Part shown: positions 1-64,000 of the stretch, in pieces
Position numbering within the stretch: the first letter of the stretch is position 1
How the letters are laid out: each line of letters starts with the position of its first letter
DNA from: Eledone cirrhosa
Lineage: Eukaryota; Mollusca; Cephalopoda; Octopoda; Eledonidae
Length of the DNA: 64,000 nucleotides
NCBI GenBank assembly: GCA_964016885.1
Contig: OZ024744.1
Coordinates: 118,357,697-118,421,696 of the forward strand
Direction of reading: 5' to 3'
Position numbers and translations under genes: made by a program
Notes under the pieces: generated by a model
Told to the model about the DNA's origin: nothing
What the model saw: the letters and a program-made list of their open reading frames with translations, nothing else
Databases searched by the model: none

Positions 1-61
1 TGATTGGTCCAAATAATAATGGTGGAGAGTGGGGGCGAGTGGGAGGGGTATGGGGTAGTTA

Positions 62-486
62 GCAAGGAGAAGGTTTTAAGTAAAGCATATAACAGTAATA
101 AGTGATATACTGGGATTTTAAAATACACAAGATTATTTAGACCAACCAGACAGAATTATAGAATAGCATTGAGAAAGCAGGATTGGATTCTGGGCGATTA
201 TACAGATATATGGATGAATGAACCGAAGGATGGGGAGAAGAAGAAAATGGTATTTTTACATTACACTTCGTAGAAGTGCACTGACCATTAATAAGAGTTG
301 ACAAATTCTGAAATTCGTACCTCGTAACAGGTTTATTTGGGGGTAGAGATTAAGAGGGACGAGGGAGGCCATTTTTATGAATCCTGGAAAATTTCGGCCA
401 AAATTAAAATTAAGCGAGGAGAAGGTTTTAAATAAAGCATATAACAGTAATAAGCGATATACTAGGATTTTAAAATACACAAGATT
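62..486 (+). repeat. Pair of ~72-bp direct repeats 352 bp apart
   Basis: The segment at about 62-135 (aaggagaaggtttta ... ttaaaatacacaagatt) recurs at about 412-486 with a few substitutions, at an offset of 352 bp. Both copies contain the same 'gcatataacagtaataag' core. The second runs into the CA microsatellite. The DNA between them has no recognisable gene; short open frames here lack any family resemblance. The pair could be two copies of a dispersed repeat or a small local duplication. Confidence 0.7.
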
Positions 487-487
487 T

Positions 488-493
<6 letters not shown>

Positions 494-524
<31 letters not shown>

Positions 525-525
525 T
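494..525. repeat. (CA)n microsatellite
   Basis: A near-perfect CA dinucleotide run follows a short TATATA stretch, directly after the second copy of the 72-bp repeat. Confidence 0.95.
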
Positions 526-689
526 GTTTATGTATATATTTTTAGCTGTACATAATTCTCCTAAATAATGTTTGTAACTTTGCTTGTGGTTGTCTTAAAA
601 TTCAAAATCATTTAGCCTCCAACAAGGTTGCATTGCGTAGGAGGTTTGTCGGGGCTTTTAATGATAGGACCACAATTCTTTCATAAAAA

Positions 690-765
690 CTACGTGAAAT
701 GAAGTGTCTTGCCCAAGAACACAACATACTGCCAGTTTCAGGTACTGAATATACAACCTCCTTTT
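690..765. mobile_element. Degenerate SINE-like fragment
   Basis: The stretch containing 'gtcttgcccaagaacacaac' followed by 'actgccagtttcaggtactga' resembles a SINE segment widely dispersed in molluscan genomes (usual form: 'cttgcccaaggacacaac', then a tRNA-like box). It is strongly diverged and no clear ends are visible. Recognition is from memory only. Confidence 0.3.
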
Positions 766-819
766 TTATCATGTGTACAACACTCCACAGTCAGGTCACT
801 TTTCTGTCTGCTACTTGAA

Positions 820-900
820 CCTGCTTTGTGGTCGAGTGGTTGGGGACTAAACTGGCTTTCCCACCAGAACCTGGTCTAGTGAAAAGAGTACGTGGAACCA
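820..900 (+). mobile_element. Possible tRNA-derived SINE head
   Basis: 'tggtcgagtgg' at about 831-841 fits the RNA polymerase III A-box pattern seen in tRNA-Ser/Leu-like SINE heads. No convincing B box follows at the expected distance, and no cloverleaf can be drawn. I therefore treat it as a decayed SINE head and not a tRNA gene. The following sequence to about 1,050 has no other recognisable feature. Confidence 0.25.
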
Positions 901-1060
901 CAGCAGCAATTTTTAAGCTGTTAAAAGGGTAGATGAACTCCTCAGAGTCAACAGCTATCCACCCCAACTAAGGGTTAAATAACCTCACCGTCCCACAATT
1001 GGCCAAGTGTGGTGAGTACAGCTACACCCCTGACATGACCAAAACCAAACAGAAAGAGGT

Positions 1061-1328
1061 GGAGGTCAACCAGGGAGGGGTTCCTCCAACAGGAGTGACA
1101 AGATCTTAGATTAGATGGAGGTCAACCAGGGAGGGGTTCCTCCAACAGGAGGGACAAGGTCCTGGATTAGATGGAGGTCAACCAGGGAAGGGTTCCTCCA
1201 ACAGGAGTGACAAGGTCCTGGATTAGATGGAAGTCAACCAGGGAGGGGTTCCTCCAACAGGAGGAACAAGGTCTTAGATTAGATGGAGGTCAACCAGGGA
1301 GGGGTTCCTCCAACAGGAGTGACAAGGC
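1061..1328 (+). repeat. 56-bp minisatellite, about 4.8 copies
   Basis: Units begin at 1,061, 1,117, 1,173, 1,229 and 1,285 with 'ggaggtcaacc' (one copy has 'ggaagtcaacc'). Each carries 'agggaggggttcctccaac' and 'gtgacaagg' variants. The unit is GC-richer than its surroundings and contains a short inverted repeat (ggagg ... cctcc). A 60-residue open frame across it is only repeat translation. The last copy degenerates at about 1,328. Confidence 0.95.
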
Positions 1329-2074
1329 CACATACCATCCAATAGGATCATAGATATCACAGGAACATGTTTTTACACCTGAAACAAACATTGACAAATG
1401 TTATGAAGTCGCCACACCTGAAAGATTGAAACTACAGGTAACATCATCTAATGAGTATTGGGATTACAACTGGTTGCTTGGCAATGTGGGAATGACATAT
1501 ATATTTCACACACTGAGAAGACACTTTGTTTCTGTAAATTAAGGTATATCATAATCTATAAAGCTCAGTGTGTGGTCATGCTCCTTTCTTATAGAAATCT
1601 ACGATATAGAATTTCTTCAATTGAAATTTACAATTCACTATTCGAAATAGTTTCAATTGTGTCTTGGCACATCTCATTTTTTCAATTCCACCCACAATTA
1701 CGCAAAAAATAGATAAAACTCAATATTTTACGATTTTTCTCTGTCATTTAAACTGCTAAACTCTTTCCACTACCATTCAAAATACAACTTCATACTTTCT
1801 GCTACTTTCTCTTTCCAAGCTTGATGGTGATACTGTCTGTTTTACTCTCTCATATCATCTGCTTACCTATATCTATAACCCACACATTTTGCTACTTTCT
1901 CTTTTATACTTCAAATTATTACATTTCATACGAAACGACAATTATTCAAAAGCAACAGATACATTTATTCAACAAGCGATAAATCTTTTTTAAAACCTCT
2001 TTTCCAAACACATACAAACACACTCACTTCAACAACAACAACAATCTGCCTTTTATAGATAATGATAAACAATA
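1329..2074. other. AT-rich stretch, no recognised gene
   Basis: AT-rich unique-looking DNA. One 84-codon open frame on the + strand (1,458-1,712) has no recognisable motif and no codon-usage signal. Nothing else supported. Confidence 0.6.
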
Positions 2075-2540
2075 ATATCCTCTATGAGGTCACTAAACCT
2101 GCTAGAAACAGCAGCTAACTCTCCCCCATACCACACCCCTCCCTACTGTCTTAAATTTAGAAAACATATCTTCTATGAGGTCACTAAACCTGCTAGAAAC
2201 AGCAGCTAACTCTCCCCCATATCACACCACTCCGTACTGTCTTAAATTTAGAAAACACATATCCTCTATGAGGTTACTAAACCTGCTAGAAACAGCAGCT
2301 AACTCTCCCCATATCACACCACCCATCCCTACTGTCTTAAATTTAGAAAACATATCTTCTATGAGGTCACTAAACCTGCTAGAAACAACAGCTAACTCTC
2401 CTCCATATCACACCACTCCCTACTGTCTTAAATTTAGAAAACACATATCCTCTATGAGGTCACTAAACCTGCTAGAAACAACAGCTAACTCTCCCTCATA
2501 TCACAACCCTCCCAACTGTCTTAAATTTAGAAAACACACA
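2075..2540 (+). repeat. ~92-bp minisatellite, five copies
   Basis: Units begin with 'tctatgaggt' at 2,081, 2,172, 2,265, 2,358 and 2,451 (spacings 91, 93, 93 and 93). Each contains 'actaaacctgctagaaaca', a C-rich 'tctccc..cataccac' segment and 'actgtcttaaatttagaaaac'. Because most units are 93 bp (31 codons), a 177-codon + strand frame stays open through most of the array and 160 bp beyond. That protein is a repeat of 31 residues with no known domain, and I do not call it a gene. The following 2,541-2,730 has no recognised feature. Confidence 0.95.
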
Positions 2541-2734
2541 GACAACCATGCAGAACAATGCCATCGCAGCTCTGTTGTTCGGCTGGCATCGTCTACGCGC
2601 GTGTTGTGCAAGTACTGTGAAACAATAAATTTCAACACTTTTTTGCACAGAGATAATATCCATAGGCGAAACTACAATTGTCACTGCTGGCGCAGCTCCT
2701 GCTTCTAGGTCTGCAATTCATTCACCCAGTGCCT

Positions 2735-2824
2735 GGCAGACAAAAAAGTGCTGCCATAAAATGGGTGGTGCAACCTAACTTTGGTAACTTAATGACCCCG
2801 AGCAACGCCAGGCTTTAATGCTAG
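2735..2824 (+). mobile_element. Helitron-like 3' end
   Basis: The stretch ends in a GC-rich hairpin-type sequence ('accccgagcaacgccagg', about 2,795-2,812) followed 8-9 bases later by CTAG and a T. This is the terminal architecture of Helitrons: a short hairpin just before a 3' CTRR end, inserted between A and T. The element at 5,023 has the related terminus in the opposite orientation. The hairpin has mismatches here and no 5' end is visible, so this is a truncated or non-autonomous copy. Confidence 0.55.
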
Positions 2825-2879
2825 TTTCTTTATAAGGCTGATATTAATGTAAACTGTTCCACATAACCAACTCTTTGCT

Positions 2880-2990
2880 GGTGTGTGTATGTCAGTGCAT
2901 GCGTGACTGTATGAGTATGTCAGTGTATACATGTCTGTGTGTGTATGTGTATGTCAGTGTATACGTGGCTGTATGTCTATGTGTGTGTTA
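2880..2990. repeat. TG-rich low-complexity tract
   Basis: Imperfect 'gtgtgtatgtcagtgtatac' type repeats. No coding signal. Confidence 0.85.
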
Positions 2991-3053
2991 TGCTGCAAAT
3001 TTCAAACCTAGAGCATACACTAATAGATAAGTTGAAATTTATTTTACATGACT

Positions 3054-3483
3054 GACTAACATACTGAGGTCATATATTGTACTTGTGACTAACATACTGA
3101 GGTCATATATTGTACTTGTGACTAACATACTGAGGTCATATATTGTACTTGTGACTAACATACTGAGGTCAGATATTGTACTAGTGACTAACATACTGAG
3201 GTCAGATATTGTACTAGTGACTAACATACTGAGGTCATATATTGTACTTGTGACTAACATACTGAGGTCATATATTGTACTTGTGACTAACATACTGAGG
3301 TCATATATTGTACTTGTGACTAACATACTGAGGTCAGATATTGTACTTGTGACTAACATACTAAGGTCAGATATTGTACTTGTGACTAACATACTGAGGT
3401 CATATATTGTACTTGTGACTAACATACTGAGGTCAGATATTGTACTTGTGACTAACATACTGAGGTCAGATATTGTACTTGTG
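3054..3483. repeat. 33-bp minisatellite, 13 copies
   Basis: Thirteen copies of a 33-bp unit ('gactaacatactgaggtca' then 'tatattgtactt' or 'gatattgtactt'). As 33 is a multiple of three, frames on both strands stay open, giving 11-residue repeats (VTNILRSYIVL on +, LVTSTIYDLSM on -). The main variation is T/G at one site (Tyr versus Asp codon on +), distributed in patches as expected from local unequal exchange. No start, stop or composition signal argues for translation. Confidence 0.95.
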
Positions 3484-3671
3484 TGTTACAGATAATACTG
3501 ATTGAACTCACAGTCCCATGGGAAGAAGAGTGCAGCAACACCTTTGAACAAAAGAGTGCCAAGAACTTATGTAGGAATATAGGGAGAAAGGTTGACTGGC
3601 ATGGTGGACTGCCGGTGATATCTGGCTCACTCACTGGAATGACAGGAAGAGAGAAGAATGCAGATTGCTAG
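3484..3671 (+). pseudogene. Retroelement-associated 'ELTVPWEE' protein fragment
   Basis: The + frame reads IELTVPWEE (about 3,501-3,527), then a stretch like 'FEQKSAKNLC'. This resembles a segment repeated in hypothetical proteins that accompany reverse-transcriptase sequences in many invertebrate and fish genomes ('VELTVPWEE....FERK..KY'). That is family recognition from memory. The start codon lies inside the minisatellite border, the frame ends after about 60 codons and the expected downstream motif is missing, so this is a relic. It directly abuts the 33-bp array. Confidence 0.45.
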
Positions 3672-3775
3672 ATACATATACATATACACATACATAAACA
3701 TATACATACATATGCACATATTTAAATATACACGTATATACACATACACATATTTAAATACACATACACACACAT
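3665..3775. repeat. Degenerate TATACA/CA microsatellite
   Basis: Alternating TATACATA and ACACAC units; low complexity only. Confidence 0.9.
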
Positions 3776-3841
3776 TTCTCTTGCAAATCTACAAAATTTG
3801 TCATTGTGGTGCTATCAAGTACCTGCGGAAAAAGGGTTTAA

Positions 3842-3906
3842 CAAGGTCATTTCATCTGCAGGGAAGGTGATGACTTAGTTTTGGGGATGCAAAAGGCATT
3901 GCATTT
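3842..3906 (+). pseudogene. Detached mariner transposase fragment
   Basis: This 65-bp segment ('aaggtcatttcatctgcagg' ... 'gcaaaaggcattgcattta') is almost identical to 4,380-4,444 inside the mariner copy just downstream, where it encodes the region before and around the second catalytic block (GKVMT.FWG / DAKGIAF). It sits upstream of the N-terminal part, so the order is scrambled. It is either a local duplication or a piece of a second mariner copy. Confidence 0.75.
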
Positions 3907-3979
3907 ATATTCATGCTGACATGATTTCTACAAAAGATGCTCCAGCTTTAGCAACAATGTAAAAGGAGGTAGTTGTATA

Positions 3980-4560
3980 GAGGGAGTGTTGAAGATGACC
4001 AAAGGTCTGGATGTCCTGCAACTGTCACCATTGAGGAAAACATTGACCGTGATTCTTCAAATAGCCAATGTTATTAGCAACCCATGCTAGCGTGGAAAAA
4101 TGGACATTAAATGATGATGATGATGATGATATCCAATGGAGAGAGTTGAGACTATTCTGCACAATGAACTTGGCAGGATGAAGGTTTCTGCTCAGTGGGT
4201 GCCATGTCTTCTGACACCTGAACAAAAGTGAACAAGGCTGATCACATCACAAGAAAATCTGACATTGTTTGAGGCAGATCCAGCTGGTTTCCTTGAACGT
4301 TTCCTAACCCAGGATGAGTGTTGGATTCATCACTTTGAGCCAGAGACAAAGAGACAATCCATTATGCTCAAAAGAAGACCAAGGTCATTTCATCTGCAGG
4401 GAAGGTGATGACTCAGTTTTGGGGATGCAAAAGGCATTGCATTTATTGCCTATCTTAAAAAGGGTCACACCATCAATTTATTCTATGGTTGAAGGAGGAC
4501 CATTTTATGACAAGGAAGACTGGTGCCAAATCTAGTATTTTAATATCTTTCTTAACTCAA
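3980..4560 (+). pseudogene. mariner/Tc1-type transposase, broken
   Basis: The conceptual translation, in pieces, matches a mariner transposase. 'SVEDDQRSGCPATVTIEENI' at about 3,988-4,048 is the end of the N-terminal DNA-binding part. 'ERVETILHNELGRMKVSAQW' starts at about 4,140. 'LFEADPAGFLERF' precedes 'LTQDECWIHHFEPETK' (about 4,302-4,349), the block with the first catalytic Asp (normally TGDE). 'DAKGIAFIAYLKKGHTIN' follows near 4,425-4,478, and the usual D of DYL is replaced by A. There is an internal stop after 'LLTPEQK' and a frameshift near 4,390. The third catalytic block (HQDNA) is absent, so the copy is 3'-truncated. A SINE tail interrupts it at 4,070-4,131. No terminal inverted repeats were recognised. 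Confidence 0.85.
4070..4131 (+). mobile_element. 5'-truncated SINE tail inside mariner
   Basis: 'acccatgctagcgtggaaaa' followed by 'atggacattaaatgatgatg' and further gatgat repeats is the 3' tail shared with the SINEs at 6,635, 6,900 and 7,385. It lies between mariner codons that would otherwise be nearly adjacent, so it inserted after the transposon. Only the last ~60 bp are present. Confidence 0.8.
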
Positions 4561-5022
4561 ATGTTCACCTCTCATCTATTGTATTATCTTTGACCATAAA
4601 TCAAACTGCTAGCCCTAAATGAATTCTATGTCCAGCTTCTTTTCACGTCAACAGACAGTTCCGTTTCCTAAAATAGTCCTCTTTGAACTATAGAATAAAT
4701 TCCTCTCAACCAATGACATTTCTTACTCAGGCAGTACCAGGAATACTTGAAGCCCATTGGCTACTGATCACTTCACTCCCCCACTCCTTCCCATTCTATA
4801 CAAATATACCTAAAGAAAATGTGTAAATTTCATTAATCTCTGATCAATTGTTGAATACAAACATAGTGCAAGTGAGTAAATAGAAAAAATATTCCTATAT
4901 AACTCTCAAAGGTCGTTATGTAATTGCTAATGAAATGTGTTAGATTATTTAATCAAACAAATCTTTCTTCAAATTTCTCCTCACTTTTTGCCTGTTTTTC
5001 TAATTCAATATATTATTCTAAA
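4561..5022. other. AT-rich stretch, nothing recognised
   Basis: No coding, RNA or repeat family signal was recognised between the mariner relic and the Helitron terminus. Confidence 0.6.
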
Positions 5023-5440
5023 CTAGCTGAATGACCCAGCATTGCCCGGGTTACTGCTGTTCTTATCCATATTAGTAAACAATAAATATGAAAATATATA
5101 TTTTTTTCTCATAATTATTTCAAAATATCTACATTCTATAAAAAAATATCAAAATTGTAATGATATAGAATTTAAAAATGAAAATCTATCCATCTTGAAG
5201 CACCTCAGTGTAAACAATATTCATTGTGTAATTTTTTGTTGGTGTCCAAATGAATAAATTGTTTCTACTTCCAACTCATGAGCAACCAACATAGAGTTGA
5301 CCGTGGGAGAAACATGTAGTAGAGAGATCGAGTCCAACTACTTTGAGGGATTGACCCTGAGATTTGTTAATTGAAATAAAACTTAGTTTGACTGGAAATG
5401 GAACATCTGTAGGTATGAGGGGAATTTTTAGAATAAAGAC
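5023..5440 (-). mobile_element. Helitron, 5'-truncated 3' portion
   Basis: Read on the - strand, the element ends with the GC hairpin 'acccgggcaatgctgggt' (about 5,034-5,051), then 'cattcag' and CTAG (5,023-5,026), with T as the next base. This is the Helitron 3' terminus: hairpin, CTRR end, insertion between A and T. The helicase C-terminus lies upstream (5,186-5,436). The element is cut off at about 5,440 next to a T-run, so only about 0.4 kb of the usual several kb survives. Confidence 0.8.
5186..5436 (-). pseudogene. Helitron Rep/helicase C-terminus (PIF1-like)
   Basis: Helitrons encode a rolling-circle Rep protein fused to a PIF1-family helicase. The - strand frame reads '[20 protein letters not shown]', then 'KSQGQSL', 'VVGLDLS', '[11 protein letters not shown]', a stop where Arg is expected (usual form YVACSRV), then 'NNLFIWTP' and 'NIVYTEVLQDG' before a stop at 5,186-5,188. 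The 'INKSQGQSL' and 'SHGQLYVA.SR' blocks are helicase motifs V and VI. The in-frame stop inside motif VI and the loss of everything upstream make it non-functional. Confidence 0.88.
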
Positions 5441-6137
5441 ATTTTTTTTTTAATATTGTAAACAAATAAGTATCAACATCCAAAAGAAATATATATTAAT
5501 TATTATTTTTGTATTCAGTGTAAATTAACCAAATATAAGCAAATGTATTAACAGCTAATTTAACGGTATGAGAATATAAATATAAACAAACCGGCACACA
5601 TACACTAACACAAACATACACTTATAAACAACACACAGACATACATTCATACAAACACAGTTTCACCCCACCAGCATTTGTTATGTCAGTTGTCACAGAA
5701 ATGTATGTATACTCAAATACACTCAGATACATATACTTGTCAGTCATCACATGTAGATGTGTGTGTGTTTAATTCTTTGTGTGTGCATGTATGTTATTAA
5801 GGCTTAACGTACATAACGCACACGTAAACACACACACACAAACACAAACACACTCATGTACAAAATGTGATGTCGTCATCGTGATGTTATAAAATGTCAG
5901 TTTAATATAGTTGACTATAGTAGATTATTTTAGATAAAATGTTATATAGTTTTAATCCAAATGAAAATAAAAATTACATGCTGTTAATCGTGGGGTCTAA
6001 TACTATTACCTTGTAAAATTTGATTTGTTAAGTCATTTAAGAATACATAAGGAAAAGACAGACAGAGAAAGAATTTTATATAGAGAGAGATTACTCCATG
6101 AATTATTGGAACCTTGTAGCATACTCAAGGAATTAAC
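5441..6137. other. AT-rich noncoding with CA-rich tracts
   Basis: The stretch contains CA/TG-rich low-complexity tracts at about 5,585-5,670 and 5,758-5,860. No gene, and no clear transposon end, was recognised. Confidence 0.65.
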
Positions 6138-6615
6138 ATACATATATATAGATGTATATATATACATATATATAGAAGTATATATATACATATATATAGA
6201 AGTATATATATACATATATATAGAAGTATATATATACATATATATAGATGTATATATATACATATATATAGATGTATATATATACATATATATAGATGTA
6301 TATATATACATATATATAGATGTATATATATACATATATATAGATGTATATATATATATAGATGTATATATATATATAGATGTATATATATATATAGATG
6401 TATATATATACATATATATAGATGTATATATATACATATATATAGATGTATATATATACATATATATAGATGTATATATATACATATATATAGATGTATA
6501 TATATACATATATATAGATGTATATATATACATATATATAGATGTATATATATACATATATATATATATGTATATATATACATATATATATAGATGTATA
6601 TATATACATGTATAT
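6138..6615. repeat. 24-bp AT-rich palindromic minisatellite, ~20 copies
   Basis: Units of 24 bp ('catatatatagatgtatata' plus 'tata') vary as 'agaagt' in three early copies. Three shortened 18-bp units lie at about 6,350-6,400. Each unit is nearly self-complementary ('tatatacatatata' type), and with 24 divisible by three all frames remain open on both strands. The 170-250 codon open frames here (YIYIYID or YIYTSIYM repeats) are artefacts of this. Confidence 0.95.
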
Positions 6616-6634
6616 ACATACACATCTATGCCCC

Positions 6635-6895
6635 ACCCCATCCTCCTGCATGTAGGTGTCATGACAAAAAGCACCCAGTCCACACTGTAAAGTGGTCGTG
6701 TAAGCATCACAACAAAAAGCACCCAGTACTCACTGTAAATGAGGTTGATGTTAGGAAGGACATCCAGCTGTAGAAACCAAGCCACAATCAGTTCTGTATG
6801 AGTAAGACATGGTCACCTGACCTAGCATTACCGACAACAGGACAACTCGTCTGGAAAATGGACATAAAACGGTGATGATGACGATTATATATATA
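6635..6895 (+). mobile_element. Cephalopod-type SINE, + orientation
   Basis: Contains 'aaaaagcacccagtactcac', 'tgttaggaaggacatccagc' and 'tgtagaaaccaagccac', then 'ggacaactcgtctggaaaat' and the tail 'ggacataaaacggtgatgat'. A second, partial 'aaaagcacccagtccacact' block at about 6,667 suggests a small internal duplication or two overlapping copies. The tail merges with a TA run shared with the next SINE. No tRNA-like head was clearly identified. Confidence 0.85.
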
Positions 6896-6899
6896 TATA

Positions 6900-7100
6900 T
6901 ATCATCATAGATTAACGTCTATCTTCCACACTAGCATGGTTTAAACAGGTTTCTCCCATTTAGAGGCAACTTGGGTTGGGTGACCATGTCTTGCTCATAT
7001 AGGGGTGTTTCTAGCTGGTTTTATATGGCTGGATGCCATTCCTAACGCCAACCACATTGACAGTGTGTGCTTACATGACCACATTACAGTGGGGAGGGGG
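6900..7100 (-). mobile_element. Cephalopod-type SINE, inverted copy
   Basis: The + strand shows the reverse complement of the SINE: 'atcatcatagattaacgtct' (tail), 'ccacactagcatgg', 'tggctggatgccattcctaa', 'cgccaaccacattgacagtg'. It lies tail-to-tail with the copy at 6,635-6,895, separated only by a short TA run. It is diverged and lacks the distal head. Confidence 0.8.
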
Positions 7101-7384
7101 GCATACTGTACATATGCTTCAGCTTGGGCTTGTGGGAAGTCTCTCTCTCTCTCTCTCCCTCTCTCTCCAGCTGCGTTAGGAAATCGTCATTTCCTTTCCC
7201 ATCTCCACCACATGCGGTATACATGCCTGACCCTGTATGCTAACCATTCCCTCGTGAATATAGCATAGAGCAGACATGGGATGGACAGAGGCTCCGTAAG
7301 TGGTAGTGTAGGCAACCTGTCTAGGAGAGCTACCACTCCGAATAAATTGGTGTGGGGTGGAGAAGTCCAGTAAGACAACCTCTC
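7101..7384. other. Noncoding with (CT)n tract and repeat debris
   Basis: A CT microsatellite occupies about 7,139-7,171. 'gtaggcaacctgtctaggag' at about 7,308-7,327 resembles another dispersed cephalopod repeat segment. No gene recognised. Confidence 0.5.
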
Positions 7385-7735
7385 TAGTGCTGGTGGCACA
7401 ATAAAAGCACCCAGTCCATGCTGTAAAGTGGTGCTGGTGTTAGGAAGGGCATCCAATAAGTATATTAATGCCAAAACAATTATGAGCACAACATACAAAT
7501 GCAGCAAAAACTGTGTAAACAACAATAACACTAACAATGTGATGGCTGCACACGGTGGTGGGGTGGCTGGTGCGGCCATGTGTGAGAACTGTCATCAAGC
7601 AATCGCACAGCATGATGATGATGATACACATATATATACACAAGTATATACATCTGATCTGGTTTGTCTCACAATGGGACAACTCGTCTAACCCATGCTA
7701 GTGCAGAAAAATGGATATTAAACTGTGATGATGAT
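7385..7735 (+). mobile_element. SINE, + orientation, with internal extra sequence
   Basis: 'aaaagcacccagtccatgct', 'gtaaagtgg' and 'tgttaggaagggcatcc' occupy 7,404-7,456. The tail 'gggacaactcgtctaaccca', 'tgctagtgcagaaaaatgga' and 'ttaaactgtgatgatgat' occupies 7,676-7,734. The ~200 bp between is longer than in a standard copy. It includes gatgat and TATA tracts near 7,612-7,650 and a segment without SINE resemblance, so a second insertion or rearrangement is likely. Confidence 0.75.
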
Positions 7736-7790
7736 ATATGTGTGTATATGATGTATGTGTGTATATATATATATATTTTTTTTTTTTCAT
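7736..7790. repeat. TG/TA microsatellite and T-run
   Basis: Alternating TGTGTATA units followed by a run of T. Simple sequence extending the SINE tail. Confidence 0.9.
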
Positions 7791-8164
7791 GAATTAGTGT
7801 GTGAGAGCTATTTCTAGTGTTACCACTTGTCACATCCCATCAATCGTAATTTAATTGGCCTGAGCAATGGCTGGCCTCACATTCTTTGGGAACAAATATT
7901 TTTCTGGAATTACAAGATGTCTACTGATGAATGCTAGCTTTTGGCTTCACCATTTACCAATGTTGATCAACAGTAAATGTTCTGCATGAAATGGTACCAT
8001 AAAGGTCTTGTAAAAACTTGGAGGCTATGTAAGTATAATACTTATTCTGTCTCTGTTTTTTTAGTCTGATTATATTGTCCTCTGCTAAATATTGGATATG
8101 TGGTTTCCTATGTTATTGGCAGTGTGAAACCACTGAGGTCTTGGATTTTTAACTCTAATTTTCT
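7791..8164. other. Unassigned, possibly 5' part of the retrotransposon
   Basis: No readable protein similarity in any frame. It lies immediately upstream of the putative ORF1 remnant and may be a decayed 5' region of that element, but nothing in the sequence shows this. Confidence 0.4.
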
Positions 8165-8690
8165 CATTGAGCAGCAAAGGTAAAATAAGGAACCATCAAA
8201 GAGGAAGGAAGTAACAAGTGAACAAATGTTGAAACAAAGAAGATTAGAATTAAGAGAAACAGAGACCTTGGAAAAAAGAGAGCCCAAATACTCTGTAAAT
8301 TTTTCAAGAAAAGTGATCTGCTGACATGGAAAAGCAGAGGCAGGTTGCAGATTTGCTCATACCAGACCTCATGTGAGTTGCACACAACCAGTACATCCCA
8401 AATACTCAAGCTAAAACTACCATGGACAGACAACACAGCAGATAGGGTCACTGCCCAGGAAATATGATGTTACACGTACTGCCCCGATGAAAAGAAGATA
8501 TGTAGAAGCAGTACAGACAGTAGCTGCAGAGCAACAATCGTTTTTAGACATGGCAGAAAAGATAGTACAACAATTGATTTGGCTACATCAGATACAAAGT
8601 GATTCACACCAACATTCATGACCACTACAAAGAAACGCAGAGTGACCACCACCACTGACACTGAAATATGTTAGCAGCAGCCACTGCTAA
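8165..8690 (+). pseudogene. Possible ORF1 (gag-like) remnant of the non-LTR element
   Basis: One + frame reads 'KREPKYSVNFSRKVIC', a stop, then 'HGKAEAGCRFAHTRP' and 'VSC' (about 8,270-8,390). The C..HG....GC.F.H spacing looks like a CCCH-type zinc finger, which ORF1 proteins of related elements often carry. Further down comes 'RRYVEAVQTVAAEQQSFLDM' and 'AEKIVQQL' (about 8,490-8,580), a helical, Gln-rich stretch of the sort found at the end of such ORF1 proteins. Multiple stops and frameshifts. The position just upstream of the endonuclease supports the call, but the similarity is weak. Confidence 0.4.
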
Positions 8691-9310
8691 CAGCTCAAAT
8701 ATCACACCAGTGCTACTGCTAAATGTGAGTGGCTAGGTAAAAGTTAGCAGCATGAGTACAATCTCCACAAGCATTCAAGCAATATGCATGTCACTAACTG
8801 AGAAGTAAGATGCAGAGGCAGAAATACACATAATGAAGTATGCTGTATTTCATCCTGACAGAAGAGAAAGAACTCTTTGTATGTCCATGAATATGTCACA
8901 CCATTAGTACTGTCACATTCCAACTCAGGCTGTGATACACTAATAGTACACATAAAGCAACTCAAAATGGTAATATGTCACATATCGATCACCAGACGCC
9001 TCTAGTTGTGAGGAAAAGTTTGAAGATGACCTCAGAAAGATTGAAGAAGTACTAACCAAACTGGATCAGAGTCTCAACATACTGCTGCTGGGAGATTTTA
9101 ACTCCAAAAGGTCAAATGAGCTGAAGACCAGTGCCTCTCAGGAATGACAATACTTAAACCTTACAAAACGACTTTTCATGGAACAAAGGGCACTTCATCC
9201 AAGAGATGAGAAGACCTGAATCTCTGCTTCATAAATAACACGGGGCTCACCCACAATGTAAATATGAAACCAATGATTTTCTCGGAACATAGCATAGTAG
9301 AACTAGGAAG
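8690..9310 (+). pseudogene. Non-LTR retrotransposon endonuclease domain (APE-like)
   Basis: This domain nicks target DNA to prime reverse transcription. Recognisable blocks in order on the + strand, spread over frames, are: 'YAVFHPDRRER' near 8,838-8,870 (usual Y.VFR.DR); 'CDTLIVHIK' near 8,932-8,958; 'YRSPDASSCEEKFEDDLRKI' near 8,983-9,042 (usual YRPPD); 'LLLGDFN' at 9,082-9,102, the hallmark GDFN; and 'MIFSEHSIVEL' near 9,272-9,304, the position of the terminal SDH motif, here SEH. Stops and frameshifts separate the blocks, so the copy is dead. It continues into the linker and reverse transcriptase downstream. Confidence 0.82.
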
Positions 9311-9559
9311 GTATAGTCTGAGGAAGACTGTAGATATACTACCGACAGGAAACACTTGGTCTATCAAACAAAACCTTCCACAGAACTAACTAGAAAAGGA
9401 TTCAGGAAGAGCTCCCGAAGCAAAACTGGACAAACAGTTTCTCTATGGAAGATGTCCACATTAAACTTGAACAATTCATGGAAATAATATAAACTATATG
9501 CTCCAAGTTTACCCCAGAAAGAAAGGCCAACAGATACAAGAATAATATTCCCAAAGATA

Positions 9560-9900
9560 GAAAAATGCTTACGTGATAGAGAACAAAGATCTCAAACTGT
9601 CTACATATACAAGGAACAAGAAGGAATCCCATTTGAAGCAGGCACTGTTTGAAATTGCCAGTGAAATGAAACTTTCCCATGAAAAAGTTAGGACAGAAAG
9701 GAAAGCCAGAACTAAAGAAAACATAGAAATGAACCTAAGGTCTTCTTTAAATTTGCAAAAGGGACTGCCTCAGTACATTACAGGATGGGGCTAGTTTCCC
9801 ATAAAAATGGCTCACTAACTGCAGACCCCTAAGGGATAAGTGAAGTACTGAATGGGCAATATAAAAGTGTTTCCACACCCCTAATGAGATACATACAAAT
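9560..9900 (+). pseudogene. Endonuclease-RT linker of the same element
   Basis: The + frames read 'SHEKVRTERKARTKENIE', then, after a frameshift, 'FKFAKGTASVHYRMGLVSHK', 'NGSLTADP', and 'GISEVLNGQYKSVSTP' (about 9,835-9,882). This corresponds to the segment between endonuclease and palm in Jockey/CR1-like proteins ('KNPKYFF.YAKK....IGPL....G.LT.DP..MAE.L..QY..VFS.P'). The stretch 9,310-9,560 between this and the endonuclease is decayed linker with no clear motif. Confidence 0.75.
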
Positions 9901-9949
9901 AAGTAAACCAATTGAGTTCTTTAACACCACAGCACAACACAGAGAAACG

Positions 9950-10640
9950 GGAAATATCAACCACATAGATATAAAGGTGAAAGGTGCAATATCAGCCATA
10001 GACGAAATGAGACCAAATTCAGCAGCTGGCAGTGATGGTTTCCCAGCAAACTTCTTAAAATCATACAAATGAACATTAGCAAAACTACTGCAGATCATCT
10101 TCCAAAGTTCCTTTTCATGGGGTACAGTACTCAGAAAACTAAAAGATGGCATATGTCCTAAACATAAAAAAGGAAGTGGAACAGATGCTAAAAACTACCA
10201 ACCTGTCTCCTTAACATATCAGCAAAGAAGAAATCTGATCACATACCTAAAGGAAATATAACCAACTAACTGACACCCAGCTTGACTTTTGTCTGGGTAG
10301 AGCTGCCTTACATAGTATTATGACTGGGTACTGAAACAATTGCTAAACTGTTCAAACATGGATGTAATATATTTCGACTTTGCAAAAGCCTTTGACAAGA
10401 ATTGGTCATGGAATATGCTACAAACTTCGGAGTTTCAGCATAGCTGGAAAACTAGGTGAAAGGATTCATGATTTCTTAAAAGACAGAAGCCTGTTGCAGC
10501 CAGCAGGGTCCTCACAAAAGAAAGATCAATAACAATTAGTGTGCATCAGGGAACAGTCTTCTGTTTGTGGTGGGTCTCTGACATACCCTCCATAATATAG
10601 ACAGTCTCCCTCACTTGATGATGAGCAGAAAGTAGCACAA
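9950..10640 (+). pseudogene. Reverse transcriptase, Jockey/CR1-like non-LTR, decayed
   Basis: RT blocks appear in order. 'AISAIDEMRPNSAAGSDGFP' and 'ANFLKSYK' (9,989-10,071) equal the 'AaGpDgIP' block. 'GTVLRKLKDG', 'KHKKGSGTDAKNYQPVSLT' (about 10,120-10,216) equal 'KK....NYRPVSLT'. 'DVIYFDFAKAFDK' (10,361-10,399) is RT motif A with its first catalytic Asp. 'VHQGTVFC' (about 10,541-10,563) corresponds to GVPQGSVLGP. 'LDDEQKVAQSRI' starting at 10,614 sits where the FADDTKV catalytic motif should be, with the two Asp kept but the preceding Phe-Ala lost. Stops (for example after 'FLKSYK') and frameshifts disable it. Family assignment beyond Jockey/CR1-like is not possible by eye. Confidence 0.9.
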
Positions 10641-10969
10641 TCAAGAATCTGGTTGGTGCAACCCTCTTACAGGATTTTCATGCCATATACAAATGGACAA
10701 TGCCAGAAAATCTCTATCAACCTGTAAACAAGGCCAATGCAACAAAACTACACCATACCAGGAGGTATAGAAATCAATAGAGGACCTGGGTTTTGACATG
10801 AGCAATGATACATCACCAAACTGTGCAGATGATTGGCATGTTTCATTTTGAAGACTTTCAAGACAAGAAAGCAAGAGACCATGTTAGTTAACTGGACTAT
10901 TGTCCTCAGCAGTGTTAAACTAACTGCAGAAATTTGTGTAAGCTACTCCAAGGAGATTGCCTCAATGAA
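10641..10969 (+). pseudogene. RT thumb and start of C-terminal domain, left half
   Basis: After the catalytic block come 'PGGIEINRGPGF' (about 10,760-10,795), matching the 'YxxxGxxI..vkDLGV' region, and then 'KTFKTRKQETML' (10,851-10,886), matching 'RTF.TR....ML'. From 10,851 a single frame runs through 'SSVKLTAEICVSYSKEIASM' and on without interruption into the first 77-bp satellite monomer ('KEMRY', a TGA codon, 'ERLTEALLSG'). In intact relatives this is the 'F.SKI.GM.EM.YWERL' stretch, so TGA replaces the Trp codon TGG. About 30 residues before 'SKEIASM' look deleted. The protein then continues on the far side of the array at 60,400. Confidence 0.8.
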
Positions 10970-11431
10970 GGAGATGAGATACTGAGAGAGGCTGACAGAA
11001 GCTCTACTGTCTGGAATGTGAGAGATATATACAGTGATATAGATAAGGAGATGAGGTACTGAGAGAGGCTGACAGAAGCTCTACTGTCTGGAATGGGAGA
11101 GATATATACAGTGATATAGATAAGGAGATGAGGTACTGAGAGAGGCTGACAGAAGCTCTACTGTCTGGAATGGGAGAGATATATACAGTGATATAGATAA
11201 GGAGATGAGGTACTGAGAGAGGCTGACAGCAGCTCTACTGTCTGGAATGGGAGAGATATATACAGTGATATAGATAAGGAGATGAGGTACTGAGAGAGGC
11301 TGACAGAAGCTCTACTGTCTGGAATGGGAGAGATATATACAGTGATATAGATAAGGAGATGAGGTACTGAGAAAGGTTGACAGAAGCTCTACTGTCTGGA
11401 ATGGGAGAGATATATACAGTGATATAGATAA

Positions 11432-13581
11432 GGAGATGGGGTACTGAGAGAGGCTGACAGAAGCTCTACTGTCTGGAATGGGAGAGATATATACAGTGAT
11501 ATAGATAAGGAGATGAGGTACTGAGAGAGGCTGACAGAAGTTCTACTGTCTGGAATGGGAGAGATATATACAGTGATATAGATAAGGAGATGAGGTACTG
11601 AGAGAGGCTGACAGAAGCCCTACTGTCTGGAATGGGAGAGATATATACAGTGATATAGATAAGTAGATGAGGTACTGAGAGAGGCTGACAGAAGCCCTAC
11701 TGTCTGGAATGGGAGAGATATATACAGTGATATAGATAAGGAGATGAGGTACTGAGAGAGGCTGACAGAAGTGCTACTGACTGGAATGGGAGAGATATAT
11801 ACAGTGATATAGATAAGGAGATGAGGTACTGAGAGAGATTGACAGAAGCTCTACTGTCTGGAATGGGAGAGATATATACAGTGATATAGATAAGGAGATG
11901 AGGTACTGAGCGAGGTTGACAGAAGTGCTACTGTCTGGAATGGGAGTGATATATACAGTGATATAGGTAAGGAGATGAGGTACTGAGAGAGGCTGACAGA
12001 AGCTCTACTGTCTGGAATGGGAGAGATATATACAGTGAAATAGATAAGGAGATGAGGTACTGAGAGAGGCTGACAGAAGTTCTACTATCTGGAATGGGAG
12101 AGATATATACAGTGATATAGATAAGGAGATGAGGTACTGAGAGAGGCTGACAGTAGCTCTACTGTCTGGAATGGGAGAGATATATACAGTGATATAGATA
12201 AGGAGATGAGGTACTGAGAGAGGCTGACAGAAGTTCTACTGTCTGGAATGGGAGAGATATATACAGTGATATAGATAAGATGAGGTACTGAGAGAAGCTG
12301 ACAGAAGCTCTACAGTCTGGAATGGGAGAGATATATACAGTGATATAGATAAGGAGATGAAGTACTGAGAGAGGCTGACAGAAGCTCTACTGTCTGGAAT
12401 GGGAGAGATATATACAGTGATATAGATAAGGAGATGAGGTACTGAGAAAGGTTGACAGAAGCTCTACTGTCTGGAATGGGAGAGATATATACAGTGATAT
12501 AGATAAGGAGATGGGGTACTGAGAGAGGCTGACAGAAGCTCTACTGTCTGGAATGGGAGAGATATATACAGTGATATAGATAAGGAGATGAGGTACTGAG
12601 AGAGGCTGACAGAAGTTCTACTGTCTGGAATGGGAGAGATATATACAGTGATATAGATAAGGAGATGAGGTACTGAGAGAGGCTGACAGAAGCCCTACTG
12701 TCTGGAATGGGAGAGATATATACAGTGATATAGATAAGTAGATGAGGTACTGAGAGAGGCTGACAGAAGCCCTACTGTCTGGAATGGGAGAGATATATAC
12801 AGTGATATAGATAAGGAGATGAGGTACTGAGAGAGGCTGACAGAAGTGCTACTGACTGGAATGGGAGAGATATATACAGTGATATAGATAAGGAGATGAG
12901 GTACTGAGAGAGATTGACAGAAGCTCTACTGTCTGGAATGGGAGAGATATATACAGTGATATAGATAAGGAGATGAGGTACTGAGCGAGGTTGACAGAAG
13001 TGCTACTGTCTGGAATGGGAGTGATATATACAGTGATATAGGTAAGGAGATGAGGTACTGAGAGAGGCTGACAGAAGCTCTACTGTCTGGAATGGGAGAG
13101 ATATATACAGTGAAATAGATAAGGAGATGAGGTACTGAGAGAGGCTGACAGAAGTTCTACTATCTGGAATGGGAGAGATATATACAGTGATATAGATAAG
13201 GAGATGAGGTACTGAGAGAGGCTGACAGTAGCTCTACTGTCTGGAATGGGAGAGATATATACAGTGATATAGATAAGGAGATGAGGTACTGAGAGAGGCT
13301 GACAGAAGTTCTACTGTCTGGAATGGGAGAGATATATACAGTGATATAGATAAGATGAGGTACTGAGAGAAGCTGACAGAAGCTCTACAGTCTGGAATGG
13401 GAGAGATATATACAGTGATATAGATAAGGAGATGAAGTACTGAGAGAGGCTGACAGAAGCTCTACTGTCTGGAATGGGAGAGATATATACAGTGATATAG
13501 ATAAGGAGATGAGGTACTGAGAAAGGTTGACAGAAGCTCTACTGTCTGGAATGGGAGAGATATATACAGTGATATAGATAA
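11432..13581 (+). repeat. 14-monomer (1,075-bp) higher-order unit, two tandem copies
   Basis: Copies begin with the 'ggagatgggg' monomer at 11,432 and 12,507. Both carry the same ordered variants: gttctactg, gccctactg, 'aagtagatgagg', gtgctactgactgg, gagagattgac, 'gagcgaggttgac' with 'gggagtgatat' and 'ataggtaagg', 'gtgaaatag', 'tctactatctgg', 'agtagctc', a 74-bp monomer, 'gatgaagtac' and 'gagaaaggttgac'. The length is 14 x 77 minus the 3-bp deletion. I saw no difference at these sites between the two copies. Confidence 0.9.
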
Positions 13582-16500
13582 GGAGATGAGGTACTGAGAG
13601 AGGCTGACAGAAGCTCTACTGTCTGGAATGGGAGAGATATATACAGTGATATAGATAAGGAGGTGAGGTACTGAGAGAGGCTGACAGAAGTGCTACTCTC
13701 TGGAATGGGAGAGATATATACAGTGATATAGATAAGGAGATGAGGTACTGAGAGAGGTTGACAGAAGCTCTACTGTCTGGAATGGGAGAGATATATACAG
13801 TGATATAGATAAGGAGATGAGGTACTGAGAGAGGCTGACAGAAGTTCTACTGTCTGGAATGGGAGAGATATATACAGTGATATAGATAAGGAGATGAGGT
13901 ACTGAGAGAGGCTGACAGAAGTTCTACTGTCTGGAATGGGAGAGATATATACAGTGATATAGATAAGATGAGGTACTGAGAGAAGCTGACAGAAGCTCTA
14001 CTGTCTGGAATGGGAGAGATATATACAGTGATATAGATAAGGAGATGAAGTACTGAGAGAGGCTGACAGAAGCTCTACTGTCTGGAATGGGAGAGATATA
14101 TACAGTGATATAGATAAGGAGATGAGGTACTGAGAGAGGCTGACAGAAGTTCTACTGTCTGGAATGGGAGAGATATATACAGTGATATAGATAAGGAGAT
14201 GAGGTACTGAGAGAGGTTGACAGAAGCTCTACTGTCTGGAATGGGAGAGATATATACAGTGATATAGATAAGGAGATGAGGTACTGAGAGAGGTTGACAG
14301 AAGCTCTACTGTCTGGAATGGGAGAGATATATACAGTGATATAGATAAGGAGATGAGGTACTGAGAGAGGCTGACAGTAGCTCTACTGTCTGGAATGGGA
14401 GAGATATATACAGTGATATAGATAAGGAGATGAGGTACTGAGAGAGGCTGACAGAAGCTCTACTGTCTGGAATGGGAGAGATATATACAGTGATATAGAT
14501 AAGGAGATGAGGTACTGAGAGAGGCTGACAGAAGTTCTACTGTCTGGAATGGGAGAGATATATACAGTGATATAGATAAGGAGATGAGGTACTGAGAGAG
14601 GTTGACAGAAGCTCTACTGTCTGGAATGGGAGAGATATATACAGTGATATAGATAAGGAGATAAGGTACTGAGAGAGGCTGACAGCAGCTCTACTGTCTG
14701 GAATGGGAGAGATATATACAGTGATATAGATAAGGAGATGAGGTACTGAGAGAGGCTGACAGAAGTTCTACTGTCTGGAATGGGAGAGATATATACAGTG
14801 ATATAGATAAGGAGTTGAGGTACTGAGAGAGGCTGACAGAAGCTCTACTGTCTGGAATGGGAGAGATATATACAGTGATATGGGTAAGGAGATGAGGTAC
14901 TGAGAGAGGCTGACAGAAGCTCTACTGTCTGGAATGGGAGAGATATATACAGTGATATAGATAAGGAGATGGGGTACTGAGAGAGGCTGACAGAAGCTCT
15001 ACTGTCTGGAATGGGAGAGATATATACAGTGATATAGATAAGGAGATGAGGTACTGAGAGAGGCTGACAGAAGTTCTACTGTCTGGAATGGGAGAGATAT
15101 ATACAGTGATATAGATAAGGAGATGAGGTACTGAGAGAGGCTGACAGAAGCTCTACTGTCTGGAATGGGAGAGATATATACAGTGATATAGATAAGGAGA
15201 TGAGGTACTGAGAGAGGCTGACAGAAGCTCTACTGTCTGGAATGGGAGAGATATATACAGTGATATAGATAAGGAGATGAGGTACTGAGAGAGGTTGACA
15301 GAAGCTCTACTGTCTGGAATGGGAGAGATATATACAGTGATATAGATAAGGAGATGAGGTACTGAGAGAGGCTGACAGAAGCTCTACTGTCTGGAATGGG
15401 AGAGATATATACAGTGATATAGATAAGATGAGGTACTGAGAGAGGCTGACAGAAACTCTACTGTCTGGAATGGGAGAGATATATACAGTGATATAGATAA
15501 GGAGATGAGGTACTGAGAGAGGCTGACAGAAGTTCTACTGTCTGGAATGTGAGAGATATATACAGTGATATAGATAAGGAGATGAGGTACTGAGAGAGGC
15601 TGACAGAAGCTCTACTGTCTGGAATGGGAGAGATATATACAGTGATATAGATAAGGAGATGAGGTACTGAGAGAGGCTGACAGAAGTTCTACTGTCTGGA
15701 ATCGGAGAGATATATACAGTGATATAGATAAGGAGATGAGGTACTGAGAGAGGCTGACAGAAGCTCTTCTGTCTGGAATGGGAGAGCTATATACAGTGAT
15801 ATAGATAAGGAGATGAGGTACTGAGAGAGGCTGACAGAAGCTCTACTGTCTGGAATGGGAGAGATATATACAGTGATATAGATAAGGAGATGAGGTACTG
15901 AGAGAGGCTGACAGAAACTCTACTGTCTGGAATAGGAGAGATATATACAGTGATATAGATAAGGAGATGAGGTACTGAGAGAGGCTGACAGAAGCTCTAC
16001 TGTCTGGAATGGGAGAGATATATACAGTGATATAGATAAGGAGATGAGGTACTGAGAGAGGCTGACAGAAGTTCTACTGTCTGGAATGGGAGAGATATAT
16101 ACAGTGATATAGATAAGGAGATGAGGTACTGGGAGAGGCTGACAGAAGCTCTACTGTCTGGAATGGGAGAGATATATACAGTGATATAGATAAGGAGATG
16201 AGGTACTGAGAGAGGCTGACAGAAGTTCTACTGTCTGGAATGGGAGAGATATATACAGTGATATAGATAAGGAGATGAGGTACTGAGAGAGGCTGACAGA
16301 AGCCCTACTGTCTGGAATGGGAGAGATATATACAGTGATATAGATAAGGAGATGAGGTACTGAGAGAGGCTGACAGAAGCCCTACTGTCTGGAATGGGAG
16401 AGATATATACAGTGATATCGATAAGGAGATGAGGTACTGAGAGAGGCTGACAGAAGTTCTACTGTCTGGAATGGGAGAGATATATACAGTGATATAGATA

Positions 16501-17129
16501 AGGAGATGAGGTACTGGGAGAGGCTGACAGAAGTTCTACTGTCTGGAATGGGAGAGATATATACAGTGATATAGATAAGGAGATGAGGTACTGAGAGAGG
16601 CTGACAGAAGCTCTACTGTCTGGAATGGGAGAGATATATACAGTGATATAGATAAGGAGATGAGGTACTGAGAGAGGCTGACAGAAGCTCTACTGTCTGG
16701 AATGGGAGAGATATATACAGTGATATAGATAAGGAGATGAGGTACTGAGAGAGGCTGACAGAAGCTCTACTGTCTGGAATGGGAGAGATATATACAGTGA
16801 TATAGATAAGGAGATGAGGTACTGAGAGAGGCTGACAGAAGCTCTACTGTCTGGAATGGGAGAGATATATACAGTGATATAGATAAGGAGATGAGGTACT
16901 GAGAGAGGCTGACAGAAGCTCTACTGTCTGGAATGGGAGAGATATATACAGTGATATAGATAAGGAGATGAGGTACTGAGAGAGGCTGACAGCAGCTCTA
17001 CTGTCTGGAATGGGAGAGATATATACAGTGATATAGATAAGGAGATGAGGTACTGAGAGAGGCTGACAGAAGCTCTACTGTCTGGAATGGAGAGATATAT
17101 ACAGTGATATAGATAAGGAGATGAGGTAC

Positions 17130-19700
17130 TGAGAAAGATTGACAGAAGCTCTACTGTCTGGAATGGGAGAGATATATACAGTGATATAGATAAGGAGATG
17201 GGGTACTGAGAGAGGCTGACAGAAGCTCTACTGTCTGGAATGGGAGAGATATATACAGTGATATAGATAAGGAGATGAGGTACTGAGAGAGGCTGACAGA
17301 AGTTCTACTGTCTGGAATGGGAGAGATATATACAGTAATATAGATAAGGAGATGAGGTACTGAGAGAGGCTGACAGAAGCCCTACTGTCTGGAATGGGAG
17401 AGATATATACAGTGATATAGATAAGTAGATGAGGTACTGAGAGAGGCTGACAGAAGCCCTACTGTCTGGAATGGGAGAGATATATACAGTGATATAGATA
17501 AGGAGATGAGGTACTGAGAGAGGCTGACAGAAGTGCTACTGACTGGAATGGGAGAGATATATACAGTGATATAGATAAGGAGATGAGGTACTGAGAGAGA
17601 TTGACAGAAGCTCTACTGTCTGGAATGGGAGAGATATATACAGTGATATAGATAAGGAGATGAGGTACTGAGCGAGGTTGACAGAAGTGCTACTGTCTGG
17701 AATGGGAGTGATATATACAGTGATATAGGTAAGGAGATGAGGTACTGAGAGAGGCTGACAGAAGCTCTACTGTCTGGAATGGGAGAGATATATACAGTGA
17801 AATAGATAAGGAGATGAGGTACTGAGAGAGGCTGACAGAAGTTCTACTATCTGGAATGGGAGAGATATATACAGTGATATAGATAAGGAGATGAGGTACT
17901 GAGAGAGGCTGACAGTAGCTCTACTGTCTGGAATGGGAGAGATATATACAGTGATATAGATAAGGAGATGAGGTACTGAGAGAGGCTGACAGAAGTTCTA
18001 CTGTCTGGAATGGGAGAGATATATACAGTGATATAGATAAGATGAGGTACTGAGAGAAGCTGACAGAAGCTCTACTGTCTGGAATGGGAGAGATATATAC
18101 AGTGATATAGATAAGGAGATGAAGTACTGAGAGAGGCTGACAGAAGCTCTACTGTCTGGAATGGGAGAGATATATACAGTGATATAGATAAGGAGATGAG
18201 GTACTGAGAAAGGTTGACAGAAGCTCTACTGTCTGGAATGGGAGAGATATATACAGTGATATAGATAAGGAGATGAGGTACTGAGAGAGGCTGACAGAAG
18301 CTCTACTGTCTGGAATGGGAGAGATATATACAGTGATATAGATAAGGAGGTGAGGTACTGAGAGAGGCTGACAGAAGTGCTACTCTCTGGAATGGGAGAG
18401 ATATATACAGTGATATAGATAAGGAGATGAGGTACTGAGAGAGGTTGACAGAAGCTCTACTGTCTGGAATGGGAGAGATATATACAGTGATATAGATAAG
18501 GAGATGAGGTACTGAGAGAGGCTGACAGAAGTTCTACTGTCTGGAATGGGAGAGATATATACAGTGATATAGATAAGGAGATGAGGTACTGAGAGAGGCT
18601 GACAGAAGTTCTACTGTCTGGAATGGGAGAGATATATACAGTGATATAGATAAGGAGATGGGGTACTGAGAGAGGCTGACAGTAGCTCTACTGTCTGGAA
18701 TGGGAGAGATATATACAGTGATATAGATAAGATGAGGTACTGAGAGAAGCTGACAGAAGCTCTACTGTCTGGAATGGGAGAGATATATACAGTGATATAG
18801 ATAAGGAGATGAAGTACTGAGAGAGGCTGACAGAAGCTCTACTGTCTGGAATGGGAGAGATATATACAGTGATATAGATAAGGAGATGAGGTACTGAGAG
18901 AGGCTGACAGAAGTTCTACTGTCTGGAATGGGAGAGATATATACAGTGATATAGATAAGGAGATGAGGTACTGAGAGAGGTTGACAGAAGCTCTACTGTC
19001 TGGAATGGGAGAGATATATACAGTGATATAGATAAGGAGATGAGGTACTGAGAGAGGTTGACAGAAGCTCTACTGTCTGGAATGGGAGAGATATATACAG
19101 TGATATAGATAAGGAGATGAGGTACTGAGAGAGGCTGACAGTAGCTCTACTGTCTGGAATGGGAGAGATATATACAGTGATATAGATAAGGAGATGAGGT
19201 ACTGAGAGAGGCTGACAGAAGCTCTACTGTCTGGAATGGGAGAGATATATACAGTGATATAGATAAGGAGATGAGGTACTGAGAGAGGCTGACAGAAGTT
19301 CTACTGTCTGGAATGGGAGAGATATATACAGTGATATAGATAAGGAGATGAGGTACTGAGAGAGGTTGACAGAAGCTCTACTGTCTGGAATGGGAGAGAT
19401 ATATACAGTGATATAGATAAGGAGATAAGGTACTGAGAGAGGCTGACAGCAGCTCTACTGTCTGGAATGGGAGAGATATATACAGTGATATAGATAAGGA
19501 GATGAGGTACTGAGAGAGGCTGACAGAAGTTCTACTGTCTGGAATGGGAGAGATATATACAGTGATATAGATAAGGAGTTGAGGTACTGAGAGAGGCTGA
19601 CAGAAGCTCTACTGTCTGGAATGGGAGAGATATATACAGTGATATGGGTAAGGAGATGAGGTACTGAGAGAGGTTGACAGAAGCTCTACTGTCTGGAATG
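17130..19700 (+). repeat. Repeat of block 12.45-14.95 kb (offset 4,687/4,764 bp)
   Basis: The 1,075-bp variant series recurs from 17,194 (offset 4,687 from 12,507) and continues through the 'aggaggtgagg' and 'tactctctgg' monomers (13,661 and 18,348). After one extra monomer (near 18,650-18,740) the offset becomes 4,764 for the 'ggagataagg' monomer (14,661 and 19,425). Small differences (for example 'ctctacagtctgg' versus 'ctctactgtctgg') show it is older than the tandem 1,075-bp pair. Confidence 0.85.
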
Positions 19701-21829
19701 GGAGAGATATATACAGTGATATAGATAAGGAAATGAGGTACTGAGAGAGGTTGACAGAAGCTCTACTGTCTGGAATGGGAGAGATATATACAGTGATATA
19801 GATAAGGAGATGAGGTACTGAGAGAGGCTGACAGTAGCTCTACTGTCTGGAATGGGAGAGATATATACAGTGATATAGATAAGGAGATGGGGTACTGAGA
19901 GAGGCTGACAGTAGCTCTACTGTCTGGAATGGGAGAGATATATACAGTGATATAGATAAGGAGATGAGGTACTGAGAGAGGTTGACAGAAGCTCTACTGT
20001 CTGGAATGGGAGAGATATATACAGTGATATAGATAAGGAGATGAGGTACTGAGAGAGGCTGACAGAAGTTCTACTGTCTGGAATGGGAGAGATATATACA
20101 GTGATATAGATAAAGAGATGAGGTACTGAGAGAGGCTGACAGTAGCTCTACTGTCTGGAATGGGAGAGATATATACAGTGATATAGATAAGGAGATGAGC
20201 TACTGAGAGAGGCTGACAGAAGTTCTACTGTCTGGAATGGGAGAGATATATACAGTGATATAGATAAGGAGATGAGGTACTGAGAGAGGCTGACAGTAGC
20301 TCTACTGTCTGGAATGGGAGAGATATATACAGTGATATAGATAAGGAGATGAGGTACTGAGAGAGGCTGACAGAAGTTCTACTGTCTGGAATGGGAGAGA
20401 TATATACAGTGATATAGATAAGATGAGGTACTGAGAGAAGCTGACAGAAGCTCTACTGTCTGGAATGGGAGAGATATATACAGTGATATAGATAAGGAGA
20501 TGAAGTACTGAGAGAGGCTGACAGAAGCTCTACTGTCTGGAATGGGAGAGATATATACAGTGATATAGATAAGGAGATGGGGTACTGAGCGAGGTTGACA
20601 GAAGCTCTACTGTCTGGAATGGGAGAGATATATACAGTGATATAGATAAGGAGATGAGGTACTGAGAGAGGCTGACAGAAGCTCTACTGTCTGGAATGGG
20701 AGAGATATATACAGTGATATAGATAAGGAGATGAGGTACTGAGAGAGGCTGACAGAAGCTCTACTGTCTGGAATGGGAGAGATATATACAGTGATATAGA
20801 TAAGGAGATGAGGTACTGAGAGAGGTTGACAGAAGTTCTACTGTCTGGAATGGGAGAGATATATACAGTGATATAGATAAGGAGATGAGGTACTGAGAGA
20901 GGCTGACAGAAGCTCTACTGTCTGGAATGGGAGAGATATATACAGTGATATAGATAAGGAGATGAGGTACTGAGAGAGGTTGACAGAAGCTCTATTGTCT
21001 GGAATGGGAGAGATATATACAGTGATATAGATAAGGAGATGAGGTACTGAGAGAGGCTGACAGAAGTTCTACTCTCTGGAATGTGAGAGATATATACAGT
21101 GATATAGATAAGGAGATGAGGTACTGAGAGAGGCTGACAGAAGTTCTACTGTCTGGAATGGGAGAGATATATACAGTGATATAGATAAGGAGATGAGGTA
21201 CTGAGAGAGGCTGACAGAAGCTCTACTGTCTGGAATGGGAGAGATATATACAGTGATATAGATAAGGAGATGGGGTACTGAGAGAGGCTGACAGAAGCTC
21301 TACTGTCTGGAATGTGAGAGATATATACAGTGATATAGATAAGGAGATGAGGTACTGAGAGAGGCTGACAGCAGCTCTACTGTCTGGAATGGGAGAGATA
21401 TATACAGTGATATAGATAAGGAGATGAGGTACTGAGAGAGGCTGACAGAAGTTCTACTGTCTGGAATGGGAGAGATATATACAGTGATATAGATAAGGAG
21501 ATGAGGTACTGAGAGAGGCTGACAGAAGCTCTACTGTCTGGAATGGGAGAGATATATACAGTGATATAGATAAGGAGATGAGGTACTGAGCGAGGTTGAC
21601 AGAAGCTCTACTGTCTGGAATGGGAGAGATATATACAGTGATATAGATAAGGAGATGAGGTACTGAGAGAGGCTGACAGCAGCTCTACTGTCTGGAATGG
21701 GAGAGATATATACAGTGATATAGATAAGGAGATGAGGTACTGAGAGAGGCTGACAGAAGCTCTACTGTCTGGAATGGGAGAGATATATACAGTGATATAG
21801 ATAAGGAGATGAGGTACTGAGAGAGGCTG

Positions 21830-24800
21830 ACAGAAGCCCTACTGTCTGGAATGGGAGAGATATATACAGTGATATAGATAAGGAGATGAGGTACTGAGAG
21901 AGGCTGACAGAAGTTCTACTGTCTGGAATGGGAGAGATATATACAGTGATATAGATAAGGAGATGAGGTACTGGGAGAGGCTGACAGAAGTTCTACTGTC
22001 TGGAATGGGAGAGATATATACAGTGATATAGATAAGGAGATGAGGTACTGAGAGAGGCTGACAGAAGCTCTACTGTCTGGAATGGGAGAGATATATACAG
22101 TGATATAGATAAGGAGATGAGGTACTGAGAGAGGCTGACAGAAGCTCTACTGTCTGGAATGGGAGAGATATATACAGTGATATAGATAAGGAGATGAGGT
22201 ACTGAGAGAGGCTGACAGAAGCTCTACTGTCTGGAATGGGAGAGATATATACAGTGATATAGATAAGGAGATGAGGTACTGAGAGAGGCTGACAGAAGCT
22301 CTACTGTCTGGAATGGGAGAGATATATACAGTGATATAGATAAGGAGATGGGGTACTGAGAGAGGCTGACAGTAGCTCTACTGTCTGGAATGGGAGAGAT
22401 ATATACAGTGATATAGATAAGGAGATGAGGTACTGAGAGAGGCTGACAGAAGTGCAACTGTCTGGAATGGGAGAGATATATACAGTGATATAGATAAGGA
22501 GATGAGGTACTGAGAGAGGCTGACAGAAGCTCTTCTGTCTGGAATGGGAGAGATATATACAGTGATATAGATAAGGAGATGGGGTACTGAGAGAGGCTGA
22601 CAGAAGCTCTACTGTCTGGAATGGGAGAGATATATACAGAGATATAGATAAGGAGATGGGGTACTGAGAGAGGCTGACAGTAGCTCTACTGTCTGGAATG
22701 GGAGAGATATATACAGTGATATAGATAAGGAGATGAGGTACTGAGAGAGGCTGACAGAAGCTCTACTGTCTGGAATGGGAGAGATATATACAGTGATATA
22801 GATAAGGAGATGAGGTACTGAGAGAGGCTGACAGAAGCTCTACTGTCTGGAATGGGAGAGATATATACAGTGATATAGATAAGGAGATGGGGTACTGAGA
22901 GAGGCTGACAGAAGCTCTACTGTCTGGAATGGGAGAGATATATACAGTGATATAGATAAGGAGATGAGGTACTGAGAGAGGCTGACAGAAGTTCTACTGT
23001 CTGGAATGGGAGAGATATATACAGTGATATAGATAAGATGAGGTACTGAGAGAAGCTGACAGAAGCTCTACTGTCTGGAATGGGAGAGATATATACAGTG
23101 ATATAGATAAGGAGATGAGGTACTGAGAGAGGCTGACAGAAGCTCTTCTGTCTGGAATGGGAGAGATATATACAGTGATATAGATAAGATGAGGTACTGA
23201 GAGAAGCTGACAGAAGCTCTACTGTCTGGAATGGGAGAGATATATACAGTGATATAGATAAGGAGATGAGGTACTGAGAGAGGCTGACAGAAGCTCTACT
23301 GTCTGGAATGGGAGAGATATATACAGTGATATAGATAAGGAGATGGGGTACTGAGAGAGGCTGACAGAAGCTCTACTGTCTGGAATGTGAGAGATATATA
23401 CAGTGATATAGATAAGGAGATGAGGTACTGAGAGAGGCTGACAGAAGTTCTACTGTCTGGAATCGGAGAGATATATACAGTGATATAGATAAGGAGATGA
23501 GGTACTGAGAGAGGCTGACAGAAGCTCTTCTGTCTGGAATGGGAGAGCTATATACAGTGATATAGATAAGGAGATGAGGTACTGAGAGAGGCTGACAGAA
23601 GCTCTACTGTCTGGAATGGGAGAGATATATACAGTGATATAGATAAGGAGATGAGGTACTGAGAGAGGCTGACAGAAGCTCTACTGTCTGGAATAGGAGA
23701 GATATATACAGTGATATAGATAAGGAGATGAGGTACTGAGAGAGGCTGACAGAAGCTCAACTGTCTGGAATGGGAGAGCTATATACAGTGATATAGATAA
23801 GGAGATGAGGTACTGAGAGAGGCTGACAGAAGCTCTACTGTCTGGAATGGGAGATATATATACAGTGATATAGATAAGGAGATGAGGTACTGAGAGAGGT
23901 TGACAGAAGTTCTACTCTCTGGAATGGGAGAGATATATACAGTGATATAGATAAGGAGATGAGGTACTGAGAGAGGCTGACAGAAGCTCTACTGTCTGGA
24001 ATGGGAGAGATATATACAGTGATATAGATAAGGAGATGAGGTACTGAGAGAGGTTGACAGAAGTTCTACTGTCTGGAATGGGAGAGATATATACAGTGAT
24101 ATAGATAAGGAGATGAGGTACTGAGAGAGGCTGACAGAAGCCCTACTGTCTGGAATGGGAGAGATATATACAGTGATATAGATAAGGAGATGAGGTACTG
24201 ATAGAGGCTGACAGAAGCTCTACTGTCTGGAATAGGAGAGATATATACAGTGATATAGATAAGGAGATGGGGTACTGAAAGAGGCTGACAGAAGTAAAAC
24301 TGTCTGGAATGGGAGATATATACAGTGATATAGATAAGGAGATGGGGTACTGAGAGAGGCTGACAGAAGTAAAACTGTCTGGAATGGGAGATATATACAG
24401 TGATATAGATAAGGAGATGGGGTACTGAGAGAGGCTGACAGAAGCTCTACTGTCTGGAATGGGAGAGATATATACAGTGATATAGATAAGGAGATGAGGT
24501 ACTGAGAGAGGTTGACAGAAGCTCTACTGTCTGGAATGGGAGAGATATATACAGTGATATAGATAAGGAGATGAGGTACTGAGAGAGGCTGACAGCAGCT
24601 CTACTGTCTGGAATGGGAGAGATATATACAGTGATATAGATAAGGAGATGAGGTACTGAGAGAGGCTGACAGAAGCTCTACTGTCTGGAATGGGAGAGAT
24701 ATATACAGTGATATAGATAAAAAGATGAGGTACTGAGAGAGGCTGACAGAAGCTCTTCTGTCTGGAATGGGAGAGCTATATACAGTGATATAGATAAGGA

Positions 24801-26750
24801 GATGAGGTACTGAGAGAGGCTGACAGAAGCTCTACTGTCTGGAATGGGAGAAATATATACAGTGATATAGATAAGGAGATGAGGTACTGAGAGAGGCTGA
24901 CAGAAGCTCAACTGTCTGGAATGGGAGAGCTATATACAGTGATATAGATAAGGAGATGAGGTACTGAGAGAGGCTGACAGAAGCTCTACTGTCTGGAATG
25001 GGAGAGATATATACAGTGATATAGATAAGGAGATGAGGTACTGAGAGAGGTTGACAGAAGTTCTACTGTCTGGAATGGGAGAGATATATACAGTGATATA
25101 GATAAGGAGATGAGGTACTGAGAGAGGCTGACAGAAGTTCTACTGTCTGGAATGGGAGAGATATATACAGTGATATAGATAAGGAGATGAGGTACTGAGA
25201 GAGGCTGACAGAAGTTCTACTGTCTGGAATGGGAGAGATATATACAGTGATATAGATAAGGAGATGAGGTACTGAGAGCGGTTGACAGTAGTTCTACTGT
25301 CTGGAATGGGAGAGATATATACAGTGATATAGATAAGGAGATGAGGTACTGAGAGAGGCTGACAGAAGTTCTACTGTCTGGAATGGGAGAGATATATACA
25401 GTGATATAGATAAGGAGATGAGGTACTGAGAGAGGCTGACAGAAGCTCTACTGTCTGGAATGGGAGAGATATATACAGTGATATAGATAAGGAGATGGGG
25501 TACTGAGAGAGGCTGACAGAAGCTCTACTGTCTGGAATGTGAGAGATATATACAGTGATATAGATAAGGAGATGAGGTACTGAGAGAGGCTGACAGAAGC
25601 TCTACTGTCTGGTATGGGAGAGATATATACAGTGATATAGATAAGGAGATGAGGTACTGAGAGAGGCTGACAGAAGCCCTACTGTCTGGAATGGGAGAGA
25701 TATATACAGTGATATAGATAAGGAGATGAGGTACTGAGAGAGGCTGACAGAAGTTCTACTGTCTGGAATGGGAGAGATATATACAGTGATATAGATAAGG
25801 AGATGAGGTACTGAGAGAGGCTGACAGAAGCTCTACTGTCTGGAATGGGAGAGATATATACAGTGATATAGATAAGGAGATGAGGTACTGAGAGAGGCTG
25901 ACAGAAGCTCTACTGTCTGGAATGGGAGAGATATATACAGTGATATAGATAAGGAGATGAGGTACTGAGAGAGGCTGACAGAAGCTCTACTGTCTGGAAT
26001 GGGAGAGATATATACAGTGATATAGATAAGGAGATGAGGTACTGAGAGAGGCTGACAGAAGCTCTACTGTCTGGAATGGGAGAGATATATACAGTGATAT
26101 AGATAAGGAGATGGAGTACTGAGAGAGGCTGACAGTAGCTCTACTGTCTGGAATGGGAGAGATATATACAGTGATATAGATAAGGAGATGAGGTACTGAG
26201 AGAGGCTGACAGAAGTGCAACTGTCTGGAATGGGAGAGATATATACAGTGATATAGATAAGGAGATGAGGTACTGAGAGAGGCTGACAGAAGCTCTTCTG
26301 TATGGAATGGGAGAGATATATACAGTGATATAGATAGGGAGATGGGGTACTGAGAGAGGCTGACAGAAGCTCTACTGTCTGGAATGGGAGAGATATATAC
26401 AGAGATATAGATAAGGAGATGGGGTACTGAGAGAGGCTGACAGTAGCTCTACTGTCTGGAATGGGAGAGATATATACAGTGATATAGATAAGGAGATGAG
26501 GTACTGAGAGAGGCTGACAGAAGCTCTACTGTCTGGAATGGGAGAGATATATACAGTGATATAGATAAGGAGATGAGGTACTGAGAGAGGCTGACAGAAG
26601 CTCTACTGTCTGGAATGGGAGAGATATATACAGTGATATAGATAAGGAGATGGGGTACTGAGAGAGGCTGACAGAAGCTCTACTGTCTGGAATGGGAGAG
26701 ATATATACAGTGATATAGATAAGGAGATGGGGTACTGAGAGAGGCTGACA
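21830..26750 (+). repeat. Two ~1-kb blocks offset by 3,763 bp
   Basis: The ordered variants gccctactg, gttctactg, gtgcaactg and 'tacagagatatag' occur at 21.83-22.95 kb and again at 25.67-26.7 kb. The offset is 3,840 bp at the left end and 3,763 bp after a monomer present only in the first copy (near 21,965, with 'tactgggagag'). The rare 'cagagatatag' at 22,637 and 26,400 gives the exact offset. Confidence 0.8.
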
Positions 26751-29700
26751 GTAGCTCTACTGTCTGGAATGGGAGAGATATATACAGTGATATAGATAAG
26801 GAAATGTGGTACTGAGAGAGGTTGACAGAAGCTCTACTGTCTGGAATGGGAGAGATATATACAGTGATATAGATAAGGAGATGAGGTACTGAGAGAGGTT
26901 GACAGAAGCTCTACTGTCTGGAATGGGAGAGATATATACAGTGATATAGATAAGGAGATGAGGTACTGAGAGAGGCTGACAGAAGTTCTACTGTCTGGAA
27001 TGGGAGAGATATATACAGTGATATAGATAAGGAGATGAGGTACTGAGAGAGGCTGACAGTAGCTCTACTGTCTGGAATGGGAGAGATATATACAGTGATA
27101 TAGATAAGGAGATGAGGTACTGAGAGAGGCTGACAGTAGCTCTACTGTCTGGAATGGGAGAGATATATACAGTGATATAGATAAGGAGATGAGGTACTGA
27201 GAGAGGCTGACAGAAGTTCTACTGTCTGGAATGGGAGAGATATATACAGTGATATAGATAAGATGAGGTACTGAGAGAAGCTGACAGAAGCTCTACTGTC
27301 TGGAATGGGAGAGATATATACAGTGATATAGATAAGGAGATGGGGTACTGAGAGAGGCTGACAGTAGCTCTACTGTCTGGAATGGGAGAGATATATACAG
27401 TGATATAGATAAGGAGATGAGGTACTGAGAGAGGCTGACAGAAGCTCTTCTGTCTGGAATGGGAGAGATATATACAGTGATATAGATAAGGAGATGGGGT
27501 ACTGAGAGAGGCTGACAGAAGCTCTACTGTCTGGAATGGGAGAGATATATACAGTGATATAGATAAGGAGATGGGGTACCGAGAGAGGCTGACAGTAGCT
27601 CTACTGTCTGGAATGGGAGAGATATATACAGTGATATAGATAAGGAGATGAGGTACTGAGAGAGGCTGACAGAAGCTCTACTGTCTGGAATGGGAGAGAT
27701 ATATACAGTGATATAGATAAGGAGATGGGGTACTGAGTGAGGCTGACAGAAGCTCTACTGTCTGGAATGGGAGAGATATATACAGTGATATAGATAAGGA
27801 GATGAGGTACTGAGAGAGGCTGACAGAAGTTCTACTGTCTGGAATGGGAGAGATATATACAGTGATATAGATAAGATGAGGTACTGAGAGAAGCTGACAG
27901 AAGCTCTACTGTCTGGAATGGGAGAGATATATACAGTGATATAGATAAGGAGATGAGGTACTGAGAGAGGTTGACAGAAGCTCTATTGTCTGGAATGGGA
28001 GAGATATATACAGTGATATAGATAAGGAGATGAGGTACTGAGAGAGGCTGACAGAAGTTCTACTGTCTGGAATGTGAGAGATATATACAGTGATATAGAT
28101 AAGGAGATGAGGTACTGAGAGAGGCTGACAGAAGTTCTACTGTCTGGAATGGGAGAGATATATACAGTGATATAGATAAGGAGATGAGGTACTGAGAGAG
28201 GTTGACAGTAGTTCTACTGTCTGGAATGGGAGAGATATATACAGTGATATAGATAAGGAGATGAGGTACTGAGAGAGGCTGACAGAAGTTCTACTGTCTG
28301 GAATGGGAGAGATATATACAGTGATATAGATAAGGAGATGAGGTACTGAGAGAGGCTGACAGAAGCTCTACTGTCTGGAATGGGAGAGATATATACAGTG
28401 ATATAGATAAGGAGATGGGGTACTGAGAGAGGCTGACAGAAGCTCTACTGTCTGGAATGTGAGAGATATATACAGTGATATAGATAAGGAGATGAGGTAC
28501 TGAGAGAGGCTGACAGAAGTTCTACTGTCTGGAATCGGAGAGATATATACAGTGATATAGATAAGGAGATGAGGTACTGAGAGAGGCTGACAGAAGCTCT
28601 TCTGTCTGGAATGGGAGAGCTATATACAGTGATATAGATAAGGAGATGAGGTACTGAGAGAGGCTGACAGAAGCTCTACTGTCTGGAATGGGAGAGATAT
28701 ATACAGTGATATAGATAAGGAGATGAGGTACTGAGAGAGGCTGACAGAAGCTCTACTGTCTGGAATAGGAGAGATATATACAGTGATATAGATAAGGAGA
28801 TGAGGTACTGAGAGAGGCTGACAGAAGCTCAACTGTCTGGAATGGGAGAGCTATATACAGTGATATAGATAAGGAGATGAGGTACTGAGAGAGGCTGACA
28901 GAAGCTCTACTGTCTGGAATGGGAGATATATATACAGTGATATAGATAAGGAGATGAGGTACTGAGAGAGGTTGACAGAAGTTCTACTCTCTGGAATGGG
29001 AGAGATATATACAGTGATATAGATAAGGAGATGAGGTACTGAGAGAGGCTGACAGAAGCTCTACTGTCTGGAATGGGAGAGATATATACAGTGATATAGA
29101 TAAGGAGATGAGGTACTGAGAGAGGTTGACAGAAGTTCTACTGTCTGGAATGGGAGAGATATATACAGTGATATAGATAAGGAGATGAGGTACTGAGAGA
29201 GGCTGACAGAAGCCCTACTGTCTGGAATGGGAGAGATATATACAGTGATATAGATAAGGAGATGAGGTACTGAGAGAGGCTGACAGAAGCTCTACTGTCT
29301 GGAATAGGAGAGATATATACAGTGATATAGATAAGGAGATGGGGTACTGAGAGAGGCTGACAGAAGTAAAACTGTCTGGAATGGGAGATATATACAGTGA
29401 TATAGATAAGGAGATGGGGTACTGAGAGAGGCTGACAGAAGTAAAACTGTCTGGAATGGGAAATATATACAGTGATATAGATAAGGAGATGGGGTACTGA
29501 GAGAGGCTGACAGAAGCTCTACTGTCTGGAATGGGAGAGATATATACAGTGATATAGGTAAAGAGATGGGGTACTGGGAGAGGCTGACAGAAGTTCTACT
29601 GTCTGGAATGGGAGAGATATATACAGTGATATAGATAAGGAGATGAGGTACTGAGAGAGGTTGACAGAAGCTCTACTGTCTGGAATGGGAGAGATATATA

Positions 29701-32700
29701 CAGTGATATAGATAAGGAGATGAGGTACTGAGAGAGGCTGACAGCAGCTCTACTGTCTGGAATGGGAGAGATATATACAGTGATATAGATAAGGAGATGA
29801 GGTACTGAGAGAGGCTGACAGAAGCTCTACTGTCTGGAATGGGAGAGATATATACAGTGATATAGATAAGGAGATGAGGTACTGAGAGAGGCTGACAGAA
29901 GCTCTTCTGTCTGGAATGGGAGAGCTATATACAGTGATATAGATAAGGAGATGAGGTACTGAGAGAGGCTGACAGAAGCTCTACTGTCTGGAATGGGAGA
30001 AATATATACAGTGATATAGATAAGGAGATGAGGTACTGAGAGAGGCTGACAGAAGCTCAACTGTCTGGAATGGGAGAGCTATATACAGTGATATAGATAA
30101 GGAGATGAGGTACTGAGAGAGGCTGACAGAAGCTCTACTGTCTGGAATGGGAGAGATATATACAGTGATATAGATAAGGAGATGAGGTACTGAGAGAGGT
30201 TGACAGAAGTTCTACTGTCTGGAATGGGAGAGATATATACAGTGATATAGATAAGGAGATGAGGTACTGAGAGAGGCTGACAGAAGTTCTACTGTCTGGA
30301 ATGGGAGAGATATATACAGTGATATAGATAAGGAGATGAGGTACTGAGAGAGGCTGACAGAAGTTCTACTGTCTGGAATGGGAGAGATATATACAGTGAT
30401 ATAGATAAGGAGATGGGGTACTGAGAGAGGCTGACAGAAGCTCTACTGTCTGGAATGTGAGAGATATATACAGTGATATAGATAAGGAGATGAGGTACTG
30501 AGAGAGGCTGACAGAAGTTCTACTGTCTGGAATCGGAGAGATATATACAGTGATATAGATAAGGAGATGAGGTACTGAGAGAGGCTGACAGAAGCTCTTC
30601 TGTCTGGAATGGGAGAGATATATACAGTGATATAGATAAGGAGATGAGGTACTGAGAGAGGCTGACAGAAGCTCTACTGTCTGGAATGGGAGAGATATAT
30701 ACAGTGATATAGATAAGGAGATGAGGTACTGAGAGAGGCTGACAGAAGCTCTACTGTCTGGAATAGGAGAGATATATACAGTGATATAGATAAGGAGATG
30801 AGGTACTGAGAGAGGCTGACAGAAGTTCTACTGTCTGGAATGGGAGAGATATATACAGTGATATAGATAAGGAGATGAGGTACTGAGAGAGGTTGACAGT
30901 AGTTCTACTGTCTGGAATGGGAGAGATATATACAGTGATATAGATAAGGAGATGAGGTACTGAGAGAGGCTGACAGAAGTTCTACTGTCTGGAATGGGAG
31001 AGATATATACAGTGATATAGATAAGGAGATGAGGTACTGAGAGAGGCTGACAGAAGCTCTTCTGTCTGGAATGGGAGAGCTATATACAGTGATATAGATA
31101 AGGAGATGAGGTACTGAGAGAGGCTGACAGAAGCTCTACTGTCTGGAATGGGAGAGATATATACAGTGATATAGATAAGGAGATGAGGTACTGAGAGAGG
31201 CTGACAGAAGCTCTGCTGTCTGGAATAGGAGAGATATATACAGTGATATAGATAAGGAGATGAGGTACTGAGAGAGGCTGACAGAAGTTCTACTGTCTGG
31301 AATGGGAGAGATATATACAGTGATATAGATAAGGAGATGAGGTACTGAGAGAGGTTGACAGTAGTTCTACTGTCTGGAATGGGAGAGATATATACAGTGA
31401 TATAGATAAGGAGATGAGGTACTGAGAGAGGCTGACAGAAGTTCTACTGTCTGGAATGGGAGAGATATATACAGTGATATAGATAAGGAGATGAGGTACT
31501 GAGAGAGGCTGACAGAAGCTCTACTGTCTGGAATGGGAGAGATATATACAGTGATATAGATAAGGAGATGGGGTACTGAGAGAGGCTGACAGAAGCTCTA
31601 CTGTCTGGAATGTGAGAGATATATACAGTGATATAGATAAGGAGATGAGGTACTGAGAGAGGCTGACAGAAGTTCTACTGTCTGGAATCGGAGAGATATA
31701 TACAGTGATATAGATAAGGAGATGAGGTACTGAGAGAGGCTGACAGAAGCTCTTCTGTCTGGAATGGGAGAGCTATATACAGTGATATAGATAAGGAGAT
31801 GAGGTACTGAGAGAGGCTGACAGAAGCTCTACTGTCTGGAATGGGAGAGATATATACAGTGATATAGATAAGGAGATGAGGTACTGAGAGAGGCTGACAG
31901 AAGCTCTACTGTCTGGAATAGGAGAGATATATACAGTGATATAGATAAGGAGATGAGGTACTGAGAGAGGCTGACAGAAGCTCAACTGTCTGGAATGGGA
32001 GAGCTATATACAGTGATATAGATAAGGAGATGAGGTACTGAGAGAGGCTGACAGAAGCTCTACTGTCTGGAATGGGAGATATATATACAGTGATATAGAT
32101 AAGGAGATGAGGTACTGAGAGAGGTTGACAGAAATTCTACTCTCTGGAATGGGAGAGATATATACAGTGATATAGATAAGGAGATGAGGTACTGAGAGAG
32201 GCTGACAGAAGCTCTACTGTCTGGAATGGGAGAGATATATACAGTGATATAGATAAGGAGATGAGGTACTGAGAGAGGTTGACAGAAGTTCTACTGTCTG
32301 GAATGGGAGAGATATATACAGTGATATAGATAAGGAGATGAGGTACTGAGAGAGGCTGACAGAAGCCCTACTGTCTGGAATGGGAGAGATATATACAGTG
32401 ATATAGATAAGGAGATGAGGTACTGAGAGAGGCTGACAGAAGCTCTACTGTCTGGAATAGGAGAGATATATACAGTGATATAGATAAGGAGATGGGGTAC
32501 TGAGAGAGGCTGACAGAAGTAAAACTGTCTGGAATGGGAGATATATACAGTGATATAGATAAGGAGATGGGGTACTGAGAGAGGCTGACAGAAGTAAAAC
32601 TGTCTGGAATGGGAAATATATACAGTGATATAGATAAGGAGATGGGGTACTGAGAGAGGCTGACAGAAGCTCTACTGTCTGGAATGGGAGAGATATATAC

Positions 32701-35120
32701 AGTGATATAGGTAAAGAGATGGGGTACTGGGAGAGGCTGACAGAAGTTCTACTGTCTGGAATGGGAGAGATATATACAGTGATATAGATAAGGAGATGAG
32801 GTACTGAGAGAGGTTGACAGAAGCTCTACTGTCTGGAATGGGAGAGATATATACAGTGATATAGATAAGGAGATGAGGTACTGAGAGAGGCTGACAGCAG
32901 CTCTACTGTCTGGAATGGGAGAGATATATACAGTGATATAGATAAGGAGATGAGGTACTGAGAGAGGCTGACAGAAGCTCTACTGTCTGGAATGGGAGAG
33001 ATATATACAGTGATATAGATAAGGAGATGAGGTACTGAGAGAGGCTGACAGAAGCTCTTCTGTCTGGAATGGGAGAGCTATATACAGTGATATAGATAAG
33101 GAGATGAGGTACTGAGAGAGGCTGACAGAAGCTCTACTGTCTGGAATGGGAGAAATATATACAGTGATATAGATAAGGAGATGAGGTACTGAGAGAGGCT
33201 GACAGAAGCTCAACTGTCTGGAATGGGAGAGCTATATACAGTGATATAGATAAGGAGATGAGGTACTGAGAGAGGCTGACAGAAGCTCTACTGTCTGGAA
33301 TGGGAGAGATATATACAGTGATATAGATAAGGAGATGAGGTACTGAGAGAGGTTGACAGAAGTTCTACTGTCTGGAATGGGAGAGATATATACAGTGATA
33401 TAGATAAGGAGATGAGGTACTGAGAGAGGCTGACAGAAGTTCTACTGTCTGGAATGGGAGAGATATATACAGTGATATAGATAAGGAGATGAGGTACTGA
33501 GAGAGGCTGACAGAAGTTCTACTGTCTGGAATGGGAGAGATATATACAGTGATATAGATAAGAAGATGAGGTACTGAGAGAGGTTGACAGTAGTTCTACT
33601 GTCTGGAATGGGAGAGATATATACAGTGATATAGATAAGGAGATGAGGTACTGAGAGAGGCTGACAGAAGTTCTACTGTCTGGAATGGGAGAGATATATA
33701 CAGTGATATAGATAAGGAGATGAGGTACTGAGAGAGGCTGACAGAAGCTCTACTGTCTGGAATGGGAGAGATATATACAGTGATATAGATAAGGAGATGG
33801 GGTACTGAGAGAGGCTGACAGAAGCTCTACTGTCTGGAATGTGAGAGATATATACAGTGATATAGATAAGGAGATGAGGTACTGAGAGAGGCTGACAGAA
33901 GTTCTACTGTCTGGAATCGGAGAGATATATACAGTGATATAGATAAGGAGATGAGGTACTGAGAGAGGCTGACAGAAGCTCTTCTGTCTGGAATGGGAGA
34001 GCTATATACAGTGATATAGATAAGGAGATGAGGTACTGAGAGAGGCTGACAGAAGCTCTACTGTCTGGAATGGGAGAGATATATACAGTGATATAGATAA
34101 GGAGATGAGGTACTGAGAGAGGCTGACAGAAGCTCTACTGTCTGGAATAGGAGAGATATATACAGTGATATAGATAAGGAGATGAGGTACTGAGAGAGGC
34201 TGACAGAAGCTCAACTGTCTGGAATGGGAGAGCTATATACAGTGATATAGATAAGGAGATGAGGTACTGAGAGAGGCTGACAGAAGCTCTACTGTCTGGA
34301 ATGGGAGAGATATATACAGTGATATAGATAAGGAGATGAGGTACTGAGAGAGGTTGACAGAAGTTCTACTGTCTGGAATGGGAGAGATATATACAGTGAT
34401 ATAGATAAGGAGATGAGGTACTGAGAGAGGCTGACAGAAGCTCTACTGTCTGGAATGGGAGAGATATATACAGTGATATAGATAAGGAGATGAGGTACTG
34501 AGAGAGGTTGACAGAAGTTCTACTGTCTGGAATGGGAGAGATATATACAGTGATATAGATAAGGAGATGAGGTACTGAGAGAGGCTGACAGAAGCCCTAC
34601 TGTCTGGAATGGGAGAGATATATACAGTGATATAGATAAGGAGATGAGGTACTGAGAGAGGCTGACAGAAGCTCTACTGTCTGGAATGGGAGAGATATAT
34701 ACAGTGATATAGATAAGGAGATGGGGTACTGAGAGAGGCTGACAGAAGTAAAACTGTCTGGAATGGGAGATATATACAGTGATATAGATAAGGAGATGGG
34801 GTACTGAGAGAGGCTGAGAGAAGTAAAACTGTCTGGAATGGGAGATATATACAGTGATATAGATAAGGAGATGGGGTACTGAGAGAGGCTGACAGAAGCT
34901 CTACTGTCTGGAATGGGAGAGATATATACAGTGATATAGGTAAAGAGATGGGGTACTGGGAGAGGCTGACAGAACTTCTACTGTCTGGAATGGGAGAGAT
35001 ATATACAGTGATATAGATAAGGAGATGAGGTGCTGAGAGAGGTTGACAGAAGCTCTACTGTCTGGAATGGGAGAGATATATACAGTGATATAGATAAGGA
35101 GATGAGGTACTGAGAGAGGC
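23460..35120 (+). repeat. Higher-order family marked by a 75-bp 'gtaaaactg' doublet
   Basis: Two consecutive 75-bp monomers with 'gaagtaaaactgtctgg' and 'gggagatatatac' (or 'gggaaatatatac') occur at about 24.30, 29.36, 32.51 and 34.74 kb, and again at 41.35, 44.50 and 46.73 kb in the 12-kb duplicate. In three of the four first-copy sites they are followed by 'ataggtaaagagatggggta' (29,551, 32,704 and 34,933), giving exact offsets of 3,153 and 2,229 bp. The first site (24.3 kb) lacks that monomer and is related at offsets of 5,072 to 5,149 bp. Confidence 0.85.
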
Positions 35121-38100
35121 TGACAGCAGCTCTACTGTCTGGAATGGGAGAGATATATACAGTGATATAGATAAGGAGATGAGGTACTGAGAGATGCTGA
35201 CAGAAGCTCTACTGTCTGGAATGGGAGAGATATATACAGTGATATAGATAAGGAGATGAGGTACTGAGAGAGGCTGACAGAAGCTCTACTGTCTGGAATG
35301 GGAGAGCTATATACAGTGATATAGATAAGGAGATGGGGTATTGAGAGAGGCTGACAGAAGCTCTACTGTCTGGAATGGGAGAGATATATACAGTGATATA
35401 GATAAGATGAGGTACTGAGAGAGGCTGACAGAAGTTCTACTGTCTGGAATGGGAGAGATATATACAGTGATATAGATAAGGAGATGAGGTACTGAGAGAG
35501 GCTGACAGAAGCTCTACTGTCTGGAATGGGAGAGATATATACAGTGATATAGATAAGGAGATGAGGTACTGAGAGAGGCTGACAGAAGCTCTACTGTCTG
35601 GAATGGGAGAGATATATACAGTGATATAGATAAGGAGATGAGGTACTGAGAGAGGCTGACAGAAGTTCTACTGTCTGGAATCGGAGAGATATATACAGTG
35701 ATATAGATAAGGAGATGAGGTACTGAGAGAGGCTGACAGAAGCTCTTCTGTCTGGAATGGGAGAGCTATATACAGTGATATAGATAAGGAGATGAGGTAC
35801 TGAGAGAGGCTGACAGAAGCTCTACTGTCTGGAATGGGAGAAATATATACAGTGATATAGATAAGGAGATGAGGTACTGAGAGAGGCTGACAGAAGCTCA
35901 ACTGTCTGGAATGGGAAAGCTATATACAGTGATATAGATAAGGAGATGAGGTACTGAGAGAGGCTGACAGAAGCTCTACTGTCTGGAATGGGAGAGATAT
36001 ATACAGTGATATAGATAAGGAGATGAGGTACTGAGAGAGGTTGACAGAAGTTCTACTGTCTGGAATGGGAGAGATATATACAGTGATATAGATAAGGAGA
36101 TGAGGTACTGAGAGAGGCTGACAGAAGCTCTACTGTCTGGAATGGGAGAAATATATACAGTGATATAGATAAGGAGATGAGGTACTGAGAGAGGCTGACA
36201 GAAGCTCAACTGTCTGGAATGGGAGAGCTATATACAGTGATATAGATAAGGAGATGAGGTACTGAGAGAGGCTGACAGAAGCTCAACTGTCTGGAATGGG
36301 AGAGATATATACAGTGATATAGATAAGGAGATGAGGTACTGAGAGAGGTTGACAGAAGTTCTACTGTCTGGAATGGGAGAGATATATACAGTGATATAGA
36401 TAAGGAGATGAGGTACTGAGAGAGGCTGACAGAAGCTCTACTGTCTGGAATGGGAGAGATATATACAGTGATATAGATAAGGGGATGGGGTACTGAGAGA
36501 GGTTGACAGAAGTTCTACTGTCTGGAATGGGAGAGATATATACAGTGATATAGATAAGGAGATGAGGTACTGAGAGAGGCTGACAGAAGCCCTACTGTCT
36601 GGAATGGGAGAGATATATACAGTGATATAGATAAGGAGATGAGGTACTGAGAGAGGCTGACAGAAGCCCTACTGTCTGGAATGGGAGAGATATATACAGT
36701 GATATAGATAAGGAGATGAGGTACTGAGAGAGGCTGACAGAAGCCCTACTGTCTGGAATGGGAGAGATATATACAGTGATATAGATAAGGAGATGAGGTA
36801 CTGAGAGAGGCTGACAGAAGCTCTACTGTCTGGAATGGGAGAGATATATACAGTGATATAGATAAGGAGATGAGGTACTGAGAGAGGCTGACAGAAGCTC
36901 TACTGTCTGGAATGGGAGAGATATATACAGTGATATAGATAAGGAGATGAGGTACTGAGAGAGGCTGACAGAAGCTCTCCTGTCTGGAATGGGAGAGATA
37001 TATACAGTGATATAGATAAGGAGATGAGGTACTGAGAGAAGCTGACAGAAGCTCTACTGTCTGGAATGGGAGAGATATATACAGTGATATAGATAAGGAG
37101 ATGAGGTACTGAGAGAGGCTGACAGAAGCTCTACTGTCTGGAATGGGAGAGATATATACAGTGATATAGATAAGGAGATGAGGTACTGAGAGAGGCTGAC
37201 AGAAGCCCTACTGTCTGGAATGGGAGAGATATATACAGTGATATAGATAAGGAGATGGGGTACTGAGAGAGGTTGACAGTAGCTCTACTGTCTGGAATGG
37301 GAGAGATATATACAGTGATATAGATAAGGAGATGAGGTACTGAGAGAGGTTGACAGAAGTTCTACTGTCTGGAATGGGAGAGATATATACAGTGATATAG
37401 ATAAGGAGATGGGGTAGTGAGAGAGGCTGACAGAAGCCCTACTGTCTGGAATGGGAGAGATATATACAGTGATATAGATAAGGAGATGAGGTACTGAGAG
37501 AGGTTGACAGAAGCTCTACTGTCTGGAATGGGAGAGATATATACAGTGATATAGATAAGGAGATGAGGTACTGAGAGAGGCTGACAGAAGCTCTACTGTC
37601 TGGAATGGGAGAGATATATACAGTGATATAGATAAGGAGATGAGGTACTGAGAGAGGCTGACAGAAGCTCTACTGTCTGGAATGGGAGAGATATATACAG
37701 TGATATAGATAAGGAGATGAGGTACTGAGAGAGGTTGACAGAAGCTCTTCTGTCTGGAATGGGAGAGATATATACAGTGATATAGATAAGGAGATGGGGT
37801 ACTGAGAGAGGCTGACAGAAGCTCTACTGTCTGGAATGGGAGAGATATATAGTGATATAGATAAGGAGATGAGGTACTGAGAGAGGCTGACAGAAGCTCT
37901 ACTGTCTGGAATGGGATAGATATATACAGTGATATAGATAAGGAGATGAGGTACTGAGAGAGGCTGACAGAAGTTCTACTGTCTGGAATGGGAGAGATAT
38001 ATACAGTGATATAGATAAGGAGATGAGGTACTGAGAGAGGCTGACAGAAGTTCTACTGTCTGGAATGGGAGAGATATATACAGTGATATAGATAAGGAGA

Positions 38101-39432
38101 TGAGGTACTGAGAGAGGCTGACAGAAGCTCTTCTGTCTGGAATGGGAGAGCTATATACAGTGATATAGATAAGGAGATGAGGTACTGAGAGAGGCTGACA
38201 GAAGCTCTACTGTCTGGAATGGGAGAGATATATACAGTGATATAGATAAGGAGATGAGGTACTGAGAGAGGCTGACAGAAGCTCTACTGTCTGGAATGGG
38301 AGAGATATATACAGTGATATAGATAAGGAGATGAGGTACTGAGAGAGGCTGACAGAAGCCCTACTGTCTGGAATGGGAGAGATATATACAGTGATATAGA
38401 TAAGGAGATGAGGTACTGAGCGAGGTTGACAGAAGCCCTACTGTCTGGAATGGGAGAGATATATACAGTGATATAGATAAGATGAGGTACTGAGAGAGGC
38501 TGACAGAAGTGCTACTGTCTGGAATGGGAGAGATATATACAGTGATATAGATAAGGAGATGAGGTACTGAGAGAGGCTGACAGAAGCTCTACTGTCTGGA
38601 ATGGGAGAGATATATACAGTGATAGAGATAAGGAGATGAGGTACTGAGAGAGGCTGACAGAAGTTCTACTGTCTGGAATGGGAGAGATATATACAGTGAT
38701 ATAGATAAGTAGATGAGGTACTGAGAGAGGCTGACAGAAGTGCTACTGTCTGGAATGGGAGAGATATATACAGTGATATAGATAAGGAGATGAGGTACTG
38801 AGAGAGGTTGACAGAAGCTCTACTGTCTGGAATGGGAGAGATATATACAGTGATATAGATAAGGAGATGAGGTACTTAGAGAAGCTGACAGAAGCTCTAC
38901 TGTCTGGAATTGGAGAGAAATATAAAGTGATGTAGATAAGGAGATGAGGTACTGAGAGAGGCTGACAGAAGCTCTACTGTCTGGAATGGGAGAGAGATAT
39001 ACAGTGATATAGATAAGATGAGGTACTGAGAGAAGTTGACAGAAGCTCTACTGTCTGGAATGGGAGAGATATATACAGTGATATAGATAAGGAGATGAGG
39101 TACTGAGAGAGGCTGACAGAAGCTCTACTGTCTGGAATGGGAGAGATATATACAGTGATATAGATAAGGAGATGAGGTACTGAGAGAGGCTGACAGAAGC
39201 TCTACTGTCTGGAATGGGAGAGAGATATACAGTGATATAGATAAGATGAGGTACTGAGAGAAGTTGACAGAAGTTCTACTGTCTGGAATGGAAGAGATAT
39301 ATACAGTGATATAGATAAAGAGATGAGCTACTGAGAGAAGCTGACAGAAGCTCTACTGTCTGGAATGGGAGAGATATATACAGTGATATAGATAAGGAGA
39401 TGAGGTACTGAGAGAGGCTGACAGAAGCTCTA
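27450..39432 (+). repeat. 11,983-bp tandem segmental duplication, copy 1
   Basis: Every diagnostic variant I compared in this interval recurs exactly 11,983 bp later: 'gtaccgag' (27,576 and 39,559), 'gaaattctactctctgg', 'gataagaagatg', 'gaggtgctgag', 'ggggatgggg', 'ggggtagtgag', 'gatatatagtgat', 'gggataga' and the odd 'ggtacttagag' / 'gaattggagagaaatataaa' pair. The left limit is the first mismatch, t at 27,449 versus a at 39,432. Confidence 0.93.
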
Positions 39433-42400
39433 CTGTCTGGAATGGGAGAGATATATACAGTGATATAGATAAGGAGATGGGGTACTGAGAGAGGCTGACA
39501 GAAGCTCTACTGTCTGGAATGGGAGAGATATATACAGTGATATAGATAAGGAGATGGGGTACCGAGAGAGGCTGACAGTAGCTCTACTGTCTGGAATGGG
39601 AGAGATATATACAGTGATATAGATAAGGAGATGAGGTACTGAGAGAGGCTGACAGAAGCTCTACTGTCTGGAATGGGAGAGATATATACAGTGATATAGA
39701 TAAGGAGATGGGGTACTGAGTGAGGCTGACAGAAGCTCTACTGTCTGGAATGGGAGAGATATATACAGTGATATAGATAAGGAGATGAGGTACTGAGAGA
39801 GGCTGACAGAAGTTCTACTGTCTGGAATGGGAGAGATATATACAGTGATATAGATAAGATGAGGTACTGAGAGAAGCTGACAGAAGCTCTACTGTCTGGA
39901 ATGGGAGAGATATATACAGTGATATAGATAAGGAGATGAGGTACTGAGAGAGGTTGACAGAAGCTCTATTGTCTGGAATGGGAGAGATATATACAGTGAT
40001 ATAGATAAGGAGATGAGGTACTGAGAGAGGCTGACAGAAGTTCTACTGTCTGGAATGTGAGAGATATATACAGTGATATAGATAAGGAGATGAGGTACTG
40101 AGAGAGGCTGACAGAAGTTCTACTGTCTGGAATGGGAGAGATATATACAGTGATATAGATAAGGAGATGAGGTACTGAGAGAGGTTGACAGTAGTTCTAC
40201 TGTCTGGAATGGGAGAGATATATACAGTGATATAGATAAGGAGATGAGGTACTGAGAGAGGCTGACAGAAGTTCTACTGTCTGGAATGGGAGAGATATAT
40301 ACAGTGATATAGATAAGGAGATGAGGTACTGAGAGAGGCTGACAGAAGCTCTACTGTCTGGAATGGGAGAGATATATACAGTGATATAGATAAGGAGATG
40401 GGGTACTGAGAGAGGCTGACAGAAGCTCTACTGTCTGGAATGTGAGAGATATATACAGTGATATAGATAAGGAGATGAGGTACTGAGAGAGGCTGACAGA
40501 AGTTCTACTGTCTGGAATCGGAGAGATATATACAGTGATATAGATAAGGAGATGAGGTACTGAGAGAGGCTGACAGAAGCTCTTCTGTCTGGAATGGGAG
40601 AGCTATATACAGTGATATAGATAAGGAGATGAGGTACTGAGAGAGGCTGACAGAAGCTCTACTGTCTGGAATGGGAGAGATATATACAGTGATATAGATA
40701 AGGAGATGAGGTACTGAGAGAGGCTGACAGAAGCTCTACTGTCTGGAATAGGAGAGATATATACAGTGATATAGATAAGGAGATGAGGTACTGAGAGAGG
40801 CTGACAGAAGCTCAACTGTCTGGAATGGGAGAGCTATATACAGTGATATAGATAAGGAGATGAGGTACTGAGAGAGGCTGACAGAAGCTCTACTGTCTGG
40901 AATGGGAGATATATATACAGTGATATAGATAAGGAGATGAGGTACTGAGAGAGGTTGACAGAAGTTCTACTCTCTGGAATGGGAGAGATATATACAGTGA
41001 TATAGATAAGGAGATGAGGTACTGAGAGAGGCTGACAGAAGCTCTACTGTCTGGAATGGGAGAGATATATACAGTGATATAGATAAGGAGATGAGGTACT
41101 GAGAGAGGTTGACAGAAGTTCTACTGTCTGGAATGGGAGAGATATATACAGTGATATAGATAAGGAGATGAGGTACTGAGAGAGGCTGACAGAAGCCCTA
41201 CTGTCTGGAATGGGAGAGATATATACAGTGATATAGATAAGGAGATGAGGTACTGAGAGAGGCTGACAGAAGCTCTACTGTCTGGAATAGGAGAGATATA
41301 TACAGTGATATAGATAAGGAGATGGGGTACTGAGAGAGGCTGACAGAAGTAAAACTGTCTGGAATGGGAGATATATACAGTGATATAGATAAGGAGATGG
41401 GGTACTGAGAGAGGCTGACAGAAGTAAAACTGTCTGGAATGGGAAATATATACAGTGATATAGATAAGGAGATGGGGTACTGAGAGAGGCTGACAGAAGC
41501 TCTACTGTCTGGAATGGGAGAGATATATACAGTGATATAGGTAAAGAGATGGGGTACTGGGAGAGGCTGACAGAAGTTCTACTGTCTGGAATGGGAGAGA
41601 TATATACAGTGATATAGATAAGGAGATGAGGTACTGAGAGAGGTTGACAGAAGCTCTACTGTCTGGAATGGGAGAGATATATACAGTGATATAGATAAGG
41701 AGATGAGGTACTGAGAGAGGCTGACAGCAGCTCTACTGTCTGGAATGGGAGAGATATATACAGTGATATAGATAAGGAGATGAGGTACTGAGAGAGGCTG
41801 ACAGAAGCTCTACTGTCTGGAATGGGAGAGATATATACAGTGATATAGATAAGGAGATGAGGTACTGAGAGAGGCTGACAGAAGCTCTTCTGTCTGGAAT
41901 GGGAGAGCTATATACAGTGATATAGATAAGGAGATGAGGTACTGAGAGAGGCTGACAGAAGCTCTACTGTCTGGAATGGGAGAAATATATACAGTGATAT
42001 AGATAAGGAGATGAGGTACTGAGAGAGGCTGACAGAAGCTCAACTGTCTGGAATGGGAGAGCTATATACAGTGATATAGATAAGGAGATGAGGTACTGAG
42101 AGAGGCTGACAGAAGCTCTACTGTCTGGAATGGGAGAGATATATACAGTGATATAGATAAGGAGATGAGGTACTGAGAGAGGTTGACAGAAGTTCTACTG
42201 TCTGGAATGGGAGAGATATATACAGTGATATAGATAAGGAGATGAGGTACTGAGAGAGGCTGACAGAAGTTCTACTGTCTGGAATGGGAGAGATATATAC
42301 AGTGATATAGATAAGGAGATGAGGTACTGAGAGAGGCTGACAGAAGTTCTACTGTCTGGAATGGGAGAGATATATACAGTGATATAGATAAGGAGATGGG

Positions 42401-45400
42401 GTACTGAGAGAGGCTGACAGAAGCTCTACTGTCTGGAATGTGAGAGATATATACAGTGATATAGATAAGGAGATGAGGTACTGAGAGAGGCTGACAGAAG
42501 TTCTACTGTCTGGAATCGGAGAGATATATACAGTGATATAGATAAGGAGATGAGGTACTGAGAGAGGCTGACAGAAGCTCTTCTGTCTGGAATGGGAGAG
42601 ATATATACAGTGATATAGATAAGGAGATGAGGTACTGAGAGAGGCTGACAGAAGCTCTACTGTCTGGAATGGGAGAGATATATACAGTGATATAGATAAG
42701 GAGATGAGGTACTGAGAGAGGCTGACAGAAGCTCTACTGTCTGGAATAGGAGAGATATATACAGTGATATAGATAAGGAGATGAGGTACTGAGAGAGGCT
42801 GACAGAAGTTCTACTGTCTGGAATGGGAGAGATATATACAGTGATATAGATAAGGAGATGAGGTACTGAGAGAGGTTGACAGTAGTTCTACTGTCTGGAA
42901 TGGGAGAGATATATACAGTGATATAGATAAGGAGATGAGGTACTGAGAGAGGCTGACAGAAGTTCTACTGTCTGGAATGGGAGAGATATATACAGTGATA
43001 TAGATAAGGAGATGAGGTACTGAGAGAGGCTGACAGAAGCTCTTCTGTCTGGAATGGGAGAGCTATATACAGTGATATAGATAAGGAGATGAGGTACTGA
43101 GAGAGGCTGACAGAAGCTCTACTGTCTGGAATGGGAGAGATATATACAGTGATATAGATAAGGAGATGAGGTACTGAGAGAGGCTGACAGAAGCTCTGCT
43201 GTCTGGAATAGGAGAGATATATACAGTGATATAGATAAGGAGATGAGGTACTGAGAGAGGCTGACAGAAGTTCTACTGTCTGGAATGGGAGAGATATATA
43301 CAGTGATATAGATAAGGAGATGAGGTACTGAGAGAGGTTGACAGTAGTTCTACTGTCTGGAATGGGAGAGATATATACAGTGATATAGATAAGGAGATGA
43401 GGTACTGAGAGAGGCTGACAGAAGTTCTACTGTCTGGAATGGGAGAGATATATACAGTGATATAGATAAGGAGATGAGGTACTGAGAGAGGCTGACAGAA
43501 GCTCTACTGTCTGGAATGGGAGAGATATATACAGTGATATAGATAAGGAGATGGGGTACTGAGAGAGGCTGACAGAAGCTCTACTGTCTGGAATGTGAGA
43601 GATATATACAGTGATATAGATAAGGAGATGAGGTACTGAGAGAGGCTGACAGAAGTTCTACTGTCTGGAATCGGAGAGATATATACAGTGATATAGATAA
43701 GGAGATGAGGTACTGAGAGAGGCTGACAGAAGCTCTTCTGTCTGGAATGGGAGAGCTATATACAGTGATATAGATAAGGAGATGAGGTACTGAGAGAGGC
43801 TGACAGAAGCTCTACTGTCTGGAATGGGAGAGATATATACAGTGATATAGATAAGGAGATGAGGTACTGAGAGAGGCTGACAGAAGCTCTACTGTCTGGA
43901 ATAGGAGAGATATATACAGTGATATAGATAAGGAGATGAGGTACTGAGAGAGGCTGACAGAAGCTCAACTGTCTGGAATGGGAGAGCTATATACAGTGAT
44001 ATAGATAAGGAGATGAGGTACTGAGAGAGGCTGACAGAAGCTCTACTGTCTGGAATGGGAGATATATATACAGTGATATAGATAAGGAGATGAGGTACTG
44101 AGAGAGGTTGACAGAAATTCTACTCTCTGGAATGGGAGAGATATATACAGTGATATAGATAAGGAGATGAGGTACTGAGAGAGGCTGACAGAAGCTCTAC
44201 TGTCTGGAATGGGAGAGATATATACAGTGATATAGATAAGGAGATGAGGTACTGAGAGAGGTTGACAGAAGTTCTACTGTCTGGAATGGGAGAGATATAT
44301 ACAGTGATATAGATAAGGAGATGAGGTACTGAGAGAGGCTGACAGAAGCCCTACTGTCTGGAATGGGAGAGATATATACAGTGATATAGATAAGGAGATG
44401 AGGTACTGAGAGAGGCTGACAGAAGCTCTACTGTCTGGAATAGGAGAGATATATACAGTGATATAGATAAGGAGATGGGGTACTGAGAGAGGCTGACAGA
44501 AGTAAAACTGTCTGGAATGGGAGATATATACAGTGATATAGATAAGGAGATGGGGTACTGAGAGAGGCTGACAGAAGTAAAACTGTCTGGAATGGGAAAT
44601 ATATACAGTGATATAGATAAGGAGATGGGGTACTGAGAGAGGCTGACAGAAGCTCTACTGTCTGGAATGGGAGAGATATATACAGTGATATAGGTAAAGA
44701 GATGGGGTACTGGGAGAGGCTGACAGAAGTTCTACTGTCTGGAATGGGAGAGATATATACAGTGATATAGATAAGGAGATGAGGTACTGAGAGAGGTTGA
44801 CAGAAGCTCTACTGTCTGGAATGGGAGAGATATATACAGTGATATAGATAAGGAGATGAGGTACTGAGAGAGGCTGACAGCAGCTCTACTGTCTGGAATG
44901 GGAGAGATATATACAGTGATATAGATAAGGAGATGAGGTACTGAGAGAGGCTGACAGAAGCTCTACTGTCTGGAATGGGAGAGATATATACAGTGATATA
45001 GATAAGGAGATGAGGTACTGAGAGAGGCTGACAGAAGCTCTTCTGTCTGGAATGGGAGAGCTATATACAGTGATATAGATAAGGAGATGAGGTACTGAGA
45101 GAGGCTGACAGAAGCTCTACTGTCTGGAATGGGAGAAATATATACAGTGATATAGATAAGGAGATGAGGTACTGAGAGAGGCTGACAGAAGCTCAACTGT
45201 CTGGAATGGGAGAGCTATATACAGTGATATAGATAAGGAGATGAGGTACTGAGAGAGGCTGACAGAAGCTCTACTGTCTGGAATGGGAGAGATATATACA
45301 GTGATATAGATAAGGAGATGAGGTACTGAGAGAGGTTGACAGAAGTTCTACTGTCTGGAATGGGAGAGATATATACAGTGATATAGATAAGGAGATGAGG

Positions 45401-48400
45401 TACTGAGAGAGGCTGACAGAAGTTCTACTGTCTGGAATGGGAGAGATATATACAGTGATATAGATAAGGAGATGAGGTACTGAGAGAGGCTGACAGAAGT
45501 TCTACTGTCTGGAATGGGAGAGATATATACAGTGATATAGATAAGAAGATGAGGTACTGAGAGAGGTTGACAGTAGTTCTACTGTCTGGAATGGGAGAGA
45601 TATATACAGTGATATAGATAAGGAGATGAGGTACTGAGAGAGGCTGACAGAAGTTCTACTGTCTGGAATGGGAGAGATATATACAGTGATATAGATAAGG
45701 AGATGAGGTACTGAGAGAGGCTGACAGAAGCTCTACTGTCTGGAATGGGAGAGATATATACAGTGATATAGATAAGGAGATGGGGTACTGAGAGAGGCTG
45801 ACAGAAGCTCTACTGTCTGGAATGTGAGAGATATATACAGTGATATAGATAAGGAGATGAGGTACTGAGAGAGGCTGACAGAAGTTCTACTGTCTGGAAT
45901 CGGAGAGATATATACAGTGATATAGATAAGGAGATGAGGTACTGAGAGAGGCTGACAGAAGCTCTTCTGTCTGGAATGGGAGAGCTATATACAGTGATAT
46001 AGATAAGGAGATGAGGTACTGAGAGAGGCTGACAGAAGCTCTACTGTCTGGAATGGGAGAGATATATACAGTGATATAGATAAGGAGATGAGGTACTGAG
46101 AGAGGCTGACAGAAGCTCTACTGTCTGGAATAGGAGAGATATATACAGTGATATAGATAAGGAGATGAGGTACTGAGAGAGGCTGACAGAAGCTCAACTG
46201 TCTGGAATGGGAGAGCTATATACAGTGATATAGATAAGGAGATGAGGTACTGAGAGAGGCTGACAGAAGCTCTACTGTCTGGAATGGGAGAGATATATAC
46301 AGTGATATAGATAAGGAGATGAGGTACTGAGAGAGGTTGACAGAAGTTCTACTGTCTGGAATGGGAGAGATATATACAGTGATATAGATAAGGAGATGAG
46401 GTACTGAGAGAGGCTGACAGAAGCTCTACTGTCTGGAATGGGAGAGATATATACAGTGATATAGATAAGGAGATGAGGTACTGAGAGAGGTTGACAGAAG
46501 TTCTACTGTCTGGAATGGGAGAGATATATACAGTGATATAGATAAGGAGATGAGGTACTGAGAGAGGCTGACAGAAGCCCTACTGTCTGGAATGGGAGAG
46601 ATATATACAGTGATATAGATAAGGAGATGAGGTACTGAGAGAGGCTGACAGAAGCTCTACTGTCTGGAATGGGAGAGATATATACAGTGATATAGATAAG
46701 GAGATGGGGTACTGAGAGAGGCTGACAGAAGTAAAACTGTCTGGAATGGGAGATATATACAGTGATATAGATAAGGAGATGGGGTACTGAGAGAGGCTGA
46801 GAGAAGTAAAACTGTCTGGAATGGGAGATATATACAGTGATATAGATAAGGAGATGGGGTACTGAGAGAGGCTGACAGAAGCTCTACTGTCTGGAATGGG
46901 AGAGATATATACAGTGATATAGGTAAAGAGATGGGGTACTGGGAGAGGCTGACAGAACTTCTACTGTCTGGAATGGGAGAGATATATACAGTGATATAGA
47001 TAAGGAGATGAGGTGCTGAGAGAGGTTGACAGAAGCTCTACTGTCTGGAATGGGAGAGATATATACAGTGATATAGATAAGGAGATGAGGTACTGAGAGA
47101 GGCTGACAGCAGCTCTACTGTCTGGAATGGGAGAGATATATACAGTGATATAGATAAGGAGATGAGGTACTGAGAGATGCTGACAGAAGCTCTACTGTCT
47201 GGAATGGGAGAGATATATACAGTGATATAGATAAGGAGATGAGGTACTGAGAGAGGCTGACAGAAGCTCTACTGTCTGGAATGGGAGAGCTATATACAGT
47301 GATATAGATAAGGAGATGGGGTATTGAGAGAGGCTGACAGAAGCTCTACTGTCTGGAATGGGAGAGATATATACAGTGATATAGATAAGATGAGGTACTG
47401 AGAGAGGCTGACAGAAGTTCTACTGTCTGGAATGGGAGAGATATATACAGTGATATAGATAAGGAGATGAGGTACTGAGAGAGGCTGACAGAAGCTCTAC
47501 TGTCTGGAATGGGAGAGATATATACAGTGATATAGATAAGGAGATGAGGTACTGAGAGAGGCTGACAGAAGCTCTACTGTCTGGAATGGGAGAGATATAT
47601 ACAGTGATATAGATAAGGAGATGAGGTACTGAGAGAGGCTGACAGAAGTTCTACTGTCTGGAATCGGAGAGATATATACAGTGATATAGATAAGGAGATG
47701 AGGTACTGAGAGAGGCTGACAGAAGCTCTTCTGTCTGGAATGGGAGAGCTATATACAGTGATATAGATAAGGAGATGAGGTACTGAGAGAGGCTGACAGA
47801 AGCTCTACTGTCTGGAATGGGAGAAATATATACAGTGATATAGATAAGGAGATGAGGTACTGAGAGAGGCTGACAGAAGCTCAACTGTCTGGAATGGGAA
47901 AGCTATATACAGTGATATAGATAAGGAGATGAGGTACTGAGAGAGGCTGACAGAAGCTCTACTGTCTGGAATGGGAGAGATATATACAGTGATATAGATA
48001 AGGAGATGAGGTACTGAGAGAGGTTGACAGAAGTTCTACTGTCTGGAATGGGAGAGATATATACAGTGATATAGATAAGGAGATGAGGTACTGAGAGAGG
48101 CTGACAGAAGCTCTACTGTCTGGAATGGGAGAAATATATACAGTGATATAGATAAGGAGATGAGGTACTGAGAGAGGCTGACAGAAGCTCAACTGTCTGG
48201 AATGGGAGAGCTATATACAGTGATATAGATAAGGAGATGAGGTACTGAGAGAGGCTGACAGAAGCTCAACTGTCTGGAATGGGAGAGATATATACAGTGA
48301 TATAGATAAGGAGATGAGGTACTGAGAGAGGTTGACAGAAGTTCTACTGTCTGGAATGGGAGAGATATATACAGTGATATAGATAAGGAGATGAGGTACT

Positions 48401-51400
48401 GAGAGAGGCTGACAGAAGCTCTACTGTCTGGAATGGGAGAGATATATACAGTGATATAGATAAGGGGATGGGGTACTGAGAGAGGTTGACAGAAGTTCTA
48501 CTGTCTGGAATGGGAGAGATATATACAGTGATATAGATAAGGAGATGAGGTACTGAGAGAGGCTGACAGAAGCCCTACTGTCTGGAATGGGAGAGATATA
48601 TACAGTGATATAGATAAGGAGATGAGGTACTGAGAGAGGCTGACAGAAGCCCTACTGTCTGGAATGGGAGAGATATATACAGTGATATAGATAAGGAGAT
48701 GAGGTACTGAGAGAGGCTGACAGAAGCCCTACTGTCTGGAATGGGAGAGATATATACAGTGATATAGATAAGGAGATGAGGTACTGAGAGAGGCTGACAG
48801 AAGCTCTACTGTCTGGAATGGGAGAGATATATACAGTGATATAGATAAGGAGATGAGGTACTGAGAGAGGCTGACAGAAGCTCTACTGTCTGGAATGGGA
48901 GAGATATATACAGTGATATAGATAAGGAGATGAGGTACTGAGAGAGGCTGACAGAAGCTCTCCTGTCTGGAATGGGAGAGATATATACAGTGATATAGAT
49001 AAGGAGATGAGGTACTGAGAGAAGCTGACAGAAGCTCTACTGTCTGGAATGGGAGAGATATATACAGTGATATAGATAAGGAGATGAGGTACTGAGAGAG
49101 GCTGACAGAAGCTCTACTGTCTGGAATGGGAGAGATATATACAGTGATATAGATAAGGAGATGAGGTACTGAGAGAGGCTGACAGAAGCCCTACTGTCTG
49201 GAATGGGAGAGATATATACAGTGATATAGATAAGGAGATGGGGTACTGAGAGAGGTTGACAGTAGCTCTACTGTCTGGAATGGGAGAGATATATACAGTG
49301 ATATAGATAAGGAGATGAGGTACTGAGAGAGGTTGACAGAAGTTCTACTGTCTGGAATGGGAGAGATATATACAGTGATATAGATAAGGAGATGGGGTAG
49401 TGAGAGAGGCTGACAGAAGCCCTACTGTCTGGAATGGGAGAGATATATACAGTGATATAGATAAGGAGATGAGGTACTGAGAGAGGTTGACAGAAGCTCT
49501 ACTGTCTGGAATGGGAGAGATATATACAGTGATATAGATAAGGAGATGAGGTACTGAGAGAGGCTGACAGAAGCTCTACTGTCTGGAATGGGAGAGATAT
49601 ATACAGTGATATAGATAAGGAGATGAGGTACTGAGAGAGGCTGACAGAAGCTCTACTGTCTGGAATGGGAGAGATATATACAGTGATATAGATAAGGAGA
49701 TGAGGTACTGAGAGAGGTTGACAGAAGCTCTTCTGTCTGGAATGGGAGAGATATATACAGTGATATAGATAAGGAGATGGGGTACTGAGAGAGGCTGACA
49801 GAAGCTCTACTGTCTGGAATGGGAGAGATATATAGTGATATAGATAAGGAGATGAGGTACTGAGAGAGGCTGACAGAAGCTCTACTGTCTGGAATGGGAT
49901 AGATATATACAGTGATATAGATAAGGAGATGAGGTACTGAGAGAGGCTGACAGAAGTTCTACTGTCTGGAATGGGAGAGATATATACAGTGATATAGATA
50001 AGGAGATGAGGTACTGAGAGAGGCTGACAGAAGTTCTACTGTCTGGAATGGGAGAGATATATACAGTGATATAGATAAGGAGATGAGGTACTGAGAGAGG
50101 CTGACAGAAGCTCTTCTGTCTGGAATGGGAGAGCTATATACAGTGATATAGATAAGGAGATGAGGTACTGAGAGAGGCTGACAGAAGCTCTACTGTCTGG
50201 AATGGGAGAGATATATACAGTGATATAGATAAGGAGATGAGGTACTGAGAGAGGCTGACAGAAGCTCTACTGTCTGGAATGGGAGAGATATATACAGTGA
50301 TATAGATAAGGAGATGAGGTACTGAGAGAGGCTGACAGAAGCCCTACTGTCTGGAATGGGAGAGATATATACAGTGATATAGATAAGGAGATGAGGTACT
50401 GAGCGAGGTTGACAGAAGCCCTACTGTCTGGAATGGGAGAGATATATACAGTGATATAGATAAGATGAGGTACTGAGAGAGGCTGACAGAAGTGCTACTG
50501 TCTGGAATGGGAGAGATATATACAGTGATATAGATAAGGAGATGAGGTACTGAGAGAGGCTGACAGAAGCTCTACTGTCTGGAATGGGAGAGATATATAC
50601 AGTGATAGAGATAAGGAGATGAGGTACTGAGAGAGGCTGACAGAAGTTCTACTGTCTGGAATGGGAGAGATATATACAGTGATATAGATAAGTAGATGAG
50701 GTACTGAGAGAGGCTGACAGAAGTGCTACTGTCTGGAATGGGAGAGATATATACAGTGATATAGATAAGGAGATGAGGTACTGAGAGAGGTTGACAGAAG
50801 CTCTACTGTCTGGAATGGGAGAGATATATACAGTGATATAGATAAGGAGATGAGGTACTTAGAGAAGCTGACAGAAGCTCTACTGTCTGGAATTGGAGAG
50901 AAATATAAAGTGATGTAGATAAGGAGATGAGGTACTGAGAGAGGCTGACAGAAGCTCTACTGTCTGGAATGGGAGAGAGATATACAGTGATATAGATAAG
51001 ATGAGGTACTGAGAGAAGTTGACAGAAGCTCTACTGTCTGGAATGGGAGAGATATATACAGTGATATAGATAAGGAGATGAGGTACTGAGAGAGGCTGAC
51101 AGAAGCTCTACTGTCTGGAATGGGAGAGATATATACAGTGATATAGATAAGGAGATGAGGTACTGAGAGAGGCTGACAGAAGCTCTACTGTCTGGAATGG
51201 GAGAGAGATATACAGTGATATAGATAAGATGAGGTACTGAGAGAAGTTGACAGAAGTTCTACTGTCTGGAATGGAAGAGATATATACAGTGATATAGATA
51301 AAGAGATGAGCTACTGAGAGAAGCTGACAGAAGCTCTACTGTCTGGAATGGGAGAGATATATACAGTGATATAGATAAGGAGATGAGGTACTGAGAGAGG

Positions 51401-51415
51401 CTGACAGAAGCTCTA
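39433..51415 (+). repeat. 11,983-bp tandem segmental duplication, copy 2
   Basis: Begins directly where copy 1 ends. The match with copy 1 continues to 39,450/51,433 and breaks at 39,451 (a) versus 51,434 (c), so the junction is ambiguous by 18 bp, as expected for exchange within identical monomers. I found no base difference at the sites compared. Full identity needs an alignment. Confidence 0.93.
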
Positions 51416-54400
51416 CTGTCTGGAATGGGAGAGCTATATACAGTGATATAGATAAAGAGATGAGGTACTGAGAGAGGTTGACAGCAGCTCTACTGTCTGG
51501 AATGGGAGAGCTATATACAGTGATATAGATAAGGAGATGAGGTACTGAGAGAGGCTGACAGAAGTGCAACTGTCTGGAATGGGAGAGATATATACAGTGA
51601 TATAGATAAGGAGATGAGGTACTGAGAGAGGCTGACAGAAGTGCAACTGTCTGGAATGGGAGAGATATATACAGTGATATAGATAAGGAGATGAGGTACT
51701 GAGAGAGGCTGACATAAGTGCAACTGTCTGGAATGGGAGAGATATATACAGTGATATAAATAAGGAGATGAGGTACTGAGAGAGGCTGACAGAAGCTCTA
51801 CTGTCTGGAATGGGAGAGATATATACAGTGATATAGATAAGGAGATGAGGTACTGAGAGAGGCTGACAGAAGCTCTACTGTCTGGAATGGGAGAGCTATA
51901 TACAGTGATATAGATAAGGAGATGAGGTACTGAGAGAAGCTGACAGAAGCTCTACTGTCTGGAATGGGAGAGATATATACAGTGATATAGATAAGGAGAT
52001 GAGGTACTGAGAGAGGCTGACAGAAGCTCTACTGTCTGGAATGGGAGAGATATTTACAGTGATATAGATAAGGAGATGAGGTACTGAGAGAGGCTGACAG
52101 AAGCTCTACTGTCTGGAATGTGAGAGATATATACAGTGATATAGATAAGGAGATGAGGTACTGAGAGAGGCTGACAGAAGCTCTACTGTCTGGAATGTGA
52201 GAGATATATACAGTGATATAGATAAGGAGATGAGGTACTGAGAGAGGCTGACAGAAGCTCTACTGTCTGGAATGGGAGAGATATATACAGTGATATAGAT
52301 AAAGAGATGAGGTACTGAGAGAGGCTGACAGAAGCTCTACTGTCTGGAATGTGAGAGATATATACAGTGATATAGATAAGGAGATGAGGTACTGAGAGAG
52401 GCTGACAGAAGCTCTACTGTCTGGAATGGGAGAGATATATACAGTGATATAGATAAAGAGATGAGGTACTGAGAGAGGCTGACAGAAGCTCTACTGTCTG
52501 GAATGGGAGAGATATATGCAGTGATATAGATAAGGAGATGAGGTACTGAGAGAGGCTGACAGAAGCTCTACTGTCTGGAATGGGAGAGATATATACAGTG
52601 ATATAGATAAGGAGATGAGGTACTGAGAGAGGCTGACAGAAGCTCTACTGTCTGGAATGGGAGAGATATATACAGTGATATAGATAAGGAGATGAAGTAC
52701 TGAGAGAGGTTGACAGAAGCTGTACTGTCTGGAATGGGAGAGATATATACAGTGATATAGATAAGGAGATGAGGTACTGAGAGAGGCTGACAGAAGCTCT
52801 ACTGTCTGGAATGGGAGAGATATATACAGTGATATAGATAAAGAGATGAGGTACTGAGAGAGGCTGACAGAAGCTCTACTGTCTGGAATGGGAGAGATAT
52901 ATACAGTGATATAGATAAGGAGATGAGGTACTGAGAGAGGCTGACAGAAGCTCTACTGTCTGGAATGGGAGAGATATATAGTGATATAGATAAGGAGATG
53001 AGGTACTGAGAGAGGCTGACAGAAGCTCTACTGTCTGGAATGGGATAGATATATACAGTGATATAGATAAGGAGATGAGGTACTGAGAGAGGCTGACAGA
53101 AGTTCTACTGTCTGGAATGGGAGAGATATATACAGTGATATAGATAAGGAGATGAGGTACTGAGAGAGGCTGACAGAAGTTCTACTGTCTGGAATGGGAG
53201 AGATATATACAGTGATATAGATAAGGAGATGAGGTACTGAGAGAGGCTGACAGAAGCTCTTCTGTCTGGAATGGGAGAGCTATATACAGTGATATAGATA
53301 AGGAGATGAGGTACTGAGAGAGGCTGACAGAAGCTCTACTGTCTGGAATGGGAGAGATATATACAGTGATATAGATAAGGAGATGAGGTACTGAGAGAGG
53401 CTGACAGAAGCTCTACTGTCTGGAATGGGAGAGATATATACAGTGATATAGATAAGGAGATAGGGTAGTGAGATAGGCTGACAGAAGCCCTACTGTCTGG
53501 AATGGGAGAGATATATACAGTGATATAGATAAGGAGATGAGGTACTGAGCGAGGTTGACAGAAGCCCTACTGTCTGGAATGGGAGAGATATATACAGTGA
53601 TATAGATAAGATGAGGTACTGAGAGAGGCTGACAGAAGCTCTACCGTCTGGAATGGGAGAGATATATACAGTGATATAGATAAGGAGATGAGGGACTGAG
53701 AGAGGCTGACAGAAGCTCTACTGTCTGGAATGGGAGAGATATATACAGTGATATAGATAAGTAGATGAGGTACTGAGAGAGGCTGACAGAAGTGCTACTG
53801 TCTGGAATGGGAGAGATATATACAGTGATATAGATAAGGAGATGAGGTACTGAGAGAGGCTGACAGAAGCCCTACTGTCTGGAATGGGAGAGATATATAC
53901 AGTGATAGAGATAAGGAGATGAGGTACTGAGAGAGGCTGACAGAAGTTCTACTGTCTGGAATGGGAGAGATATATACAGTGATATAGATAAGTAGATGAG
54001 GTACTGAGAGAGGCTGACAGAAGTGCTACTGTCTGGAATGGGAGAGATATATACAGTGATATAGATAAGGAGATGAGGTACTGAGAGAGGTTGACAGAAG
54101 CTCTACTGTCTGGAATGGGAGAGATATATACAGTGATATAGATAAGGAGATGAGGTACTTAGAGAAGCTGACAGAAGCTCTACTGTCTGGAATTGGAGAG
54201 AAATATAAAGTGATGTAGATAAGGAGATGAGGTACTGAGAGAGGCTGACAGAAGCTCTACTGTCTGGAATGGGAGAGAGATATACAGTGATATAGATAAG
54301 ATGAGGTACTGAGAGAAGTTGACAGAAGCTCTACTGTCTGGAATGGGAGAGATATATACAGTGATATAGATAAGGAGATGAGGTACTGAGAGAGGCTGAC

Positions 54401-56280
54401 AGAAGCTCTACTGTCTGGAATGGGAGAGATATATACAGTGATATAGATAAGGAGATGAGGTACTGAGAGAGGCTGACAGAAGCTCTACTGTCTGGAATGG
54501 GAGAGAGATATACAGTGATATAGATAAGATGAGGTACTGAGAGAAGTTGACAGAAGTTCTACTGTCTGGAATGGAAGAGATATATACAGTGATATAGATA
54601 AAGAGATGAGCTACTGAGAGAGGCTGACAGAAGCTCTACTGTCTGGAATGGGAGAGATATATACAGTGATATAGATAAGGAGATGAGGTACTGAGAGAGG
54701 CTGACAGAAGCTCTACTGTCTGGAATGGGAGAGCTATATACAGTGATATAGATAAAGAGATGAGGTACTGAGAGAGGTTGACAGCAGCTCTACTGTCTGG
54801 AATGGGAGAGCTATATACAGTGATATAGATAAGGAGATGAGGTACTGAGAGAGGCTGACAGAAGTGCAACTGTCTGGAATGGGAGAGATATATACAGTGA
54901 TATAGATAAGGAGATGAGGTACTGAGAGAGGCTGACAGAAGTGCAACTGTCTGGAATGGGAGAGATATATACAGTGATATAGATAAGGAGATGAGGTACT
55001 GAGAGAGGCTGACATAAGTGCAACTGTCTGGAATGGGAGAGATATATACAGTGATATAAATAAGGAGATGAGGTACTGAGAGAGGCTGACAGAAGCTCTA
55101 CTGTCTGGAATGGGAGAGATATATACAGTGATATAGATAAGGAGATGAGGTACTGAGAGAGGCTGACAGAAGCTCTACTGTCTGGAATGGGAGAGCTATA
55201 TACAGTGATATAGATAAGGAGATGAGCTACTGAGAGAAGCTGACAGAAGCTCTACTGTCTGGAATGGGAGAGATATATACAGTGATATAGATAAGGAGAT
55301 GAGGTACTGAGAGAGGCTGACAGAAGCTCTACTGTCTGGATTGGGAGAGATATTTACAGTGATATAGATAAGGAGATGAGGTACTGAGAGAGGCTGACAG
55401 AAGCTCTACTGTCTGGAATGTGAGAGATATATACAGTGATATAGATAAGGAGATGAGGTACTGAGAGAGGCTGACAGAAGCTCTACTGTCTGGAATGTGA
55501 GAGATATATACAGTGATATAGATAAGGAGATGAGGTACTGAGAGAGGCTGACAGAAGCTCTACTGTCTGGAATGGGAGAGATATATACAGTGATATAGAT
55601 AAAGAGATGAGGTACTGAGAGAGGCTGACAGAAGCTCTACTGTCTGGAATGTGAGAGATATATACAGTGATATAGATAAGGAGATGAGGTACTGAGAGAG
55701 GCTGACAGAAGCTCTACTGTCTGGAATGGGAGAGATATATACAGTGATATAGATAAAGAGATGAGGTACTGAGAGAGGCTGACAGAAGCTCTACTGTCTG
55801 GAATGGGAGAGATATATACAGTGATATAGATAAGGAGATGAGGTACTGAGAGAGGCTGACAGAAGCTCTACTGTCTGGAATGGGAGAGATATATACAGTG
55901 ATATAGATAAGGAGATGAGGTACTGAGAGAGGCTGACAGAAGCTCTACTGTCTGGAATGGGAGAGATATATACAGTGATATAGATAAGGAGATGAAGTAC
56001 TGAGAGAGGTTGACAGAAGCTGTACTGTCTGGAATGGGAGAGATATATACAGTGATATAGATAAGGAGATGAGGTACTGAGAGAGGCTGACAGAAGCTCT
56101 ACTGTCTGGAATGGGAGAGATATATACAGTGATATAGATAAAGAGATGAGGTACTGAGAGAGGCTGACAGAAGCTCTACTGTCTGGAATGGGAGAGATAT
56201 ATACAGTGATATAGATAAGGAGATGAGGTACTGAGAGAGGCTGACAGAAGCTCTACTGTCTGGAATGGGAGAGATATATA
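49830..56280 (+). repeat. ~3.3-kb tandem duplication with two extra monomers
   Basis: The interval ending at 52,980 is repeated at +3,300 bp, ending at 56,280 (mismatch g/c at 52,981/56,281). The left part, from the shortened 'gatatatagtgat' monomers near 49,832 and 52,982, is offset by about 3,150 bp, because the second copy has two extra monomers near 53.5-53.8 kb. Differences seen include 50,571/53,871, 51,322/54,622, one g/c change near 51,927/55,227 and one a/t change near 52,041/55,341. It is therefore less similar than the 12-kb pair. Confidence 0.88.
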
Positions 56281-59200
56281 CAGTGATATAAATAAGGAGA
56301 TGAGGTACTGAGAGAGGCTGACAGAAGTTCTACTGTCAGGAATGGGAGAGATATATACAGTGATATAGATAAGGAGATGAGGTACTGAGAGAGGCTGACA
56401 GAAGCTCTTCTGTCTGGAATGGGAGAGCTATATACAGTGATATAGATAAGGAGATGAGGTACTGAGAGAGGCTGACAGAAGCCCTACTGTCTGGAATGGG
56501 AGAGATATATACAGTGATATAGATAAGGAGATGAGGTACTGAGAGAGGCTGACAGAAGCTCTACTGTCTGGAATGGGAGAGATATATACAGTGATATAGA
56601 TAAGGAGATGAGGTTCTGAGAGAGGCTGACAGAAGCTCTACTGTCTGGAATGGGAGAGATATATACAGTGATATAGATAAGGAGATGAGGTACTGAGAGA
56701 GGCTGACAGAAGCTCTACTGTCTGGAATGGGAGAGATATATACAGTGATATAGATAAGGAGATGAGGTACTGATAGAGGCTGACAGAAGCTCTACTGTCT
56801 GGAATGGGAGAGATATATACAGTGATAAAGATAAGGAGATGAGGTACTGAGAGAGGCTGACAGAAGCTCTACTGTCTGGAATGGGAGAGATATATACAGT
56901 GATATAGATAAGGAGATGAGGTACTGAGAGAGGCTGACAGAAGCTCTACTGTCTGGAATGGGAGAGATATATACAGTGATATAGATAAGGAGATGGGGTA
57001 CTGAGAGAGGCTGACAGAAGCCCTACTGTCTGGAATGGGAGAGATATACACAGTGATATAGATAAGGAGATGAGGTACTGAGCGAGGTTGACAGAAGCCC
57101 TACTGTCTGGAATGGGAGAGATATATACAGTGATATAGATAAGATGAGGTACTGAGAGAGGCTGACAGAAGCTCTACCGTCTGGAATGGGAGAGATATAT
57201 ACAGTGATATAGATAAGGAGATGAGGTACTGAGAGAGTCTGACAGAAGTTCTACTGTCTGGAATGGGAGAGATATATACAGTGATATAGATAAGGAGATG
57301 AGGTACTGAGAGAGGCTGACAGAAGTTCTACTGTCTGGAATGGGAGAGATATATACAGTGATATAGATAAGGAGATGAGGTACTGAGAGAGGCTGACAGA
57401 AGCTCTACTGTCTGGAATGGGAGAGATATATACAGTGATATAGATAAGGAGATGAGGTACTGAGAGAGGCTGACAGAAGTGCTACTGTCTGGAATGGGAG
57501 AGATATATACAGTGATATAGATAAGGAGATGAGGTACTGAGAGAAGCTGACAGAAGCTCTACTGTCTGGAATTGGAGAGATATATACAGTGATATAGATA
57601 AGGAGATGAGGTACTGAGAGAGGCTGACAGAAGCTCTACTGTCTGGAATGGGAGAGAGATATACAGTGATATAGATAAGGAGATGAGGTACTGAGAGAAG
57701 TTGACAAAAGCTCTACTGTCTGGAATGGGAGAGATATATACAGTGATATAGATAAAGAGATGAGCTACTGAGAGAGGCTGACAGAAGTTCTACTGTCTGG
57801 AATGGGAGAGATATATACAGTGATATAGATAAGGAGATGGTGTACTGAGAGAGGTTGACAGAAGCTCTACTGTCTGGAATGGGAGAGATATATACAGTGA
57901 TATAGATAAGGAGATGAGGGACTGAGAGAGGCTGACAGAAGCTCTACTGTCTGGAATGGGAGAGATATATACAGTGATATAGATAAGGAGATGGGGTATT
58001 GAGAGAGGCTGACAGAAGCTCTACTGTCTGGAATGGGAGAGATATATACAGTGATATAGATAAGATGAGGTACTGAGAGAAGCTGACAGAAGCTCTACTG
58101 TCTGGAATGGGAGAGATATATACAGTGATATAGATAAGGAGATGAGGTACTGAGAGAGGCTGACAGAAGTTCTACTGTCTGGAATGGGAGAGATATATAC
58201 AGTGATATAGATAAGGAGATGAGGTACTGAGAGAGGCTGACAAGTTCTACTGTCTGGAATGGGAGAGATATATACAGTGATATAGATAAGGAGATGAGGT
58301 ACTGAGAGAGGCTGACAGAAGCTCTACTGTCTGGAATGGGAGAGATATATACAGTGATATAGATAAGGAGATGAGGTACTGAGAGAGGCTGACAGAAGCT
58401 CTACTGTCTGGAATGGGAGAGATATATACAGTGATATAGATAAAGAGATGAGGTACTGAGAGAGGCTGACAGAAGCTCTACTGTCTGGAATGGGAGAGAT
58501 ATATACAGTGATACAGATAAGGAGATGAGGTACTGAGAGAGGCTGACAGAAGCTCTACTGTCTGGAATGGGAGAGATATATACAGTGATATAGATAAGGA
58601 GATGAGGTACTGAGAGAGGCTGACAGAAGCTCTACTGTCTGGAATGGGAGAGATATATACAGTGATATAGATAAGGAGATGAGGTACTGAGAGAGGTTGA
58701 CAGAAGTTCTACTGTCTGGAATGGGAGAGATATATACAGTGATATAGATAAGGAGATGAGGTACTGAGAGAGGCTGAAAGAAGCTCTACTGTCTGGAATG
58801 GGAGAAATATATACAGTGATATAGATAAGGAGATGAGGTACTGAGAGAGGCTGACAGAAGCTCTTCTGTCTGGAATGGGAGAGATATATACAGTGATATA
58901 GATAAGGAGATGAGGTACTGAGCGAGGTTGACAGAAGCCCTACTGTCTGGAATGGGAGAGATATATACAGTGATAGATAAGGAGATGAGGTACTGAGAGA
59001 GGCTGACAGAAGTTCTACTGTCTGGAATGGGAGAGATATATACAGTGATAGAGATAAGGAGATGAGGTACTGAGAGAGGCTGACAGAAGTTCTACTGTCT
59101 GGAATGGGAGAGATATATACAGTGATATAGATAAGGAGATGAGGGACTGAGAGAGGCTGACAGAAGCTCTACTGTCTGGAATGGGAGAGATATATACAGT

Positions 59201-60399
59201 GATATAGATAAGTAGATGAGGTACTGAGAGAGGCTGACAGAAGTGCTACTGACTGGAATGGGAGAGATATATACAGTGATATAGATAAGGAGATGAGGTA
59301 CTGAGAGAAGCTGACAGAAGCTCTACTGTCTGGAATTGGAGAGATATATACAGTGATATAGATAAGGAGATGAGGTACTGAGAGAGGCTGACAGAAGCTC
59401 TACTGTCTGGAATGGGAGAGATATATACAGTGATATAGATAAGGAGATGAGGTACTGAGAGAGGCTGACAGAAGCTCTACTGTCTGGAATGGGAGAGAGA
59501 TATACAGTGATAGAGATAAGGAGATGAGGTACTGAGAGAAGCTGACAGAAGCTCTACTGTCTGGAATGGGAGAGATATATACAGTGATATAGATAAGGAG
59601 ATGGGGTACTGAGAGAGGCTGACAGAAGCTCTACTGTCTGGAATGGGAGAGATATATACAGTGATATAGATAAGGAGATGAGGTACTGAGAGAGGCTGAC
59701 AGAAGCTCTACTGTCTGGAATGGGAGAGATATATACAGTGATATAGATAAGTAGATGAGGTACTGAGAAAGGCTGACAGAAGCTCTTCTGTCTGGAATGG
59801 GAGAGATATATACAGTGATATAGATAAGGAGATGGGGTACTGAGAGAGGCTGACAGAAGCTCTACTGTCTGGAATGGGAGAGATATATACAGTGATATAG
59901 ATAAGGAGATGGGGTACTGAGAGAGGCTGACAGAAGCTCTACTGTCTGGAATGGGAGAGATATATACAGTGATATAGATAAGATGAGGTACTGAGAGAAG
60001 CTGACAGAAGCTCTACTGTCTGGAATGGGAGAGATATATACAGTGATATAGATAAGGAGATGAGGTACTGAGAGAGGTTGACAGAAGCCCTACTGTCTGG
60101 AATGGGAGAGATATATACAGTGATATAGATAAGGAGATGAGGTACTGAGAGAGGCTGACAGAAGCACTACTGTCTGGAATGGGAGAGATATATACAGTGA
60201 TATAGATAAGGAGATGAGGTACTGAGAGAGGCTGACAGAAGCTCTACTGTCTGGAATGGGAGAGATATATACAGTGATATAGATAAGGAGATGAGGTACT
60301 GAGAGAGGTTGACAGAAGCTCTACTGTCTGGAATGGGAGAGATATATACAGTGATATAGATAAGGAGATGAGGTACTGAGAGAGGCTGACAGAAGTTCA

Positions 60400-60667
60400 A
60401 CTCCTTAATGGGAGAGATTTATACAGTGATTGATATACATGAGGAAGATACTAGGACTAACACCAAACTTTGCCATTGAGAGCTGGACCAATCTTCAAAC
60501 AGGACACCACAGTATAGTGCCAAAAGTCCCCAGCTCTTTAATAAGCTAGGGGATCTACATGATGTGCATGTAGATATTTCCAAGAAACATCTCAACATTC
60601 TAGAACGCATGGCATGAGACGAAGTATAAACAGCGACAGTCTCTCTTACATAAAGTGCCAACTGTAG
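60400..60667 (+). pseudogene. Right half of the split retrotransposon: C-terminus
   Basis: Out of the last degenerate monomer, the + frame from 60,412 reads 'ERFIQ', a stop, then 'LIYMRKILGLTPNFAIESW' to about 60,486. Intact Jockey-like proteins of molluscs and crustaceans have 'RRRERY.IIY.WKIL.GL.PNF' at this place, just after 'YWERL'. In another frame, 60,534-60,614 reads 'LFNKLGDLHDVHVDISKKHL', matching the 'LFN.LP..LRDL.GV.VD.FK..L' block. From 60,614, 'MRRSINSDSLSYIKCQL' ends at a TAG (60,665-60,667), matching the 'RRA.SNSL' C-terminus. Two frameshifts separate these. Order, strand and spacing fit the C-terminal ~90 residues that are missing from the left half at 10,969. Confidence 0.8.
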
Positions 60668-60770
60668 AAAAATGGCAGTGCTCCAGCAAGCCCTTAGTCA
60701 GTTGGCTGGAACACGCAAACGAGATACATCAATCCTTCCCTCTCTCCCTCCATGCGTCTGACTCTCGAGA
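60668..60770. other. Possible 3' UTR of the split retrotransposon
   Basis: About 100 bp without coding signal between the retrotransposon stop and the GATA-type microsatellite. No poly(A) or clear 3' end could be placed. Confidence 0.3.
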
Positions 60771-60960
60771 GAGATACACTCAAATATATAGAGAGAGACA
60801 ATCAGACAGATAGATACAATACAAATGTAGAGAGAGAGATATATAGATATATAGATACGATACACCAATGCACAGATAGATAGATACACCAATACACAGA
60901 CAGATAGATAGATATATAGATACAATACACCAATACACAGATAGACATATAGACAGATAT
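60771..60960. repeat. Composite GATA/GATACACCAATACACAGACA microsatellite
   Basis: Imperfect gata, gaga and 'gatacaccaatacacagaca' units. The same composite unit reappears at 63,891-64,000 on the other side of the LINE cluster, so both belong to one interrupted locus. Confidence 0.9.
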
Positions 60961-62750
60961 GTTTCTTTATTAGCCACAGGGGCTCAAAAGAAGGGGACAA
61001 ATACAAAGGGCGAAGTTTACATACAATAAAAACGTGTAAAATGCTGTCAGAAATGCAATTTAAAAAACAATCGATTTTCCCCAATAGGGGGAGACAGTTC
61101 ATATGGGTAACACATACCCCCAAAAAAATGTGCAACCCTCATCTCCAGGAGTACGAAGAGTTTGTACTCCTTTCCTCTCTTCCTCTTTTTCCTCAACCTG
61201 CAGGCTGATATAGAGAGAAGGCCCATTCACTCGGGCCATTCTCGCCACCTTCACCCACCTTTCATAAAACTTGCTGGGGTACAGCACCTCTCTCTCCATC
61301 CTGATTCTTCTTCCAAAATTGTATTTGAAAAAAAGAACCAGTTGGCCGGAGAGAAAGGTGTCTGACCTCAGCCCTTTCAACCTTGTCCACCATACAACCT
61401 CTTTCGCCATAGCTATCACACAAAGGAAAACCGCCTCTCCTTCGTTTTTGAAGGAGAGTGGCAGTTTGATCATGACCATGGACTCGGTGGTCAACCGGAT
61501 TGGTCCCACCCGCGACAATAGTCGTTCTACATAACCCCACAGGTCGGTAACGCCCGGGCAGCGTACGAATGCGGGTGCGACAGTTTCTTCGTCTCGCACA
61601 GATCTTTTTCGAAGGGTCCCTGCCCAGGCACCCGTGTCTGTAGAGCTTGTCTCGAACTGGTAGAGCTCCTCGGTAGCACTGCCAGGCCAGGGACTTTTGG
61701 AAGTTTTCCATCGGTCCCGAGCAGAAGGTCCTACCGAACAGACTGGCCAGTTGCTCTTCCTCTACGCCTAGTTTCTCCGAGCGCATCGTCGCACTTGTTG
61801 CGGACCAACCCCCTATAGAATGACAAAGTGGAGTCTCCACTGATCGCCAGGTCCGCCTGCCAGAGGGCTGTGAGCGCCTGAGCATATTCGATGTGCCAGT
61901 CGCCCATTTTCCTCGGTCTTTGCTTGACCCAGGACTGCAGCTCGGTCAGCGAGACGAGTCGTGGGAATGCTCGCCTCACGAATGGGGCCCACACCGGTTG
62001 TCCAGTGAGGAACACGTGGAGCTGCCACAGCCTGAGCGCGTGTTTGTGCATCGTCAGCCACGGCATCCCCAGCCCTCCGTTTGAAGGGTGTTGGCAGCAG
62101 ATGGATCTTCTCACCAAAAGAGCCAGCTTCTTCCAAAGGAATTGGAAGAGCGTGCGCTCCATTTTGGTGAGCGTTTTGGCTGGACAAGGCACGACGGTCA
62201 AGCGGTAGTAGATGACGGACGCTATAAAAGTATTCGCCACCTCCGCTCAACCTTTCAAGGATAGTTTGCACTCGGCCCACTTCTGGGTGAGCGCAAACAC
62301 CTTGGCCGTCACCTCCTTCCAGTTCTTTTCCACCTGGAGGTCCGGACCAAACCAGACCCCAAGCAGCTTTACCGGTCCTTCCGTCCAGCATGAGACCATG
62401 CCATCGGAAGGCATCGGTTTACCTCTCCACGCTCTGAGTTGCAAACCGACGGATTTGTCCCGGTTGAGCTTCGCTCCTGTGAACCTTTCCTATTCCTTCA
62501 GTAAAGTGCCGACCTCCCCGATTTGCGAGGTGCTCGACACCATTACTGTCACGTCGTTGGCATAGGGCGACGCCACTTTTCGCAGTCCTGGTTCCAAAGG
62601 GATGCTCTGAAATAGCTCCAAACTCCGCAGTAGTGGCTCGAGAGTCAGTACGTACAGAAGGGAGGAGAGAGGGCATCCCTGTTGGATGGATCGCGTGATA
62701 TGGAACGGCTCCAAGAGATAGCCGTTCACCTTGACCCGATGTTGCTGCTG
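60961..62750 (-). mobile_element. LINE copy A (Tx1/L1-type), 5'-truncated
   Basis: The longest of four related - strand copies. On the - strand it starts abruptly within the reverse transcriptase next to a few TATC units (62,752-62,760), runs through the C-terminal domain and a ~140-bp 3' UTR, and ends with an AATAAA (60,966-60,971) a few bases before TATC repeats. There is no poly(A) tail; the microsatellite takes its place. Copies B, C and D share the 3' UTR. Confidence 0.88.
61099..62750 (-). pseudogene. LINE A reverse transcriptase and C-terminal domain, broken
   Basis: In order on the - strand: 'LLEPFHITRSIQQGCPLSSL' with the RT QGCPLSP-type block at 62,670-62,684; 'YANDVTVMV' (YAND at 62,553-62,564), where the catalytic motif should be YADD, so the first Asp is Asn; 'AKLNRDKSVGLQL' near 62,450; 'VKLLGVWFG' near 62,360; 'ANTFIASVIYYRLTVVPCP' (from about 62,238); 'FQFLWKK'; 'NGGLGMPWLTMHKHALRL'; 'TFPRLVSL'-like; and 'DEETVAPAFVRCPGVTDLW' at about 61,540-61,596, then 'MEREVLYPSKFYERW' before the stop at 61,099-61,101. 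The arrangement matches C-terminal halves of Tx1/L1-clade proteins ('IAS..YYRL....P', 'GGLGMP', 'CP.C...DET..H....CP'). At least four frameshifts break it. Confidence 0.85.
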
Positions 62751-62760
62751 ATCGATAGAT

Positions 62761-63020
62761 ATATTTCTATTTATTGCCACGAGGGCGCAAAAGAAGGGGG
62801 CAAATACAAGGGGAGGGGGGAGGGAGTTTACACAAAAAGGTGAGTAAAGAAAACAAATAAATATAAAACAAATAAATATAAAATTAACAATAGAGTCCTC
62901 AATAGGGAGAAGGCGTTTTGGGGGGTCGCACACACACACCCGAAAAAAGGCTGATGTAGAGAGAAGGCCCATTCACACGGGCCATTCTCGCCACTTTCAC
63001 CCACCTTTCATAAAAACGAC
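62761..63020 (-). mobile_element. LINE copy B, 3' UTR only
   Basis: On the + strand it begins 'atatttctatttattgccac' after GATA units; AATAAA lies at 62,770-62,775 on the - strand. It shares 'gggcgcaaaagaaggg', 'caatagggagaaggcg' and 'gagagaaggcccattcac' with the other copies but is a diverged subfamily (extra G-rich and AAATAAATA tracts). The 5' truncation is at about 63,015-63,020, next to 'gatagacagatagatagat'. Confidence 0.85.
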
Positions 63021-63040
63021 TGATAGACAGATAGATAGAT

Positions 63041-63500
63041 ATGTTTCTTTATTAGTCACAGGGGCACAAAAGAAGGGGACAAATACAAAGGGGGAAGTTT
63101 ACATACAATAAAAATGTGTAAAATGCTATCCCAAATGTAATTTAAAAATTAATCGATTTTCCCCAATAGGGGGAGACATTTCATATGGATAACACATACC
63201 CCCGAAAAAAATGTGCAACCCTCATCTCCAGGAGTACGAAGAGTTTGTACTCCTTTCCTCTCTTCCTCCTCAACCTACAGGCTGATATAGAGAGAAGGCC
63301 TATTCACTCGGGCCATTCTCGCCACATTCACCCACCTTTCATAAAACTTGCTGGGGTACACCTCTCTCTCCATCCTGATTCTTCTTCCAAAGTGGTATTT
63401 GAAAAAAAAGAATCAGTTGTTGGCCGGAGAGAAAGGTGTCTGACCTCAGCCCTTTCAACCTTGTCCACCATACAACCTCTTTCGTTCGCCATAGCTAGCT
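63041..63500 (-). mobile_element. LINE copy C, 3' UTR plus end of ORF
   Basis: Closely similar to copy A over its whole length: same 'ttccccaatagggggagaca', 'gtgcaaccctcatctccagg' and 'agtttgtactcctttcctct' blocks, with scattered substitutions and small indels. It is truncated at 'cgccatagct' (63,487-63,497), with GATA repeats following. The coding part (about 63,200-63,500) is the last ~90 residues of the LINE protein, with disruptions. AATAAA lies at 63,048-63,053 on the - strand. Confidence 0.9.
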
Positions 63501-63510
63501 AAATAGATAA

Positions 63511-63552
<42 letters not shown>
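63501..63552. repeat. (GATA)n microsatellite between LINE copies C and D
   Basis: About 12 GATA units, the first two interrupted as AATA. It is the 3' tail of copy D's neighbour and at the same time the 5' flank of copy C. Confidence 0.95.
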
Positions 63553-63553
<1 letters not shown>

Positions 63554-63890
63554 TATTTCTTTATTGGCCACAAGGGCGCACAAGAAAAGGGGACAATACA
63601 AAGACATGCCGGGGATTTTACATACAGTCGTGTAAAAAAATTATAAAACAAACAATTATAACAATCGAAATCCCCAATAGGGAGGAGACGCCACAAATGG
63701 GTTGTTTAATACCCCGTCGATAGAACAACCCTCAACTTCAGGAGCGTGTTGTGCAAGTGCTCCCTTCTTCCTTTTGCTCTCTTCTTTAACCTACAGGCTT
63801 ATAAACAGAGAAGGCCCAATCACTTGGGCCATTTTCGCTTCATTCACCCCACCTTTCAGTAAATTTACTGGGGGTGCAGTGCCTCTCTCG
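63553..63890 (-). mobile_element. LINE copy D, 3' UTR plus short ORF end
   Basis: A third subfamily: 'tatttctttattggccacaa', 'ccccaatagggaggagacgc', 'gagaaggcccaatcacttgg'. AATAAA lies at 63,560-63,565 on the - strand. It is truncated at 'gcagtgcctctctcg' (63,876-63,890), where GATA repeats begin at once. Orientation is the same as copies A-C. Confidence 0.87.
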
Positions 63891-64000
63891 GATAGATAGA
63901 TAGATACACCGATACACAGACAGACAGATAGATAGATACACCAATACACAGACAGATAGATAGATACAATACACCAATAGATAGATAGATAGATACACCA
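63891..64000. repeat. GATA / GATACACCAATACACAGACA composite microsatellite
   Basis: The same composite unit as at 60,771-60,960, running to the window edge. Another LINE copy could follow outside the window, but none is visible. Confidence 0.9.

Follow-up and report, generated by a model that had tools for sequence, protein, structure and literature searches.

The 77-bp tandem array of Eledone cirrhosa described here lies on contig C28 of a 2.98-Gb assembly, at 118.36–118.42 Mb of 136.5 Mb, in a window (the whole stretch of DNA analyzed, 64,000 nucleotides) that contains no N. TRF called it over the interval given in Table 1, with a period of 77, 643.9 copies and 96% matches, and cyclic alignment resolved it into 644 monomers and a scrap, the final monomer being half diverged. 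Monomer spacing (n = 644) was 77 bp in 597 cases, 74 bp in 26, 75 bp in 20 and 76 bp in one. There were 133 distinct monomer sequences, 131 monomers were identical to the consensus, and identity to the consensus averaged 97.8%, so that the array shows the head-to-tail order and homogeneous monomers of a TE-derived satellite. The array is enclosed by a single decayed LINE copy spanning about 8,172–60,733, whose halves now stand about 49.4 kb apart; an earlier note on this DNA, made from its letters alone, had claimed a roughly 640-fold array inside retrotransposon coding sequence and a separation of 49.5 kb, and both claims proved to be real. On the minus strand, the array also contains many open frames of 126–178 aa (16,921–60,012), which probably arise simply because the 77-bp period contains few stops.

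Table 1. Features of the LINE copy and of the array within it (window coordinates).
Feature	Position	Strand	Description	Basis or remark
LINE left part	8172..10967	+	Endonuclease and reverse transcriptase coding, many stops and frameshifts, ends ...KEIASM	Alignment to P0001 and non-self copies
77-bp tandem array	10968..60430	+	644 monomers	Unit is the LINE coding segment K-E-M-x-Y-W-E-R-L ... R-Y-T-V-I-Y
Left-edge monomer 1	10968..11044	+	TGA; differs from consensus at positions 12 and 52	In LINE frame
Example TGG monomer	16115..16191	+	TGG after TAC	Most likely a back-mutation
Duplication copy 1	27450..39432	+	156 monomers, in register	Identity across 12,001 bp, lag 11,983
Duplication copy 2	39433..51415	+	Perfect match to copy 1	
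Right-edge remnant	60362..60438	+	First 34 bp equal the monomer consensus, second half diverged	Runs on into LINE
LINE right part	60439..60733	+	RKILGLTPNF ... LFNKL ... to about the 3' end	Alignment to P0001 and P0003, sister copies

Other repeats lie outside the LINE copy. Upstream of it are minisatellites at 1060–1327 (56-bp unit), 2075–2538 (93 bp), 3053–3483 (33 bp) and 6138–6616 (24 bp). Downstream, on the minus strand between 60,959 and 63,600, LINE-like 3' ends (60962, 63044 and 63556 by pattern, ~62766 by reading) adjoin GATA-rich runs, reflecting either insertion into GATA microsatellites or the elements' own (TATC)n tails.

When part of the broken reading frame of the left flank was used as a protein query, 120 relatives were found, the best of which, P0001 (52% identity) and P0002 (50%), carry endonuclease and reverse transcriptase domains (PF03372, PF14529 and PF00078); the best named relative was a protein of Argonauta hians, P0003 (38%). 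We take the flanking element to be a LINE of the endonuclease-RT type, putatively of the Jockey/CR1 group. When the decayed pieces of the window were themselves searched for domains, PF14529 was found below threshold (E 0.011) and the reverse transcriptase domain was not matched. A frameshift-tolerant alignment placed 8,680–11,018 against P0001 from residue 45 onward, with 52% identity, 14 stops and 22 frameshifts. On the right side, 60,368–60,537 (the last monomer and right flank) matched residues 901–960 of P0001 at 55% identity, 60362–60670 matched residues 647–752 of P0003 at 41%, and P0002 was matched over residues 840–900. Flanks from two different families, an outcome that the earlier note had named as fatal to its own reading, were looked for; instead, the left side (52% identity to P0001) and the right side (55%) proved to be members of one family at similar depth.

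The outer limits of the LINE copy were set by its relatives within the genome, since the match of the 11 best non-self copies starts at 8172–8235 and the homology of six sister copies stops at 60,728–60,733. No word of at least 8 bp was shared between 8001–8700 and 60701–60800 as a candidate target-site duplication; the LINE copy is old and decayed.

Sister copies were collected from both sides of the array. The first set, recruited through the left junction, consists of 38 dispersed copies (39 rows, two of them representing the same copy; from 379 candidates, of which 38 were scored), each taken with 0.7–1.5 kb on either side. The second, recruited through the right flank, consists of 29 copies out of 39 listed that were not the window itself (from 532 candidates, of which 40 were scored, the window among them). 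Two loci are common to both sets, leaving 27 new ones and a total of 65 distinct sister copies. All 38 copies of the first set contained a single strong match to the segment that corresponds to the monomer, with scores of 77–178 and second matches of 24–44, where 30 shufflings of one locus gave a background of at most 38. In the second set one clear match was present in 26 of 29 copies (top score at least 71, second at most 36), the exceptions being L054 and L067, in which the match is truncated, and L044, in which an insertion splits the segment. In none of the 65 dispersed sisters examined did the segment recur with a strong match. Homology to both flanks of the window surrounds the single segment in 33 of the 38 copies of the first set, and left-flank homology is present in 19 of the 29 copies of the second. 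The same holds at the protein level, where 99 of the 120 relatives have one match to the segment, 21 have none and none has two, at a per-hit E of up to 1 (92 at 0.001). Relatives without the unit, the other outcome that was to count against the earlier note, were therefore not what the comparison returned, the unit occurring once in these 99 proteins and in every genomic copy of the first set.

The length of the segment is a different matter. The note had proposed to check whether other copies of the element contain the 77-bp segment exactly once; the segment is indeed single in the 38 dispersed copies, but it measures 86 bp in 24 of them (range 72–90), compared to 77 bp for the array monomer, so that 77 bp is inexact as a description of the unit in the source element. 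The statement that YWERL is directly followed by RRRERY in intact relatives was also wrong: P0001 and P0002 read YW(E/D)RL(K/R)ELRLYSLERRRDRY, with nine residues between YWERL and RRRDRY, and the monomer retains a decayed form of this stretch (KLYCLE).

The consensus monomer aligns to the corresponding DNA segment in sister copies, and its best protein alignments fall at one corresponding site, at residues 901–925 of P0001, 840–866 of P0002 and 647–673 of P0003. Taken alone, however, it is only weakly similar to these proteins. Shuffled monomers reached its score against the segment in 56/2000 cases for P0001, 8/2000 for P0002 and 0/2000 for P0003, and against the whole proteins in 30/300, 6/300 and 0/300 cases, respectively, while the reverse complement scored 30, 26 and 28 compared to 32, 36 and 41 for the forward strand. 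The identity of the unit is for this reason argued from its position, from DNA comparison with the sisters and from the edges of the array. Together with the protein alignments, the sister alignments, the right-edge remnant and the left junction indicate that the monomer is homologous to a segment of the transposable element.

At the left edge, the frame 'KTFKTRKQETML...SKEIASMKEMRY*ERLTEALLSG' enters monomer 1 unbroken, and at the right edge the last monomer continues into 'LIYMRKILGLTPNF' and, after a change of reading frame, 'LFNKL'; the continuity of frame into the array and the resumption of the element beyond it had both been asserted beforehand, and both were confirmed. The left protein alignment, which reaches residue 901 of P0001, was dropped as evidence of contiguity because its final residues are out of register: its end sets IASM against IAEL, the LINE copy lacking about 26 residues at this point. 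The left junction consequently rests on DNA, namely on the 20 bp that precede monomer 1, which lie at an edit distance of 1–6 (median 2.5) from the sisters, compared to 5–10 for shuffled 20-mers, and which stop exactly at the start of the segment in 35 of 38 sisters. At the right junction, the last monomer and the sequence downstream align without a break to the three proteins, over the residues given above for the right side. A 24-bp piece from the second half of the monomer is at edit distance 1 in the right-edge remnant and at 4–8 in the 65 sisters, so that private changes absent from all of these sisters are common to the remnant and the monomers. By this measure, the remnant is sister to the array monomers. 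The left flank, for its part, is linked to the array through position and homology, without shared private changes. We attempted to link the two flanks through their distances to sisters. Mean identity to the 38 sisters in local DNA alignments was similar on the two sides (81% left, 80% right). Across 37 sisters (L027 was omitted, its aligned length being below 120), the distance of the left flank showed no correlation with that of the right (rho 0.03), a value that cannot prove that both flanks are one copy, and this approach was rejected. Microhomology at the breakpoints was also considered and set aside, since the direct repeat ATGAAGGAGAT / ATGAGGAAGAT, with 9 of 11 positions matching, was equalled in 88 of 500 shuffles and is not beyond chance.

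Exact matching over the whole assembly found a 26-bp piece of the monomer 392 times and a 30-bp piece 468 times, all on the forward strand, and the window alone contains 392 and 468 matches, indicating that neither piece has an exact match elsewhere in the assembly; diverged copies of the monomer could be present at other places in the genome. Backward-pattern controls of both pieces had no match genome-wide, and a monomer 24-mer had none in the viral contigs searched. Satellites are usually abundant and located at many loci or chromosomes, and the exact monomer pieces here are confined to the array. We use the word satellite for the size and form of the repeat, which is strictly a single-locus array.

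The junctions, the single segment in the sisters and the single-locus exact matches strongly support the view, already put forward in the earlier note, that a segment of one element copy was duplicated and expanded in place, and we think it very probable, on comparison of these sequences, that the array was born inside this LINE copy from the copy's own segment. The LINE copy would have inserted long ago and then decayed, its Trp codon changing from TGG to TGA and its KEMxYWERL...RYxVIY segment acquiring short indels. The segment, 86 bp in most sisters, would then have been duplicated head to tail within the one copy, perhaps by slippage or break repair, and expansion in place would have produced about 644 monomers of 77 bp and moved the element halves to their present distance. 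The homogeneity of the array against its decayed flanks might also be expected if a pre-existing satellite had been inserted or recombined into the LINE copy, but such a satellite has left no exact monomer piece at any other locus, the monomer matches the segment that the element would normally carry at this position, and the right-edge remnant carries the monomers' private changes, and we regard this origin as extremely improbable. We likewise give very little credence to the idea that the tandem repeat already existed in the LINE lineage and moved with it. Satellites are known to arise by expansion of short arrays internal to TEs, according to the part of PMC12628747 available to us, yet none of the 65 sister copies examined had such a repeat of the segment and exact monomer pieces are absent elsewhere, although a rare carrier could be missed, since the scored candidates were 38 out of 379 in one search and 40 out of 532 in the other. 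The array has no demonstrated function; on this reading, the halves of the element were simply pushed apart. The monomer is 67.5% purine and the segment falls at the 94th–97th percentile in the 7 copies tested, which is suggestive only, and we do not claim purine bias as a cause of the expansion.

The state of the Trp codon bears on the order of these events. The codon after TAC is TGA in 630 of 644 monomers, TGG in nine, TTA in three and CGA in two. Four TGG monomers had been reported previously, and these are real, with five more found here; the nine start at 16115, 16500, 21957, 29560, 32713, 34942, 41543, 44696 and 46925. They form three lineages, consisting of 16115 alone, 16500 with 21957, and the remaining six, each a block copy of the others, on the backgrounds plain consensus, C35T and G3A+A10G+C35T. 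If these monomers survived from the element before its mutation, the array would have started before the change to TGA. The TGG present in 28 of 38 sisters and the nine TGG monomers on three backgrounds are what such survival might leave, but TGA occupies both edge monomers as well as the great majority of those between, A-to-G variants occur at 11 of the 27 A sites of the monomer, the Trp-codon site included, and TGA at this codon in 5 of 38 sisters indicates an ordinary decay change. We consider survival unlikely. The TGA at both edges, the three TGG lineages and the common A-to-G variants suggest instead that the TGG monomers are most likely back-mutations and that the TGA change most likely preceded the expansion; the statement that some monomers "still" keep the Trp codon is thus unsupported.

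Exact block repeats occur within the array at lags such as 1,075, 2,229, 3,153, 3,300, 4,764 and 5,072 bp. Among them is a perfect tandem duplication of 11,983 bp, one copy of which makes up 24% of the array; within it, 155 monomers in a row are identical to those 156 positions away. These block repeats, together with the perfect duplication, suggest that later growth may have proceeded through unequal exchange involving blocks of roughly 1–12 kb, a process that would also have kept the monomers alike. The duplication itself is either a very recent event or an assembly artefact. The accessible part of PMC13282606 implies a rate of JC distance 0.2 at 56 million years, and at that rate zero differences in ~12 kb would mean an age of less than roughly 35,000 years, without conversion, or else an assembly error. 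That the assembler went round a repeat loop two times, in an array that is real but truly about 37.5 kb long, is a possibility that we take seriously without favoring it. It would explain why there are zero differences over 12,001 bp when monomers average 2.2% from the consensus. The duplication is, however, in register, at 156 whole monomers, which a simple end-to-end contig join gives only about once in 77 cases, and no N interrupts the window, yet a loop walked twice would be in register likewise.

Repeats of other kinds were observed at or near the corresponding segment in some sister copies. One sister (L003:1618–1939) contains an independent array of 22.6 copies of a 14-bp unit, derived from the 3' end of the segment, and (AT)n lies at the segment in L017 and overlaps it in L054. 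Because (AT)n arrays also occur near but outside the segment in L028, L056, L067 and L069, we rejected a general claim of an AT hotspot. It is conceivable, as a tentative conjecture that we hold to be doubtful, that the array represents an initial stage confined to one locus and is still gaining large blocks, and that its source segment is predisposed to expansion, with L003, L017 and L054 as further instances. If growth in blocks is ongoing, the length of the array should vary among individuals.

Satellites derived from transposable elements are already known as a kind. The chicken HinfI satellite is part of CR1 ORF2, and PROsat of Phodopus roborovskii is part of L1 ORF2 (PMC9659126); as in the array described here, the unit overlaps LINE ORF2 coding sequence. 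As told in section 2.2 of that paper, both were matched to their elements by similarity, whereas the present array is still within its source copy, at one locus and with both edges. The cetacean common satellite is also LINE-derived, but its source is the 3'-terminal portion of L1 (PMC9659126), compared to a 77-bp internal piece at one locus of the assembly in Eledone. In a legume, retrotransposon-derived satellites are frequent, as reported in the accessible part of PMC7004042. The satellites of Lathyrus and pea that derive from Ogre 3'UTRs resemble our array in that long arrays grew from a retrotransposon segment; Ogre, however, is an LTR element, and its satellites arose as many arrays from tandem repeats already present in the 3'UTRs (PMC9659126 and the same part of PMC7004042), whereas here a single-copy LINE coding segment was expanded. 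In the available portion of the O. vulgaris repeat paper (PMC13282606) the word 'satellite' is absent. Our literature search found no paper on this array.

What sets the present case apart is the unusual clarity of an array that occupies a single locus and retains both of its founder edges. Satellites are usually seen only in finished form, after the source element and the first duplication have disappeared. In the present case the parent copy and both edges persist, unexpanded sisters number in the dozens and exact copies are absent elsewhere, so that the steps of a satellite's birth can be read, from the single segment through decay, duplication, block growth and homogenization. The array also offers a way of testing whether certain coding segments tend to expand.
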